From: Sipunculus nudus
Lineage: Eukaryota > Annelida > Sipuncula > Golfingiida > Sipunculidae
NCBI GenBank assembly: GCA_026874595.1
Contig: CM049309.1
Location: forward strand, 67,438,926 to 67,502,925
Direction: 5' to 3'
Length of the DNA: 64,000 nucleotides
Of the stretch, positions 1-64,000 are shown in pieces (position 1 is the stretch's first letter; each line of letters opens with the position of its first letter). The position numbers and the translations under genes are program-made. The notes below the pieces were generated by a model. That model was given only the letters and a program-made list of their open reading frames with translations, was not told the DNA's origin and made no database searches.

Positions 1-984
1 CCACAGAGAGCGGTATCTTGATGTTATTGGACACTGCCCTCGATCACGTCGGGTCATTAATATTTCATTTCAGGTCAGTTCAGATCAATAAAATGAAGAA
101 TCTTTTTCACTGTCTGTACCTATGATCTTTTAAACATTGCTATCAAGGACTTTATAATATAATGTTATAAATATTATAATTTAATATTATAAATTTCTTG
201 ATCTGAGGAAAAATTTTTTTTTACAGTTTAATAAGATAACTGTTACTTTCTATGAAAAACTGAGACTGTTTAATCTTCTATTTTTTTACTTAATCGGTAT
301 CCCATTGAAATTTCAAAATTTTATTATGTTCTAGCTTCACCCAAACATGTTGCTTGTGTCATCTTAATCACAGGAGATATTGGTGTAATTGATTACTGAG
401 GAAATGAAATAGTTACTCCCTCTCTCATAAACTATGTTTCTGAAGCTGCCTGGCTAAAGTATTCATCATTTTATGAATTTATTTCACTGGCAGTAAATTT
501 CTTCTGCAAGGGCACAGGTGTGGATGAGCTGGCCTGGATGAATGCTCCGCAAAAAAATGTCAAACCATCACAAATAATTAAAATCATCTGTTAACCTTTC
601 AGGTCTCCAAATTAAGCTAGATTTATGGGTTTAGTAAAGAAAATAATGTGATGAAATTATAAGGTGAACCCATGTGAAGCTTTTTCTTTTACATAATGTT
701 TTACAAAGGTTCACCTGATGTCATAAGCCTATTCTTATATATTATGTGAGCCAATTAAATCACTCTTTTCTAAGCAACTTTGCTCTGGCACAGACCACAA
801 AGTTGAGGGTTTATTATGGCAAAGTTAGGTTTATATTGCATTTACTGGTGGGAATACATTTTGTTATGGGGATGAACAGGGTAAACTAAAAGTTGTGAAA
901 TGGTGTCTGTGTGATTGTGTGTAGACCTGTGAAGTGCTCAGGGTCTCCTGTTCAGTTCTTATTAAATCATCAAAATTGTTGTCC
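1..984. other. Unique AT-rich DNA, no gene seen
   Basis: No convincing coding region, RNA gene or repeat recognised. Only short open frames with stops in all frames. Confidence 0.5.
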
Positions 985-1786
985 GAGTTCCGCCACTGCT
1001 GCCGCGATCATTTCCGGAATAGAACTCTGAGACCACTGGACAGATTTTTCCAAAACTTTACACAATTATCGGGTCACATGTGAACTAGTGCCAAGATATT
1101 TTGCGTTGACCTCTGACCTGTCCTCTCTTCAGTGCCGCCATCTGTGCTCCTGTTTTGACACATTAACCCACATATCTCGGGAACCGTTTGACCAGTCAGG
1201 AAAAAAATTTTGCACAAATGCACAACCATTTTTGCACAGCGTCCATCTGTTCATCTGCCTTGGGATAAAATCACTCATGTCTCTGCATTGGTTGGACTTA
1301 TCCACCTGAAATTTTGCATGTGAATAAATTCTGGACAGCTTTCTTGATTTTATGACAGTTGGCTCCACCTACATTCACGTTTACACTGCAGACATCCAAG
1401 CTCATAACACTGGAACCATTTGACCAATTGGGCCAAAATTTTGCATGTGTATAGCTCTCACATAGCTCTTTATCATACGCAAAACTGGTGGCGCCACCTG
1501 CAACCATTTTTGCACAGTGTCCATCTGTTTGTCTGCTGTGGTATAAAATCAATCATATCTCGGTAGTGGTTTGACTTTTTGCAAATGTATACAACTTTGA
1601 CAGCTTTCTGGATTTTGTCGTAGGTGGTGCAACCTACATACACATTTCGGCTGCAGACATCCATGCTTATATGCAACACACCTCACTCTATTTCCCCTTG
1701 CCACTCAATCCATGCCTCACTTCACCCGTCCCACTCTGATTTTGGAGGATACATGTAGTGGTTTGTTGACTACCTATATTCTAGTT
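985..1786 (+). repeat. R1 Helentron-like element, copy a (5'-truncated)
   Basis: Begins with degraded sequence matching the R1 leader (GTTCCGCCACTGCTGCCGC, then the ...GAGACCACTGGACAG block). It continues through several ~145-bp core modules (CTCATA.., GGAACC-x-TTTGACC, AAAATTTTGCATGTGTATA). The end matches R1 (CTCACTCTATTTCCCCTTGCC, then a degraded hairpin and TATTCTAGTT). The central GGTGGCGCCACC palindrome is partly decayed. The first ~25 bp of the R1 5' end are missing. Confidence 0.75.
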
Positions 1787-1814
1787 GTAATTAGATTCAG
1801 TTTCCAAGGTCAAG

Positions 1815-1978
1815 TTGAAAAGGTAAAGGTCAAGTCAAGGTGGTTTATAGTCTGATATTACTAATTATATAAGTCTTCATCTGACTTTACACTTTGCCTT
1901 CCTTGTATTTTGGGCCTGTTCATTTTTGTACCTTTTCTCACCTCCCTGGTGAGCATGAAATCCAAGCAGGTATAATAA
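1815..1978 (+). repeat. R5 dispersed repeat, copy 1
   Basis: Shares an alignable ~160 bp with 8648-8826: AGGTAAAGGT, TAGTCTGATAT, the ACTTTACACTTTG block, then CTCCCTGG-x-GAGCAT and CCAAGCAG. Looks like an old SINE-sized element; no RNA polymerase III boxes were confirmed. Confidence 0.55.
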
Positions 1979-2063
1979 GCGCTATAATTTTACTTATTGT
2001 ACATTTGCTTGCCACCAGTGACCAGTACTGATAACACTGTTTCTTGCACAGGGCCAATTACAA

Positions 2064-2290
2064 CCAGAGATGTTTAAAATTTGTGCTGGATGCACAATGG
2101 GATACCATGCTCTCATTGGTCAGATTACTGTCAGTGAGTTCTTTGCTATGTGCACACCTGGTGTTATGACCCAGAGAACTCTACCATACGAAACAGCTGT
2201 TAAAACAAAAAGGAGATCTGGGACAACTGCAATGTATAACCACAGCATGAGGAGCATAACTAGACCAGTACATATTCACCAATGGGTGAA
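2064..2290 (+). repeat. R6 dispersed repeat, copy 1
   Basis: Matches copies at 15750-15990 and 30715-30975: GTTTAAAATTTGTGCTGGATG, the CTCTCATTGGTC motif, an ACCCAGAGAA-type block, and TCTGGGA..ACTGCA..GTATAACC. The open frame across it (2070-2414) is not a gene. Confidence 0.65.
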
Positions 2291-3544
2291 GAGAGCATAC
2301 TTCTGTTGTAGTAAAGACTTGATATGGCTAGGAGTCTTAGCACTGATGGCAGTCAGAAAGGGACATGCACCCACAAGGCAACAACCTTGCAGTCACACCA
2401 GTCCAGTCCACTAAACATTTTGCCACCTCACTCAAAAAAGCATGCAACAGTCATAATATGATGTCAGAGATTCCAACTGTTAACACAAAGTTCTCATCAT
2501 GGAAGATGATACCATTATAATGTTCATAAGCATTTATGTGGACCAGTATGTTCTCAAGCATTACTAACATCATTAAGACATTAGGTTTTATCATGTATAT
2601 TGTTCAAGTGCCCTTCGGTATAAGGTAAGGATTAAAAATGAATGACAATTACAGCAAATGCAAATATTTAAATTGCCTGGCTTTTATATAATATATCTTT
2701 TACTCTTGAATGCATTGTTATAGGCTTACTTTCACATTCACATAAACTTAAACGTCATTTGCTGGGATTTATTTATCACACTTTGCTCTTGTTTGTTGAT
2801 AGCCGATGTACATGTGCAGATTAGCAGAATCAAATTTTTTTCTCTGAATAACTGAAGGCCATATGTCAACTATGGGCTTTTTTCTGCAAGGATAAACTGC
2901 TAAGAAAACTGTGCAAGTTAGGCTAAAATCTAATAATTTGATCGGTTATGTTTGTTGCATGACCTACCAGTTGTAGCCATCTATAATGGGTGCCTTCCAG
3001 GAAGGATTAAAATACATCGGGAATTTTTATTTATACAGAGGTAGATTAATTTATATTGATCCCATGGGAAAGCTTAAACATGACATTGATGGTGACCTTG
3101 AATGATTCCCTTGAGAGATTGATCGTGATTAACACAGGATACTTCTAAATGATCGGCAAGGGGAGTACAAAGACTACAGAAAAAGAAGATTACAAAATGG
3201 GCTTTATTATTATCTTGCTTGGAATCTAAACAAAACAAGAACATGGGATTAACTGGGCCTGAATCAATCTTCCTTGCTACTGTAGTTGTATTAGTGGCAT
3301 TTCATGAGAAATAGCACCAGTCTTTATTTATGTATGTTAGAATAACCTAGGCTGGAAGCTTCCCAAGGCCACAGTACTTCACAATGTTTCACAGAAACAT
3401 TTCTTTGCTGTCAGTTTCTCTGTATTTCAGTTTGAATTACTTATACATATTTAATTCTTAGGTAACTGATTTGCTGCTCCAAAAAAAGGCAAATTGTTCT
3501 ACAGACTCCAGAATAAAGAATTGAAGAAAAAACATGGTATATTA
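2291..3544. other. No feature recognised
   Basis: AT-rich DNA with no coding region or repeat that I can support. Confidence 0.45.
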
Positions 3545-5433
3545 TTTTTTTAGCGAACCTGTGAGCTTATGCGATGGTGCGGCATTGTGCATTGTGCGTC
3601 GTCTGTATATTAACCATAGCTATCTCAAAAACAGCAGAAGCTAGCATCACCAATTTTTTTGCAAATAATCAGTCATCTGAAAAACTCTATCAGATTTTGT
3701 TTATTTTTTTTTCTAACTGCATTTTCTTAGATTTTATAGGACAAAAGCTAAAAAAGCTTTAAAAATCTTCTTCTCTGAAACTGTCCAGCTAAATTGTCCA
3801 ATATTTCACAGAAATGATCCCTGGAACAATCTTTCTCAAGTTTGTTCAAATGGTTCCAGTTCGGAGATTTTTGACCGAGTTACAGGTTGAACTTAGTCAT
3901 TTGTCCAAAAGAGCACACTAAAAATAAAATCTCAGAAACGGCTAGAGCTATAATCACCAAATTTTATACCAATATTTGTCACATATGTCATATCTGAAAT
4001 TGAGGTATTGGTGGCGCCACCTACATTGATGTGTTTTTTACAAGCGAAAATGCAATTTTAAACTCTTCTAGCTTATAAACTGATTTATGATGAAAATGTT
4101 AAGCTGATTGGTTTAAACTTTACAAAAATTATTCTATGGTAGGGTTCTGCCAGTTTTATAAGAATAGATTGGGTAAATACAGCTTTAAAAAAGCATTGTA
4201 GCCAATTGAAAAAGGCTTTCTGTGTTTGAAAACAGATTTGACAACATGCTGAGTTTCAGCAGCCAAGTCAAGAGGTCACTCAGTACAAACAGGTGGGGTC
4301 CAGACATCACCATGGCAACTGACCTGGCTCTGGCGGGTGTCTAGACAATGTGTCTAGACATCTAGACTCAGCGTTTAGACATCTAGACACAATGTCTAGA
4401 TGCAGAATTCCCAGATTATTTGAACTATATCTTTCAACTGTTTAAAAAACTTGGTTTGCATTTTAAGCAAATCGGGTTTATCATCAGGTCACATGTGAAC
4501 TGCTGTGCCCTCATTTTTGGTTGACCTCTGACCTTTCCTCACTGCCCAGCGTCTATTTGTGCATCTTTTTCCACACATAAACCCACATATCTCAGGAACT
4601 GTTTGACTGATCAGGCTAAAAATTTTTGCAAAAATGTAGCCCTTTGATAGCTTTATAACATACACTAAAAATGGTGGCTCCACCTGCAACCATTTTTGCA
4701 CAGCGTCCGTCTGTTCATCTACCTTGGGATAAAATCACTCATATATAAGAAGTGGTTTTGACTTATCCACCTGAAATTTTGCAGGTTTATACATCCTGGA
4801 CAGCTTTCTCAAGTTTATGACAGGTGGTGCCACCTACCTTTACGTTTATTCTGCAGACATCCAAGCTCATATCTCGGGAACCGTTTGACCGATTTGGCCA
4901 AAATTTTGCTTGTGTATAGATCTCACATAGCACTTCATCATAGGCAAAACTGGTGGCACCACCTGCAACCACTTATGCACAGAGTCCATCTGTTCATCTG
5001 CCTTGGGATAAAATCACTCATATCTCAGCAGTGGTTTGACTTATCCACCTGAAATTTTGCAGGTTTATACATCCTGGACAATTTTCTCAATTTTATGACA
5101 GGTGGCACCACCTACATTCACGTTTATGCTGCAGACATCCATGCTAATATGCAACACACCTCGCTCTATTCCCCTTGCCACTTAATCCATGCCTCACTTC
5201 ACCCGTCCCACTCTGATTTCCGCGGATACACAGTCGCTTGTCGACTACCCATATACTGGTTTTAAAATGTCCTAGTCTGAAACTTGCAGGTCCGAAACGT
5301 CCATTTTGCTGAAATCATAATGACTAAGGTAGATATGCAGGACTTAAGAGGATCAATATTAAATTTTAAAAATAAACCTCCATTCATACTCCCAAATTTT
5401 GCACAGGTTCACATTAGGCCTGTAGGCCTTGTT
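3545..5433 (+). mobile_element. Composite R2 element carrying an internal R1 segment, copy 1
   Basis: The 5' end is the R2 start (TTTTTTTAGCGAACCTGTGAG). The R2 body contains one GGTGGCGCCACC at 4010-4021 and a GTCTAGAC palindrome cluster at 4339-4400. At about 4486 (CAGGTCACATGTGAACTGCTG) it switches to R1 sequence with alternating core modules. R1 ends near 5263 (GTCGCTTGTCGACTACCCAT). R2 then resumes and closes with GCACAGGTTCACATTAGGCC, the AGGCC-TGTA-GGCCT hairpin and TTGTTT. Organisation and junctions match 41219-43598. Confidence 0.8.
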
Positions 5434-5569
5434 TAATTTACCAGTCTAGTCAAAAAATATTTGAATTTTTTCCAACCAAGTCTATGCTTCAAATACAACA
5501 CTTGCCTATATTTTCTATACTGCACAAAATGCTGCTTTCATCCTTTCATACTGATGTCATGTTGCAGGC

Positions 5570-6310
5570 CCAGATCCTGCTGTGTATGTTGTAAGTATAG
5601 TGCTCAGCTAATTTGAATATTTGAAACACTTCTTTCATACTGTTTTTGCTTTCCTATAGCTTTAGTGCTCATACTGCAAACACACTGCTAATTTAAATAT
5701 CTGAAACACTGCTTTCTTTCTGTTTTAATACTGCTTTCCTGCTGCTTAGGCCAATGCTACTGCAAGCAGTGATAAATTGGCCTATCCATGAACTCTATGT
5801 GACCTTTATCACATATTCAATCAATGAATAATCATAAGCATTGGACTAAAGAGCAACCAATCAGGTGACTGTAAGCATTGTTAAGCCCCAATCATCTGAC
5901 AAAAAAAAAAAATTGCAGAGCTCTGCCAAACAGAACATGTGTAGTCTGTACCAGTTCTCATGAGACAAATTGTCTAAAATATTGCAAGACAATTCACAAT
6001 GACTGTGATATATACAAAAATAGAGAACAGGGATACCAGTTGATGATGTCAGTCAATGTGACATCCTGTGTCATTTACCTTTGTGACATTATTATTATGT
6101 TGTAAACAGCTTTCGCTACAATGGGCTTGGAAGACCTTCTGTGTAGGAGCGTTTTTGGGTTCTCATTACAATGTTAAAAGGGCAGAGCATTTGGGCTGTC
6201 AGGAGGATAGGTCAGTTGGTCTGCTCAGCTTATTTAAATATTTTAAACGCTGCTTTCATACTGTTTTGAAACACTGCTTTTCTGCTGCTCTTATGCTCAT
6301 TATCCATAGA
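5570..6310. repeat. Degenerate minisatellite, units of roughly 80 bp
   Basis: Repeated phrases CAGCTAATTTGAATATTTGA, AACACTGCTTTC and TACTGTTTTGAAACACTGC recur at 5605-5680, 5690-5745 and 6225-6300, with unrelated DNA between the second and third. Confidence 0.55.
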
Positions 6311-8362
6311 GCAGCTATATACCAAATGCTTGCTTCTCCTACTTCCTTCAGGTTATAGAAAAGCATCGATCATTATTGTACTGAGCACATTCATGCACTA
6401 AAAAAATGAGATCTTTGAAAAATAGAAACATTGGACCAGGTCTAAGGTAGGTCACCTTTAGTCAGCATTGGCCGTATTAGGACAATCATTTGTAGTTGCT
6501 CCTTTTCTAGAAATCAGTAACACATATCATTGCTGCTGTTATGTTTATAAAATTAAGTACAGCACTTTGTTGTATATTTGTAGTACCTCAGAGATAATTT
6601 ATTTTTGGAAGACAGAACAAGAAAAAGCATCCTTGATTGTACAAGCTTATGGAAATGATGGTTTAATTTATGAATAAAAATTGAGTTCCTGATTATTATT
6701 TGACCTCTACAGGGTACCTTACGTCAGTAACTGCATATGGTCTTATGTTTCCTACCAGAAAAATTGTCATTGTTTTTATACCAAATCACCCAATATTACA
6801 TCAACCAAAAAAATATATATAAGGAATGCAGTCCTGTCTATGCACCTGATTTTGTTTGTGTGTGCCAATATTAGTCTCAATATCAAATTTTCATGTATCT
6901 TCATGAATACTAGTATACGGAGAGATTTGTCTTGAGTCCAGGAAGGCTGATTGGGTTTTTGAGTTGAGCTATATAGATCTATGAACAGCCACAGCACCAT
7001 TTCTTTTCTGTTTGCAAGTCTGGTTTGAACTGAGTATAACAAACATTTACTGGTGCATCTATCTGTTGCAGAACTATATACTATGGTTGCCTTCTTATTT
7101 TTGGTGGCTTCAGATTGGTGATATTCATGGTTGCTCTGTGACAGGGAAATAGAAACTTGCTGTTTTGAATGCAAACCAGGCCATGAGCATTAATTTCAGA
7201 AGCTGCCAATAGGTGGTTACAGTTGTGATTAATCTTAAGCCACCAAGTGATGTCCATCAAGCCGGGTACATTTACTGTAAGTGATTCAGGGAGAATAATG
7301 GGAGCCAGTTATAATAATATTGGTTGGCTTAATTAGATGCAAAAACTGTGACCCTTTGCGGAGATGTGCTCACGCCGGGCGGGCAGTTTTACCTACTGCC
7401 CGGCACATGACTGGAAACTGGAGAGTGTCAATGCCCGCCTGGCAGTAATATTGAAAGATTTGTAAGCCAAGAAAAAAATATACGTGTGTATATTTATCTT
7501 GCACCTGTATTACTGTTATGGACCCGCAAGGGATATATCTGAGGTGTAACAGGGTGCCAAGCTAGATGACATCCAGTGGCACTTAATTAAAATGAATATT
7601 AAATAGAATTTACTCTATCAAATTGTCAGTGTGTCTATTTAGATGTGTTGTATTTAGTTTATGTTAATGAATAAAACTTGCTATCTAAAGTTGTGAACGT
7701 AGCTGCAAGGGTAGCGGCATCTTCTATCTGTATAAAGGACTAATGCTGATGTCACTACCAAACACTACCAAAATCATATGATATTGCCAATCTATGTTAA
7801 ATCGATGTAATATGATGTTTGGCCTCAGAGTTTAACTGTGTAAAATGAATACGGCCCCTTTCTTTCACCCATATGGAGGTAATTTGCAACATAAATGGCC
7901 CTTAAATTAATCTTAGCCTATCCCTGCCTTTGATCCTGCAACAAATAAGGGGATACGTACAGCAGTACAGGCATCCCTTGTTGGTTGAGCAGGTGATAAT
8001 GACTCTTTATGTCTTTTAACTAGCATGAGTAAACCAACTTATTACAAGGTTATGTGGTCACAGGTTGGTTTCTCACATCTTTACTTACATGTGAGTGAAT
8101 TGTTTTGATTGAGCCTTTGCCCTGAACTAATTACAGACAACGGGGACAATGCATCCTGCACCAGTCGGCTCAGCCGTCCAATGCTGTTCAAACATGCAAT
8201 TTCGGGACAGAGAAATAGTAGGCCTAGATAGTAGTGAAATCAGCTGTTTATGAAATAAGTTATTCACTACAATTTATAGTTTCATATTTGATAAAAAAAA
8301 TGTACTACTAGACAAATGATAGAGAGTGAGAAAGGAACCGCGTGAAACTTTTAAAAATACAA
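6311..8362. other. No gene recognised
   Basis: The longest open frame (6776-7174, minus, 132 codons) has no motif I recognise, no codon-usage support and a K/N/I/S-rich composition. A GC-rich local hairpin lies at 7374-7403. Nothing else can be supported. Confidence 0.4.
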
Positions 8363-8406
8363 AAACCGCGAAAATTCAGCCTCACCGATATAAAGGCAAC
8401 CACAGT
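8363..8406. mobile_element. Solo right end of the CTGTGGTTG MITE family
   Basis: ACCGCGAAAATTCAGCCTC and AAGGCAACCACAGTA match the right side of the complete element at 49515-49948 (GGCAACCACAG followed by TA). Confidence 0.5.
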
Positions 8407-8410
8407 AGTC

Positions 8411-8575
8411 TGTATTGCAGTAGAACCTGTCATAAAAACCACCTGTCTAATGAGACCAGCTGCTGTTAATAAGATATTTGAATATTCACCTGTCAGATGA
8501 GTCCACTTTATAATTTAGACCACTTACTGCCAGTCCCAAGGGTGTTTTGTTTAAGGGTTTCCCCTGTACTATTAT
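8411..8575. mobile_element. CAGTGGAACC-type MITE, degenerate copy
   Basis: Left end CAGTAGAACCTGTC; internal ACCACCTGT, GAGACCA and CAGTCCCAAGGGTG match the intact element at 51847-52023. The right end (GGGTTTCCCCTGTA) is a decayed inverted copy of the left end. Confidence 0.6.
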
Positions 8576-8647
8576 AGGAAATATTGCACGCTAAAGAAAT
8601 GGGTTAATTATTTTGTGTTTTATTGAAATGATTAAAGTTTTGTTTTA

Positions 8648-8826
8648 CATTGGCAGCTGTAAAGGTAAAAAGGTAAAGGTGGGGGTTAATAGTCTGATAT
8701 CACCAACGATGTCAGTCTCATCCGACTTTACACTTTGCTTTCCTGGTCTTTAGGACTTGTCAAATCTTGTAGCTTTTTCTCAGCTCCCTGGGAAGCATAC
8801 AACCCAAGCAGCTGTATCTAGAAGGT
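8648..8826 (+). repeat. R5 dispersed repeat, copy 2
   Basis: Aligns with 1815-1978 (AAGGTAAAGGT, ATAGTCTGATAT, GACTTTACACTTTGC, CTCCCTGGGAAGCATACAAC). It stops directly before the R4 element. Confidence 0.55.
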
Positions 8827-8833
8827 TATTCGT

Positions 8834-10024
8834 TTTTATGCCCCCGCCACAAAGTGGCCGGGGCATATAGTTTTACCCATGTCCATCATTCCGTCCTTCC
8901 GTCCTTCCGAAATAAAACAGTTGTACGGACTTTTTTTCGCAATGCCTGCAGATATAGGCCTGATTTTTGGTTTGTGGGCAGATAATGACCAGTTACAGAT
9001 CGAGTTCGCGTTTTGTCCTGGTTGACCTACTTTTGATCGTTTTACAGCTCCTTAACTTAGAAAATTTCATGAAAAATAGAAATTTTCATGACAAATACAC
9101 ATGTACGGATTTTTTTTCGCAATGCCTGCAGATATTGGCCTGATTTTTGGTGTGTAGGCAGATAATGACCAGTTACAGATTGAGTTTGCGTTTCATCCCA
9201 GTTGCCCTACTTTTGACAGTTTTACGGCTCCTTAACTTAGAAAATTTCATGAAAAATATAAATTTTCATGACAAATACACATGTACGGACTTTTTTCGCA
9301 ATGCCTGCAGATATTGGCCTGATTTTTGGTGTGTTGGCAGATAATGACCAGTTACAGATCAAGTTCGTGTTTCTTGCCGGTTGACCTACTTTTGACCGTT
9401 TTACAGCTCCTAAACTTAGAAAATTTCATGAAAAATAGAAATTTTCATGACAATTATACATGTACGGACTTTTTTTTGCAATGCCTGCAGATATTGGCCT
9501 GATTTTTGGTGTGTAGGCAGATAATGACCAGTTACAGATCGAGTTCGCGTTTCGTCCCAGTTGACCTACTTTTGACCATTTGACTGCTCCTGAACATAGA
9601 AAATTTCATGAAAAATATAAATTTTCATAACAAATGCATATGTACCGACTTTTTTTCCTCAATGCCTGCAGATACCTCCCTGATTTTTTATGTGTGGGCA
9701 GATAATGACAGTTGCAGATCAAGTTCACGTTTCATCCCAGTTGACCTACTTTTCATTTTCTTACGGCTCCTAAACATAGAAAATTTCATGAAAGACAGAA
9801 ATTTTTATGGAAAATGCACATGTATGGACTTTTTTTCACAGTGCCTGCAGACACTGGCCTGATTTTTGGTGTGTTGTTTGATAATGACCCGTATGAGATT
9901 GAGTTTGCATTTTGCCCTTGTTGGCCTACTTTTGACCATATGACACCTCCTGAACTTCAAAATTTAACAAATGTTTCTAATTTGCCCCAGGCGGGGGCAT
10001 TCGTGTCGTTCCGACACATCTAGT
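8834..10024 (+). mobile_element. R4 Helentron-like element with six ~180-bp tandem units, copy 1
   Basis: The 5' end TTTTTATGCCCCCGCC folds into a hairpin with GTGGCCGGGGCA and is followed by CCGTCCTTCCGTCCTTCC. The core is six ~180-bp units, each with a (T)nCGCAATGCCTGCAGATA motif at about 8937, 9117, 9295, 9476, 9658 and 9839. The 3' end has GGCGGGGGCATTC, inverted to the 5' end, then the hairpin GTGTCG-TTC-CGACAC and ATCTAGTTT. Confidence 0.85.
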
Positions 10025-10025
10025 T

Positions 10026-10205
10026 TACTTTTGCCTTCCTCCCATGACCAGTACCCATTCATCCCGGGGTCGAGAGAGCGCACCCTTGTGTTAAAGACTT
10101 TGCCTAGGAGTTTTAGCACAGTAGGCTGTCAGAACTGGACGCGAACCCACAACCTTGCGTTCTCAAGTCCAGCGCCCTTAACCATTATGCCACCACGCTC
10201 CACGG
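10026..10205 (-). mobile_element. tRNA-derived SINE
   Basis: Read on the minus strand, the head has a good A box (TGGCATAATGG, 10082-10092 of the window's 10 kb block, i.e. positions 10182-10192) and B box (GGTTCGCGTCC, positions 10137-10147) at tRNA spacing. The acceptor arm does not pair well, so it is tRNA-derived and not a working tRNA. The body includes a GATGAATGGGTAC block. It abuts the 3' terminus of the R4 element. Confidence 0.75.
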
Positions 10206-12383
10206 TATGTACTCTCTGAGTGCTCTTTTGATAGGTATTGAAATCTGGCTATGGCAAGCAAGAAGGGGTCCCCAAGGGTGGTTCATTATATATTCATTCC
10301 AATTGGCAAGCTAGCCATGGTCCAGTACTTGTGAGGATCTTGGCTGTAAATCCATGTCAGTAATCAATACAGAACCATGCTGGGTCAAGTGTTGCAAACA
10401 TTAATCCAAACGTAAACTTTTATTTGACCAGTAAATAATGGGCAAATATAAAATGTTTCCTGTGTTTCAGCTCTTACAAACTGACTTCAAAAGGACCTAT
10501 TCACAAAGTATTTTTGTATCTCTCAGTATTTCATTTTAAAACTGAGTACTTAATCCTGTACACTGTGGAAAAAGCTTGCACCTGATGTGATCAATATATG
10601 TGACCAAAATATAAACAGGGTGCACCCCACCTGGTGGCAGTACTGCCTGACTTTACAAATCAAGATTTTCAAGCTTCCAACCAGTGTTTCTTATATGTTT
10701 CTTCTTTTATTTTACTTCTTGTTTGGGAGTTTTGGCACAAGTGAAGGTCAGACCTGTAATCATGCATGAAGTTTTATCATGGTGTTTACTCCCACACAGA
10801 ACCATAACAATGTATAAAACAGATGAATTAGAGATAGTAAGTCTGTGTGCCATGGTGGTTTGGCTAGGAAACTTTTGTATTCTGCCAAGATGAACTAATG
10901 GTGTGAGATTAATGCACATATTATTGCAAATGTTTATGTTCCTTTAATAGTATTTTGACCAAGACAACTGGGTTACCAAGGCTATGACTATGTTTGATAA
11001 ACAATTGTGACCGATGAAAAATTAATAATCGAGATCTGCTGTGTATCCATCATATTTTCTATTCAGATACTCACTTTAAAGCAGTGTGCAATATAAACCA
11101 AAGTATACTTATTCAGAGCACATCTTTCAATGGCATCTAGGTGGTGAAATGTGTTATAAAACATTAGGTTTTTATAGGGTTATATATAGTTGTGGCCTTG
11201 GAAACCTTTGCATAGAATTTTGAAATTAATTAATTATGCTTATTTATGCAGATATTTTCAGAATCACAAAACGAGGCCTCTCCTGTATTTCTCAGCTTAT
11301 TTGATTCTGTTCATTTAATTTTACAGGGCTAGGTGTAGCCTTTTAAACTGTTACACATAATTTTGAAATTCCTTTATTATGCTAATTAATGCAAATTTAT
11401 CCAAAATCACAAAATATGCCTGTTCTTTGTTTCAGATTTTGATTCTTATTCTTAAGTGCCAAGTTCACAAAACTTCTACACAATATTATCAAATTTTACT
11501 TTATTTATCTGTCCCTTGCTTTGAGGAGGAAATTTATGTCACCAACTGAGAAGTTCACCTAGGAAAAGAAAGAAAGAAAGCCCTAGTATTTTAAGTGTTT
11601 TCCCACGAGCACAGAGTAATTGGTATCAAATATTAATTATGCTGGTGGTTTAAATTGATCATGGGTTGGCAGCTGGACTACAGGGGCTAATCATTGTAAA
11701 AGGTCAGCTGTTTACCAATCAGCTTATAAGAAGAACATCTGATAATAAAAGTGATGAGTCATTGAAGAATATGCCAGTTCCTGTATTCTTTGTTTGTGGA
11801 CATTGGTGAAAGTCCTTGCATCAGAGTGTATAAAGTTTTATATAATTTGTGATGGCAATCAAAGGAATCCTCATTCAGTTGACCTTTCGTTGAATGGACC
11901 AGCCATACTGTAAGGTTATGTTACACACAGGTATATGGATATGGGTAGAGCTTTAACACATCAGAGTTAGCTGTAGGGATGATGGCATTAATACATCAAT
12001 ATGTTCTTATGGCACTTACACAATATGATTACTGATGGCTTTATTGGGAATCATTATGATTATGGATGGCTTCGTCAAGAATCTGTCTGATAATTTATAA
12101 ATGAAATCAATCTTCTGAAACTTGCAGATCAACAAATGAGCATGCTAGTATTCTCATAATTCTTAATTTCTGTTGCATTGAAAACATTTGCACCTTAGAT
12201 TATAAGGTTGGTATAAGAAGACTTCAAGGCAGTTGAAATACGCCAACAGCCTTATAAAAACAAGGGGGTATTTAATTCTTCTACTTTTACTTAATCATGG
12301 TTATATGGTTAGAGGTAGGGTTAAATACAGGTCATTTAAAAAAACTTTAAGACTTTCTTGTTTAAATACTATTATTTATAGTT
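10206..12383. other. No gene; short tandem duplication near 11.2-11.4 kb
   Basis: About 145-bp spaced repeats at 11217-11300 and 11362-11440 (TTTTGAAATT, TATGCTAATTAATGCA, AATCACAAAA, CTTTGTTTCAG-like). The remainder shows nothing I can support. Confidence 0.4.
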
Positions 12384-12780
12384 CAGGGCTTGACATTAAC
12401 CCTTGAAAGTTGCCTAGTAGGGCAAGTAACATTTAGGTTTACTTTCCGTACATGAATTTTTACTTGTCCTTCAAAAATCAATGATCGATCAATGTTCAGT
12501 TGTTTTTGTTAATAATATTTTTCTTTAGCATTTGCACAGATAAATATACATATAATTTAAGATAGATAATACATATGATAGATAATATGATTTCATTTTT
12601 CCTTGAAAGAAACTGGAGAACTGAAGATCAGTTTAGATTCAGGCCTTTAGGGAAAATTTATGTTGGATCCACTTGACAAGGTTGGCAAGTAGGAACCCAC
12701 TTTTGGTTGCCCCACCACCAATTTCAGGAACTTTGATAGGCCATGCAAGAGGGTAACCAGTAATGTGAAGCCCTGACTGC
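12384..12780. repeat. R7 dispersed repeat, copy 1
   Basis: GGGCAAGTAACAT, TTTTTACTTG and ATCCACTTG blocks recur in the same order at 59390-59660. Confidence 0.5.
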
Positions 12781-13127
12781 GGAGATAATCAGCATTATCT
12801 TCAACACTTTCCTCAGTTGCCAGCCTAAGTTAGTGCTAACTTTTGTGCCATTCCAAATTTTTGTGCAACTGTTTTGTGTTGTGGCATGACGCCATGTTTG
12901 AATAGAATGAGTTACTGGTACAGCAGCAGAATATCAAAGTGTATGTCTTGTACATGCTGGCTGCATGAGTTTCCCTGCTTCATAAGTTGTGCTTATGTCA
13001 GGTGAGGAAACCTCTATCCAATAACCTTTTACCTTTATGGACACAACATAGATTTGAAGTGGGTTTTATCAAAATATCATATATTAATACCACAGAATAT
13101 CTCATCCATACACATTGTGTAATAGAC

Positions 13128-13700
13128 ATGTACAGTAGATCATCGCTATTACGGACAGTGAGTAACAGGATCCTGGTTTTGTTTGTAATAGATTGGTGTC
13201 CATATAAGAGAGAAAATGCTGATCACCAAGGCCGCATGCTTCTCATGGGATTGTATTAAGTATTCTCATAGTAGAGATGTTCTTATAATGGAGGGCTGTT
13301 GGTATTTAAGAGAAAAATAACTAAACTCCATGACTGCTTCTCACAGGACCACCTAAGTGTTCATAGTAGAGAGGTTCCTGTAACAGAAAGCTGCAAATTT
13401 TAGAAAATCTTCAAAGTTTGCATCTCACAGAACTACCATAAATTTTCATAATAGAGAGGTTCCTGTAATGGAGAGCTGTCCATATTAAAGAAAAAATACT
13501 GAACTCCATGTCTGCTTCTTACTGTACTGCCTTAAATGTTGTATTATAGATAGGTTCCTGTAAAAGAGTGCTGTCCATAATAGAGAGAAAATACTGAACT
13601 CAAAGTCTGCCTCTCACAAGACTGCCTTAAATGTTCATAGTAGAGAATTTTCTGTGATGGAGAAAATAAATACTGATCTCCAAATCTGTAATATATAGCT
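13128..13700. repeat. Tandem repeat, ~95-bp units
   Basis: Five to six diverged units, each with TCTCACAGGAC, AAATGTTCATAGTAGAGA, GGTTCCTGTAA, GAGAGCTGTCCATA and AAATACTGAACTCCA. The first unit starts TACAGTAGATCATCGCTATT, resembling the CAGTGGAACC MITE ends, so this may be an expanded MITE core. Confidence 0.7.
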
Positions 13701-14216
13701 CTCCACAAGAAGTTTACTTCTACTTCATACCAGGTAATCTATGTGGCTTCTACTTCTATGACCTACACTTACATGTGTATTATGTATTTGCCTGATAACA
13801 GCTAATGTTTGTTTGTATTAAAATAAATGTTCTTGGTTGACACTGCTGGTTTGTTTGCTGCTGAAATGCATTAGCACTTAAATAATTAACATTTCAGGGT
13901 TCATTAAGACACCTGCTCACATGCATTATTTGATTATCATTGTGCAGTATTTTAGCACCATCCTAACAACATCTCCCTAAGCCAAGGCAAAGCAAATATG
14001 TGTTTTACAAAAAACCTTACAAAAAGTTAATTCTCTTTGTGATGAGATTGAATGCATTTTTAGTTCAGTTTACCTCAATCTGTATTGGTCACTAGGTTTT
14101 GATTATTTGTTAGTCTCTCAGGCAAACATTTTGCTTTGGCTGCAAAATTGGAGGGTCTTTGCTTTGTACTCAGTCAGAGCAAACTGTACATTTCTGTGTA
14201 TATTCTTATAATCCAA
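13701..14216. other. No feature recognised
   Basis: AT-rich, non-coding in all frames. Confidence 0.4.
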
Positions 14217-15700
14217 TTTTTAGCTCAGCTGACTATAAGTCATCTGAGCTATAGTCATAGTCCCTTGTCCATCATCCATCTGGCCGTCCGTCTGGCCGTC
14301 CGTTAACAGGGCACATTTTGAAACCGTTGGACCTAAAAATCCCAAATTTTGCATACTGTTAGATGTCCCTAAAATCTCCTACCATACCGAAAATTGGGTC
14401 ACTAGAAATTTGTTCCTTTGAGATATATATAACATACCAAAATTAGGTCGGTATTGGGTATTGTTTTGAAGTTATGGGCCCAAATATAATGCAATTTAAA
14501 AAAAATCAAAAAAAAATTTTTCCACTTAACATGAGAATTGCTGAAGCTGGAGACTTTTTTTTAAGGAATATAACTTTATTTAATAAAGATTCAATTGTTT
14601 ATCCAAAATTAGATCTGAATTTTGCAAGTTTTTCATGTTATTAGCATAAATAAAAAATCAATCCCTAAATTTTGTCTAACTTTGGCAACAGCACATTTTT
14701 TCCCTGTAAGCACTGTTGATTTAATTTTCACAATACATATACATAAGGATTTAATCTTTCAAAATTTCAAAGGAATTGATTGAAAAGAGTAACTTTTATT
14801 CAAGTTTCCATACACCATGTCAAGTGTTGTTTACATCTAGTCCACCTAGTAGTCTTCACTTTAGTGTAACCTACCCCAGGCAGCTTGCCTTAATTGGCCC
14901 AGCTTGGCCGCTACTAGCAGGCTTCCCCTCTGTCCTGCACTCCCCCCTCCCCCAGATGGTGCATTAACTAGATGAATGTTATAATTTTTTTGTATTTTAT
15001 TCATTGTTATTCTTGGCTATGCTACATTTTAGATTTTGTATTGTTCCACCAGGGTTATAATGATTAAAGTGCACATTAAATTGTGTCCACAAAGTGGTGT
15101 ATTGCTATGAAAGTGTGGATATTCATCAGATAGGTAATTCCTTTCTTCAGAAGAATAAAAAGTTTACCAGGTGTGAAATTGACTATTAATTCCAGTAATA
15201 AATTATAGCTCAGATAGTAATTAGCACGATGATATTTTTTGTCCCTCATTCAACCAACAGTGTATATACTTTTTTGTGAAAAGATGATTTTATTTTATCA
15301 AATTTACTGAATCTTTTAATTTATTTCGGTGAATAAAAATTAAGCATGTACTGAAAACTTCAATGTGCAAAACTTTTCAATAGTGTTTCAAGGGATAATC
15401 TTGAAGATGCCATGTTGTGGCATTATTTTCTTTTAAATTCAGTTTAAACATTTATGATTTAAAAAAAATAAAATATGTGTATGCATAATATGACCCAATA
15501 TGAGCTAAACTCTGGATATATAATGATTGCAACTTAGAATTCTGATATATTTTCAGATTTTTTTTATTACAAATTTATCAAACTTGTAAATAAAAAAAAT
15601 TAATCAGATTAAAACTATTAATGGAAAAAATGGATATGCTAAAATTTTATTTATGCAGACCTAGAGAAGTATTACTTCTGTAAAAGTTAGTGAATAGTCT
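14217..15700 (+). mobile_element. R3 Helentron-like element, copy 1 (3'-truncated)
   Basis: 5' end TTTTTAGCTCAGCTGACTAT, then CATCTGAGCTATAG, repeated GGCCGTCCGTCT and TTTTGAAACCGTTGGACC. The body matches the copy at 22737 over more than 1.1 kb (CATACACCATGTCAAGTG, GATTAAAGTGCACATTAAAT, AAAGTGTGGATATTC). The terminal hairpin and CTTGTT end are absent; sequence changes before the R6 copy at 15750. Confidence 0.8.
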
Positions 15701-15749
15701 TTATTCATTTAATGAATGAGCATTTTCCATAATTTAAAAATTCTTTCCG

Positions 15750-15990
15750 GCATAGGGCCAAAAACCAGACCAATTTGAGCTTGTGTCCTGGTGTAATCAG
15801 ACCAACAAGAGTGGATGTTTGAAATTTGAGCACAATGCAATATTTTACACTTTCAGTGATCTGTTGAAAGGTCTGTGCACACCCTGGTGTTGCAGCCCAG
15901 AGAACCTTGCCATACATAGCAGCGGTTACACGAAAGGATGTCTGGGATGACTGCAGTGTGTAACCACTGGGTCAGGAGTATAATGTCCCA
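15750..15990 (+). repeat. R6 dispersed repeat, copy 2
   Basis: TGTAATCAGACCAACAAGAG, CAGCCCAGAGAACCTTGCCA, TCTGGGATGACTGCAG and GTGTGTAACC match the other two R6 copies in order. Confidence 0.65.
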
Positions 15991-16482
15991 TTGTGAAATT
16001 TTTGATTTGTTAAATATCACAGTGTAGATTTGCTGCTGTAGTGTAAAGAGAACTGAAGTACAAGTCGGGTAATGCATCACTTCTAGAATAAGCTACCTGT
16101 GTAAGCCCTCTTTCTCATGCATTTTAATTGATCATCAGGTAGAGGTGCCATCTACAGGGCCAGTCTGACACTATGACGGGATCTCGGGGAATCTTGCCCC
16201 CCTGGGTACAATCTGCAGGTGTTCTTAATCCAATTTTGGTGTGGAAACCATGGTGACCTGCAGATTCTAACAGCTCATTGGTTATAGTCATGCATTTAGT
16301 ATTCACACCATTACCTTGCTGGGTCAGTTCTTTCAAGTTTCCAAATGGGTGTTTTTGCTGAATTAAGACCAGACCTTTGACTGAATCTTTTGTACTACAC
16401 TATGCACTTAAACTGTCATTAATGAACATATATAAGATGTATCAATTGAGGTGTGTTACATCATTACATTTTGATCTGGACA

Positions 16483-16680
16483 GGGGCCTGGATAGTTGAG
16501 GGGTAAAACACAGGTGACCCAGGTTTGATCCTCTGCATGGCTAAAAGAGTGGCATGTGGTGGCCCGTCAAAGAATGATTTCTTTCTTCAGGTTTTCCAGT
16601 TTCCCCCACCTCTAGACACTACTGAAAACTACCACCTGAGCCATGTAAAGTGCTACAATTAGTTATAATAACTATTTGTT
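16483..16680 (+). mobile_element. tRNA-derived SINE, second type
   Basis: A-box-like TGGATAGTTGAGG near 16489 and B-box-like GGTTTGATCCT at 16522-16532 lie at pol III promoter spacing, followed by a non-tRNA body with CAGGTTTTCCAGTTTCCCCC. It is not related to the SINE at 10026. Confidence 0.65.
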
Positions 16681-17543
16681 TAATTCATGTAAAATAATTA
16701 AGTTCGAAGGGATAAACAGGTTTTCACATGCTGAGGCTGAAACCTAAAAATTATTAGTACCACAGAATTGCCACTCCTTTTAATTATAGATGAATTTTTT
16801 TTACAGGGGATATCAGCACAGTATCCTTGGTAATAATGTTGCTCAGTCTTGTCTCTTGCCTCCATCCTTATAGAAAAATTTATCATTATGTGTGTTAAAA
16901 AAGCAAACATTTTATTTACAAAAGTGTCATATTTAGAGTGGATTAAACTTTGTACGTTCCTCTGCACCATTTCTAGAACTGACAAACATATTTGTTTCCT
17001 CAATACCAGTTGAAATATTTTACATATTTTGTCTCACCTGGTAAATTTGGCATCAATTTTTGCAGTATAGAACAATTTATTTTAGTGTAACCTAATATAA
17101 TGCTTTTATATTGAATGCATAACAGCTAAAGTGTCCTCCAATTCACAGATTAGCCACTTAGACCCAAATAAACTTAGCAGACTTTTGTATCTTAATAAAC
17201 TTATAAAAAATATTTAAAATGTAATACTGAGCTCCAGTCATCAGTTGTAGAAAGAATTCTCTTATCATTACACTGAGAACTCTTCAAAAATGTGTGTATT
17301 AGTTAATGTACATGTAAGACAGTAGTAGGTCAAGAACAGGTAAATCAGTTACAGAAACTCATAATAAGTGTGTCAATGGTCATAGTTAAATGCATTCATG
17401 TACCTGAATGCCTGAAGTTCAGCAGAACAGACCTAGGTGGCACTGTATGTTCCTCCCTGCCCGGTATAATCAGGCAGTGATTCAAACCACAGTTAGCTTT
17501 ATTACCATGTCAGTTTATAGAGAATGCAGAATATCATATCTAC
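16681..17543. other. No feature recognised
   Basis: No coding or repeat structure I can support. Confidence 0.4.
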
Positions 17544-18697
17544 AACTAGAATACTGGTTGTCGACAAGCGACTACGTGTATCCGCCAAAATAAGAGTGGA
17601 TCGGGTGAAGTGAGGCATGGATTGAGTGGCAAGAGGAAATAGAGTGAGGTGTGTTGCATATTAGCATGGATGTCTGCAACCAAAATGTTTATGTAGGTTG
17701 CGCCACCTACCACAAAATCCAGAAAGCTGTCCAAGTTGTATACATATGCAAAATTTAAGGAAGATAAGTCAAAACCACTACAGGTATATGAGTGATTTTA
17801 TCCCACAGCAGACAAACAGAAGGACTTGTGCAAAAATGGTTGTAGGTTGCGCCACCAGTTTTGCGTATGATAAAGAGCTATGTGAGATCTATACACATGC
17901 AAAATTTTGTCCCAATCAGTCAAACAGTTCCTGAGATATGAGCTTGGATGTCTGCAGCATAAACTAGCATGTAGGTGGCGCCACCTGTCACAAAATCAAG
18001 AAAGCTGTCCAGGTAGTGTAAACCTGTAAAATTTTAGGCAGATATGTCAAACCACTGCTGAGATATGAGTGATTTTATCCCACAGCAGACAAACAGACAT
18101 TCACTTTGCAAAAATGGTTGCAGGTGGCGCCACAAGTTTTGCGTAAGATAAAGAGCTCTGTGAGGTCTATATACATGCAAATTTTCGGGAAGATACGTCA
18201 AACCAGTCCAGAGATATAAGCATGGATGTCTGCAGCATGAACATGAATGTAGGTGGCGCAACCTGTCATAAAATCCAGAAAACTATCCAGGATGTATACG
18301 CATGCAGAATTTCAGGGGAATTAGTCAAACCACTGCAGATCTAGATATGATTGATTTTAACCCAAGGCAGACGAACAGATCGACACTGCAAACATGGTTG
18401 CAGGTGGCGCCACTATTTTTTTGTATGTTATAAAGCTATCCAAGGGCTACATTTGTTCAAAATTTTTTTCCTGATCGGTCAAACGGTTCCCGAGATATGT
18501 GGGTTTATGTGTCGAAACAGACACAAATGGATGCTTGGCAGAGAGGAAAGGTCAGAGGTCACATGTGACCCGATATTTGGTGTAAGTTTCTGAAAAAAAT
18601 CCGTCCTGTAGTCTCAGAGGAATTTTCCGGAAACGAATGCGGCGGCAGAACCCAGTCAAAAACATAGTATCTGCAAAACTTTGTTTTGGCGGATACA
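17544..18697 (-). mobile_element. R1 Helentron-like element, copy c (complete, minus strand)
   Basis: On the minus strand it starts with ATCCGCCAAAACAAAGTTTT (window 18670-18695) and the GCGGCGG-rich leader. It runs through alternating core modules with GGTGGCGCCACC-type palindromes, and ends with GGCGGATACACGTAGTCG, the hairpin GTAGTCG-CTTGT-CGACAAC and TATTCTAGTT at 17544. Both ends are present, so this copy defines the element length of about 1.15 kb. Confidence 0.85.
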
Positions 18698-19914
18698 TTT
18701 CGTTTAAAATTATCACTTAATATAGCACACATTTATACTCAATAGCTGAATATGCTTAACTATTATAACAGAGTTAAATAGAGGAGTCTTAACTCTATAG
18801 TGCTGACTTAAACTGGCCAAAATCGGATTGGATGCAAATGAACATGTAAAGTAAACATGCGTTTTCAACTGGGCCAGACCAGTAAATAATAATAAGTAGA
18901 GCAGATTGATCATTAAAAAATGACAGGTTCCTAGAATGCTGAATAATCAGGTAGGTCGTTGTGCATTTTTCTGCTGAATTTCATTTGATTTATACTTTCT
19001 TTTTTAATATGACCAAGAGAACATAGCAGGGAATATGATGTATTATGAATAAATATAATTTCACAGGTGATAAGAAACATACAGAGCAATTAGGAACACA
19101 TGGTAGGTCATTAACACAGCAAAGCCACACATTTTTGTGTATAATAACGACCATATGTTTAGGAAATGATTAAGGTGAGTCATACAAGGCCTTGTATTCA
19201 GGACATGGAAAGTCATTAAGAAATGCAGACTGAGGGAAAATCTGATAAAAAGGTGAAAGGAGTGAAAGTGAAAGTAGTTTCAGGTGAGGGGTGTTTATCA
19301 AACATTCTAATGGTATTGCCCTGGAACTAAGGTGTGGGGTGTGGGGGCATGACCTCTGCATGAAGGGTTCATATACCACTGCTCCTTCCTTCCTTTCATG
19401 AGCTAGGTAGGTGGGAGGCTGTTTTGGGCCCTGATAGCATATTGCGCAGTTATTGATTTCAATCCTCAGACAAAGCATAGTGGGCCAGCTGACCCAAAGA
19501 CTGCAGCCAGCATTCACTACAGGGGAATAAGCAGCAGTAGAGCTGGTTCATTCTGCTTTGGTTGCTCAAGGCTGATCCTATAGCCCTAATGTAGCAGCAG
19601 CAACAGCCAGCCTGGACTGATATTGCTGTGGCTTCTATTTGGGATTTAGCCTGGCCCACACTGATGAATTGTGGAATTGATGCTGGATTTACACACAATG
19701 GAGAATTTAGATAAATCAGTCAGCCCTGTAAGGTCACTGTCAACTTAACCGGTGTATTTCTAGCCAGCTGGGAGGAAACTAGGTTGAGTTATTGGACTGA
19801 TTATTATCCTGGAACCTGTTTGTAAAAAAACCAAGTGATTATGCATGAATGTAAATTTTGCTTCCGGTTTTGTTATTGAGTGTCTTGTTTTCAAAGCACT
19901 TGAGTCTCTCTCGA
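18698..19914. other. No gene recognised; somewhat GC-richer DNA at 19170-19700
   Basis: Overlapping minus-strand open frames of 115 and 79 codons lie at 19170-19698 but show no known motif and overlap each other in different frames. It could hold an unplaced upstream exon of the arrestin gene; nothing in the sequence proves this. Confidence 0.35.
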
Positions 19915-20110
19915 GGGAAGCAGGTATTCATTAATGATCTCAGCGGTTGGCCGTGCTCGCCAATAGATGCTGAGATTTGCATGGCATGAATTCCCCTTTG
20001 TAACCTTTACTTTTTATGCATTTATAAGACAAATGCAAGAATCATCGCTGCATCATTATTTATGCATGGGCTACATTGCATGCCAGCGGGCGGAACATCC
20101 AAGTTTGGTA
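19915..20110. promoter_or_regulatory. Possible regulatory cluster of homeodomain/POU-type motifs
   Basis: Within 190 bp: palindromic TCATTAATGA (19928-19937), a perfect octamer ATTTGCAT (19975-19982), TTTTTATGCATTTATAAG (20011-20028), AAATGCAAG (20031-20039) and TTATTTATGCAT (20056-20067). The stretch is not part of any repeat family here. It lies 4.8 kb upstream of coding exon 1, so an enhancer or promoter role is plausible but inferred. Confidence 0.3.
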
Positions 20111-22736
20111 GGAGTTCAACTGTTTTTTAGAAGACACTTTTAAAATTTGATTTGTATAAATATTTAAGTAGGTTAAACAAATATTGCACATGTCAGATGG
20201 AGAATAGCCAATATTCCCTTTAACTTTAGTTTAAGAAAGTCCTTATTTGTTATCAAAATAGTTTGGAGTGCAGAAAGAGCTCTTATTTCCAAAATATTTG
20301 TCAGGCTGATAGAATACTATGAAGTAGAATCTAAATATTTACATCTGCATGTTGCAGTTTGAAACTTGTATAGAAATGTTTATCTTTTCATGATAGTTCG
20401 TCTGTTGGTAGGATGTACTGTCTATTGGATAAAGATGAATACTTGATAAGAATTATTTGTTATTATATAATAACATATTTTTCTTATGGATTGCAATAGG
20501 ATTAATCTCTTGGTCATAATACAGTGGTTAGCTTCAAATTTGTGATGGTTCCATTTACACAATCTTTACAGATCAAGTATATTGATGATTGGTCCCTACT
20601 TTCAAAATCAATTCAACTGATTGCACTTTAAAAAAATCGATTGTAAAGGATTGTGTATGCACATGCACAATAATTATATTATTCAGGAAAAAATTATACT
20701 AATCCTGTCAGACATATAAAAGACTGAACAAAAAGTAACGGGCAGTATTCAAGCTGAACTTTTACCAGCAAAGAAGACATGTCCACAACCCAGCCGTTAC
20801 CTTGAACATTCAGCATGATGTAAAAGTCAGACTGAATTTAATTGGTCAATATATTTGGTATAATTCTATAAAGCAAATTTCACAGTAATATAGAAGGTAT
20901 ATAAACTTATTATTTTAGTAATTTTATTAACCTTACTTGCTCACAATATAAATGTTATTTACTTTATGGCCTGGTTGACATGTCACATATATATCCATGG
21001 TTCATGGCATCCCTAAGTGGCCATTAATTGTTATCCTCCTTGGATATGGATATAAAGTAACATGTAACGCAAAAGTAAAGCGCATGAATGTGGAGAATAC
21101 AAAGGTCAGCAGTTCTTCATCATTGGTCCCATGAATGTTCAGTGTGCCTCTTTATAATGACATCATCACTATTCCCTGATATGCCCATTTCACAACTTAG
21201 TGGCAAGATATCACTACAGAACAGACTTTATTTACTCATTAAAATGGTTTTAAATTGTTAACAGGAAAATGACATAAGATAAGCTATTATTTCCATAATT
21301 GATAATTACGCATTTTCCTCTTTCTGCCCTAAGGACAAAAAGTTTTGGTGTTCTTTGACTCGCAAAAAAATAATCGCGAAAAAAAACAGGTGGACGGGGG
21401 TGCTGGAACAGACTATAAGTATTGATTATGCATCAATCTTTCAATCCTCAGACATGATTCTACAACCAATTCTTACCATTAATATCTATTATATGAATCA
21501 TACACAAATTGCCAGATTGGTGAGGATCCAAGGTGTAACATTGAATGGAAATTCTTAGTCTTCATAAACTGATAATTTGAAAAATAGGATTTATTTAGAA
21601 TTTTTAAACTTTGATGCACAGATGTCATAAAGGGATCTGTTATTATATAAAATATCAATATTTAGTATTATGACCTTTGACACTGCATGCAATGACATTG
21701 TACATGGAATACTAAAGTGGTTTTAGTATAAATTACTCTTTCATATGTCTATATTAGGGTTCTTGTTCACAAAGGTTTCATATTCACAATAATATCCCTT
21801 TTGCCAATGTTGCAAATTTGAAATCCTTATTTATGAAAAGCAGCCCACACTGTGAGCCCCACAGTATGTAGTTAAGACATCTTAGAGTGAATGACTGAGG
21901 TTCAGTTGTGCTTCCCCACTATGCCTTGGTGCTTCTGATTCGACTCTTAAGGGACTTCCAGTCAACACCTTGTCTACCCATTAGAGTATATGGTGTAGTG
22001 ATGTATCATGTCAGAGTGTAACTGTTAATTGAAAAACAGTTATCATTCAGAGGTTTTGATTCTTTAAAATCCATTCAACACAAAGAATTGAACATAAGTC
22101 CAGAAGTGCTACGTGCATGCATATCTTGTTTATGTCCATTTGAAATTAGCTTTTTATAATATACTGACTTTTTCATTTATTTTTTAAAGAAAATTATCAC
22201 AAAGTCTTGCTGGTATTTTACTTCTTTAGTCAGTAATATTTTACATGTGATGATTGTGTTACTTTAATTATGAGAATTTTAAAGAGAACACAAGTTTAAA
22301 GAGAATAAAATCTTATTTCCTCAGTTCTACAGACTCATACATAGATTGAGTGGAATAATGAAATCTGGTGTTTGGATTACACTTGACTGAATGTATGGCC
22401 ATCCAGAGGTCTTCATAATAATACATCAGTAACTATTGTCATTATCTTGACAATAAAATTCTGCATTACTGTGAACAGACTGGTACAATGCTGGCACATG
22501 GTACTTCTGATAGCAATAAGTCACAGAAGTCTAAGAATTCAACAAGGCTCTTCAAAGCCTGTATTCCTGACATACCCTGGCATCACACTATCTTGATAGG
22601 AGAGATAATTGTCTGGCTAGCAGTTCCTGTTTTCATGTGAAACCATACTGGCTGCATTCATGAGCAGACTTCAAACTATGATTATCCATTGCACTATTTT
22701 TCATTTTTTTTCTTCAACTTAAATCTTAAGTATTCA
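20111..22736. other. No gene recognised
   Basis: Long AT-rich stretch without repeats of the families described here and without coding signals. Confidence 0.4.
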
Positions 22737-24050
22737 TTTTTAATTCAGCTGACTGTAAGTCATCTGAGCTATAGTCATGGTCCTTTGTCTGTCGTCCTTC
22801 TGTCCAGCTGGACGTCAGTTAACAGGGCATGTTTTGTAACAGTTAGACCTACAAATACAAAATTTGACAAAGTTAGATGTCCATAATTTCTTCTACCAAA
22901 CCTGAAACTTGGTAGCTGTGACTTTGTTCCTTTGATGAATTAAGGAAAAACCTGTGTTTTCCAGTAAAAACCTATTGTTACACATCAAAACTGCTTATCA
23001 TGAAAACCACTGTTGTTAATCTATTCATAATTGTTTTAACCATTCCTGCATATATTTCTTATGTACATGCCAGAAATTAGGTAAATATTGCACAAATCTT
23101 TGAAGTTATCTGCCATTACATAACGTGCTTTGTAAAAAAATCAGGAAATACATTTACTCACCTAATGTGATTATTTGTTTAGCTAGAGAGCTTATTTCAA
23201 GCAAATATCTATATTTGACTAAATATTAATTTTTTACAAGAAATATATTAGATAAAAAAAATTGTAAATTTTTAAGTTATTAGCACAAATGTAAAATTGT
23301 TACCTTAAATTTTGCATAAATTTGATTGTTGCACATTTTTTCCTGATCTACGTTTGCTTTTATTTTTACATGATGGACAGATAAGGTTTTAAGTTAATAA
23401 ACTCTGAAATTTGAAAGGAATCTGTGAAAAAGGGTAGCTTTTATTTCAGTTTTCATACACCATGTCCAGTGTTGTTTACCTCAAGCCAAATCAGTCCAGT
23501 GGTCTGCAGTGATAGGTGCAGCCCTCACCTTTGTCATGTAACTCCATGGCTTGGCAACCTCCTTGACTCATTTTAGCTAGGCTTCCCCTTGCCCTTCTGC
23601 CCCCATACAGGATGCATAAACTAAATGAATTTTATAATGTTCTGTATTTTAATACATTCTTATGCAAGACTTTTGCTACAGTTTGGATTTAGTGTTGTAT
23701 CACAAGGGTTGTATTACAATGATTAAAGTGCACATTTAATTGTGTCTGTTAAGTGATGTTTTGCTATAAAAGTGTGGATATTCTTAATATGTGGAATTCC
23801 TTACATCAGGAGAGTAAAAACTTTAGGTTCTTTCTTAACATGTGTGAAATTGAATATTAATTTCAGTATTAAATTATAGTTGAGATAGTAATTATTATAA
23901 TGATATTTTTTCCTCCCTTATCTAATCAACAGTGTGTATACCTGATTTGAAAAGGGAATTTTTTATCCAATTTACTGAACCTTTATTTAGTAAATAAAAT
24001 TAAGCTTGTACTGAAAACTCCAATGAACAAATATATGTACATATGTTGAG
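22737..24050 (+). mobile_element. R3 Helentron-like element, copy 2 (3'-truncated)
   Basis: Degraded 5' end TTTTTAATTCAGCTGACTGT, then CATCTGAGCTATAG. Collinear with copy 1 (14217-15700) through TTAAGC-x-TGTACTGAAAACT near 24000; homology is lost by about 24050, so the 3' hairpin end is missing. Confidence 0.75.
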
Positions 24051-24848
24051 ATTTTCTAACCCCTCCTTTTTCAGTGTAGTACTCAATAATGGGAGGTGTG
24101 AAGTGACAGGCGAAAAATTAGTTCATATTAAATATTTTTATATGCTTAAACAGAAATCACAGACATACATTGAGCATGTGCATCTACAAATTCTACAATG
24201 GCAGACAAAAGTACCTCTTATAGTTTAGTACTTAGCTGGAGGAGCAGGGGGTTAGAATTATTTCTCTGATATATGCAAGTCCCAAAAAATGTATTTTTGC
24301 AGTGTACCTCAAGGTAGTCCATGTGAGATCGAAATAGTTTTGCATACAGTGGATGAACACTTTCCAAATGTGTATGTGAACATTAACACTTATGCCATGT
24401 AACATTGCACTTAAAGTCTATATAGATATAAAAAAAAAACCAAGAAATCACATTTTAGTGATGCATGAATGTATGCCGTTATTTCCCTCCCTGATAATAA
24501 CAATTAATAATAAAAGTAACCCACATCAGGTAGTTCATTTCATTATTTTTTGGTACTCAGTAACAAGCATACGTTGGAAAATGACAAGTAAATCTGTGAG
24601 TGTATGTGTGTCCTTATCCATGTTTGCTTTAATCTCTACATTTGTTTCTGATCCTCATGACCAGCTCACTTGATAAAAATTCAGTGATACATTAGGAATG
24701 TCCCAGATAATTAAATAGTTTTGTACTGAAAGTTTGATGTTATAGACAATGAAAGCTAAAATTTTTCACACATTTATATTTTATTTGTCATGAAAAAATG
24801 CAGAAACATAACCTAAAATAAAATATCTAAACATTTTGCATTTTGTAG

Positions 24849-24931
24849 GATCCTGAAAAATCTCTGACGGGATGTAATGCCAGGAGTGACCCCCAGGTGG
24901 AAGTGAATGAACAATTGCAGGAGAGGACAAA
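24849..24931 (+). other. 5' leader (5'UTR part of coding exon 1)
   Basis: The sequence TTTTGCATTTTGTAG ends at 24848 and looks like a splice acceptor, so an upstream non-coding exon is implied. The 83-nt leader holds three upstream ATGs: a minimal start-stop (ATG followed directly by TAA) at 24872-24877, a 10-codon uORF at 24877-24906, and a uORF at 24907-24954 that overlaps the main start out of frame. An alternative acceptor ending at 24920 (TTGCAG) would remove all three. Which acceptor is used cannot be decided from sequence alone. Confidence 0.6.
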
Positions 24932-25043
24932 ATGGATTACATCAAAAGTTTTGATATTGAGTTGGAAAAGGAATGTTATTATGCAGGAGAAAAACTTAGA
25001 GGAAATATTGTAGTCGAGAACACTGAGAATATTAAAGTACGAG
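24932..25043 (+). CDS. Arrestin gene coding exon 1 (residues 1-37)
   Basis: Encodes MDYIKSFDIELEKECYYAGE and onward to KVR, the first strands of the arrestin N domain. Ends at GAG|GTGAGT, a strong donor, in phase 1; the split Gly codon is completed by the exon at 46391. An in-frame TGA at 24908 supports ATG 24932 as the start. Confidence 0.93.
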
Positions 25044-28000
25044 GTGAGTGACATTGTTTAATTTTTTCCTCAGACAACAAATTATGATCTTTTTTGCATA
25101 CATTTTATTGGGGGGGGGGGGGGGGGGGGTTCCATGGACTAATTGTGCATGTATGAGCTATTATAGAGAGCATTTTAGCACTGAAAAAGGGAAAACTATA
25201 ATTTGTATCTTCCTAAATTGTGTAACACAAATTGTATTCTGTAGTAAATCATATCATTCCACTTCTAGCTCCACTGTAAGCAGGGTTATTCAAAAGTATT
25301 GATGGATGAAAAAAAGGTCATATTGAGATTTTAACAAGGTAAGAGATACATTCTCTGGACTGGTAGCCGTTAACTGTTTTCTGTTATCTGCCACTTCCTC
25401 TACTATAAACAGATTTGTGGTCTACTCAGAAAAAAAACACTATAGTTAGAAAGACAATCTTGCATCAGTTTTGAAAAGCAAATCTGTTATTAAGCTGTAT
25501 TGATATTCAGTAATTGTATCCGCAAAAAAAAAGTTTTGCGGATACTATGTTTTTGACTGGGTTCCGCCGCCGCCGCCGCCGCGTTCGTTTCTGGAGAACT
25601 CCTCTGAGACTACTGGACAGATTTTTCCGAAACTTACACAAATTATCGGGTCACATGTGAACTGGTGCCTAACCAAGTGACCTTGACCTCTGACCTTTCG
25701 TCTCTGCCCAGCGTCCGTTTGTGCGTCTGTTTCCACACATAAACCCATATATCTCAGGAACCGTTTGACTGATCTGGAAAAAAATTTTACACAAATGTAG
25801 CCCTGGGATAGCTTTATAACATACACAACAAAAGGTGGCGCCACCTGCAACCATGTTGGCACAGTATCCATCTGTTCACATGCCTGGGGTTAAAATCACT
25901 CATATCTCTGCAGTGGTTTGACTAATTCACCTGAAATTCGGCATGCGTAAACATCCTGGATAGCTTTTCTGATTTTATGACAGGTGGCGCCACCTACATT
26001 CACGTTTACGCTGCAGACATCCAAGCTCATATCTCGGGAACAGTTTGACCAATCAGGAAAAATAGTTCACACAAATGTAGCCCTTGTATAGCTTTATAAC
26101 ATACACAAAAATGGTGGCGTCACCTGCAGCCATTTTTGCACAGCGTCCATCTGTTTGTCTGCCTTTGGTTAAAATCACTCATATCTCTGCAGTGTTTTGA
26201 CCAAAATACCTGAAATTCAGCATGCTTATACATCCCGCATAGCTTTCTTGATTTTAGACAGGTGGCGCCACCTACATTCACGTTCACGCTGTAGACATCC
26301 ATGCTTATATCTCCGGACTCAATCAACCAATCAGGAAAATTTTTTTACACAAATGTAGCCCTTGGATAGCTTTATAACATACACAAAAATGGTGGTGCCA
26401 TCTGCAGCCATTTTTGCACAGCGTTCATCTGTTTGTCTGCTGTGGGATAAAATCACTCATATCTCTGCAGTGGTTTGACTTTTCCACATGAAATTTTGCT
26501 TGTGTATATATCTTGGATAGTTTCTCGTTCAAATAACAGGTGGCGCCACCTACAATCATGTTTATGTGACAGAGATCCATTCTAATATTTATCACATCTA
26601 ACTCTATATCTCCTTGCCACTTAATCCATGCCTTACTTCACCTGTCCTTCTCTGATTTTGGCGGATACACGTAGTCGCTTGTCGACTACCCGTATTCTAG
26701 TTTCTCCATGACTTGGACTTGAAATTAGTTTATTATTGTATCCGCCAAAACAAAGTTTTTGCGGAAACTGTTTTTTTGACCGGGTTCTGCTACCGTCACC
26801 TTATTCGTTTCCGGAGAACTCCTCTGAGACTACTGGACCGAGTTTTCCAAAACTTACACCAATTATTGGGTCACATGTGAACTGGTGCCTCACTATTGGT
26901 GTTGACCTCTGACCTTTCCTCTGTCCAGTGCATCCATCTGTGCATCTGTTTTGACACTTTAACCCACATATCTTTGGACTCATTTTACCAATCAGGAAAA
27001 AAAAATTGCACAAATGTAGCTCTTGGATAGCTTTATAACATACACAAAAATGGTGGCACCACCTGCAACAATTTTTGCACAGCATTTGTATATGCATATA
27101 CATTCCAGATAGCTTTCTTGCTTTTATGATAGGTGGCACCACCTACATTCACCTTCATGCTGCAGATATCCATGCTAATATCACCGGACTGGTTTGATGT
27201 ATCTTCCTTAAATTTTGCATGTGTTAGATCTCACATAGCTCTTTATCATACCCAGAACTGGTGGCGCCACCTGCAACCATATTTGCACAGCATACCATCT
27301 GCTTGTCTGCTGTGGGATAAAATCACTCGTATCTCAGCAGTGGTTTGACTTTTTCACCTGAAATTTTGCATGTGTATACATCTTAGGTAGTTTCTCGTTC
27401 AAATATCAGGTGGCACCACCTACAATCATGTTTACATGGCAGACATAAATGCTAATATGTAACACATCTAACTCTATTTCCCCTTGCCACTTAATCCATG
27501 CCTCACTTCAACCGTCCTACTCTGATTTTGGGTGGATATATGTAGTCACTTTATTGTCGACTACCCTTATTCTAGTTGCATTTTCAAATTAAGATGTAAT
27601 AGTCATTTGTGTCATTTCTTGTGAATAAGAGAATTTTTTAACCACTCAATATTTTTTCATGACATTTTGATGTGTGAATCATTTCTACCAAAATCTCTGA
27701 AAAATTCAAAAATTGGTGACCTGTAAATCTAGGATTTTTGTGAAACCCATAACTTTTGAAGTAGTGTTTTACTTTTGAAGTAGTGTTTTCAAGTAGTATT
27801 TCTATCTCCAATATTATACACCAGATGTTTCAACCAAGTGCTTTGAGAGTTTGATAACCAAGGAATTTGAAAACTTTTTACAGCAAAACCAAACTCATTC
27901 TAGTTGTGATTAGTATTTTATTGCATGATAACGATTTTAAGAGTGGTGCCCTTAAGTCCCCTGTTTAAGTGTCTTCTGATCCTCGTATGATCCCTGGCAG

Positions 28001-31000
28001 ACAACTTATGATGAAATATGACATAAAAATGCTTCTAAAGGTATTATATACTACACCTGTCATAGATATACACTTACAACGGAGGTTTCTACTCAAAACA
28101 AACCTCATCCCTCGTGCACTTAGGAACGACCGGGACTTCTTGTCTCAAATGTCTTCAAACTTTAAAATCAAATTTTGTTACATTTAAAGGAAACACCTTC
28201 TGTGTGTAAAATCAGCCAATCAGATTTTATATGTCTATAACATTATATCATCTTATGTTCTGAGCTCAGATATCTGATATTAGGCCAAATCATTAATTTT
28301 TATCAACAAAACTTCTCACACAAGGTCAACTCAAAGGATCAACTATGTTGATTTAATAATCTTGCACTGTTGGTGCAATTAGTTACAAAAGCTCTTATAT
28401 CTTGCAATTATCATGGTTACCACAAGTTGTTTTGACTGTTGGGATGACTGAACAAGATCCCATAAGGTTTACAGACCTGCAACCTGTCCATAAACAGGAT
28501 CTGTTGCATTAAATTATTCCAACTAACCTTGATATGAATATATATATATTTCTTTTACCTTTATAGCTAAACTTTGTTTACTGCTATAAAATGAAAAACA
28601 CGTGTGAAACATGGCCCTCGTTGTCTGTTGCCCTGATAGCTTACCATGGATTTGATAGTTTTTCATGAATTTCACCAACTTCTTACCAATAGATTATTTT
28701 GCCCAAGTTCAATTATAGGCAAAATCCACGTATATTTAATTATATTTAATTATGTAAAGGTTCACAAGGCTTCTTTGTGGTGTCATTGTGATAAATTATA
28801 AGGAATATATTGGATTTTGAAGAAACCCAACAGATATATTAACCAATATAATATCTCACCTAAAATTATTTTGTATATAATGAGGTCAGATGTCAGCAGA
28901 CCTTGTTACCTGTGTCTCAGTACCGTTACTAACCAAAAATTGTATGGATTTTAATCAAACTTATTATACTTATTATCCAATACAGTTTCCCTTTGGATTT
29001 AAATTCTCGAAAAAAATTCACATATATTTATTGAGGTCAGAGGTCACAAGACATAAGACGGGCATATTATGCATCTTTGTGGTGCTCTAATTGAATGTGT
29101 CAGTACAGGTATAAAAAAATAATTGGAAAACAGTGCAGCTTCATAGAGAGCCCAGGCCTGCATGTATGGCACGTCTCTTGGTTAACACTTCTTAGTACTT
29201 CTATATGTCATATGTATAATATTCGAATTGTTATGAAAGTATCTGTTATCCAAAAAAATATAAAATAACCCCTGCTGCCATTATTGACTACATTCATAAG
29301 GAGAGGCCATGCAGCATTACAATATTGTTTTACCAGCTTTGTCCTAGTTTGGTATACAAGTGTCAGTACTGGTTTTCAGAGCCTTGTGTTTAGTTAATCA
29401 ATGATTAGATCAATGATTCCAGGGAGCCATTTAAGAGGTAACAATACACAGGAAAGGATTGCTGATGGCTCTGCAGGGGTCAGTCTTGTATACTGCCCAG
29501 CTGGACACCTGATGTGGTCTATTACAAGCTTAAGTGTGGCCATTTGGGATATTTTTGATCATATATGTTATTTTCATGTCTGTATTTGATGTGAATTTGT
29601 ATTGACTTATATGGAGCATGGTTCAGAGCACACACACAGAAATAAATTATATGACATCACTTTTAGCGTAACTGATGAAAATATTTTGGGGTATTGACAT
29701 ATCTACCCTACCCCTTCTTCTAGTTACAATGTCCCTGACTTCCCCTGTCTTGATGTACAATTTCACATAATTAAAGGAGCCTATACGATCGAGTATCTGA
29801 CATCTATTAACAAAAGATAATCCCTGAAACCTTTTATAACAATGTGCCAGGAAACATCAATCTCACCACATGCAGGCTGTTCGTTTTGTTTGTGTTCACA
29901 TATTTATAACATGTGGTGGACCACCAAAAAAAACCACACACTTTCAACAAGGACATCTGGTGGCAAGTCAGATGCACCAGAGTTTTGCTTAAGGCATTTT
30001 GCAATAAGTGACCTTTCAGCTTCTGCACATATGTAAACAACCACATAAGAATAGTTGGTTTTACTGTCAACACTGGCACCAGTGCTGTGTTTACTAACAG
30101 TTTGTACCTGGTAGATGAAGCTCATATATCCACCACAGAGTCCATTCAAATGTATGCAGAGTAAGCCAGAAATCTTATAAATTCTACAAAAAAGTAGGTG
30201 AATAGCTGGCTTTAATTAAATATGTGTCATATTGATACAGGTCGTTTTCTTCTCATGCCTGTTCCAGGAATATAGTTGACAAATCACTATTTTGTCAGCT
30301 GTTGTGCCCTACATTGCTTTAGAGCATATATAGAAAAGATTATACTCTTATTAAAAGCTCATTATGATTTAAATTACAGACTTCACAGTCAATAAACATT
30401 TTTAAGCAAATACTGTGATTCCATTTCATTTAGATGGAACAGTATATTTATAATTAAAGGACTGACTGTGGACCCTTTCTGTCTAGTATAGAGCCCATTA
30501 AGTTCCCCATATTCCTTGCAGTTAGCATAGTAATTTACACAAGCAACATCACATTGAAGTGAGAACTAAGAGAAAGGAAACTATATACCAGGAAACTATA
30601 CCAGTATGCAAGGAAGACTTTATTGCAAATCCGCAGGAAATTTTGCACTTTCATATTCAAATAATACAATGTAAAAAAATAACTTTTTTGTGTGCTAAAA
30701 CTTTATATATACCGCTCTTGTTGGTCTGATATATGGCCTATGCAAGAAAGGGTATAATCAGACCAATGAGAGCGAGTGTCTCATGTTTAAAATTTGTAGC
30801 TGGATGCACAATGTGATTCCACGCTCTCATTGGTCTGATTACAAATATATGCCTTACTCTGAGCAAGCCCTAGTGGTGGAACCCGGAGAATATTGCTATA
30901 CAATGCAGCAGTTAAAACAAGAGGTCTGGGATGAGTGCATGCTGTGTATAACTCCTGTGTGAGGACAATAAATTAAGTACTGCTGTACTTCTTTTCACCT

Positions 31001-34000
31001 ATAAGGGAAGGTCGAAATATAAGCGGTCTTGTAATATTTTATTCTGCATAGATTAGATTGGTACTCTTACAAGTAGAACCATTTTTCAAACTTGTTGAAT
31101 CATGAATACAATATGCATGAAGTCTCTATCAATGGTGTGTACATGTCTTTTTGAGGTTACACGTCTGTAATTCATAGTGTAGCACCTTCTGTGGAGTTGC
31201 TGGTCTTTGTCAGTCATTTGATATCTACTATACATATATTTATAAACCTAATGGTTGAAAGGGTGACATTATATATGGTGTGTATTTTGTGACACTTGTT
31301 AATTATCACCAGTTAGAAAAACTGTTGGTTGCCTTGGTGATAAGAAGGCATCTTGGTGTTCATTCGAATGGTTTAATTATTCCTTTATCTACATATACTT
31401 ACTTTTTTTTGCTGCTTCTAAAATTAAACTCACTGTTTTGGGTGTCAACATGCCTAGCTTAAAGGCAAGTTTCTTATATTGTAAAATTTCAGAAAACAAT
31501 GTACAACCCTTAGGTTTGCTGTGTTCCTAGTGGGATGCTGCTTTCATTTAATTATCAGTTATTTGTTCAAGCGCACTTATTGATGATCAATTAGTAATTT
31601 GTTCAAACAAATATTTCATCATCTGTTAATCTGCATAGCTGAAATATTATCCATATTAAAACCCTGTTCTTTGTTAACCTAACAAACCATGCAAGTAGAG
31701 ACCTTGAGAATGTTTGGAGCATTGTATCTGCAAGGGATATTTGTGCAATTCATAACACTTTACGTAAATTAATTATTATTGCAATACTATCACATGACTA
31801 ACATCAGATATTCTTGACTAGAACCAGTCTACAGATTGTGTGCACTATTGTAAATAATAATAGCATAATGATAGGTTAGGGTAATTAGTTTAGAGTAATT
31901 TTTCACATTTAAAGAGACAAAATATCCTCATAGAAGCGTCATGAAAGTTCCCAAATAAATTGAAACATGAAAATTTGAAAACATATTACAATATGAGTGG
32001 GTGTGTTTTGAGAAACTGGGGCATTTCTGTTACTGAACATTCCAGAGATGGACACACCTGTATGGCAAGCTACATGAACCCCAATGAAACTAAGCAGCCC
32101 ATCATTGAATATACCAGCCTGAGCTCTCCCTTTATAAAAATTGCAAATAAATATATATACTTTGCATTACTTTGCTTTATTACTGTACCATATTTTGCTA
32201 TCCTTATATTGCCAAAACTCTCTGTTAATTATCCAGGTTAATCCTCACCAGATCCTCTCTTGAAATAGTATATAAGTACTTTGATATAACTTTTTTTTTT
32301 TTAGATATTTTATTGATACTGAATATGCACATATAAATCACATAATACAAGCATCAGTGGGGTTGAGTGCAAGCTATTTAAAGCTTACCTCGACTCTCTC
32401 CCGAATGTTTCCATTAACAATATACGATGTCAGTATTCAGAGTGTTGATATAACTTGATGATTGCTATACGATTAGTATAGCTGTAATTGGGATGATAGT
32501 TTAATAGCTTTGTTCAGGAAAGGTTTGATAAAAAAAAGATAATTATTGCTGAAACTGTCTTACTTTCCACAAATACTATTTTACTTCAGTGGAATTAAAT
32601 ATAAATGTTATATCATTAAAGAGTGAACCAGTATAAAAAACCTACAGTATATACTGGTAGGTGAACGTTGCATGCATGTTGTAAAAGCATCTTTTATAAC
32701 CTTGTTGCTGCATGCAGGCAACTCATCTATCTGAATTTGTTGTCCTGTCCTTGCTTTCTGTAAAATAAGGGGCTGTATCATAGTTATATACTCATACTCT
32801 GATTTGCAAAGCACTGAGACAGCAGATAGGATGTTAAAGCCAGCTATTCGCCTGCCTTTTTTGTAGGATTTGTGCTATTTGTTTTGCACACTGAATTCTA
32901 AGACCTGAAAACTAGAAGGCTTTATGTGTAATTTTGTATCACCTGTCATCCTGAACAGAGTGCATATAAGTCCTTGAAAACCTTGAAAGTGCATAAATTT
33001 AAAATGATAATTTCAAGGCCATGAATCCCTTTAAAACAGCACATTTTTTTTGAAGCCCTTGAAATGTCCTGGATTTTTGTAGCAGAGCTACTTTCTCTGT
33101 TTTCAGTTTTCCATTTGGCATATGATTGGATTCAGTGTGCATTAATTGGTTTAATAAAGCTTTGAGCTAAGGATTTGTTTAACCTGTTTTGGTGTTATCA
33201 CAGCATCAGTTCAATCAGAAATCATTTAAAGCCAGCTATTCACATGCCAAATATCTGTAGAATTCATGTGATTTCCCTTTTAAACAAGGTCCTTGGAATT
33301 TGCTGAGGGATCCCTGGGAAAGGAGGAAAATGATGATTCTTTTGCATGGCTACTGGTTTTTTGTTCTCTGCTTAGTTTTATATAATTTCAAAGTCAGTGA
33401 TTTAATTTGACATTGCAGCAGTGTTACAGGAAGTTCCACAAACACAAGTATAATAAAGTCAAACAAGGTGACCTCTCTTTCTCAGGTGATTTCATGAAAA
33501 ATTGGATCAAAGTCAGATGTTGAGAAGAGGGATAAAGACCTTGGATCTGTATTCTGATTCAGATTGAGACCAACATTAGTGTAAAGGGGATATGTTTAAA
33601 TCTCATTTTTATCCCAAATGTACATAGATGCATATATAGCAATGGGGGACAGCTGATGAAAGCAATGAATTATCTTGGTTCTCTTGCCTGCCCCAGACCA
33701 TAAAGGATTGCTTGTGATTCCCCCAGGAACAAAACTGAAACTTAACTGTAATATATTGCTAAAAAACAAATAGTGAAAGCAGCTTAAAATAAAATATTCT
33801 TAAAACAAAATAAACCAACAATCAGTGAAATATTAATTTCAAACAAAAAAAAATAACAAAAAAATATACTATAAACCAAACCAACAAAAGCCAATGAAAT
33901 CAGCAAACAGTAAAAATTTTTTCAACCAAAAACAAAACAAAAACAAGGAAATATTAACCTAAAACAAACCAAAACAACCAACTATGAAATATTAACCTTA

Positions 34001-37000
34001 ATTATGCAAATAACCATGGAGCCAGCAGTGAAATATGAAGTAAGGAAAGAACCCAAAAGCAGTAATTAAACTGTGAAATATTCACCTAAACACAATTCAG
34101 CAAAATGAAATGCAATCCAACAAATTGTGAAAAACTCATTCAAAACTGTTACAAAAGAGATCAATTATTGAATTAACATTGCAGTATTAATATAGAAAAC
34201 AAGGCAAACCAAAAAAGAGTGAAAATTCATCTCAAAACAAATCAAACTATACCAATAAGGAATGAAATATTAAAGCAAGGTATTCACCTCCCATTTCTGT
34301 TGAATTTTTAGCTCAGCTGACTGAAAGTCATCTGAGCTATAGCGATCACCCTTTGTTGATTGTGCATCTGTCTGTCTGTCCATTTACCACTGGATCTAGG
34401 TTCTTCTCACTTGACATCCAGGAAGGTCCATGAAAAATCTGATTGGAAACCTGAAATTAGGTCTCTGTTACCCATATCCTGTGAGCTCTTGGGCTAGAAC
34501 GTACCCCCATGCAGAATGATTAAAAAAAAAATTGATACAAAAGCTGCAGTATCTGAATAACTAATGCATTGATCACCATAATTTTTTTGCATGCATATTA
34601 ATCATGGAGTGTTTCATCAGTTCCTGCAGACTGGTGGCGCCACCTGGATTTTCCCAGTTTTTTTTCGAATTTTTTCTCTTTTTATTGGGATAAAGCAGCA
34701 GTTGTCCATTAACCAGGCACAAATCCTAACCATTGGACCTAGAAACATCCTGCTTCACATCAACTGAGGTCCATGAAAAATCTCCTTTGGTACCCGAAAC
34801 AAGGTCTCTGTTACCCATATCGTCCGAGCTATGGGGCTAAGAAGTACCCCCAAGAATAATTATAAAATTTGATACAGAAGCTCCAGTGTCTTAACAACTA
34901 ATGCATTGATCACCATGATTCTTTGCATGCATATTGATCATGGAGTGTTTCATCAGTTCCTGCAGACTGGTAGGGCCACCTGGATTTCCCAATTTTTACA
35001 AATTTTTAGCAAACCTGTGAGCTTATGCGATGGTGTGGCATCGTGCGTCGTGTGTCGTGCGTCGTGCGTCGTGCATCATCTGTACGTTAACCATAGCTAT
35101 CTTAAAAACGGCAGGAGCTAGCATCACCAAATATTTTGCAAATAATCAATCATCCTTAAAACTATATAGGATTTTGTTTATTTTTTTCTAACTGCATTTT
35201 CTTGGATTTTATAGGGAAAAAGCTAAAAAAGCTTTAAAAATCTTCTTCTCCGAAATTGTCCAGCCAAATTGTCCAATATTTCACAGAAATGATCCTTGGA
35301 ACAATCTTTCTCAAGTTTGTTCAAATAGTTCCAGTTCAGAGATTTTTTGCCGAGTTACAGGAGGTTGAACTTTGTTACCTGTGCAAAAAAGCATATTAAA
35401 ATTTAAATCTCAGAAACGGCTGGAGCTATCATCACTAAATTTTATGCCAATGTTGGTCACATAAGTCATATCTGAAATTGAGGTATTGGTGGCGCCACCT
35501 GCATCGGCCTTTTTTGTACGGGGTCTTCAGTGCCTGTATCACACTGAGGGCTACAAAAAACTGATCCTAGGGTAGTGCTTTCTGAAGTTTGTTCAAATGG
35601 TCACTTTTCAGTGACTTTTTGCTAAGTTATGGGAAGCTGAATTTAGTCATATGCTGTAACAGCCCATTTTAGCTTAGTGGCTACAAAGATCTTCTTCTCA
35701 AAAAACACTGGGCCAAATTCTTAAATCTCACACATTAATTATCCTCAGATGTTGATAATTCAAGTTTGTTCAAATGGTTTTGGTTCAGTGCTTTTTGGCT
35801 GAGTTACGAAGCTGAACTTAGCCAGTTTACTGTATCTTCCTATATGAGTTATAAACCTGCAAAACGTTTTTCAACTGATGCCACTGAAGCCTGCAGTTTG
35901 TTAAATATTTTACAAGAATAATCCCTACAATTATTCTTATAATAATTGTCATTAATGGTTCCACATGAATGATTTTTGGCTGAATTATGGAGCTTGAATT
36001 GAGTCATTTTACCATATATGTTAGCTGTGTGATGCTGTTACATCTAGCCTGGCACCAGTTTATCAGCATCTATTACATCATGCCACAAGACATTTAGATT
36101 TCAGGTTATCTTTGGTAAATATTGACAAGAAAGTTTTTTAGCTCAGCTGACTATAAGTCATCTGAGCTATAGTCGTGGTCCATTGTCCGTCGTCTGTCCG
36201 TCCGTCCGTCCGTCCGTCCGTCCGTAGATGTGGCACGTTTTGAAACCGTAAGACCTAGGAATCCAAAATTCATCATAATGTTAGATGTCCCTAAGATCTC
36301 CTACCAAGCCGAAAACTGGGTCTTTGAGACTTCGTTCCTTTTAGAAATTAAGGAAAAACCTCAATTTTTTATTAAAATCCTATTTTCACACTTCAGGACT
36401 GCCTAATATCAAAACCACTCATCTGTTTTTCCTCATATTTACCATAAATATTCTTCTATATAGTTCCTATGTACATGCCAGAAATTAAGTCTGTTAAGTA
36501 TTAATTCTTTAAGTTATGGGCCCAAACATAATGGACTTTGTAAAAAAATCAGGAAAAATATTTACTCACTTAACATGAAAACTTTTGAAACTAGAGTCTG
36601 TTTTCCCAAGTATATAACTATGTTTAATTAAGATTCAATTGTTTACCCAAAATTAGATCTGAATTTTGTAAATTTTTTAAGTAATTAGCATAAAAATAAA
36701 ATCAGTACCTTAAATTTTGCCCAACTTTGACCATGGCACATTTTTTTCCTGTAAGTACCATTGATTTAATTTTCACAGCATGTAAACATAAATATTTAAT
36801 TTGTTTAAATCTGAAATTTGAAAATAAAAGCTTGACAATTAAGCTAGTTATTGATTTTTTTCTTGAGGCTCTATTATAGTCATTTGCTTTGTTGACAGAT
36901 TACAGATGCAGGGTCCCACTCCAGGTCACTGGAAGTCAGCTATGCCAGGGTTTCTGATTTGTTACAGTCACTGGGGGAGATCCCCTGCTGTGACAGGTGT

Positions 37001-37029
37001 ACAGTTATTCTCATATCACCACCCCAATG

Positions 37030-37064
<35 letters not shown>

Positions 37065-40000
37065 CAAACCCAACCCACCAAGTGTTATGCAGTATTGTTA
37101 TTGTTTTCACTGTATCTCCTTAATTGTAATGCTGTTTCCACTCTGATATGCAAAAACTTTCCTTGAAAAAGTAATTCAAGGTGTAATCCAGAAGATGCAA
37201 TGTTGTGTAATGTAGCATTTTTAAAGAAATCATTTTTCTTTTAAATGATTTTACCAATCATAATGGAACCCATCAGTATGCTTAAATTATGATAAAATAT
37301 GAAGCACATTATGGATATATAAAGACACAAATAAAAATTGTGAAATCTAAATCAAGTATTTTTTTAGATATTTATTGTTTTGCAGATTTAAAAGATATAT
37401 TTTTGTGGTAAAAAATAAATAAACATTTGTATGCATGATGTGGTGTTATCTGACAAGATTGAGATTTATGATGATGCAATTGAGAATTATGAATCAACTT
37501 TTATATTCAGATGTATATGTTATATTGAAAATGTATAGAAATATAAACTTAAATTAAAAAAAAATTGATGTGATAAAAAAATGAGGATTTATTACAAACA
37601 TTTGTTCATTATTTTCCTGCATCAGCAGAATTTGAGATCAGGCTTTGTTTGCCATGTTTTATGTTGTTAATTAGTTATATTTCAACTGTATACATTTCAT
37701 AAAAAAAAAAACATATATTTAATAATATATATTATACAAAAAAAGATTCAATTGAACAAATGTGTAAACTACTGAAATGTCAACAGTTAATCGAAAAGCC
37801 AACTAATGATCATGGTAATTGTACAGATCATTTGTTCACAAACTGCTCACATGCTTCAGTTTCAACATTAGGAAACACATGGTCAGGTCACAAAATATTA
37901 TTTGCAACAATTTCTTGCTCATCAATACAAACCAATCATATAAACCAACCATGGCCTTTATTACCTCTTCCTCTTACACTTTATCTCCATTTGATATTAT
38001 TTTAGATTTTTACCTTCAAGGTTAACGTCAGCTGAGCACAGTGACCCATAGGTCCCTTGTTTAAAAGCTTTTAAAAAATTTAGATTTATGATTTAAGTTA
38101 TTCATCATACCAGCCAATGTTACAAACATGGATATTCAGCTCTCTGTGGCTATATAAAGACAACTGTACGTGGATTATAAATTATTGGTATCCCTACTCA
38201 ACTTAATTAAAAAATTTGCCATCAATGAGATATATCTGTATTTAATTTTGCATTCAGTATGTAACCATAATAATTTTACATATATTCCTGATTTCTTTCT
38301 TATAAAAAGTCAGCTGAAAAGCATTTTGTATTTGGAAAATAAATTTCAAAGTTATTACAAGTAGGGACCACTTTTGTGTACAGATGGCAGCACTTGGTTT
38401 ACCATTGGCAGATTGCCAGTGCCTTGATGTTGGCCATTAGCCAAGATGATGTCAGCTCTATAAATAGTTTTGGCACAGTGCCAGGATTGGAAGAAGTGCA
38501 GCCAGGTATAGGTCAAGAGTTCACTCAGTGCAGTAGCTGTATTCTATTTATAGCTTTGGCAGACTGCTCACTGCATCATATTTGGCACCAAAGTGCAGCC
38601 TGAATCTATTTATAGCTTTTGCAGACTGCCAACTGTGTCAGATTATGCAACAGGTCAAGAGTTCACTCAGTGCAGCTAGGTACAGGTCAAAAATTCACTC
38701 AGTCTAGCCAGGTGCAGGTCAAGTGTTCACTCAGTGCAGTAGCTTGAGGCAGCAATTTGTCACAGGTCACTCGGGGGCAACTGCCTTACTCACCTAAGCC
38801 TTGTCAGCCCAGTGCATCAAACTCTGGGGAAGTTTGATGCATTGGACTGATATTTTTACCTGTCCATGCTTCTTTGATGGTATTCTCATTTACAAGACAG
38901 GTGGTGCCACCTACATTGACTTTTGCAGTGTATGCGCCTGCTTATTTCTACAGAGGAATTTTATACATCAGCCTAAAATTGGGCATGTTTATACATATCG
39001 GGTAGCTTTATAGTGTACAAAACTGGTGGCGTCACCTACAATAATTTTTGCACCGTGTATGTCCCTGCTTATTTCATATGAGGGGTTTGTTTGACATACT
39101 GGTGGTGCCAGCTACAATCATTGTATCCGCCAAAACATAGTTTTGCAGATACTATGTTTTCAGTTGGACGGCGACGCTGCCGCCATCGCCGCATAGGTTT
39201 CCGAAGAACTGCTCCATAACCACTGGGCAGGATTTTTTAAAATTAGGAATTATGATCGGTCACATGTGAACTGCTGCACCCTCATTTTTGGTTGACCTCT
39301 GACCTTTCCTCTCTGCCCAGCGTCCATTTGTGTGTCTGTTTCCACACATATACCCACATATCCGACGGGAACCGTTTGACCGATAAGGCTAAAGATTTTG
39401 CACAAATGTAGCCCTTGGAAAGCTTTATAACAAACACTAAAAATGGTGGCGCCACCTGCAACCATTTTTGCACAGCATCCATCTGTTCATCAGCCTTGGG
39501 ATAAAAACACTCATATCTCTGCATTGGTTGGACTTATCAACCTGAAATTTTGCATGTGTATACATCCTGGACAGCTTTCTTGATTTTATGACAGGTGGCG
39601 CCACCTACATTCACATTTAAGCTGCAGACATCCAAGCTCATATCTCCGGAACCGTTTGACCAGTTGGGCCAAAATTTTGCATGTGTATAGATCTCCCATA
39701 GCTCTTGATCACATGCAAGACTGGTGGTGCCACCTGCCACAGTTTTTGCACAGCGTCCATCTGTTCATCTGCCTTGGGATAAAATCACTCATATCTCGGC
39801 AGTGGTTTGACATATCCCCCTGAAATTTTGCATGTGTATAGATCTCACAAAGCTCTTAATTATACACAAAATTGGTGGTGCCATCTGCCACCATTTTTGC
39901 ACAGCCTCCGTCTGTTTGTCTGCCATGGGCTAAAATCACTCATATCTCAGTAGTGGTTTGACTTATCCACCTGAAATGTTGCATGTTTATACATCTTGGA

Positions 40001-43000
40001 TAGCTTTCTGGATTTTTTGGCAGGAGGCGCCACCTACATTTATATATATGCTGCAGACATTCAGGCTTATATTTCAGGACTGGTTTGACTTATTCCCCTG
40101 AAATTTTGCATGTGTATAGATCTCATATCTCTGCATTGGTTGGACTTATCCACCTGAAATTTTGCATGTGTAAACATCCTGGACAGCTTTCTTGATTTTA
40201 TGACAGGTGGCGCCACCTACATACACATTTCAGCTGCAGACATCCAAGCTATTATGCAACACACCTCACTCTATTTCCCCTTGCCACTCAATCTATTCCT
40301 CACTTCACCTTTCCCACTCTGATTTTGGCAGATACAGGTAGATGCTTGTTGACTACCCATATTCTAGTTTTTGTGTTGTGTGCACCCAAGCCAGAATTGC
40401 AACAGTGATGTATGTTTAATTGTTTCTTGTTCTAAGTGTTTAGTACTTGCATTGTTCATATACATGTTACACATGTTCTTGAAAAGTAATGGTCCAGCAT
40501 TGAAGCATTATACCTGGTGTAATCTCATTGCACAGGTTCGCATTAGGCCTGTAGGCCTTGTTTTCTTTATTTTTGAGACCTTCAAAGATGTGGTGGTCTG
40601 TTAACAGAGCACAAATCGTAACCATTGCACCTAGAATCTTCTAACTTGACATCTAGGGAGGTCCACAAAAACTCTCCCAAGACCTTTTAAATTAGGTCTC
40701 TGTTACCCATATCCTCGGAGCAAAGCTTCAGTTGAAAGGGGATACCACCTACAAAATTTTGGCATTCAGATGATTTGATTTGTGAATGGCTTCTTAGTCA
40801 GCTGAGCATTATTACCAATGGGTTACTTGTTGTGATTTCTTGCTTATTCTCAGTATACACAAAGGAACTGTAGATAATTCCAGTTAAGAAAGGTTCTTGT
40901 AACAACTCCATATGGCAAATGTATGAGCTTGCTTATCTATAAGCTGTCAGTAAGCATGTTACATGCTCCAATGTTGACAAACAGAAAAACCATGTAACCA
41001 AAGGTGGTTGGTCGCATATGTGCCGCTCATTTTTTGAAGTTGTAAGGTAACTATTTGCAAAATGCATTTTGTAAAACTGTGGTTCATCTGACTTGGCACC
41101 AGATGTCTTTCTTCAATGGTTTAGATCATGTTGGCAGGTCCCCCCCCCCCCATGTTATGAATATGTGGATATAAACAGAAAGAACAGCCAGTGTGGTGAT
41201 TTTGTCATTTTTTGGCCTATTTTTAGCGAACCTGTGAGCTTATGCGATGGCGCAGCGTCGTCCGTCCACCGTCCAGGGCTGGCTTTCCGCCGTCCATGGC
41301 TGTAAGTCAGAAACTGTCGGAGCTAGCAGCTCCAAATTACATGTAAAAATTCGTCACATGTGAAACTTGGTGCCCTGGAGCTTATTATTGGGTATCTGCA
41401 TTAATTTAGATTTTATAGAGAAAAAGCTTAAAAACCTTTAAAAATCTTCTTCTCTGAAACTGTCCAGCCAAATTGTCCAATATTTCACAAAAATGATCCC
41501 TGGAACAATCTCTCTCAAGTTTGTTGGAATGGTTCCAGTTCGGAGATTTTTGGCCAAGTTACAGGAGGTTGAACTTAGTCATCTGTCCAAAAAAGCACAC
41601 TAAAATTAAAATCTCAAAAACGGCTGGAGCTATAATGACCAAATTTTATACCAATGTTTGTCACATATGTCATATCTGATTTTGTGGTATTGGTGGCGCC
41701 ACCTACATTGATGTGTTTTTTACAAGCAAAAACGTAATTTTAAACATTTCTAGCTTATACACTGATTTATGATGAAACTGTTCAGCTGATTGGTTTAAAC
41801 TTTGCAAGAATTATTCATGGTAGGGTTCTGCCAGTTTTATAAGAATAGATTGGGTAAATACAGTTTAAAAAAAGCATTGTAGCTAATTGAAAAAGGCTTT
41901 CTGTATTTGAAAACAGATTTGACTTCATACTGAGTTTCAGCAGTCAAGTAAGAGGTCACTCAGTACAAACAGGTGGGGTCCAGACATCACCATGGCAACT
42001 GACCTGGCTGGGGGGGGGTGTCTAGACAATGTGTCTAGACGTCTAGACACAGCATCTAGACGTCTGGACACATTGTTTAGAAGCAGAATTCCCAGATTAT
42101 TGGAACTGTATCTTTTCAACTATTTGAAAAAACTTGGTTTGCATTTTAAGCGAATCGGTTTATCATCAGGTCACATGTGAACTGCTGCACCCTCATTTTT
42201 GGTTGACCTCTGTCCTTTCCTTGCTGCCCAGCATCCATTTGTGCGCCTGTTTCCACACATAAACCCACATATCTCTGGAACTGTTTGACCGATCAGGCTA
42301 AAAATTTTGCACAAATGTAGCCCTTTGATAGCTTTATAACATGCACTAAAAATGGTGGCGCCACCTGCAACCATTTTTGCACAGCGTCCATCTGTTCATC
42401 TGCCTTTGGATAATATTACTCATATCTCTGCAGTGGTTTGACTTATCCACCTGAAATTTTGCAGGTTTATACATCCTGGACAATTTTCTCAATTTATATC
42501 AGGTGGCGCCACCTACATTCGCATTTACTCTGCAGACATCCAAGCTCATATCTCGGGAACCGTTTGACCGATTGGGCCAAAATTTTGCATGTGTATAGAT
42601 CTTACATAGCTCTTCATCATAGGCAAAACTGGTGGCGCCAACTGCACCCATTAATGCACAGCGTCCATCTGTTCATCTGCCTTTGGATAAAATCACTCAT
42701 ATCTCAGCAGTGGTTTGACTTATCCACCTGAAATTTTGCAGGTTTATACATCATGGACAGCTTTCACAATTTTATGACAGGTGGCGCCACCTACATTCAC
42801 ATTTACTCTGCAGACATCCAAGCTCATATCTCGGGAACCGTTTGACTGATTAGGCCCAATTTTGCATGTGTATAGATCTCACATAGCTCTTCATCATAGG
42901 CAAAACTGGTGGCACCACCTGCAACCATTTATGCACAGCGTCCATCTGTTCATCTGCCTTGGGATAAAATCACTCATATCTCAGCAGTGGTATGACTAAT

Positions 43001-46000
43001 CCACCTGAAATTTTGCAGGTTCATACATCCTGGACAGCTTTCTCGATTTTATGACAGGTGGCGCAACCTACATTCACATTTACTCTGCAGACATCCAAGC
43101 TCATATCTCGGGAACCATTTGACCGATTGGGCCAAAATTTTGTTTGTGTATAGATCTCACATAGCTCTTCATCATAGATAAAACTGGTGGCGCCACCTGC
43201 AACTGCTTATGCACAGCATCAATCTGTTGATCTGCCTTGGGATAAAATCACTCATAACTCAGCAGTGGTTTGACTTATCCACCTGAAATTTTGCAGATTA
43301 TCCATGCTAATATGCAACACACCACGCTCTATTCCCCTTGCCACTTAATCCATGCCTCACTTCACCCGTCCCACTCTGATTTCTGTGGATACACATAGTG
43401 GCTTGTTGACTACCCATATTCTGGTTTTAAAATGTCCTAGTCTGAAACTTGCAGTTCAGAAACGTCCATTTTGCTGAAATCATAATGACTAAGGTAGATA
43501 TGCAGGACTTAGGAAGATCAATATTAAATTTTAAAAAAAAACCTCCATTCATACCCCTAAACTTTGCACAGGTTCGCATTAGGCCTGTAGGCCTTGTTAT
43601 ATAAGGTTCAAGGGATTATCTGTAGTTGGTAGACGTCAGATATCAGAACAGGCCCATTTAACCTTTGAATTTGAGGGGGGGGGGGGGGAATCAAGAATAC
43701 AGGTACTACTTCATACAGTTATCCTTTTCCCCATGAGGATCACAGGCAAGGAGGCAATTTTAGGTCATAATCAAGGAAATAAAACAAAATGGAGCCTTTG
43801 AGGAAGTAACTTGTACAGCATACCGGTGGCAGCCAAAAGCATCATCCTTGTTAACAGGTGAATGATAAAATGGTAGATAAAAACACCCTAGCAATGCGTT
43901 TTGTGTGAGTGCCAGCAAGCTACTCCAGTCGGGCAGGCAGCAGACTTGCCGTCTCTTACACAACTAGCCCCTTCTACATCTTTCTGCTCAGGCTTGTAAA
44001 CCACCAACCATCTATCACTCTTCAACTGGGAGAGGAAACCATTCACTGCTGTGTTATGTGTTGTTCCCTGGGCTATTTTCTCATCTCTGATGGCAGATAT
44101 TATTCACATTTTAGCAATGTCCATGGTTAATTATTTCATTCCCTTTCATAAGGGGAACTGGTAAAATTATTTGAAAGGAATATTAATGGCTCAGTTTTAA
44201 AACTGTTGGAACTAGAAATATATGTAATCAGGCTGGTACAGTCATTTGAAAGTTCTGAAAAATTTAAACACTTACAAATTTTTATAAAATTTGACTCTGG
44301 TCATTCTTCCAGGCTGTACCAGTCTGTTTTCTTTACAAAGTGAAAGTTGTATATAACCAGAAAAGGCTGTGCACCCACCTGTACAATATTTTACACATGC
44401 CAATTTCTCCTTAGATAATTGTTTATCTAGATGTTTGGAAAATTATTAGTATCACAGGTTAAATTTAGCATGCAAGAATTATTTCTGTTTTTTTTTTAAA
44501 TCTGCATTATTTTTAAAGCATAAATATTATGCATATTTTAAGAGAAAGGTGACAGCAAGTTTTACAGAATGGTATTTATATTATCTGTTGTGTATATGTC
44601 CTTCTCTTTTCTCCTTCACATATACATCTTTATGTCAAATAAATGTTTTCTTTCAATCCAAAACATGACTTAATAAACATAGCATATTACTGAAAGGCTG
44701 CCTTATATAACACCATTTAGAATATTATTTGTAAAAATGAGTCCTACTGACAGAATAGAGGAACCCAGGTTTCATATTGCATGTCAACAATATTAAATTG
44801 AACCTATCAATAGGCTGGAGTAACAACTGGATATGTGTGCTGTTTTCTCACGCTGTCCAGCCCTGCCTTGATTCTGAAAGAGCTGCATAGAATGCTGAAA
44901 GGCTTAGCATGTAACTGTCATAGCTTTTCACAGTTCTGAACGATAACTACAACAGTAGAAGACTTTTTGTTAAAGCCAGTCATGGATGTGTGGATATATT
45001 TTTAAGCATTAGGTCCTACCCGGTTTGATGGTTTACTGACAAAATAAAAAGAGATAAGTGGTTTTCATTCCACAACACAATACCCAGTTTTGTTCTTGCC
45101 ATGTCTTTATTTAGTCTCTTATAAGTGAATTGTTGAAAAGCTGATCAAATATGAATGGGGAAAATGTCATTTTTATATGGGCACATATCTAGAGCATCAT
45201 ATTAGAACAGTAGTGTTTGAATGATTTTGGTGACACTTTCATTAAATAAATTCCTCTAAACATGGCTTTCTTTGTTGTTTTTGTGTGAGTGTGGTGGCAT
45301 ATACTTTGCTTCAAATAAAATATTCACAATTGCCAAGTTAACTTTTTTCTTGGTTATTTTGTTAATGTTACATTCTGTTATTGAAAAATCCTTTATAATA
45401 GCTGTAAAAAGCAAGACATTTGGACTCTTTGGGATGACACAAGCAGCAGTGAATTATTTTTTGTTTCATAATCAGATATGCTGAAAAGTATGTGTGTTTA
45501 TAAATTATCAAAAATCAAGTTATTTATTATGGAATAATTTTGGCTTAAAGAGAAATGCTTTCTAACCCAAATTTAATCTTTTGTGGTTTCTTCTAATTTA
45601 TTTTGGAAGAAACTGGAATTAAACCAGTATACCTTCTGGGGTAGAGGAAATGTTAAACAACTATAACAGTCTCTTTTTAAGAAATTGTGATGGCCTAGCC
45701 ATGACTAATGTGATGAATTTGTTATTCATACAGCATTATTATTATGATTATATTGTCACTGTGATTTTTAAATCATTTTGAAATTCACCTAGACATATAT
45801 ACACACCTACCACTACCTAAAACAGTAAAGGTACATCATCCTTTGCAATGATATGTGCATTATCTCAAGCTTTTAATTAATTTTAGCATCAGCTAAACAA
45901 ATAACATTTCCAGTAAAACCATCCTGGAATACACAGACTTACAGTATCAGTACAAGTTGTTATGGTTCTGTGTGTGAGTAAACACAGTCTCTGTGTGCCT

Positions 46001-49000
46001 GGTTTCTATATCAAGACTTTAAAAAAAAGTCTTATTTAGGGCATGTGTGATAACTCCCAAACAAGGAGAAAAACATGGAAGAAGAGCTTCTGGGGGAAAA
46101 AAACACCAGTTCACAGCTTGAATTGTGAAGTTGCACTGTTTGGCTACCAGCTGGCATGGTGCTATGTTTGTGTTTTCCACCACTGATCATGCCGAATGTA
46201 AGCTTATTTCCACCCATATAGAGGAGTAAGCAAATTGTTGTAAAACAAATATTTCAGATACCACAAAATATAGGAAATATTATATTTCATGATGTTTAAC
46301 CGACTTTGTATTTGAATATGTCTCATTGCCATTGTCAGATTTTCAGCTTCATCAAGGCTCAGTTAATAAAATGCCATTGAATTATTTCAGGTGTGCGAGT
46401 GTTTCTGAGGGGTAAAGCACACGTAGAATGGAAAATAACACGGGGAGGGGATAGAAGAACCGTCAAGGAAGACCAGTACTTCATGGATGACAAAGCCATT
46501 GTGTGGGGAATAGGTGAGTTATTAAATTAACTGGTGTATGGGATTTGTAAAACAAACACATCAGTATTCAGTGCATTTTTAGCTCAGCTGACTATAAGTC
46601 ATCTGAGCTATAGTCGTGGTCCATTTTCCGTCGTCCGTCTGTCCGTCCGTCCGTCCGTCCGTAGATGTGGCACGTTTTGAAACCATAAGACCTAGGAATC
46701 CAAAATTCGGCATAATGTTAGATGTCCCCAAGATCTCCTACCAAGCCGAAAACTGGGTCTTTGCAACTTCGTTCCTTTGAGAAATTAAGGAAAAACCTCA
46801 ATTTTTTATTAAAAACCTATTTTCACACTTTAGGACTGCCTAATATCAAAACCACTCATTTGTTTTTCCTCATATTTACCATAAATATTCCTCTATATAG
46901 TTCCTATGTACATTCCAGAAATTATGTCTGTATTATTTAATTTAAAAAAGTTCTGGGCCCAAACATAATGCATTTTGAAAAAAATAAGGAAAGATATTTG
47001 ATCACTTAACACAAAAAATGTTAAAGCTGTGGACCTTTTTTCCAGTAATATAACTTTAATTAATCAAAATTAAATTGTATACCCAAAATTAGATGAAAAT
47101 CTTTTAAATTTTTTAAAATATTTATAAAAATAAAAAATTGGTACCTTAAATATTGCCCAACTTTGACCATGGCACGTTTTTTTCCTGCAAGTACCGTGGA
47201 TTTAATTTTCACAGCATGTTTTTGTCAGCATTTCAACTGTTAACACTAAAAATTTGAAACCAGTTGATCAAAAACTGTAGATTTTAATCAAGTTTTCAAG
47301 CACCTTGTAACATATTGTTTACATCAAGCTAGTGTTATGCAGTTTACAAAAGCTCAGCTCCCCAGCTTCAGCTCTAAGTTCCTTAAATTCAGCATACAGT
47401 TAGATGTCTCCAAAACCCCCTACCATGCCAAGAATTTGGTCACTAGGACTTTATACCTTCGAGATATTAATGAAAAACTTCATTTTTCCATTAAAAACCC
47501 ATTGTTACACTTCAAGACTGCCTAATATCAAAACCACTGATCTGACTTTAATCATAAACAATATACATATTTTTCATTCTCTATGCACATCCCAGAATGA
47601 TGTCAGTATTGCGTAATTGTTTTAAGTTATGGGCCCAAACATAATGCACTTTGTAAAAAATCAAGAAATATATTTACTCCCTTAACAAGGGCATTGCTAG
47701 AGATTTTTTGTCAGGGATGTAACATTATTTAATCAAGATTCAATTGAATACCCAAAATTAGTTCTGAATTTTTCAAATTTTATAAGTTATTAGTATAAAT
47801 ATAAAATTAGTACCTTAAATTTTGCCCAACTGTGACCATGGCACGTTTGTTTCCCGTGAGCACTGTTGATATAATTTTCATATCATGCACACATAAGGAT
47901 TTCAGCTTTTTAGTTTAGAAAGCTGAAAGAAATTGGCCAAAAATTGTAGCTTTTATTAATGTTTTTTATGAGACCCTGTCAGACTTTGGCTCTCTCCAGC
48001 CCCTCTTGAGTCACCTGTATGTTGACCTTGTTGACCTTTCATCAAATTATGCACGCTTGAGGCGAGGCATACAGGAATCCAGGCAGCATATGGCCAGCCA
48101 CAGTTGATCCAGGTGTCCAACCGAACTCATCTAGTAGTTTTAACCAACAACATAACAATAAACAACAAATTAATAAATTTTTATTGGTTTTTAATAACAA
48201 ATTAAAGAAAAATAGAAAAGGAATTTGTTAGTTTATAATAACAGGAAATTAACTTGCAGTTACTGATGATATAAGAATCTTGTATCGATGGGTAGAATGT
48301 CACATATTCCAAATAACACCATGCAGTCACCTATGGCATTTTTCAGTTCAATTTTAATGATAAAGAAGTAAATCATATAATTCATTACTAATCATTAGGG
48401 ATCATATGAAGGAAATTAATGATAGACAAAGATGCAGTTGATAATATTAATCTAGATTCCTACTGTGTCTAGTGTGTACATTGATGTGAAATTAGTCCAA
48501 AATGAATTTTTTACAGTTATTTTTAATATAAATAAAAGCCATAAAACCAGGTACTTATGATCATTATTTAAATGTGTGAATTTTGTATATTCTGGATTCT
48601 CAACATCATTGTTTGGTGAAAATTGAATTAATACCAGACATGGTGCGAATACTTTGTAATTGTATTTAAATACGAATATGATTATGTACTCCATTATAAA
48701 ATTTCTTGCATAAAGAATGGGAATTCAGGTTAAAATGAAAGTATATGAATACTTGTGCAAATACTTTCAAAATGTATTCATGAATGCATTCATGAATATA
48801 TTCTTTAATATTATTTTAATAATCATATCAGTTATATTTCATTTTAAAAAATCATATGCTTCTCTTATTATTTTTAATAAAAATTATATTTGGGACAATA
48901 TTTGTAATTTTTTAAAATAAATAGTTAAACTCTTATATTATATGTTCTGCTTATAAGTTATATGGCCAAGTCAAAATCTGTGTGACAATAGTACTCCAAT

Positions 49001-52000
49001 TGTTAATAAAATAAATGAAATCAATCCTCTTCCCTGTCTCCAAAGGTACTATCAAAATCATACATAAGCTAAACAACAACAACTCATAATACAGCTTATA
49101 TTTAACACCACACAAAACCAGCATGTGCCTCATTTCTTAATAATATTTTTTTATCATATATAACAGCTGAGCGTCGTGACCCATAGGTCCCTTGTTTTAT
49201 GAATGTATGAAATAGGTTAGCAGCTATAAAAACCATATGGTAGCTTAGCCGACTGTAAGCCAACTGAGCTGTAATGACGGTCCTCAATTTTTCTGCAGGC
49301 TGTCTATCCATCCATCTGTATATTAGAATGACATGTTTTGAAACTGTTTGAATTCAAAATTCAACATACAGTTAGATGTGTAAAGGTCTGCTGCTAAACC
49401 GCAAAATGGGAAACTGCAACTTTGTCCCTTTGAGAAATTAAGGAAGAATCTCAATTATCCATTAAAAACCTTTTGTTACACCTCAAGACTACCTAATAAC
49501 TAAACCACTTGGCATACTGTGGTTGGCTTCATATTCGCGAGGCTGAAATTTCGCGATTTCTCCATTTTGAACATTTTGCGAGGGTTTCATTTTCGTGATA
49601 TCACCAGAACCTATATAAAATCATTGTTAAAGCCATACTTGTTTGTATTATAAAATGAGAATAAGTCATGAGTTTGTGATATCCTACTCATATAACGATG
49701 GGCCCGTACACAACACAGGATGTTTAGTTCAAATTTGAAGGGAACGTTTTCCCTATACCTGCATGAATGTAATTTATTATAAAATTTCTCACTGTTCTAA
49801 CCTATTCACATTCAAGTATTGTTACACTCAACAAAAAGGACATACTTAATTGGGCCAATATTTCCTGAGGGTTTCATTTTCGCGATTATTCCCCATTCAC
49901 CAATATCGCGAAATTAAAACCCTCGCAAACAAAAAGGCAACCACAGTATATGGCAGAAATTAGGTCAATATTACATGTTTTGTACAGGTTTGGACATGAC
50001 CATAATGTGCCTTTTCCATACAGCAGGAAAGATATTTACTTACTTAAAAGGTAACTGAAACTTGACAGGGAAGCTCCAGCTGAGCTAGATAGTTAAGGTT
50101 CCCCTCTCACCAATCCAACTGACAGTTTCCATAAACAAGATGAAAGTTATAATTTTTTATGTTAAATTCAGAATTTGCCTCAAGACTGTCAGTGCATTGA
50201 GGTATAATTGCTTATATACTTGTGTGTCACCAAAGTGATGTTATATTGCTCAAGAAGTGTAAATGTTTATTATTTGAGGAGTTCCCATAAGCCAACTATA
50301 AAAAGAGCTGAGTTATTACAGTAATCAAATGAAAGTTTAAACAACTTTAATACTTGGTGTAATTTATTGTTGCCCCCTGAAATTTAAGTGCATATAGAAA
50401 ATATTATACATTGTTTCTAGTCCCTACTTATAGTTTCTAGATTTCAGAATCAGTAAATATTTATTATGTTATAAAATAGTAACTATGATCATGTCATAAT
50501 AGCTAGATGAAACATGTCAATAGAGATCATAGAAACTGTTCCATCGCATGTAGTTAGCATAGGCAAACAAGCAACTATATATGCAAGACAGACATATTTG
50601 ATAATATTTTCCCAACCGCACTTTAGCATTTGCATTATGTTTTAAAATACAACAATATAAAAATGAGCCTCTTTTCTCTATGCTTGGATTTTATAAATTT
50701 CTATCATAACTATGAGGCAAATTCAGCTGAGTGCCATGACCCATTGGTCCCTAGTTTTCTTAGGGGGGGGGGGGGGAGTTATTTTAATTATAGTATTTAA
50801 GCTGATACTTGTAGCTTAGCATGTATCATGCACTGTTTTTTTTTACTATGAGGACCAACTGGTAGTGTAGATGTTACAGAAAAAATAATGCAGAATAACT
50901 CCTGACATTGAGACATTACCACTGATTTTATTTAGTTGGTAAATATTTTATAATTCCATTTGTGCAATGGTGAAGTGTTTTAGCTTTCGAGTCAGTTTTG
51001 GATTGTGGAGAGCAAAGGGTGCCATCTGGTGCCCAAAATAAGAATTATTCAAAGTCACCTGTGGTTGTGAGAAATGGCCACTTGTATCTGGGGATATTTT
51101 ATTTTAGATTTATACCCTTCTGTCATTGTAAATATTAACCGTATAAAGTATTTTATTATTTTTTGCAAAAATCCTAGGCATCCCATCATGGAATAAACAA
51201 GAGTGAGGATTGATAAATTAGTAAAATTTAAAGATGCCAGTGTATATTCAAAAATGTATGATAATTGTGTCATATATTCATACTATTATTATAACTATGG
51301 TCTTATTTTCCTCTTTTAGATAAGAATGACGAAGGGCCAATACCAATAATGCCACGAGGGGACCATAAATTCCCATTTGAATTTCAAATACCAGAATGTT
51401 CACTTCCTTGCTCATTTGAGAGCAAAATTGGAACAATACGTTACTATCTACGTGTGATCATAGACATTCCATACGCTTCGCCACCACAAGGTCTCAAGTA
51501 CTTTACTGTCATTGGTCCACATATTGACTGCATGGAGGAGCGCTACCTGGTGGGTTGTTTAACTAATAATCTTAGAAACCTTTGCATTTTATGAAATGTG
51601 ATGAATCCATTGATTGTGAAAAATGATCTAAGTGCTAGTACCATTGTGAATGTTTGATATCTTATAGTTTCATTATTTGTAAGAATTTTTCAAATACTGA
51701 TGTAAAACATTAGTTCTTCATTCTGTTATTGGGGAGGCAGGAAGCAAGACAGTTTCAAAACTATTAATAAATAAATAGATTGTATGAGAGAATATGTCGA
51801 TCAGACTGTTAAGTTGAATAAACATTCCCCTTTGTTTTTGGTTATACAGTGGAACCTGTGTGAAAGACCAATTGTTTAATAAGAACACCTGTCAATTAAG
51901 ACCAACTTGTGTAAGCCGAAAGCATTCACATTTGTTAAAATTGACCTATCTGTTAAGACCACCTGTGTATTTAGACCACTTTCTGTCAGTCCCAAGGGTG

Positions 52001-55000
52001 GTCTTATTACACAGGTTTCACTGTATTTTAGATGAAAGTTTGCAAATTTAATAAGAAAAGTCTCTCAAATAGTAGTCAAAATTCAGTGCTCAGATGGAGC
52101 TAAATTTAGTCCGGCAGCCCATTGCCCTGACCAACCAAGAGTCCATTAGTAAAGCAAATTAATTTTAGAACAAGCAGGAAAGATTTCTGGTAACAGAGAC
52201 TTAAGCTGTGTTTCCATTCATCTGTAAATCTTGTACGCCTCGTATGCAAATAATCAGATCCCTCTTTTTAAGATGAACTGTTTCCATATGTACGTTTTAA
52301 CGTGCTCCGCATGCGAATCCGCAAAAACGGACAGCATGGAAACAGATCTGTGAGCAATTCATCCGTTTTGCGGATGGCAAAAATGCCCACATTTCCCAAC
52401 AGTGCCCTGGTGCCAGGTGTGATGAGACATATTGACCTTCTTCTTGCCTGTCATCCTTCGGTTTCAAAAGAGGCACGTGAAAGGGTATCCGCTTGAAAAA
52501 CATACGTACTTATTGAAACAGTTTTTGCAGACTGCTCACTATGGAATGTACGTACGTCTTTTGCGGTTATGTTTTTTTGCGGATACATGGAAACACAGCT
52601 TAAAACAAACATTGAAAGAAACTGCCATGAAAATAAATAAAATTTAGAATAAAGTGCATTATCAAAAGTGTCTGGTATGGGAAGGCTGAAAGAATTAAAC
52701 TTTTGAACAAATATCTTAGCAAAATAGTTTTCAAGAATGTGTAAAAAAAAAACAAAGTCTGTGTGGGCATGTGTGGTTATTTTTGTTTTTTCCTTCCAGG
52801 CCCCCTTGTGTGGAACAGAGCACTCAAGGAAATGTTGTTTATGTTGTGCTATGGGTCCTGTCACACTGGAGGCTACACTAGACAGGAGCGCATACTGTTG
52901 CGGAGAAAACATACGACTCCGCGCAGAAATACAAAATGGCAGCAATCAAAATGTGTGGCTCATATGTAGGTTATCACAGGTGAGTTGTCAACAGTGGCAT
53001 CAAGGGATTGTTATTGTTCTGAGGTCCAGTAGAGGGCACTGCTGTATTTAAGAAAATGATGACACACTCACAAGAGTAAGTCTACTTTTTTGGGATTGTG
53101 GGTAAAGAAATCTTTTTCCCACAATGCACTAAGGCTTCTATAAGTAAACAAATGGCAAAAGTATAAATGTGTTGAAAGTCTTATATATCTGGCCATCGAA
53201 TCATGTTGGATGACAGTTGTTTCAACTTAAATTAATGTTTGTATGATGCTGACTGAATTAAGTAAGTAAATGTTATAAGCATGCTTATGTTCTGTGTGAA
53301 CAAAAGCCTTTTTCTTGAACCAGCTGTGACAAATTTTGATGATGAAGTTTGAGCATTTGGACAAGTAAAGTCATCCCTCATTCCGTAACCAGAAGAGATT
53401 TGTTTTGAGTTGGAACAACCAGTACCTCTGGCAGAAGGTTGTAAGCCAATAGGCTTTCTCACGGAATGTAGGAAAAAACATCAGGTTAATTTGCACTTTC
53501 CAAGAAAATGATAAATTGTTTCAGGAATATAAATGATGAGAATCTAATGGATTGCTTTTTAGACTACTTATAATACTGTTTATTTCTGGATTATCTCTAG
53601 TTGAAATTATCAGACTTATATTGTGCATTTGATAGGTAACACTTGACTAAGACTAGCGTACTGGTTGCCATGGTTACATTCTACAAAAGAAAATTTCTGA
53701 TAAAAAACACACTATGAGAATTTTAAGCCTTTTTCTAATATGACCAGTATGTTGCTCTGATAAATTAATGTACAAGATATAGAATTTGGAGGGTTTTCAA
53801 AAGTTTGAGGGTGCATAAGCACATGAAAGGGGGTGGGTGTAAGAGGAGGTATCCCACCCACCCCCCCCCCCCCCCCCACAAGGTTAAGAAGTCTTTGAAA
53901 AAAAAAAATAAAATATGCATTTTCAGTGCAGTGTTTTGACTAATTTCCTACTTTTAATCACATGCTGAAAATTCCAAGTATTAAATATTGTATTAACAGA
54001 ATCATGTGTGCCAAATTGATAATATTTATATTTTGCTCAAAACCATAGGCATGCATGGTATGAAGTATGAAACAAATATAGGCCTAATGAGAGGCAAAGG
54101 GTATACCATTTTTCAAACTTACTGGTACACAAAGTTTAAGTTGTAATTATCAAATATTACAAAGAACAATTCATTTACAGAAAACTGACCCGATTTCAGG
54201 TAAATATAATTAAACATTGAGAATACAAATTTTTTATATTCCAAGCAGAAGGGCACACTGACCTTAACCCTTGGGCAAAAAAGTGTGCCCCCCCCCCCTC
54301 CCCCCGCCGATCTAAAGCCTATGTAAGATCTTCAGAATTAATCTGGAAATGCATGTGGATGGTGCATAATTTACCACTGCATGGATAAATGCTTAAATTC
54401 TTGGGAGATCAGTGTCACTTGGACTTGGTACTCAGGCCAGTACCCATTTCAACACTTCATATCACTAACAACCAAAATCATTGTTTCAGCTTCTAGTAAG
54501 CGTCCTGGGTGTGTAATTCATCATTAATTTTCCCAACTCTTGTAAATATTGCAAAATAAGTGATCATGTCAATCATAATTATGTTATTTTATATATTGTG
54601 ACATGCTGTGAATTTGGAAGATATTGATTTGTTTCATACATCCTCAATTGCTTCTGTCATTTACAAAGTAGGCCTATCTGGTTTATGTTAATGTGACATT
54701 TTCACCATGCTTTATCGGAAATCTTGCTACATGTTTCAATCCATACAGCGTATGTTTTAATCCTAGCATTTGTGTTGCAGATACTTGAATATCGAATTAA
54801 CAAAGGTGCTCTTGGTCTGACGAAAGAGACTTCGCACAAGGTGTGGGAGTTTAAGGGGTCACCAGTTCCGCCGCACACGACTGAGCGTATCAGTGACTTG
54901 TCACAGTACCTCAGTGTTCCTGTCATGCCTCCCACCCTTGCTGGCGTCTGCAAACTCATCGAAATCTACTATATACTCAAGGTTCATATCGATGTAAACT

Positions 55001-58000
55001 ACTATAACATGAATAGATTGTGCTTCACACAGAGAATCAGACCCCTCTTATCAAACATGTTTAATAACTGAATTCTCCATGTGTTATCATGCAAAGTAGC
55101 AGGACTCTTCATTACACTGATCCCACTACTTTTAAACTTTTTACATTTTTACATTTCATTTTTCTTTTACATTATTTTAATTATGTTTATGATGCAGAGC
55201 CCTATGTTGACTTGTATTTGTAGTTTGTGCTCTTCTGGGATAGATATAAATACCCAGAGTTCTGTCAATTCTTTCTTCCCCCCCACCCTACCCCCACCAA
55301 AAAAAAAAATCTCACCCACAGTGGTACAGTCAATTTGTTAAACAATGTATTATTATAACCCAATCACACCCCATTCATTGAGAATGCTTAATGTCTGGAT
55401 TATTTTCTTTCTCCAAATTTATAACAGGTGGCAGCACCCTCTGGCAGTCAGGTGAAATAAATAAAATAAGCCAATCAGGTAACTGTTACAACCTTAAGAC
55501 AATGAAGCAGCATTTACATCTTGTCCATTTTCATTCTTGCAATATTGCCAATAATTTTATATTTCTTTAACATTGGTATTAATGTCAAAATATTGCTGGC
55601 CCACAGTTGTTGGAGAATGATTAACAATAAACACAACAGGTGGCAGCACTCTGTAGTAATCATCATCAAATCCAAGTGCTTGATTGATTATTATTCATAT
55701 ATTTTCTCCCTAGTGTTGTTAATTCTCATATTGATCATATATGAATGCAGGTATCTGTGGGCTCTGAGAAGTCTGGGGAAGACCTAGAGATTGACTTTGC
55801 TGTGGATATCGCAACACTCCCCTACAGAATACCTTCCAATCCAACGCCCGAAGTCAAATTTGGTAATTTGTTTCCATTGACAGTCATCTTATATATCCAA
55901 GCTTGCTTCTTTACCAATACATTTGAATGTTAATGCCACTATCCAGACTATACCAGTTAAATCTTGATCAGCTCAGTTCAACTTTGACCTAATCCAGATC
56001 AGAGTAAGGGATCATTGGTAAATTATCAGGATCCTGAATCAGATTACTCTGTTTGCACCAGGCCAACAATCAGCATTAGTTTGGTCTACTATAGTCTGCT
56101 TAAAAGGTGGTCTATAGTTTACTTAAGTCTGGTTAGTTTATACAGTAAACCAGTTCCTGGTGTGTACAGGCAATCTGTTTCTAGTCTGCTGGAGGCCAAG
56201 TTTGCTACCGTTTGACCTAATCCTTTCTGGTAAATATCACTTAGTTTTAGCAGCACAGTAAATCAGATTGACAACCCGGTGCAGACAACAAGCTACTGTT
56301 ATTGAATTAACCAGTTTAGGCTCTTACACAGGCCCTTGAAATCACCATTAAAACAAGTCTAAATGGCCCCTATGTAGCCTAATACTACCCATAATAATAT
56401 TAAGACACCAGGTAAGAAACGACTAGGAGGACCCTCAGAGACCCGCAGTATTTAAACTATCCATTTCCATCATACCTACTTATCACTGCATGCACATAAA
56501 ATTGACCCAAATGGTTCCATCTGACAAAGAACGAACTCCAGTTACAATCCCTAGCCAGGTATAGTTAACTGTTTTATCAAGCATAGCCAAGCTTTGTGTA
56601 CCTGTCTTCCCAGTCATTACCATCGCCAAGGCCCAAGCAGCTTCTGACAGATCAGCAGTGCTTTTATTGGTCGGCTTATTAATATTCATGATAAACAATC
56701 AAACGATGGTGCTCATGCACTTTGCCCAGATGGGATTGTTTATCATGAATATTATTAGGCTTTTATAAGGTGAATTATAGTGCGGACGCAAAGCCTGCTA
56801 CTAACAGACTATAGTAAACTGGAATAGTATAATCCAATTTTTATGCCCCCGCCACAAAGTGGCCGGGGCATATAGTTTTACCCATGTCCGTCATTCCGTC
56901 CTTCCGTCATTCCGAAATCAAACAGTTGTATGGCCTTTTTTTCGCAATGCCTGAAGATATTGGCCTGATTTTTGGTGTGGGTAGATATAGACCAGTTACA
57001 GATCAAGTTAGCGTTTCGTCCCAGTTGACCTACTTTTGACTGTTTTACGGCTCCTAAACTTAGAAAACTTCATGAAAAATAGAAATTTTCATGACAAATA
57101 CACATGTCCGAATTTTTTTTTCGCAATGCCTGCAGATATTGGCCTGATTTTTGGTGTGTGGGCAGATAATGATCAGTCACAGATTGAGTTGGCGTTTTGT
57201 CCCGGTTGACCTACTTTTGAACGTTTTACGCCACCTTAACTAAGAAAATTTCATGAAAAATATAAATTTTCATGACAAATACACATGTACGGAATTTTTT
57301 TCGCAATGCCTGCTGATATTGGCCTGATTTTTGGTGTGTAGGCAGATCATGACCAGTTACAGATCGAGTTCATGTTTTGTCCCAGGTGACCTACTTTTGA
57401 CCATTTGACTGCTCCTGAACATAGAAAATTTCATGAAAAATAGAAATTTTCATAACAAATGCATATGTACGGACTTTTTTTCCTCAATGCCTGCAGATAC
57501 CACCCTGATTTTTTATGTGTGGGCAGATAATGACAGTTACAGATCGAGTTCGCGTTTCGCCCCGGTTGACCTACTTTTGATTGTTTTACGGCTCCTAGGC
57601 TCCTAAACATAGAAAATTTCATGAAAGACAGAAATTTTTATTGAAAATGCACATGTATGGACTTTTTTTCACAATGCCTGCAGATACTGGCCTGATTTTT
57701 GGTGTTGCTTGATAATGACCTATTACAGATCGAGTTTGCATTTTGCCCTTGTTGACCTACTTTTGACCATAGGACACCTTTTTCAAAATTTAACAAATGT
57801 TTCCTATTTGCCCCAGGCGGGGGCATTCATGTCATTCCGACACATCTAGTTTTTTTATGTTTCAATAAGAATGTCATATGATCAAGGAAAAGCATGAAAA
57901 TAACAGAATTATTTGCTAAACAGGTAAAAGCACTACATAACAAAGGTAATCTTTTCAAAATTGTATTATTTTATCTTCTTTAAAGAAGGAAATCATATTA

Positions 58001-58860
58001 AAAACTTTATTATGCTGGGGGTTAACATTGACACAAGCATTTCCAGAGAACCATACCTTTTATTTTTTTGGCCTTAAACCTGATGGTCCCCAGTTTGGTT
58101 CTAGCCAGTGACTTGAATTAAGATAAAATGGTGAAATAGATACAACTTCAGACCAAGATGCTTTAGGTTCAAGTTATGAATAAGTGATTATCACTGGGTC
58201 TTGCATATAAAACTTTTAAGAAGGGTTAATAATAACATATATATTATACCATAATTATTGTTTTTTTACCTTCATCCTCATTCAGTAAACATACTGCCAT
58301 AGACCGAGGGACTTGAAAAATACCAAATAAGTTCGAAAACACTTTGTGGCCATATGCTAATGCCTTAAATACTGCAGCACCAGGCTTCAGTATATTGGTT
58401 GTGTATTATTAACCTATTTATCTCATATTTTAATGGTGCATGTACTAGACAGTTATTATTGGCTTTTCTGTGCTTTATTTTTTCAGAAAATGCAGCAGGA
58501 CACATAGAAGGAGGACTGTACATAAGCCCAGAGTTCCAGATCGGACAGGTTTATATGGGTGATGACGCAGACACTGGGGAAGGCATTATTCTATATCGAC
58601 CAATGTATGTTTCTGTGTCACATGACCATCCACCAGTTTCCCACAATGCACATTTGGCAGCAGCAGAAAGCCCAGCACAGGGGACTAGTCAGGAAAAACA
58701 TTGTGAAGTGTCTAGAGCTATGGAACTTCCATCAGACACTGGCCAAGCTAGCTCGCCCAGTGAAAAAGCAGTGCTTAAACTGTCCCCAGACGCAAACGGT
58801 ACTGCTGCAACAGATGCAGATGCAGATGAGGATGTTTCAGAAAAAATGACGTCCGTTTGA
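24932..58860 (+). CDS. Alpha-arrestin (arrestin domain-containing protein, ARRDC17-like), 7 coding exons
   Basis: Joined exons 24932-25043, 46391-46513, 51320-51549, 52800-52979, 54781-54993, 55751-55862 and 58487-58860 give 1344 nt, or 447 residues plus TGA. Alpha-arrestins are cytosolic adaptors that bind membrane cargo and steer its ubiquitination and endocytic sorting. The arrestin N domain covers about residues 5-150 (YYAGEKLRGNIVVEN, VRVFLRGKAHVEW, FPFEFQIPEC). The arrestin C domain covers about 172-315 (GPVTLEATLDRSAYCCGE, NGSNQNVWL, EIDFAVDIATLPYR). A conserved tail block follows at 332-346 (GGLYISPEFQIGQVY), then a poorly conserved acidic end. The ATG is in good context (A at -3, G at +4), with an in-frame stop at 24908. 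Every intron is GT-AG with compatible phases (1,1,0,0,0,1). No PPxY NEDD4-binding motif is present, unlike vertebrate ARRDC2-4. The family call is firm; the exact subgroup is from memory of invertebrate homologues. Confidence 0.95.
25110..25129 (+). repeat. Homopolymer G20 in intron 1
   Basis: A run of 20 G on the sense strand, starting 66 nt after the exon 1 donor. It is long enough to form a G-quadruplex in the pre-mRNA and is likely length-polymorphic. Confidence 0.9.
25514..26702 (+). mobile_element. R1 Helentron-like element, copy d (complete)
   Basis: Starts TTGTATCCGCAAAA with hairpin partner GTTTTGCGGATAC, then GACTGGGTTCCGCCGCCGCC. Core modules alternate ACAGGTGGCGCCACCTAC and AAGGTGGCGCCACCTGC. 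Ends TTTTGGCGGATACACGTAG, hairpin GTAGTCG-CTTGT-CGACTAC and CCGTATTCTAGTT. The 5' GTATCCGCC and 3' GGCGGATAC are subterminal inverted repeats. In intron 1. Confidence 0.88.
26738..27574 (+). mobile_element. R1 Helentron-like element, copy e (complete, short core)
   Basis: Begins TGTATCCGCCAAAACAAAG and ends GTCGACTACCCTTATTCTAG. It has fewer core modules than copy d. Same orientation as copy d, from which only about 35 bp separate it. Confidence 0.85.
27575..30714. other. Intron 1 sequence, no feature recognised
   Basis: Includes three mutually overlapping ORFs near 29.8-30.1 kb on both strands, none with a recognisable motif. No repeat family identified. Confidence 0.4.
30715..30975 (+). 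repeat. R6 dispersed repeat, copy 3, with perfect 20-bp inverted repeat
   Basis: TAATCAGACCAATGAGAGCG at 30755-30774 is exactly inverted at 30822-30841 (47-nt spacer). A third, diverged copy of the motif (CTCTTGTTGGTCTGATAT) precedes it near 30715. The distal part (GTGGTGGAACCCGGAGAATA, GTCTGGGATGAGTGCA) matches R6 copies 1 and 2. Confidence 0.7.
32281..32456 (-). mobile_element. Retroposed 3' end with poly(A) and 12-bp target-site duplication
   Basis: On the minus strand a ~150-bp insert ends CAGTATCAATAAAATATCT plus a poly(A) run (T12 on +, 32291-32302), with AATAAA correctly placed. TTGATATAACTT flanks it at 32281-32292 and 32445-32456, an exact 12-bp duplication. This is the signature of LINE-driven retroposition: a 5'-truncated LINE or an mRNA 3' end. 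In intron 1, antisense to the host gene. Confidence 0.85.
32836..33260. repeat. Spaced copies of an AAAGCCAGCTATTC unit
   Basis: AAAGCCAGCTATTCGCCTGCC at 32836 recurs as AAAGCCAGCTATTCACATGCC near 33229 and as AAAGCAAGGTATTCACCTCCC near 34273, each followed by T-G-TAGAATT-like sequence, bracketing the A-rich minisatellite. Confidence 0.5.
33740..34285. repeat. A-rich degenerate minisatellite, ~35-45-bp units
   Basis: Recurrent GTGAAATATTAA, CCTAAAACAAACC and AACAACCAA phrases, with almost no G on the + strand outside the GTGAAA motif. A long strand-biased stretch in intron 1. Confidence 0.6.
34303..34998 (+). mobile_element. R3 element, copy 3 (internally duplicated, 3'-truncated)
   Basis: 5' end TTTTTAGCTCAGCTGACTGA, then two tandem ~300-bp modules (34378-34650 and 34693-34985), each with CCATTGGACCTAG-like, TCCATGAAAAATCT, CTCTGTTACCCATATC and GTTTCATCAGTTCCTGCAGA motifs. 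GGTGGCGCCACCTGG ends the first. It is cut off by the R2 element. Confidence 0.7.
35003..36015 (+). mobile_element. R2 element, copy 2 (no R1 insert, 3' end not found)
   Basis: 5' end TTTTTAGCAAACCTGTGAGC, then a CGTGCGT microsatellite (35038-35080). The body has GAAACGGCTGGAGCTA (35415) and GGTGGCGCCACC (35489). From 35580 it repeats related ~120-bp modules (AGTTTGTTCAAATGGTT, TTTTTGGCTGAGTTA, GCTGAACTTAG). The GGCCTTGTTT terminus is missing. Confidence 0.7.
36134..38062 (+). mobile_element. R3 Helentron-like element, copy 4 (complete)
   Basis: 5' end TTTTTTAGCTCAGCTGACTA, a (CCGT)n run at 36195-36225, GTTTTGAAACCGTAAGACC. 3' end GTCAGCTGAGCACAGTGACC, whose TCAGCTGAG is inverted to the 5' CTCAGCTGA, then the hairpin GACC-CATA-GGTC and CCTTGTTTA. 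Length about 1.93 kb. Contains a C33 run at 37031-37063. Confidence 0.88.
37031..37063 (+). repeat. Homopolymer C33
   Basis: Uninterrupted run of 33 C inside R3 copy 4 in intron 1. G-quadruplex or i-motif potential; the exact length is likely to be unreliable in assembly. Confidence 0.9.
38370..38775. repeat. Nested minisatellite
   Basis: Short units CAGGTCAAGAGTTCACTCAG and GTGCAGCTAGGTA (~32 bp) recur at 38515, 38650, 38685 and 38715, mixed with a longer unit (CTATTTATAGCTTTGGCAGA at 38548 and 38605). Confidence 0.65.
38880..39115 (+). repeat. Isolated R1-like core modules
   Basis: ACAGGTGGTGCCACCTACAT, GGGCATGTTTATACAT and AACTGGTGGCGTCACCTAC are diverged R1 core units without the R1 ends, just upstream of R1 copy f. 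Confidence 0.55.
39125..40370 (+). mobile_element. R1 Helentron-like element, copy f (complete)
   Basis: Starts TTGTATCCGCCAAAACATAG with partner GTTTTGCAGATAC, has alternating core modules with GGTGGCGCCACC at about 39447, 39594 and 40205, and ends GGCAGATACAGGTAG, a decayed hairpin and CATATTCTAGTTT. In intron 1. Confidence 0.85.
40529..40564 (+). mobile_element. Solo R2 3' end
   Basis: TTGCACAGGTTCGCATTAGG followed by the CCTGTAGGCCTTGTTT terminus, identical in type to the ends at 5433 and 43598, with no matching R2 body next to it. Confidence 0.65.
40575..40835 (+). mobile_element. R3-like 3' fragment
   Basis: GTTAACAGAGCACAAATCGT, CTTGACATCTAGGGAGGTCC and CTCTGTTACCCATATCCTC match the module of R3 copy 3. 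It ends with AGTCAGCTGAGCATTATTAC and CAATGGGTTACTTGTTG, a decayed R3 terminus. Confidence 0.6.
41219..43598 (+). mobile_element. Composite R2 element carrying an internal R1 segment, copy 2
   Basis: Same layout as 3545-5433: R2 start TTTTTAGCGAACCTGTGAGC, GGTGGCGCCACC at 41692, the GTCTAGAC palindrome cluster (42018-42085), R1 entry at about 42176 (CAGGTCACATGTGAACTGCTG), a longer run of R1 core modules, R1 exit near 43425, and R2 3' end GCACAGGTTCGCATTAGGCC plus TGTAGGCCTTG. Shared junctions show both copies descend from one chimera. Confidence 0.85.
43600..46390. other. Distal intron 1, no feature recognised
   Basis: Contains a G14 run (43675-43688) but no repeat family or coding region that I can support. 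Confidence 0.4.
46391..46513 (+). CDS. Arrestin gene coding exon 2 (residues 38-78)
   Basis: Acceptor TTATTTCAG ends at 46390. The exon reads GVRVFLRGKAHVEWKITRGG and on to DKAIVWGI, a characteristic alpha-arrestin N-domain segment (RG-x-A-x-V-x-W). Donor ATAG|GTGAGT follows; phase 1 on both sides. It is too short to show up as an ORF of its own and is identified by homology and splice sites. Confidence 0.93.
46576..49197 (+). mobile_element. R3 Helentron-like element, copy 5 (complete, duplicated core)
   Basis: 5' end TTTTTAGCTCAGCTGACTAT with (CCGT)n, 3' end AACAGCTGAGCGTCGTGACC, CATAGGTCCCTTGTTTTA. The core is duplicated: 46700-47230 and 47390-47900 share AGTTAGATGTC-type, CTACCA-GCC, CTTCGAGA, GACTGCCTAATATCAAAACC and TTTTGCCCAACTTTGACC-like blocks. 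In intron 2. Confidence 0.85.
49240..50757 (+). mobile_element. R3 Helentron-like element, copy 6, with nested MITE
   Basis: Decayed 5' end GGTAGCTTAGCCGACTGTAAG and CAACTGAGCTGTAA; 3' end ATTCAGCTGAGTGCCATGAC, CCATTGGTCCCTAGTTTT. Begins only ~43 bp after copy 5. It is interrupted at 49515-49948 by a MITE, after which R3 sequence (GGCAGAAATTAGGTCAATA) resumes. Confidence 0.78.
49515..49948. mobile_element. TA-target MITE (CTGTGGTTG ends), complete
   Basis: TACTGTGGTTG at 49515-49525 is exactly inverted at 49938-49948 (CAACCACAGTA); the outer TA is the likely target duplication, as for Tc1/mariner-type elements. Further inward, TTCGCGAGG and CCTCGCAAAC are also inverted. Sits inside R3 copy 6. 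A related solo end lies at 8363-8406. Confidence 0.8.
50763..50776 (+). repeat. Homopolymer G14 in intron 2
   Basis: Run of 14 G immediately after the end of R3 copy 6. Confidence 0.85.
51320..51549 (+). CDS. Arrestin gene coding exon 3 (residues 79-155)
   Basis: Acceptor TTCCTCTTTTAG ends at 51319. Encodes the second half of the arrestin N domain, including PRGDHKFPFEFQIPECSLP, SFESKIGTIRYYLRVIID and FTVIGPHIDCMEERYL. Donor CTG|GTGGGT leaves phase 0. The FPF-x-FQ-x-P and SFE-x-K-x-G-x-(I/V)-RY signatures are typical of the family. Confidence 0.95.
51847..52023. mobile_element. TA-target MITE (CAGTGGAACC ends), complete
   Basis: TACAGTGGAACCTGTGT (51845-51861) and ACACAGGTTTCACTGTA (52009-52025) are inverted repeats with one mismatch in 17, the outermost TA being the target duplication. 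The inside holds repeated AAGACCACCTGTGT-like motifs. In intron 3. Confidence 0.82.
52201..52603. mobile_element. MITE with perfect 17-bp inverted ends and TTAA target
   Basis: TTAAGCTGTGTTTCCAT at 52201-52217 is exactly inverted at 52587-52603. The outer TTAA fits a TTAA target duplication, leaving a 13-bp TIR (GCTGTGTTTCCAT); piggyBac-type enzymes use TTAA. The inside is rich in TTTTGCGGAT and ACGTACGTA motifs. In intron 3, ending about 200 bp before exon 4. Confidence 0.82.
52800..52979 (+). CDS. Arrestin gene coding exon 4 (residues 156-215)
   Basis: Acceptor TTTTTCCTTCCAG ends at 52799. The exon opens the arrestin C domain: a Cys cluster (RKCCLCC, residues 165-171), then GPVTLEATLDRSAYCCGE and NGSNQNVWLICRLSQ. 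Donor CAG|GTGAGT, phase 0. A longer open frame on the opposite strand here is a shadow of this exon and of the MITE at 52201-52603. Confidence 0.95.
53861..53877 (+). repeat. Homopolymer C17 in intron 4
   Basis: Run of 17 C preceded by CCCACCCA; another C-rich patch follows at 54288-54305 in the same intron. Confidence 0.8.
54781..54993 (+). CDS. Arrestin gene coding exon 5 (residues 216-286)
   Basis: Acceptor CATTTGTGTTGCAG ends at 54780. Encodes ILEYRINKGALGLTKETSHK, SPVPPHTTERISDLSQYLSV and IEIYYILKVHID. The donor is ambiguous: GAT|GTAAAC after 54993 has the better GTAA and keeps the family pattern LKV-x-(I/V)-D, while AAG|GTTCAT after 54981 would shorten the protein by 4 residues without changing frame. 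I prefer 54993. Confidence 0.88.
55751..55862 (+). CDS. Arrestin gene coding exon 6 (residues 287-323)
   Basis: Acceptor ATGAATGCAG ends at 55750. Encodes VSVGSEKSGEDLEIDFAVDI followed by ATLPYRIPSNPTPEVKF, the last strands of the arrestin C domain; the -x-FP-x-x-IAT-x-P-x-R pattern closes the domain in invertebrate homologues. Donor TTTG|GTAATT, phase 1. Confidence 0.93.
56680..56754. repeat. Perfect 21-bp inverted repeat in intron 6
   Basis: 56680-56700 is exactly complementary to 56734-56754 (arm contains ATTCATGATAAACAATC), with a 33-nt spacer. It folds into a long hairpin in either transcript strand. Could be a fold-back element or a small-RNA precursor. Confidence 0.75.
56838..57850 (+). 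mobile_element. R4 Helentron-like element with about five ~180-bp units, copy 2
   Basis: 5' end TTTTTATGCCCCCGCCACAA with hairpin partner GTGGCCGGGGCA, CCGTCCTTCCGTCATTCC. TCGCAATGCCTG-type unit starts at about 56943, 57122, 57301, 57484 and 57672. 3' end CCAGGCGGGGGCATTCATG, then CATTCCGACACATCTAGTTT. One unit fewer than copy 1. In intron 6. Confidence 0.85.
57851..58486. other. Distal intron 6, no feature recognised
   Basis: Nothing beyond the acceptor of exon 7 at its end. Confidence 0.4.
58487..58860 (+). CDS. Arrestin gene terminal coding exon 7 (residues 324-447)
   Basis: Acceptor TTTATTTTTTCAG ends at 58486. It reads ENAAGHIEGGLYISPEFQIG, QVYMGDDADTGEG and ILYRPMYVSV, a conserved block after the C domain in invertebrate alpha-arrestins. 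A low-complexity tail rich in Ala, Ser, Asp and Glu follows (ATDADADEDVSEKMTSV) before TGA at 58858-58860. The tail lacks PPxY. The last three residues T-S-V fit a class I PDZ-ligand pattern. Confidence 0.93.
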
Positions 58861-59125
58861 TCAAAATTTAATTACCGGAGCAGGAATCTCTACATCATGT
58901 GACATGGTGAACATGTTACGTTAGTGATGAATTTCAAAATGATTTTAGAGGATGTCATTGTCACATGATTTAGAGCATGGATCACATGATAAGTGAGATA
59001 ATATGCATATCCGAACTTCACATCAGGTGTTTGATCAGTCAGAATTTATAAATAGTGCAACAGAGTCAACAGAACTGATAAACATGGCTTTATCAGTAAA
59101 TAAAACAATACAGAAACTGCGCATG
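58861..59125 (+). other. 3'UTR of the arrestin gene
   Basis: Non-coding sequence between the TGA and the first good polyadenylation signal. Length about 260 nt if cleavage falls 15-25 nt after the AATAAA at 59099. No transposable element is seen in it. Confidence 0.55.
59099..59104 (+). terminator. Candidate polyadenylation signal AATAAA
   Basis: First canonical AATAAA downstream of the arrestin stop codon, in an A-rich context, 239 nt after the TGA. Position fits a short 3'UTR; usage is inferred. Confidence 0.5.
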
Positions 59126-59389
59126 TTATTCTAAACCAAGCATCTTACCCATTGATATGTTTGGGATATTGTTTATACTGATTCCACTGGTAAGCTTTTG
59201 GTAGCCTTTGCAAGACTGAGAGATGCACTGTTTGCATTAAGCAAAGCCTTGCATACTGTAGGCCTGTTTTTGCCTCGTTCTGTACATTCAAGGATCCATT
59301 TTGTACCACGTGTGATGCTGAGTTGATTGTCCTGATTTTTACTATCATTGTAGCCATGGTTCATCAGCAGAAGGAGCAGGATTTGTCTA

Positions 59390-59660
59390 TCATTTACAGG
59401 GCTATATATTGCCCTCTGGGCAAGTAACATGTGGTTTTTACATGACATACATAAATTTTTACTTGCCCTAAAAAATGAGTAATGGTGTGTGCAAAATGTG
59501 CTCAACATCACCGTTTTACCAGTTTTACTGTATATTAGACAATAGGTGATTAAGGGTAAAGACATCACAATATTTGAATTGAAACATTTTGGGAATTTTG
59601 GGAGTTTTTTTAACTAAATCCACTTGCCCAGCCGGACCAATAAGGGGTGACTTTTGTTTA
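59390..59660. repeat. R7 dispersed repeat, copy 2
   Basis: GGGCAAGTAACATGTGGTTT, AATTTTTACTTGCCCTAAAA and ATCCACTTGCCCAG parallel the copy at 12384-12780. Confidence 0.5.
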
Positions 59661-60585
59661 AATAAGGGCTGTAAAAGTTTGGTAGTGCACTACACGACAG
59701 AGCATTAACACTACAAAAGTTATGCCTGTAGATTGTGTGTTTCAGATGTATCATCAGTGATTCTTGACAAGTACTCCCAAAGCATACAAGCACTTTACTG
59801 GCAGCCTCATACAGTCATTAATTTCTGATGATGACATTCTGGTATTGACCTTTGACCCAAACATGAATGAACAGAAGAACCATACTTAGCTTGATGTTTC
59901 TGTCAAACAGGATATTGGAAAACTTGTAGCCTCAGTGATCATTATTTTATACTGTAGGAAATAATTGGCAGTGTTACTGTTGTTGATGGGTACTTATGGT
60001 GTTACAGGTAATAACCACACTGTATCTAACCAATTAAGATGAGGAAAATATCAAATGTATTAACAAATGATCAATTTTCAGGTACTTGCTTGTGCACACT
60101 GTGTCTTTATAAATTCAATGCGACATATTCTTTGATACAAAAGTCAGAATTCAGAGCACAGAAATTATATGCATACATATTTATGTAAAAACAAAATTTA
60201 GAGCAAACCGCTTTAGATAAGTATTATTAAGGCTACAGTAAATGTTACTTTGAAATTAGTAGAAATTTGACCTTCAAGAAACAATGTAGGCCAACTCCAA
60301 ACAGACTCCTGATGTTGTCAGCTGATTAAGTAGACTGAGATACTTTCATAATGCTGAGAACATTGGTCAGTAAAAAGTACAAAGCAGCAATTTTATATCA
60401 TGTCCTTGCCCGATCTTAAATGTACCATAGGGTCGAGGGAACACAGTCCTCATCTGCTATAAAGGGGCTACCCCAAGTGGACCAAGATGATTACGCCATA
60501 GCACGGAGGAACAGATAATGTGAAAGAAGAATTGAACATTACAGGAACTAAACAGCTAAACCAAGAAGACAATCTACAGCCCACA
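59661..60585. other. Downstream intergenic DNA, no feature recognised
   Basis: No coding region or RNA gene that I can support. Confidence 0.4.
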
Positions 60586-60870
60586 GGGAACGGTAATTTA
60601 GAGGCCAAAGGGAGCCAGTCAAAAACAGCAGCCCAGAGAAACTAGAACAGTAATAGCCAAGTAAAAGATAATCAATGAGAAAAAATACAGGTAAAGGGAA
60701 ACCCTTAACCACAGACTACAGTTACTAAACATGGCAAAGAAATGAGAAGAAAACCAGGGAGAAAAAAAGCCAAAGGAAAGCCATCAACCACAAACCAGAG
60801 GTACTAAAGCTTCGAAACCAAAGACAGGTATGGCACCAAGGACTAAGAATACAAAAGGGGACACTTCAAC
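60586..60870. repeat. Purine-rich degenerate tandem repeat, ~85-90-bp units
   Basis: GGTAAAGGGAAACCCTTAAC with CAGTTACTAAAC and GCCAAAGGAAAGCCATCAAC with GAGGTACTAAAG are two adjacent units; more diverged units (GCCAAAGGGAGCCAG, ACTAGAACAGTAATAGCCAA) precede them. The + strand is strongly purine-biased. No sustained reading frame. Confidence 0.45.
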
Positions 60871-62074
60871 CAATTTAAAACCAAGTAAGGTCGATGAAAC
60901 TAAATATGATATATCTATGAGAAATACAGCTTACCAGCTGACCTAAATCTAAAACAAAAAACTTGAGGACCAACAAAACGGAGATTTGTGTTTTCGAAAA
61001 GGATATAAATTTAGCTCAGTCCTAAGGAACAAAACGAAGATTCATGTTATCATAGAGAATCTACAACCAAACCACAGATCCAGGTGAATGAATCTGGAAT
61101 ACAAGCGGTGTACTTGGAGCAACAGCAGCAATATACATAGGTCTATATCCGATGAGCTTAGAGAATAAATAAAACCCTCGAGGATCAAATGAGAAACTTA
61201 TGGTCTGAAGGAACCAAAAACGGTCTTGTATAATGGTACCTAAATGAGAAACAGGTATACGTTGTAGAAAATCTGTTGTAAAATATGGATAAATCCGCTA
61301 TTAAAATCTCAGTCTGCTGTAGCTTAGGTCTTTGTTGAATGCTTTCTGGGATACGTGACGCATTACATGTTGAAAAATGGTTTATAAAAATATGTACATT
61401 TCTCCTGATTTTATGTGCTGCCAACAGGATCACACATTTCTGAAGCAGAATAAAACTATGAAACATGATTCTTGTTGTCATTCTTTTCAAGGTTATTAGT
61501 CTCATCAAGGTAATTGCAATGGAATATATATATTGTTATGAGGTGCATGTAAAATCGGACCGAACTGTCCCGCTGGTGACGTGCGACATGGGTTCAAAAC
61601 CTGGATCGGCCGAATATTTTCTCATGAACAAAATTAATTTTTGCATCTGCTTGGTCTGTCCCATTTTTCTGGATCCAAATATGCACCATTATCTAATGTG
61701 CTTCCCTGTACCATGTCTCCACGGTTTCATGTAAACCAAAATGTTTACGTTACAAATTGGGGCTCCTTCGGGATTACGCCCAAGTTTTGGAATGGTAATT
61801 TTTAAGTAATCAGGTGATTTCCGCCACCTAGTTCACCTAAATACATGGTCTGTTGACGGTAATTATTTCTTTTTGCTTCTGATATTATCATGTGCGTTTA
61901 GATGAAAAATCAAATTCAGACACGGAGAGAGATGGGATTAGGACGTGATCTCTATACGCCCTGTTCCCAAGGTGCCATGGCTCTTGCAGATTTTTAACAC
62001 GTACTGCTATATTGCCGGCCTACAGGTACGGAAGCGTATTGCTGCCACCTGGTAAAAGAAAAATAAATTATTTA
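60871..62074. other. No gene recognised; possible tRNA-like fragment near 61.55-61.62 kb
   Basis: A B-box match GGTTCAAAACC with flanking GTGCGACATG lies near 61591, but no A box or cloverleaf could be built, so no RNA gene is called. It may be a SINE remnant. Confidence 0.3.
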
Positions 62075-62152
62075 TCTCGTACGTACGACATACTTTCTCG
62101 TACGTAAGACAATATCTCGTACGTACGACATATTATCTCGAACGTACGACAT
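62075..62152. repeat. Four-unit palindromic microarray
   Basis: TCTCGTACGTACGACAT at 62075-62091, with variants at 62096-62112, 62115-62131 and 62136-62152 (spacing 19-21 bp). The inner TCGTACGTACGA is a perfect 12-bp palindrome in units 1 and 3. Confidence 0.85.
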
Positions 62153-63189
62153 AATAAATCTTACGGATCTGATTCATAGACTAGACAACATGCCAACAGA
62201 TATATGTATAAGCAATATGTATATATGTTAAATAATATATGTTTTCACATTAACTATATATACAACATCTCCACCTCCTTACAAACCGCTGGACCACCGC
62301 AGAAACCAACACACATATCTCATTTTATAGTATATATTAAAATGCTATTTGATTCACATTTTTTTGTGTGCCCAGGTTTCTGTAATATTTAAAGCAAGCG
62401 AAATATACATCAAATCGTTGTCTGACAGTCATATACAGAACTCTCATTTTAAGACAGGTGATTAAATAATGTTAGCAGTATATGATGTTATAATAGTGAG
62501 CCTGTCATAATATTAATAAGAAACAAATCTTGCCTTTGCCAAACTGAAACTACTTTTTGGAGAAAGAAGGGTTCGGACAAGAGGTACTGCTCCCAAAATA
62601 CTGCCTGATTTTAAGTAATTGAGAATGGATATTTGTTGGGCAGGATTCTAATATTCTAAACTGATCTTTCTAAGAACTAGAGTTATACATAACGCATCGT
62701 GTAGTTGATCTTTTGAACCATTTAATGCATATACAGCCATTGATATGATTGGTGGGTAGCTGAACAGACAACAATCCATTTAATGGGGTACGTACAATTT
62801 TTATTTTGAACAAAATTATAAAAAAAAAATATATTAAAAACTATCATTCATGGACGTGCGATTAATCTGTGACAGAAGAATATGAAATTCTTAAATAAGT
62901 CTTAACCTAATATGTCAGGCTGAAGTGGTGTTAAAATCTGCACCTGAGATTTGTCTCATTTGCGGATTGGTATAAGATCTTGTATGTGGTACATGTACGT
63001 GTAACTTGCCCTTCTGTAAACGGAATGAAATTCAACTTATAGTCCATAGGCCAGAGCAGATATTGGTACCACCCAGGGTGGCAAAACTTAAGCAGGTTTT
63101 TCTTAAAGGTCTAAGCCTGTAGATGATATTTTAGTATGATAACTGAGTGGTAGCTTAGTCTGTTATCCATTATTAAATGTTATGATCAA
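62153..63189. other. No feature recognised
   Basis: AT-rich DNA without supported genes or repeats. Confidence 0.4.
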
Positions 63190-63790
63190 GGTGAAGAATT
63201 TAAACTTTGGGCTGCATCGCCTTTTCCACAGTAATTATTTAATAACTTCATGAATACAAAAGATATCATAACAAATATGGTCTCAACAGATAGCTAAGAC
63301 CCAGGGCTTTCTGACAGTATGTCAAATGTGGCAGTTATATACAATTGCCATCAGTGGGAGATACTAATATTTACCCCTACCCCATATAATTTGCTGAAAA
63401 ATTGGTATTTTTATTAATTTATTTAAAGGAACTTATGACATTTTCGCTTTTGTCATTTATTCTTTGATTTAATCTTAGGTACCAGCCTGGTTTTCCTAGT
63501 CTCTTTTTAATAATTTTGGACATTCAGGCTAACACTTTAATGAAGTATGATTGACCCTATATGAAAAGTTAACCTTCGAGCTGCAGCGACTTTTCCACAG
63601 TATTTAGTTAATAACTTCAAGAATACAAAAGATATCATAACAAATTTGGTTTTAGTAGATAGCTAAGACCCAGGGCTTTCTGAGAGTGTGTCAAATGTGG
63701 CAGTTAAATATATTTATCATCAGTGGCAGATATTAATATTTACCCTTACCCCTTAAAACTGTTGAAAATTCTATATTTTTATTGTCACCT
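63190..63790. repeat. Tandem duplication, period about 370 bp
   Basis: CTTTTCCACAGTAATTATTT, AATACAAAAGATATCATAAC, AGATAGCTAAGACCCAGGGC and CAAATGTGGCAGTTA appear from about 63210 and again, in the same order and spacing, from about 63580. Confidence 0.8.
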
Positions 63791-63910
63791 ACTTATACGG
63801 AACACCATGCTTGTTTTATTATTAATTTTTAAGTGTATGATAGTTTGCTTGGGAGTGTGCTGAACGAATATTTTTATATTTTAGGGGGTATTGGAGGAAA
63901 CCGGCCCAAT

Positions 63911-64000
63911 TTATAGTCAACTTGTGAGCTCATGCGATGGTGCGGCGTCTTCTAACTGGCATCCACCGTATGTAAACCTATGCCATCTCCCAAATCATCA
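63911..64000 (+). mobile_element. R2 element 5' end, running off the window
   Basis: ACTTGTGAGCTCATGCGATG, GTGCGGCGTC and a following CATCCACCGT match the R2 start; the first bases are diverged. The rest lies beyond the window. Confidence 0.65.

Follow-up and report, generated by a model that had tools for sequence, protein, structure and literature searches.

The 64,000-nucleotide stretch of Sipunculus nudus DNA analyzed here (the window) contains recurring copies of four sequences, R1, R2, R3 and R4, which a preliminary description took to be four unrelated families of Helentron-like architecture kept alike by one shared replication machinery. This raises the question of what kind of element they are and what mobilizes them. 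We conclude that R1–R4 are very probably HINEs of the Helentron/Helitron2 branch of rolling-circle transposons, non-autonomous and in most cases satellite-carrying, and that they are mobilized in trans by Rep–PIF1 proteins encoded by autonomous elements whose ends match theirs. The partners are classed to the level of that branch, as either Helentron or Helitron2, and for R4 above all the class is meant no more narrowly.

Table 1. Copies of R1–R4 in the window (window positions)
Feature	Position	Strand	Description
R1 copy	990..1786	+	without 5' end
R2 element	3546..5433	+	same internal truncated R1 as in 41219..43598
R4 element	8834..10024	+	subterminal repeats ATGCCCCCGCC/GGCGGGGGCAT, 5.8 x 180-bp core, 3' hairpin GTGTCG/CGACAC, CTAGT(T)
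R1 copy	17544..18697	-	
R1 element	25514..26702	+	5' TGTATCCGC..., 278-bp core repeats, 3' GGCGGATAC-hairpin GTAGTCG/CGACTAC-CTAGT(T)
R1, second copy, adjoining downstream	26736..27577	+	5' end intact, 3' end degenerate (end set by homology)
R3-type element	34305..40832	+	5' end and 336/337-bp core as in autonomous R3 Helentrons; interrupted by R2 35004-40562; 3' end degenerate (9/34 mismatches)
R2 element	35004..40562	+	span holds R3 (36134-38062) and R1 (39121-40369); host is the R3-type element
R3 element	36134..38062	+	5' AGCTCAGCTGAC, (GTCC)n, without tandem core, 3' GTCAGCTGAGC-GACC/GGTC-CTTGT(T)
R1 copy inside R2 span 35004-40562	39121..40369	+	
R2 element	41219..43598	+	42162-43426 is a 5'-truncated R1 with R1 3' end
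R3 element	46575..49197	+	5' end 46578, 3' end 49164-49197; ends paired by position
R4 element	56839..57850	+	

The termini lie where the preliminary description had placed them, apart from an uncertainty of a few bases among the T's; they recur in the window (Table 1). The ends differ between families; common to all four are a subterminal inverted repeat of 9–11 nt, a short 3' hairpin and the terminus CT(A/T)GT followed by T. This T was also the next base in 14 of 16 hand-picked autonomous copies, a set that excludes L023, L065 and L067 and also, at L015, L020 and L024, the second of the R3-type ends. When the first 60 bases are compared with the last 60, the longest inverted match measures 9 nt in R1, a length reached by 2 of 500 dinucleotide shuffles, and 11 nt in R2, R3 and R4, reached by none of 500 in each case; among 2,000 random window spans of equal length, those reaching the matches of R1, R2, R3 and R4 numbered 22, 3, 3 and 4, respectively. 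The hairpin stems in the single cited copies (7, 5, 4 and 6 bp in the same order) were equaled in 7, 97, 264 and 19 of 500 shuffles, the R4 score being that of a different 6-bp stem from the cited GTGTCG/CGACAC, and the R2 and R3 hairpins by themselves are not significant against this background. The 3' ends as a whole are conserved genome-wide: at three or fewer mismatches we counted 9,941 for R1, 11,125 for R2, 37,998 for R3 (with a search pattern that had four free positions) and 4,744 for R4, and zero genome matches to the reversed pattern of each. That the ends of different families do not align was borne out, since the 150-bp ends share matches of 7–20 nt at most, the longest of them of the GTCC type.

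Other parts of the proposed plan hold for some families only. The 5' motif that is inverted near the 3' end is present in all four, and R1 at 25514 reads GTATCCGCA, not the GTATCCGCC that had been cited for it; the full motif is that of the copy at 26738. R1 departs further from the plan in having 5' flanks that read ...ATT or ...AAT with no T-run, and in carrying a GCC repeat instead of the GTCCGTC-rich stretch that had been ascribed to every family. A tandem core, likewise ascribed to all, was not detected by TRF in the R3 copy at 36134–38062, where there are just (GTCC)n, a run of C's and a pair of minor short repeats. Nor are the four unrelated. R2 includes positions 129–1189 of the 1,189 positions of R1, and thus R1's own 3' end too; R2 is a chimera with a 5'-truncated R1 inside, so R1–R4 cannot be counted as four independent families.

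Empty sites were read for R1 (one copy), R2 (two copies), R3 (two autonomous elements) and R4 (one copy and one autonomous element), and every insertion proved to lie in TT or a T-run with no duplication beyond T's, as the proposed Helentron-type plan had it. The T-runs blur the exact cut site and could hide a one- or two-T duplication. An R1 copy outside the window (in L036) reads AGTAATT-GTATCC...CTAGTT-AATG against an empty AGTAATTAATG in four of four sister copies. One R2 copy is inserted in a Helentron frame, and the frames of two copies, C1 and B2, are empty there; the R2 copy at 35004–40562 was compared through the R3-type core in the window. The R3 reading comes from two autonomous R3-ended elements, C1, whose joined flanks matched one empty place (1 aligned), and L015, whose joined flanks matched six (3 aligned). 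The R4 copy at 8834 sits in a dispersed repeat, and its joined flanks were spanned in 40 of 40 scored places out of 4,359 candidates, with 4 aligned; this repeat looks tRNA-derived by eye, and neither ARAGORN (whole window) nor Rfam (8500–10400) returned a match. Joined flanks of two R2 copies of the window yielded no rows in that search, probably since the repeat around R4 took up the 40 scored places. Because the site of R4 in R2 and the window R2 site aligned at just ~72–80% identity, the base-level reading depends on the other sites. These observations bear on whether R1–R4 could instead be cut-and-paste elements, of foldback or MITE-like type, that carry tandem cores. Their near-end inverted repeats and tandem cores do look alike, and the bivalve Pearl elements were initially named MITEs according to PMC7492417, but cut-and-paste is refuted at the sites examined by the lack of duplication beyond T's, the inverted repeats are subterminal rather than terminal, and the R3 and R4 coding elements carry Rep and PIF1 domains; we regard this explanation as highly improbable.

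What, then, are the coding elements? R3-type ends bound elements of ~15 kb that encode OTU-like, DUF6570, Rep and PIF1 domains together with a weak endonuclease match. Our sample comprised 41 Rep loci, some of them with two of the 143 Rep matches, and an R3-type 3' end lies downstream of Rep in the sense direction at 18 of the 41 and in antisense at 2 (L071, 12/34 mismatches, not counted). Five coding copies (C1, L015, L016, L028 and L033) share ~98% identity over 1.2 kb and their homology ends jointly at CAGCTGAGC..TGACCCAT.GGTCACTTGT, and their 3' flanks have nothing in common at E 0.001; C1 and L015 begin at the R3 5' end, and the flanks there are unrelated too. In C1, Rep and the PIF1 helicase occupy one open frame of 2,342 residues from stop to stop, with an OTU-like match (named Herpes_teg_N), DUF6570, Helitron_like_N and PIF1, and with an Exo_endo_phos match of 21.3 bits (E 2.5e-4) that falls below the Pfam cut-off of 24.5 bits.

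R4 has a coding counterpart of its own, seen in a single copy. This autonomous-type unit of 12,006 bp (C3:41766493-41778498) is bounded by an exact R4 5' end and an R4 3' end with one mismatch, carries Rep and PIF1 on the strand of the R4 ends together with 6.5 units of the R4 180-bp core, and interrupts an otherwise continuous R2 copy. Its Helitron_like_N and PIF1 domains fall in two adjoining open frames of 964 and 877 aa, a split of the frame, and Pfam detected no endonuclease domain in the pieces scanned, which included the end of the helicase frame. With its frames broken and no endonuclease detected, we file the unit as an autonomous-type rolling-circle element and not strictly as a Helentron. 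The single copy, the broken frames and the R4 core pieces flanking the genes on both sides would also suit a chance nest, in which a Rep/helicase block was inserted into, or captured by, an R4 HINE. We consider such a nest unlikely, since the whole locus, scanned for the eight known R1–R4 ends with up to one third mismatches allowed, returned the R4 pair only, Rep runs in sense relative to these ends, and the unit interrupts the R2 copy as a whole. Plausibly, R4 is a deletion derivative of its own autonomous element that retained the left end, the 180-bp core and the right end.

The preliminary description had proposed a search of the assembly for an autonomous Rep/helicase element with matching ends, and among the 41 loci that search was successful for R3 and R4 and proved no autonomous partner for R1 or R2. 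An R1-type 3' end was found downstream of Rep at none of the 41. At L061 an R2-type 3' tail does lie downstream of a degraded Rep, with no R2 5' end within 7 kb upstream of Rep; R4 and R3 5' ends sit 7.4–11.0 kb upstream of Rep. L061 is no more than a possible R2 partner: of the 40 matches listed, 38 at other places cover the 138-bp tail alone, and one covers only the sequence preceding the tail. In the longest Rep family (A1, A2 and B1) there are no R1–R4 ends in the stretches covered, the 5' end lying beyond them, and the 3' homology between A1 and A2 ends at a palindrome, GCTTGCGGAAATC/GATTTCCGGCAAGC.

In the likely course of transposition, a Rep (HUH) nuclease would recognize the family-specific subterminal repeat and nick at the T-rich 5' boundary, a PIF1-like helicase would unwind one strand, synthesis would end at the 3' subterminal repeat and hairpin, after CT(A/T)GT, and the single strand would join a T-rich target between two of its T's without target duplication. 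The sequences themselves show the termini, the T-rich targets, the lack of duplication, the Rep and PIF1 domains and, for R3 and R4, coding elements whose ends match; the nicking, the strand displacement, the termination at the hairpin and the action in trans we infer. What the families share is the superfamily mechanism, worked apparently by family-specific partners. The one shared replication machinery of the preliminary description is not supported, given that the R3 and R4 partners have different ends, with an endonuclease domain that is weakly detected in the former and unseen in the latter. On the rival view a single autonomous lineage would mobilize all four families, its Rep reading shape (hairpin, subterminal repeat and T's) and not sequence. 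In its favor, all four families follow the plan and end in CT(A/T)GT|T although their sequences differ, and R1 and R2 are very abundant, yet coding copies were shown with R3-type ends and one R4-type end only. Against this, the sample is just the 41 loci described above, and the R3 and R4 coding elements each bear their own subterminal repeats, a sequence match that reading of shape alone would make needless. A single lineage seems rather improbable to us, and family-specific partners remain our preferred reading.

The architecture of R1–R4 is already published for Helentrons and HINEs, including Cg_HINE of the Pacific oyster, and the likeness drawn here is one of described features, not of sequence. 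In PMC7492417, Cg_HINE elements have subterminal repeats, a complementary internal repeat, a satellite-like tandem core and a 3' palindrome, several of them with a GTCY/GTCC/GTCK microsatellite; they occupy T-rich targets without duplication, and several sequence-unrelated elements occur per genome. Helentrons and HINE/DINE-1 elements, as portrayed by Thomas et al. (2014; PMC4067079), likewise insert at TT with variable terminal T's, have subterminal repeats and a 3' stem-loop common to autonomous and non-autonomous partners, and encode a Rep–PIF1 protein with an OTU-type extra; they differ in their fused endonuclease, for which the R3 partner gives weak support and the R4 partner none. The bivalve Pearl elements (as cited in PMC7492417) are also non-autonomous with short arrays of ~160-bp central repeats, whereas the R4 core is 180 bp and the R1 core 278 bp, a comparison again by description and not by sequence. 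Helitrons constitute about 8.7–12.6% of four oyster genomes by the figures taken from PMC11136912. For the oyster, PMC7492417 could not relate Cg_HINE to 10 autonomous Helentrons and states that the link of satellite-carrying HINEs to autonomous Helentrons "remains unresolved". In contrast, two abundant families in one genome, R3 and R4, are here linked with coding elements through matching left and right ends and through empty sites, R4 also through its core array. The importance of this lies in its supplying a connection that was beyond the reach of the oyster study. It becomes testable whether satellite arrays were an original part of the autonomous element and were spread by deletion derivatives.

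Finally, the insertion unit of L015 extends 45 bp past the element's own 3' hairpin, to another R3 3' end, this one of HINE type. To the left, L015 is flanked by plain host DNA; the empty sites pick up again after the second 3' end. A tentative explanation, which we hold to be somewhat less probable than its converse, is that the ends are exchangeable modules and that autonomous L015 failed to stop at its own terminator and did so at a HINE terminator instead. If true, this would show that a HINE end functions in trans, and such read-through would let satellite cores, ends and entire neighbors (R1 in R2, for example) recombine into new families. The double 3' end might instead stem from nested insertion, as an identical picture could arise if two R3 5' ends recombined. 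The junction pattern itself, in which an R3-type end runs directly into the beginning of an R3 tail, was counted at 32 places with at most one mismatch, 12 of them exact; apart from L015 the first end is mostly of HINE type, and these other places may reflect repeated insertion into the T-run just ahead of the R3 tail.

Motif scans recovered the termini assigned earlier to R1–R4, the four repeat families of the window, together with more copies of each family; the repeats themselves are real, and their reading as Helentron-type non-autonomous elements (HINEs) is well supported. Genome-wide, 3' ends at up to three mismatches numbered 9,941 (R1), 11,125 (R2), 37,998 (R3) and 4,744 (R4), against none for the reversed controls, and R2 5' ends at up to two mismatches numbered 9,347 (control 0). 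When the 60 bases at one end of an element were compared with the 60 at the other, the subterminal inverted match was above shuffles in R1 (2 of 500) and in R2, R3 and R4 (0 of 500 each). The 3' hairpin proposed for every family holds up only in part, since when scored alone those of R2 (97 of 500 shuffles) and R3 (264 of 500) do not exceed shuffles.

Some features in the preliminary description required revision. The families had been called unrelated, but R2 is a chimera consisting of its own left end and body, then R1 from position 129 to the R1 3' end, and then its own tail. Neither the GTCCGTC stretch nor the tandem core is common to all: R1 has GCC repeats in place of the former, and TRF detected no tandem core in the R3 copy at window 36134. 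The R2 that splits an R3-type element (see the table) spans one R3 and one R1, and its joined flanks align without interruption to the core that autonomous R3 elements carry on their 5' side (72–77% identity). A run of 33 C's lies inside the R3 element at window 37031-37063.

Coordinates of the principal features
Feature	Location	Extent or content	Remarks
Window	C4:67438926-67502925		within a 1.43-Gb, 153-contig genome
R3-type element	window 34305-40832	3' end degenerate	split by R2 at 35004-40562
Autonomous R3 element C1	~C17:35640364 to 35625478	2,342-residue open frame
R4 partner	C3:41766493-41778498	12,006 bp	exact R4 5' end; R4 3' end with one mismatch
Frame tandem repeat, C1full	oriented 8542-9067
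Frame tandem repeat, R4 partner	oriented 8961-9712
Frame tandem repeat, A1	4124-5105

Autonomous Rep elements with matching ends, which the preliminary description had proposed to seek, are present for R3 (for example C1 and L015), and one such unit was found for R4. The PF14214 profile matched the genome at least 143 times (150 of 195 candidates scored), and we sampled 41 Rep loci, some with two matches, as five long stretches and 36 windows of 2.3–2.5 kb downstream of Rep. An R3-type 3' end occurs in sense in 18 of the 41 and antisense in two, a count made with a permissive cut-off (mismatches at as many as one third of positions) that takes in the degenerate L023 and L065 and omits L071 (12 of 34 mismatched). 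The strongest group (C1, L015, L016, L028 and L033) is ~98% identical over 1.2 kb and stops at the R3-type end, beyond which the 3' flanks have nothing in common at E 0.001; a second group (L017, L018, L024, L025, L026 and L066) stops at GGCCACTAGT, and L019 and L020 make up a third. In 16 hand-picked 3' ends, 15 of R3 type and one of R4, CT(A/T)GT is followed by T in 14 cases, by A in L024 and by G in L020. On the 5' side, C1 and L015 start as R3 does, with its 5' end and its GTCCGTC stretch, and their flanks are unrelated; L016 starts likewise, with only 11 bases of flank seen. The C1 frame carries an OTU-like match (Pfam name Herpes_teg_N), DUF6570, Helitron_like_N and PIF1, plus an Exo_endo_phos match below threshold, and a 337-bp array lies just inside the 5' end of the R3 coding elements.

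The R4 partner contains 6.5 units of the R4 core, sense-oriented frames for Rep and PIF1 and a decayed R4 core piece; scanning its whole locus for all eight ends found the R4 pair alone. R4 itself looks like a deletion derivative keeping the left end, satellite core and right end. Because the R4 core occurs in the R4 coding element and the 337-bp array in R3 coding elements, we suggest that the satellite array belongs to the autonomous element and not to derivatives alone. Among the 41 sampled Rep loci no R1 partner was seen, and an R2-type tail occurs at one, L061. In one R3-ended Helentron group (C1 and L035–L038) an R1 copy precedes the Rep frame in all five copies read upstream, and R1 is therefore carried along by the R3 element; L036 holds a second R1.

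Empty sites bear out the claim of insertion without target duplication: none beyond T's was present at any site looked at, the exact cut being unreadable inside T-runs. For R1, four sister copies show AGTAATTAATG where a fifth, L036, carries R1 flanked by AGTAATT and AATG, the edges of the element being GTATCC and CTAGTT. If one T is given to each side, the R1 element would be TGTATCC...CTAGT, inserted between two T's. An R2 copy in a Helentron reading frame (~C4:96977352-96979799) corresponds to seven T's in the empty relatives C1 and B2. The R4 at window 8834 sits in a dispersed repeat (window 8704-8833 and 10025-10154), and its joined flanks were spanned in all 40 places scored out of 4,359 candidates. 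Of the four that were aligned, three have GGTTATTCGT joined to TCTAC and one has GGGTATTCGT joined to TCTAC. Rfam gave no match around this R4 (window 8500-10400), and ARAGORN no tRNA in the whole window. For two autonomous R3 elements the joined flanks match one and six places, of which one and three were aligned. The R4 partner is inserted within an R2 copy, compared with the window R2 at ~77% identity.

The autonomous R3 copy L015 has two successive R3-type 3' ends, and its inserted unit ends at the second, 45 bp past its own: in the three empty sites fetched, the left flank runs directly into the sequence beyond that second end. The simplest explanation is that synthesis read through to a HINE terminator, and L015 is possibly a natural terminator swap; the alternative is a nested insertion followed by recombination between two R3 5' ends. 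An R3-type 3' end immediately precedes the start of an R3 tail at 32 places (12 exact, 20 with one mismatch; for example C10:71595551-71595582). Apart from L015, these may be independent nested insertions, and insertion may favour the T-run that immediately precedes the R3 tail.

The anatomy of R1–R4 fits rolling-circle transposition. Domains and termini are seen in the elements themselves; by analogy with the published Helitron/Helentron model, a 5' nick within T-rich sequence would be followed by PIF1-driven strand displacement and a stop past the 3' subterminal repeat and hairpin, with non-autonomous elements moved in trans. This kind of element is already known: Thomas et al. 2014 (PMC4067079) describe subterminal repeats, a palindrome at the 3' end, insertion at TT, terminal T's that vary and the autonomous/non-autonomous partner relation. 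In oyster, Vojvoda Zeljko et al. 2020 (PMC7492417) report 11 such elements, several unrelated, carrying GTCY/GTCC/GTCK microsatellites and satellite-like cores, and state that no relation could be established between these and 10 autonomous Helentrons of the oyster, whereas here R3 and R4 have coding partners. Titles and abstract openings surveyed in open-licence PubMed Central state no HINE–autonomous Helentron link in a bivalve, which is not a claim of absence in print. The gain here lies in the R3 and R4 partners and the double 3' end.

The palindrome GGTGGCGCCACC occurs at 46 places in window 1358-55438 at up to two mismatches (0.31 expected in shuffles), chiefly in the cores of R1, the bodies of R2 and the core of R3-autonomous type, and is common to cores of families whose ends differ. 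It is found too in the 5' regions of L015, L016, L018 and C1, and was absent at up to one mismatch from the upstream stretch of the R4 partner. Ahead of the Rep domain, the open frames of three Rep families (C1, the R4 partner and A1 in the table) contain tandem repeats with units of 63, 138 and 69 bp, each divisible by three, and these are coding minisatellites. Rep family A (L005–L010 and L056–L059) comprises elements over 15 kb with ~800-bp tandem repeats past the frame; its 3' palindrome differs from those of R1–R4 and may represent a third type of rolling-circle end for this genome.
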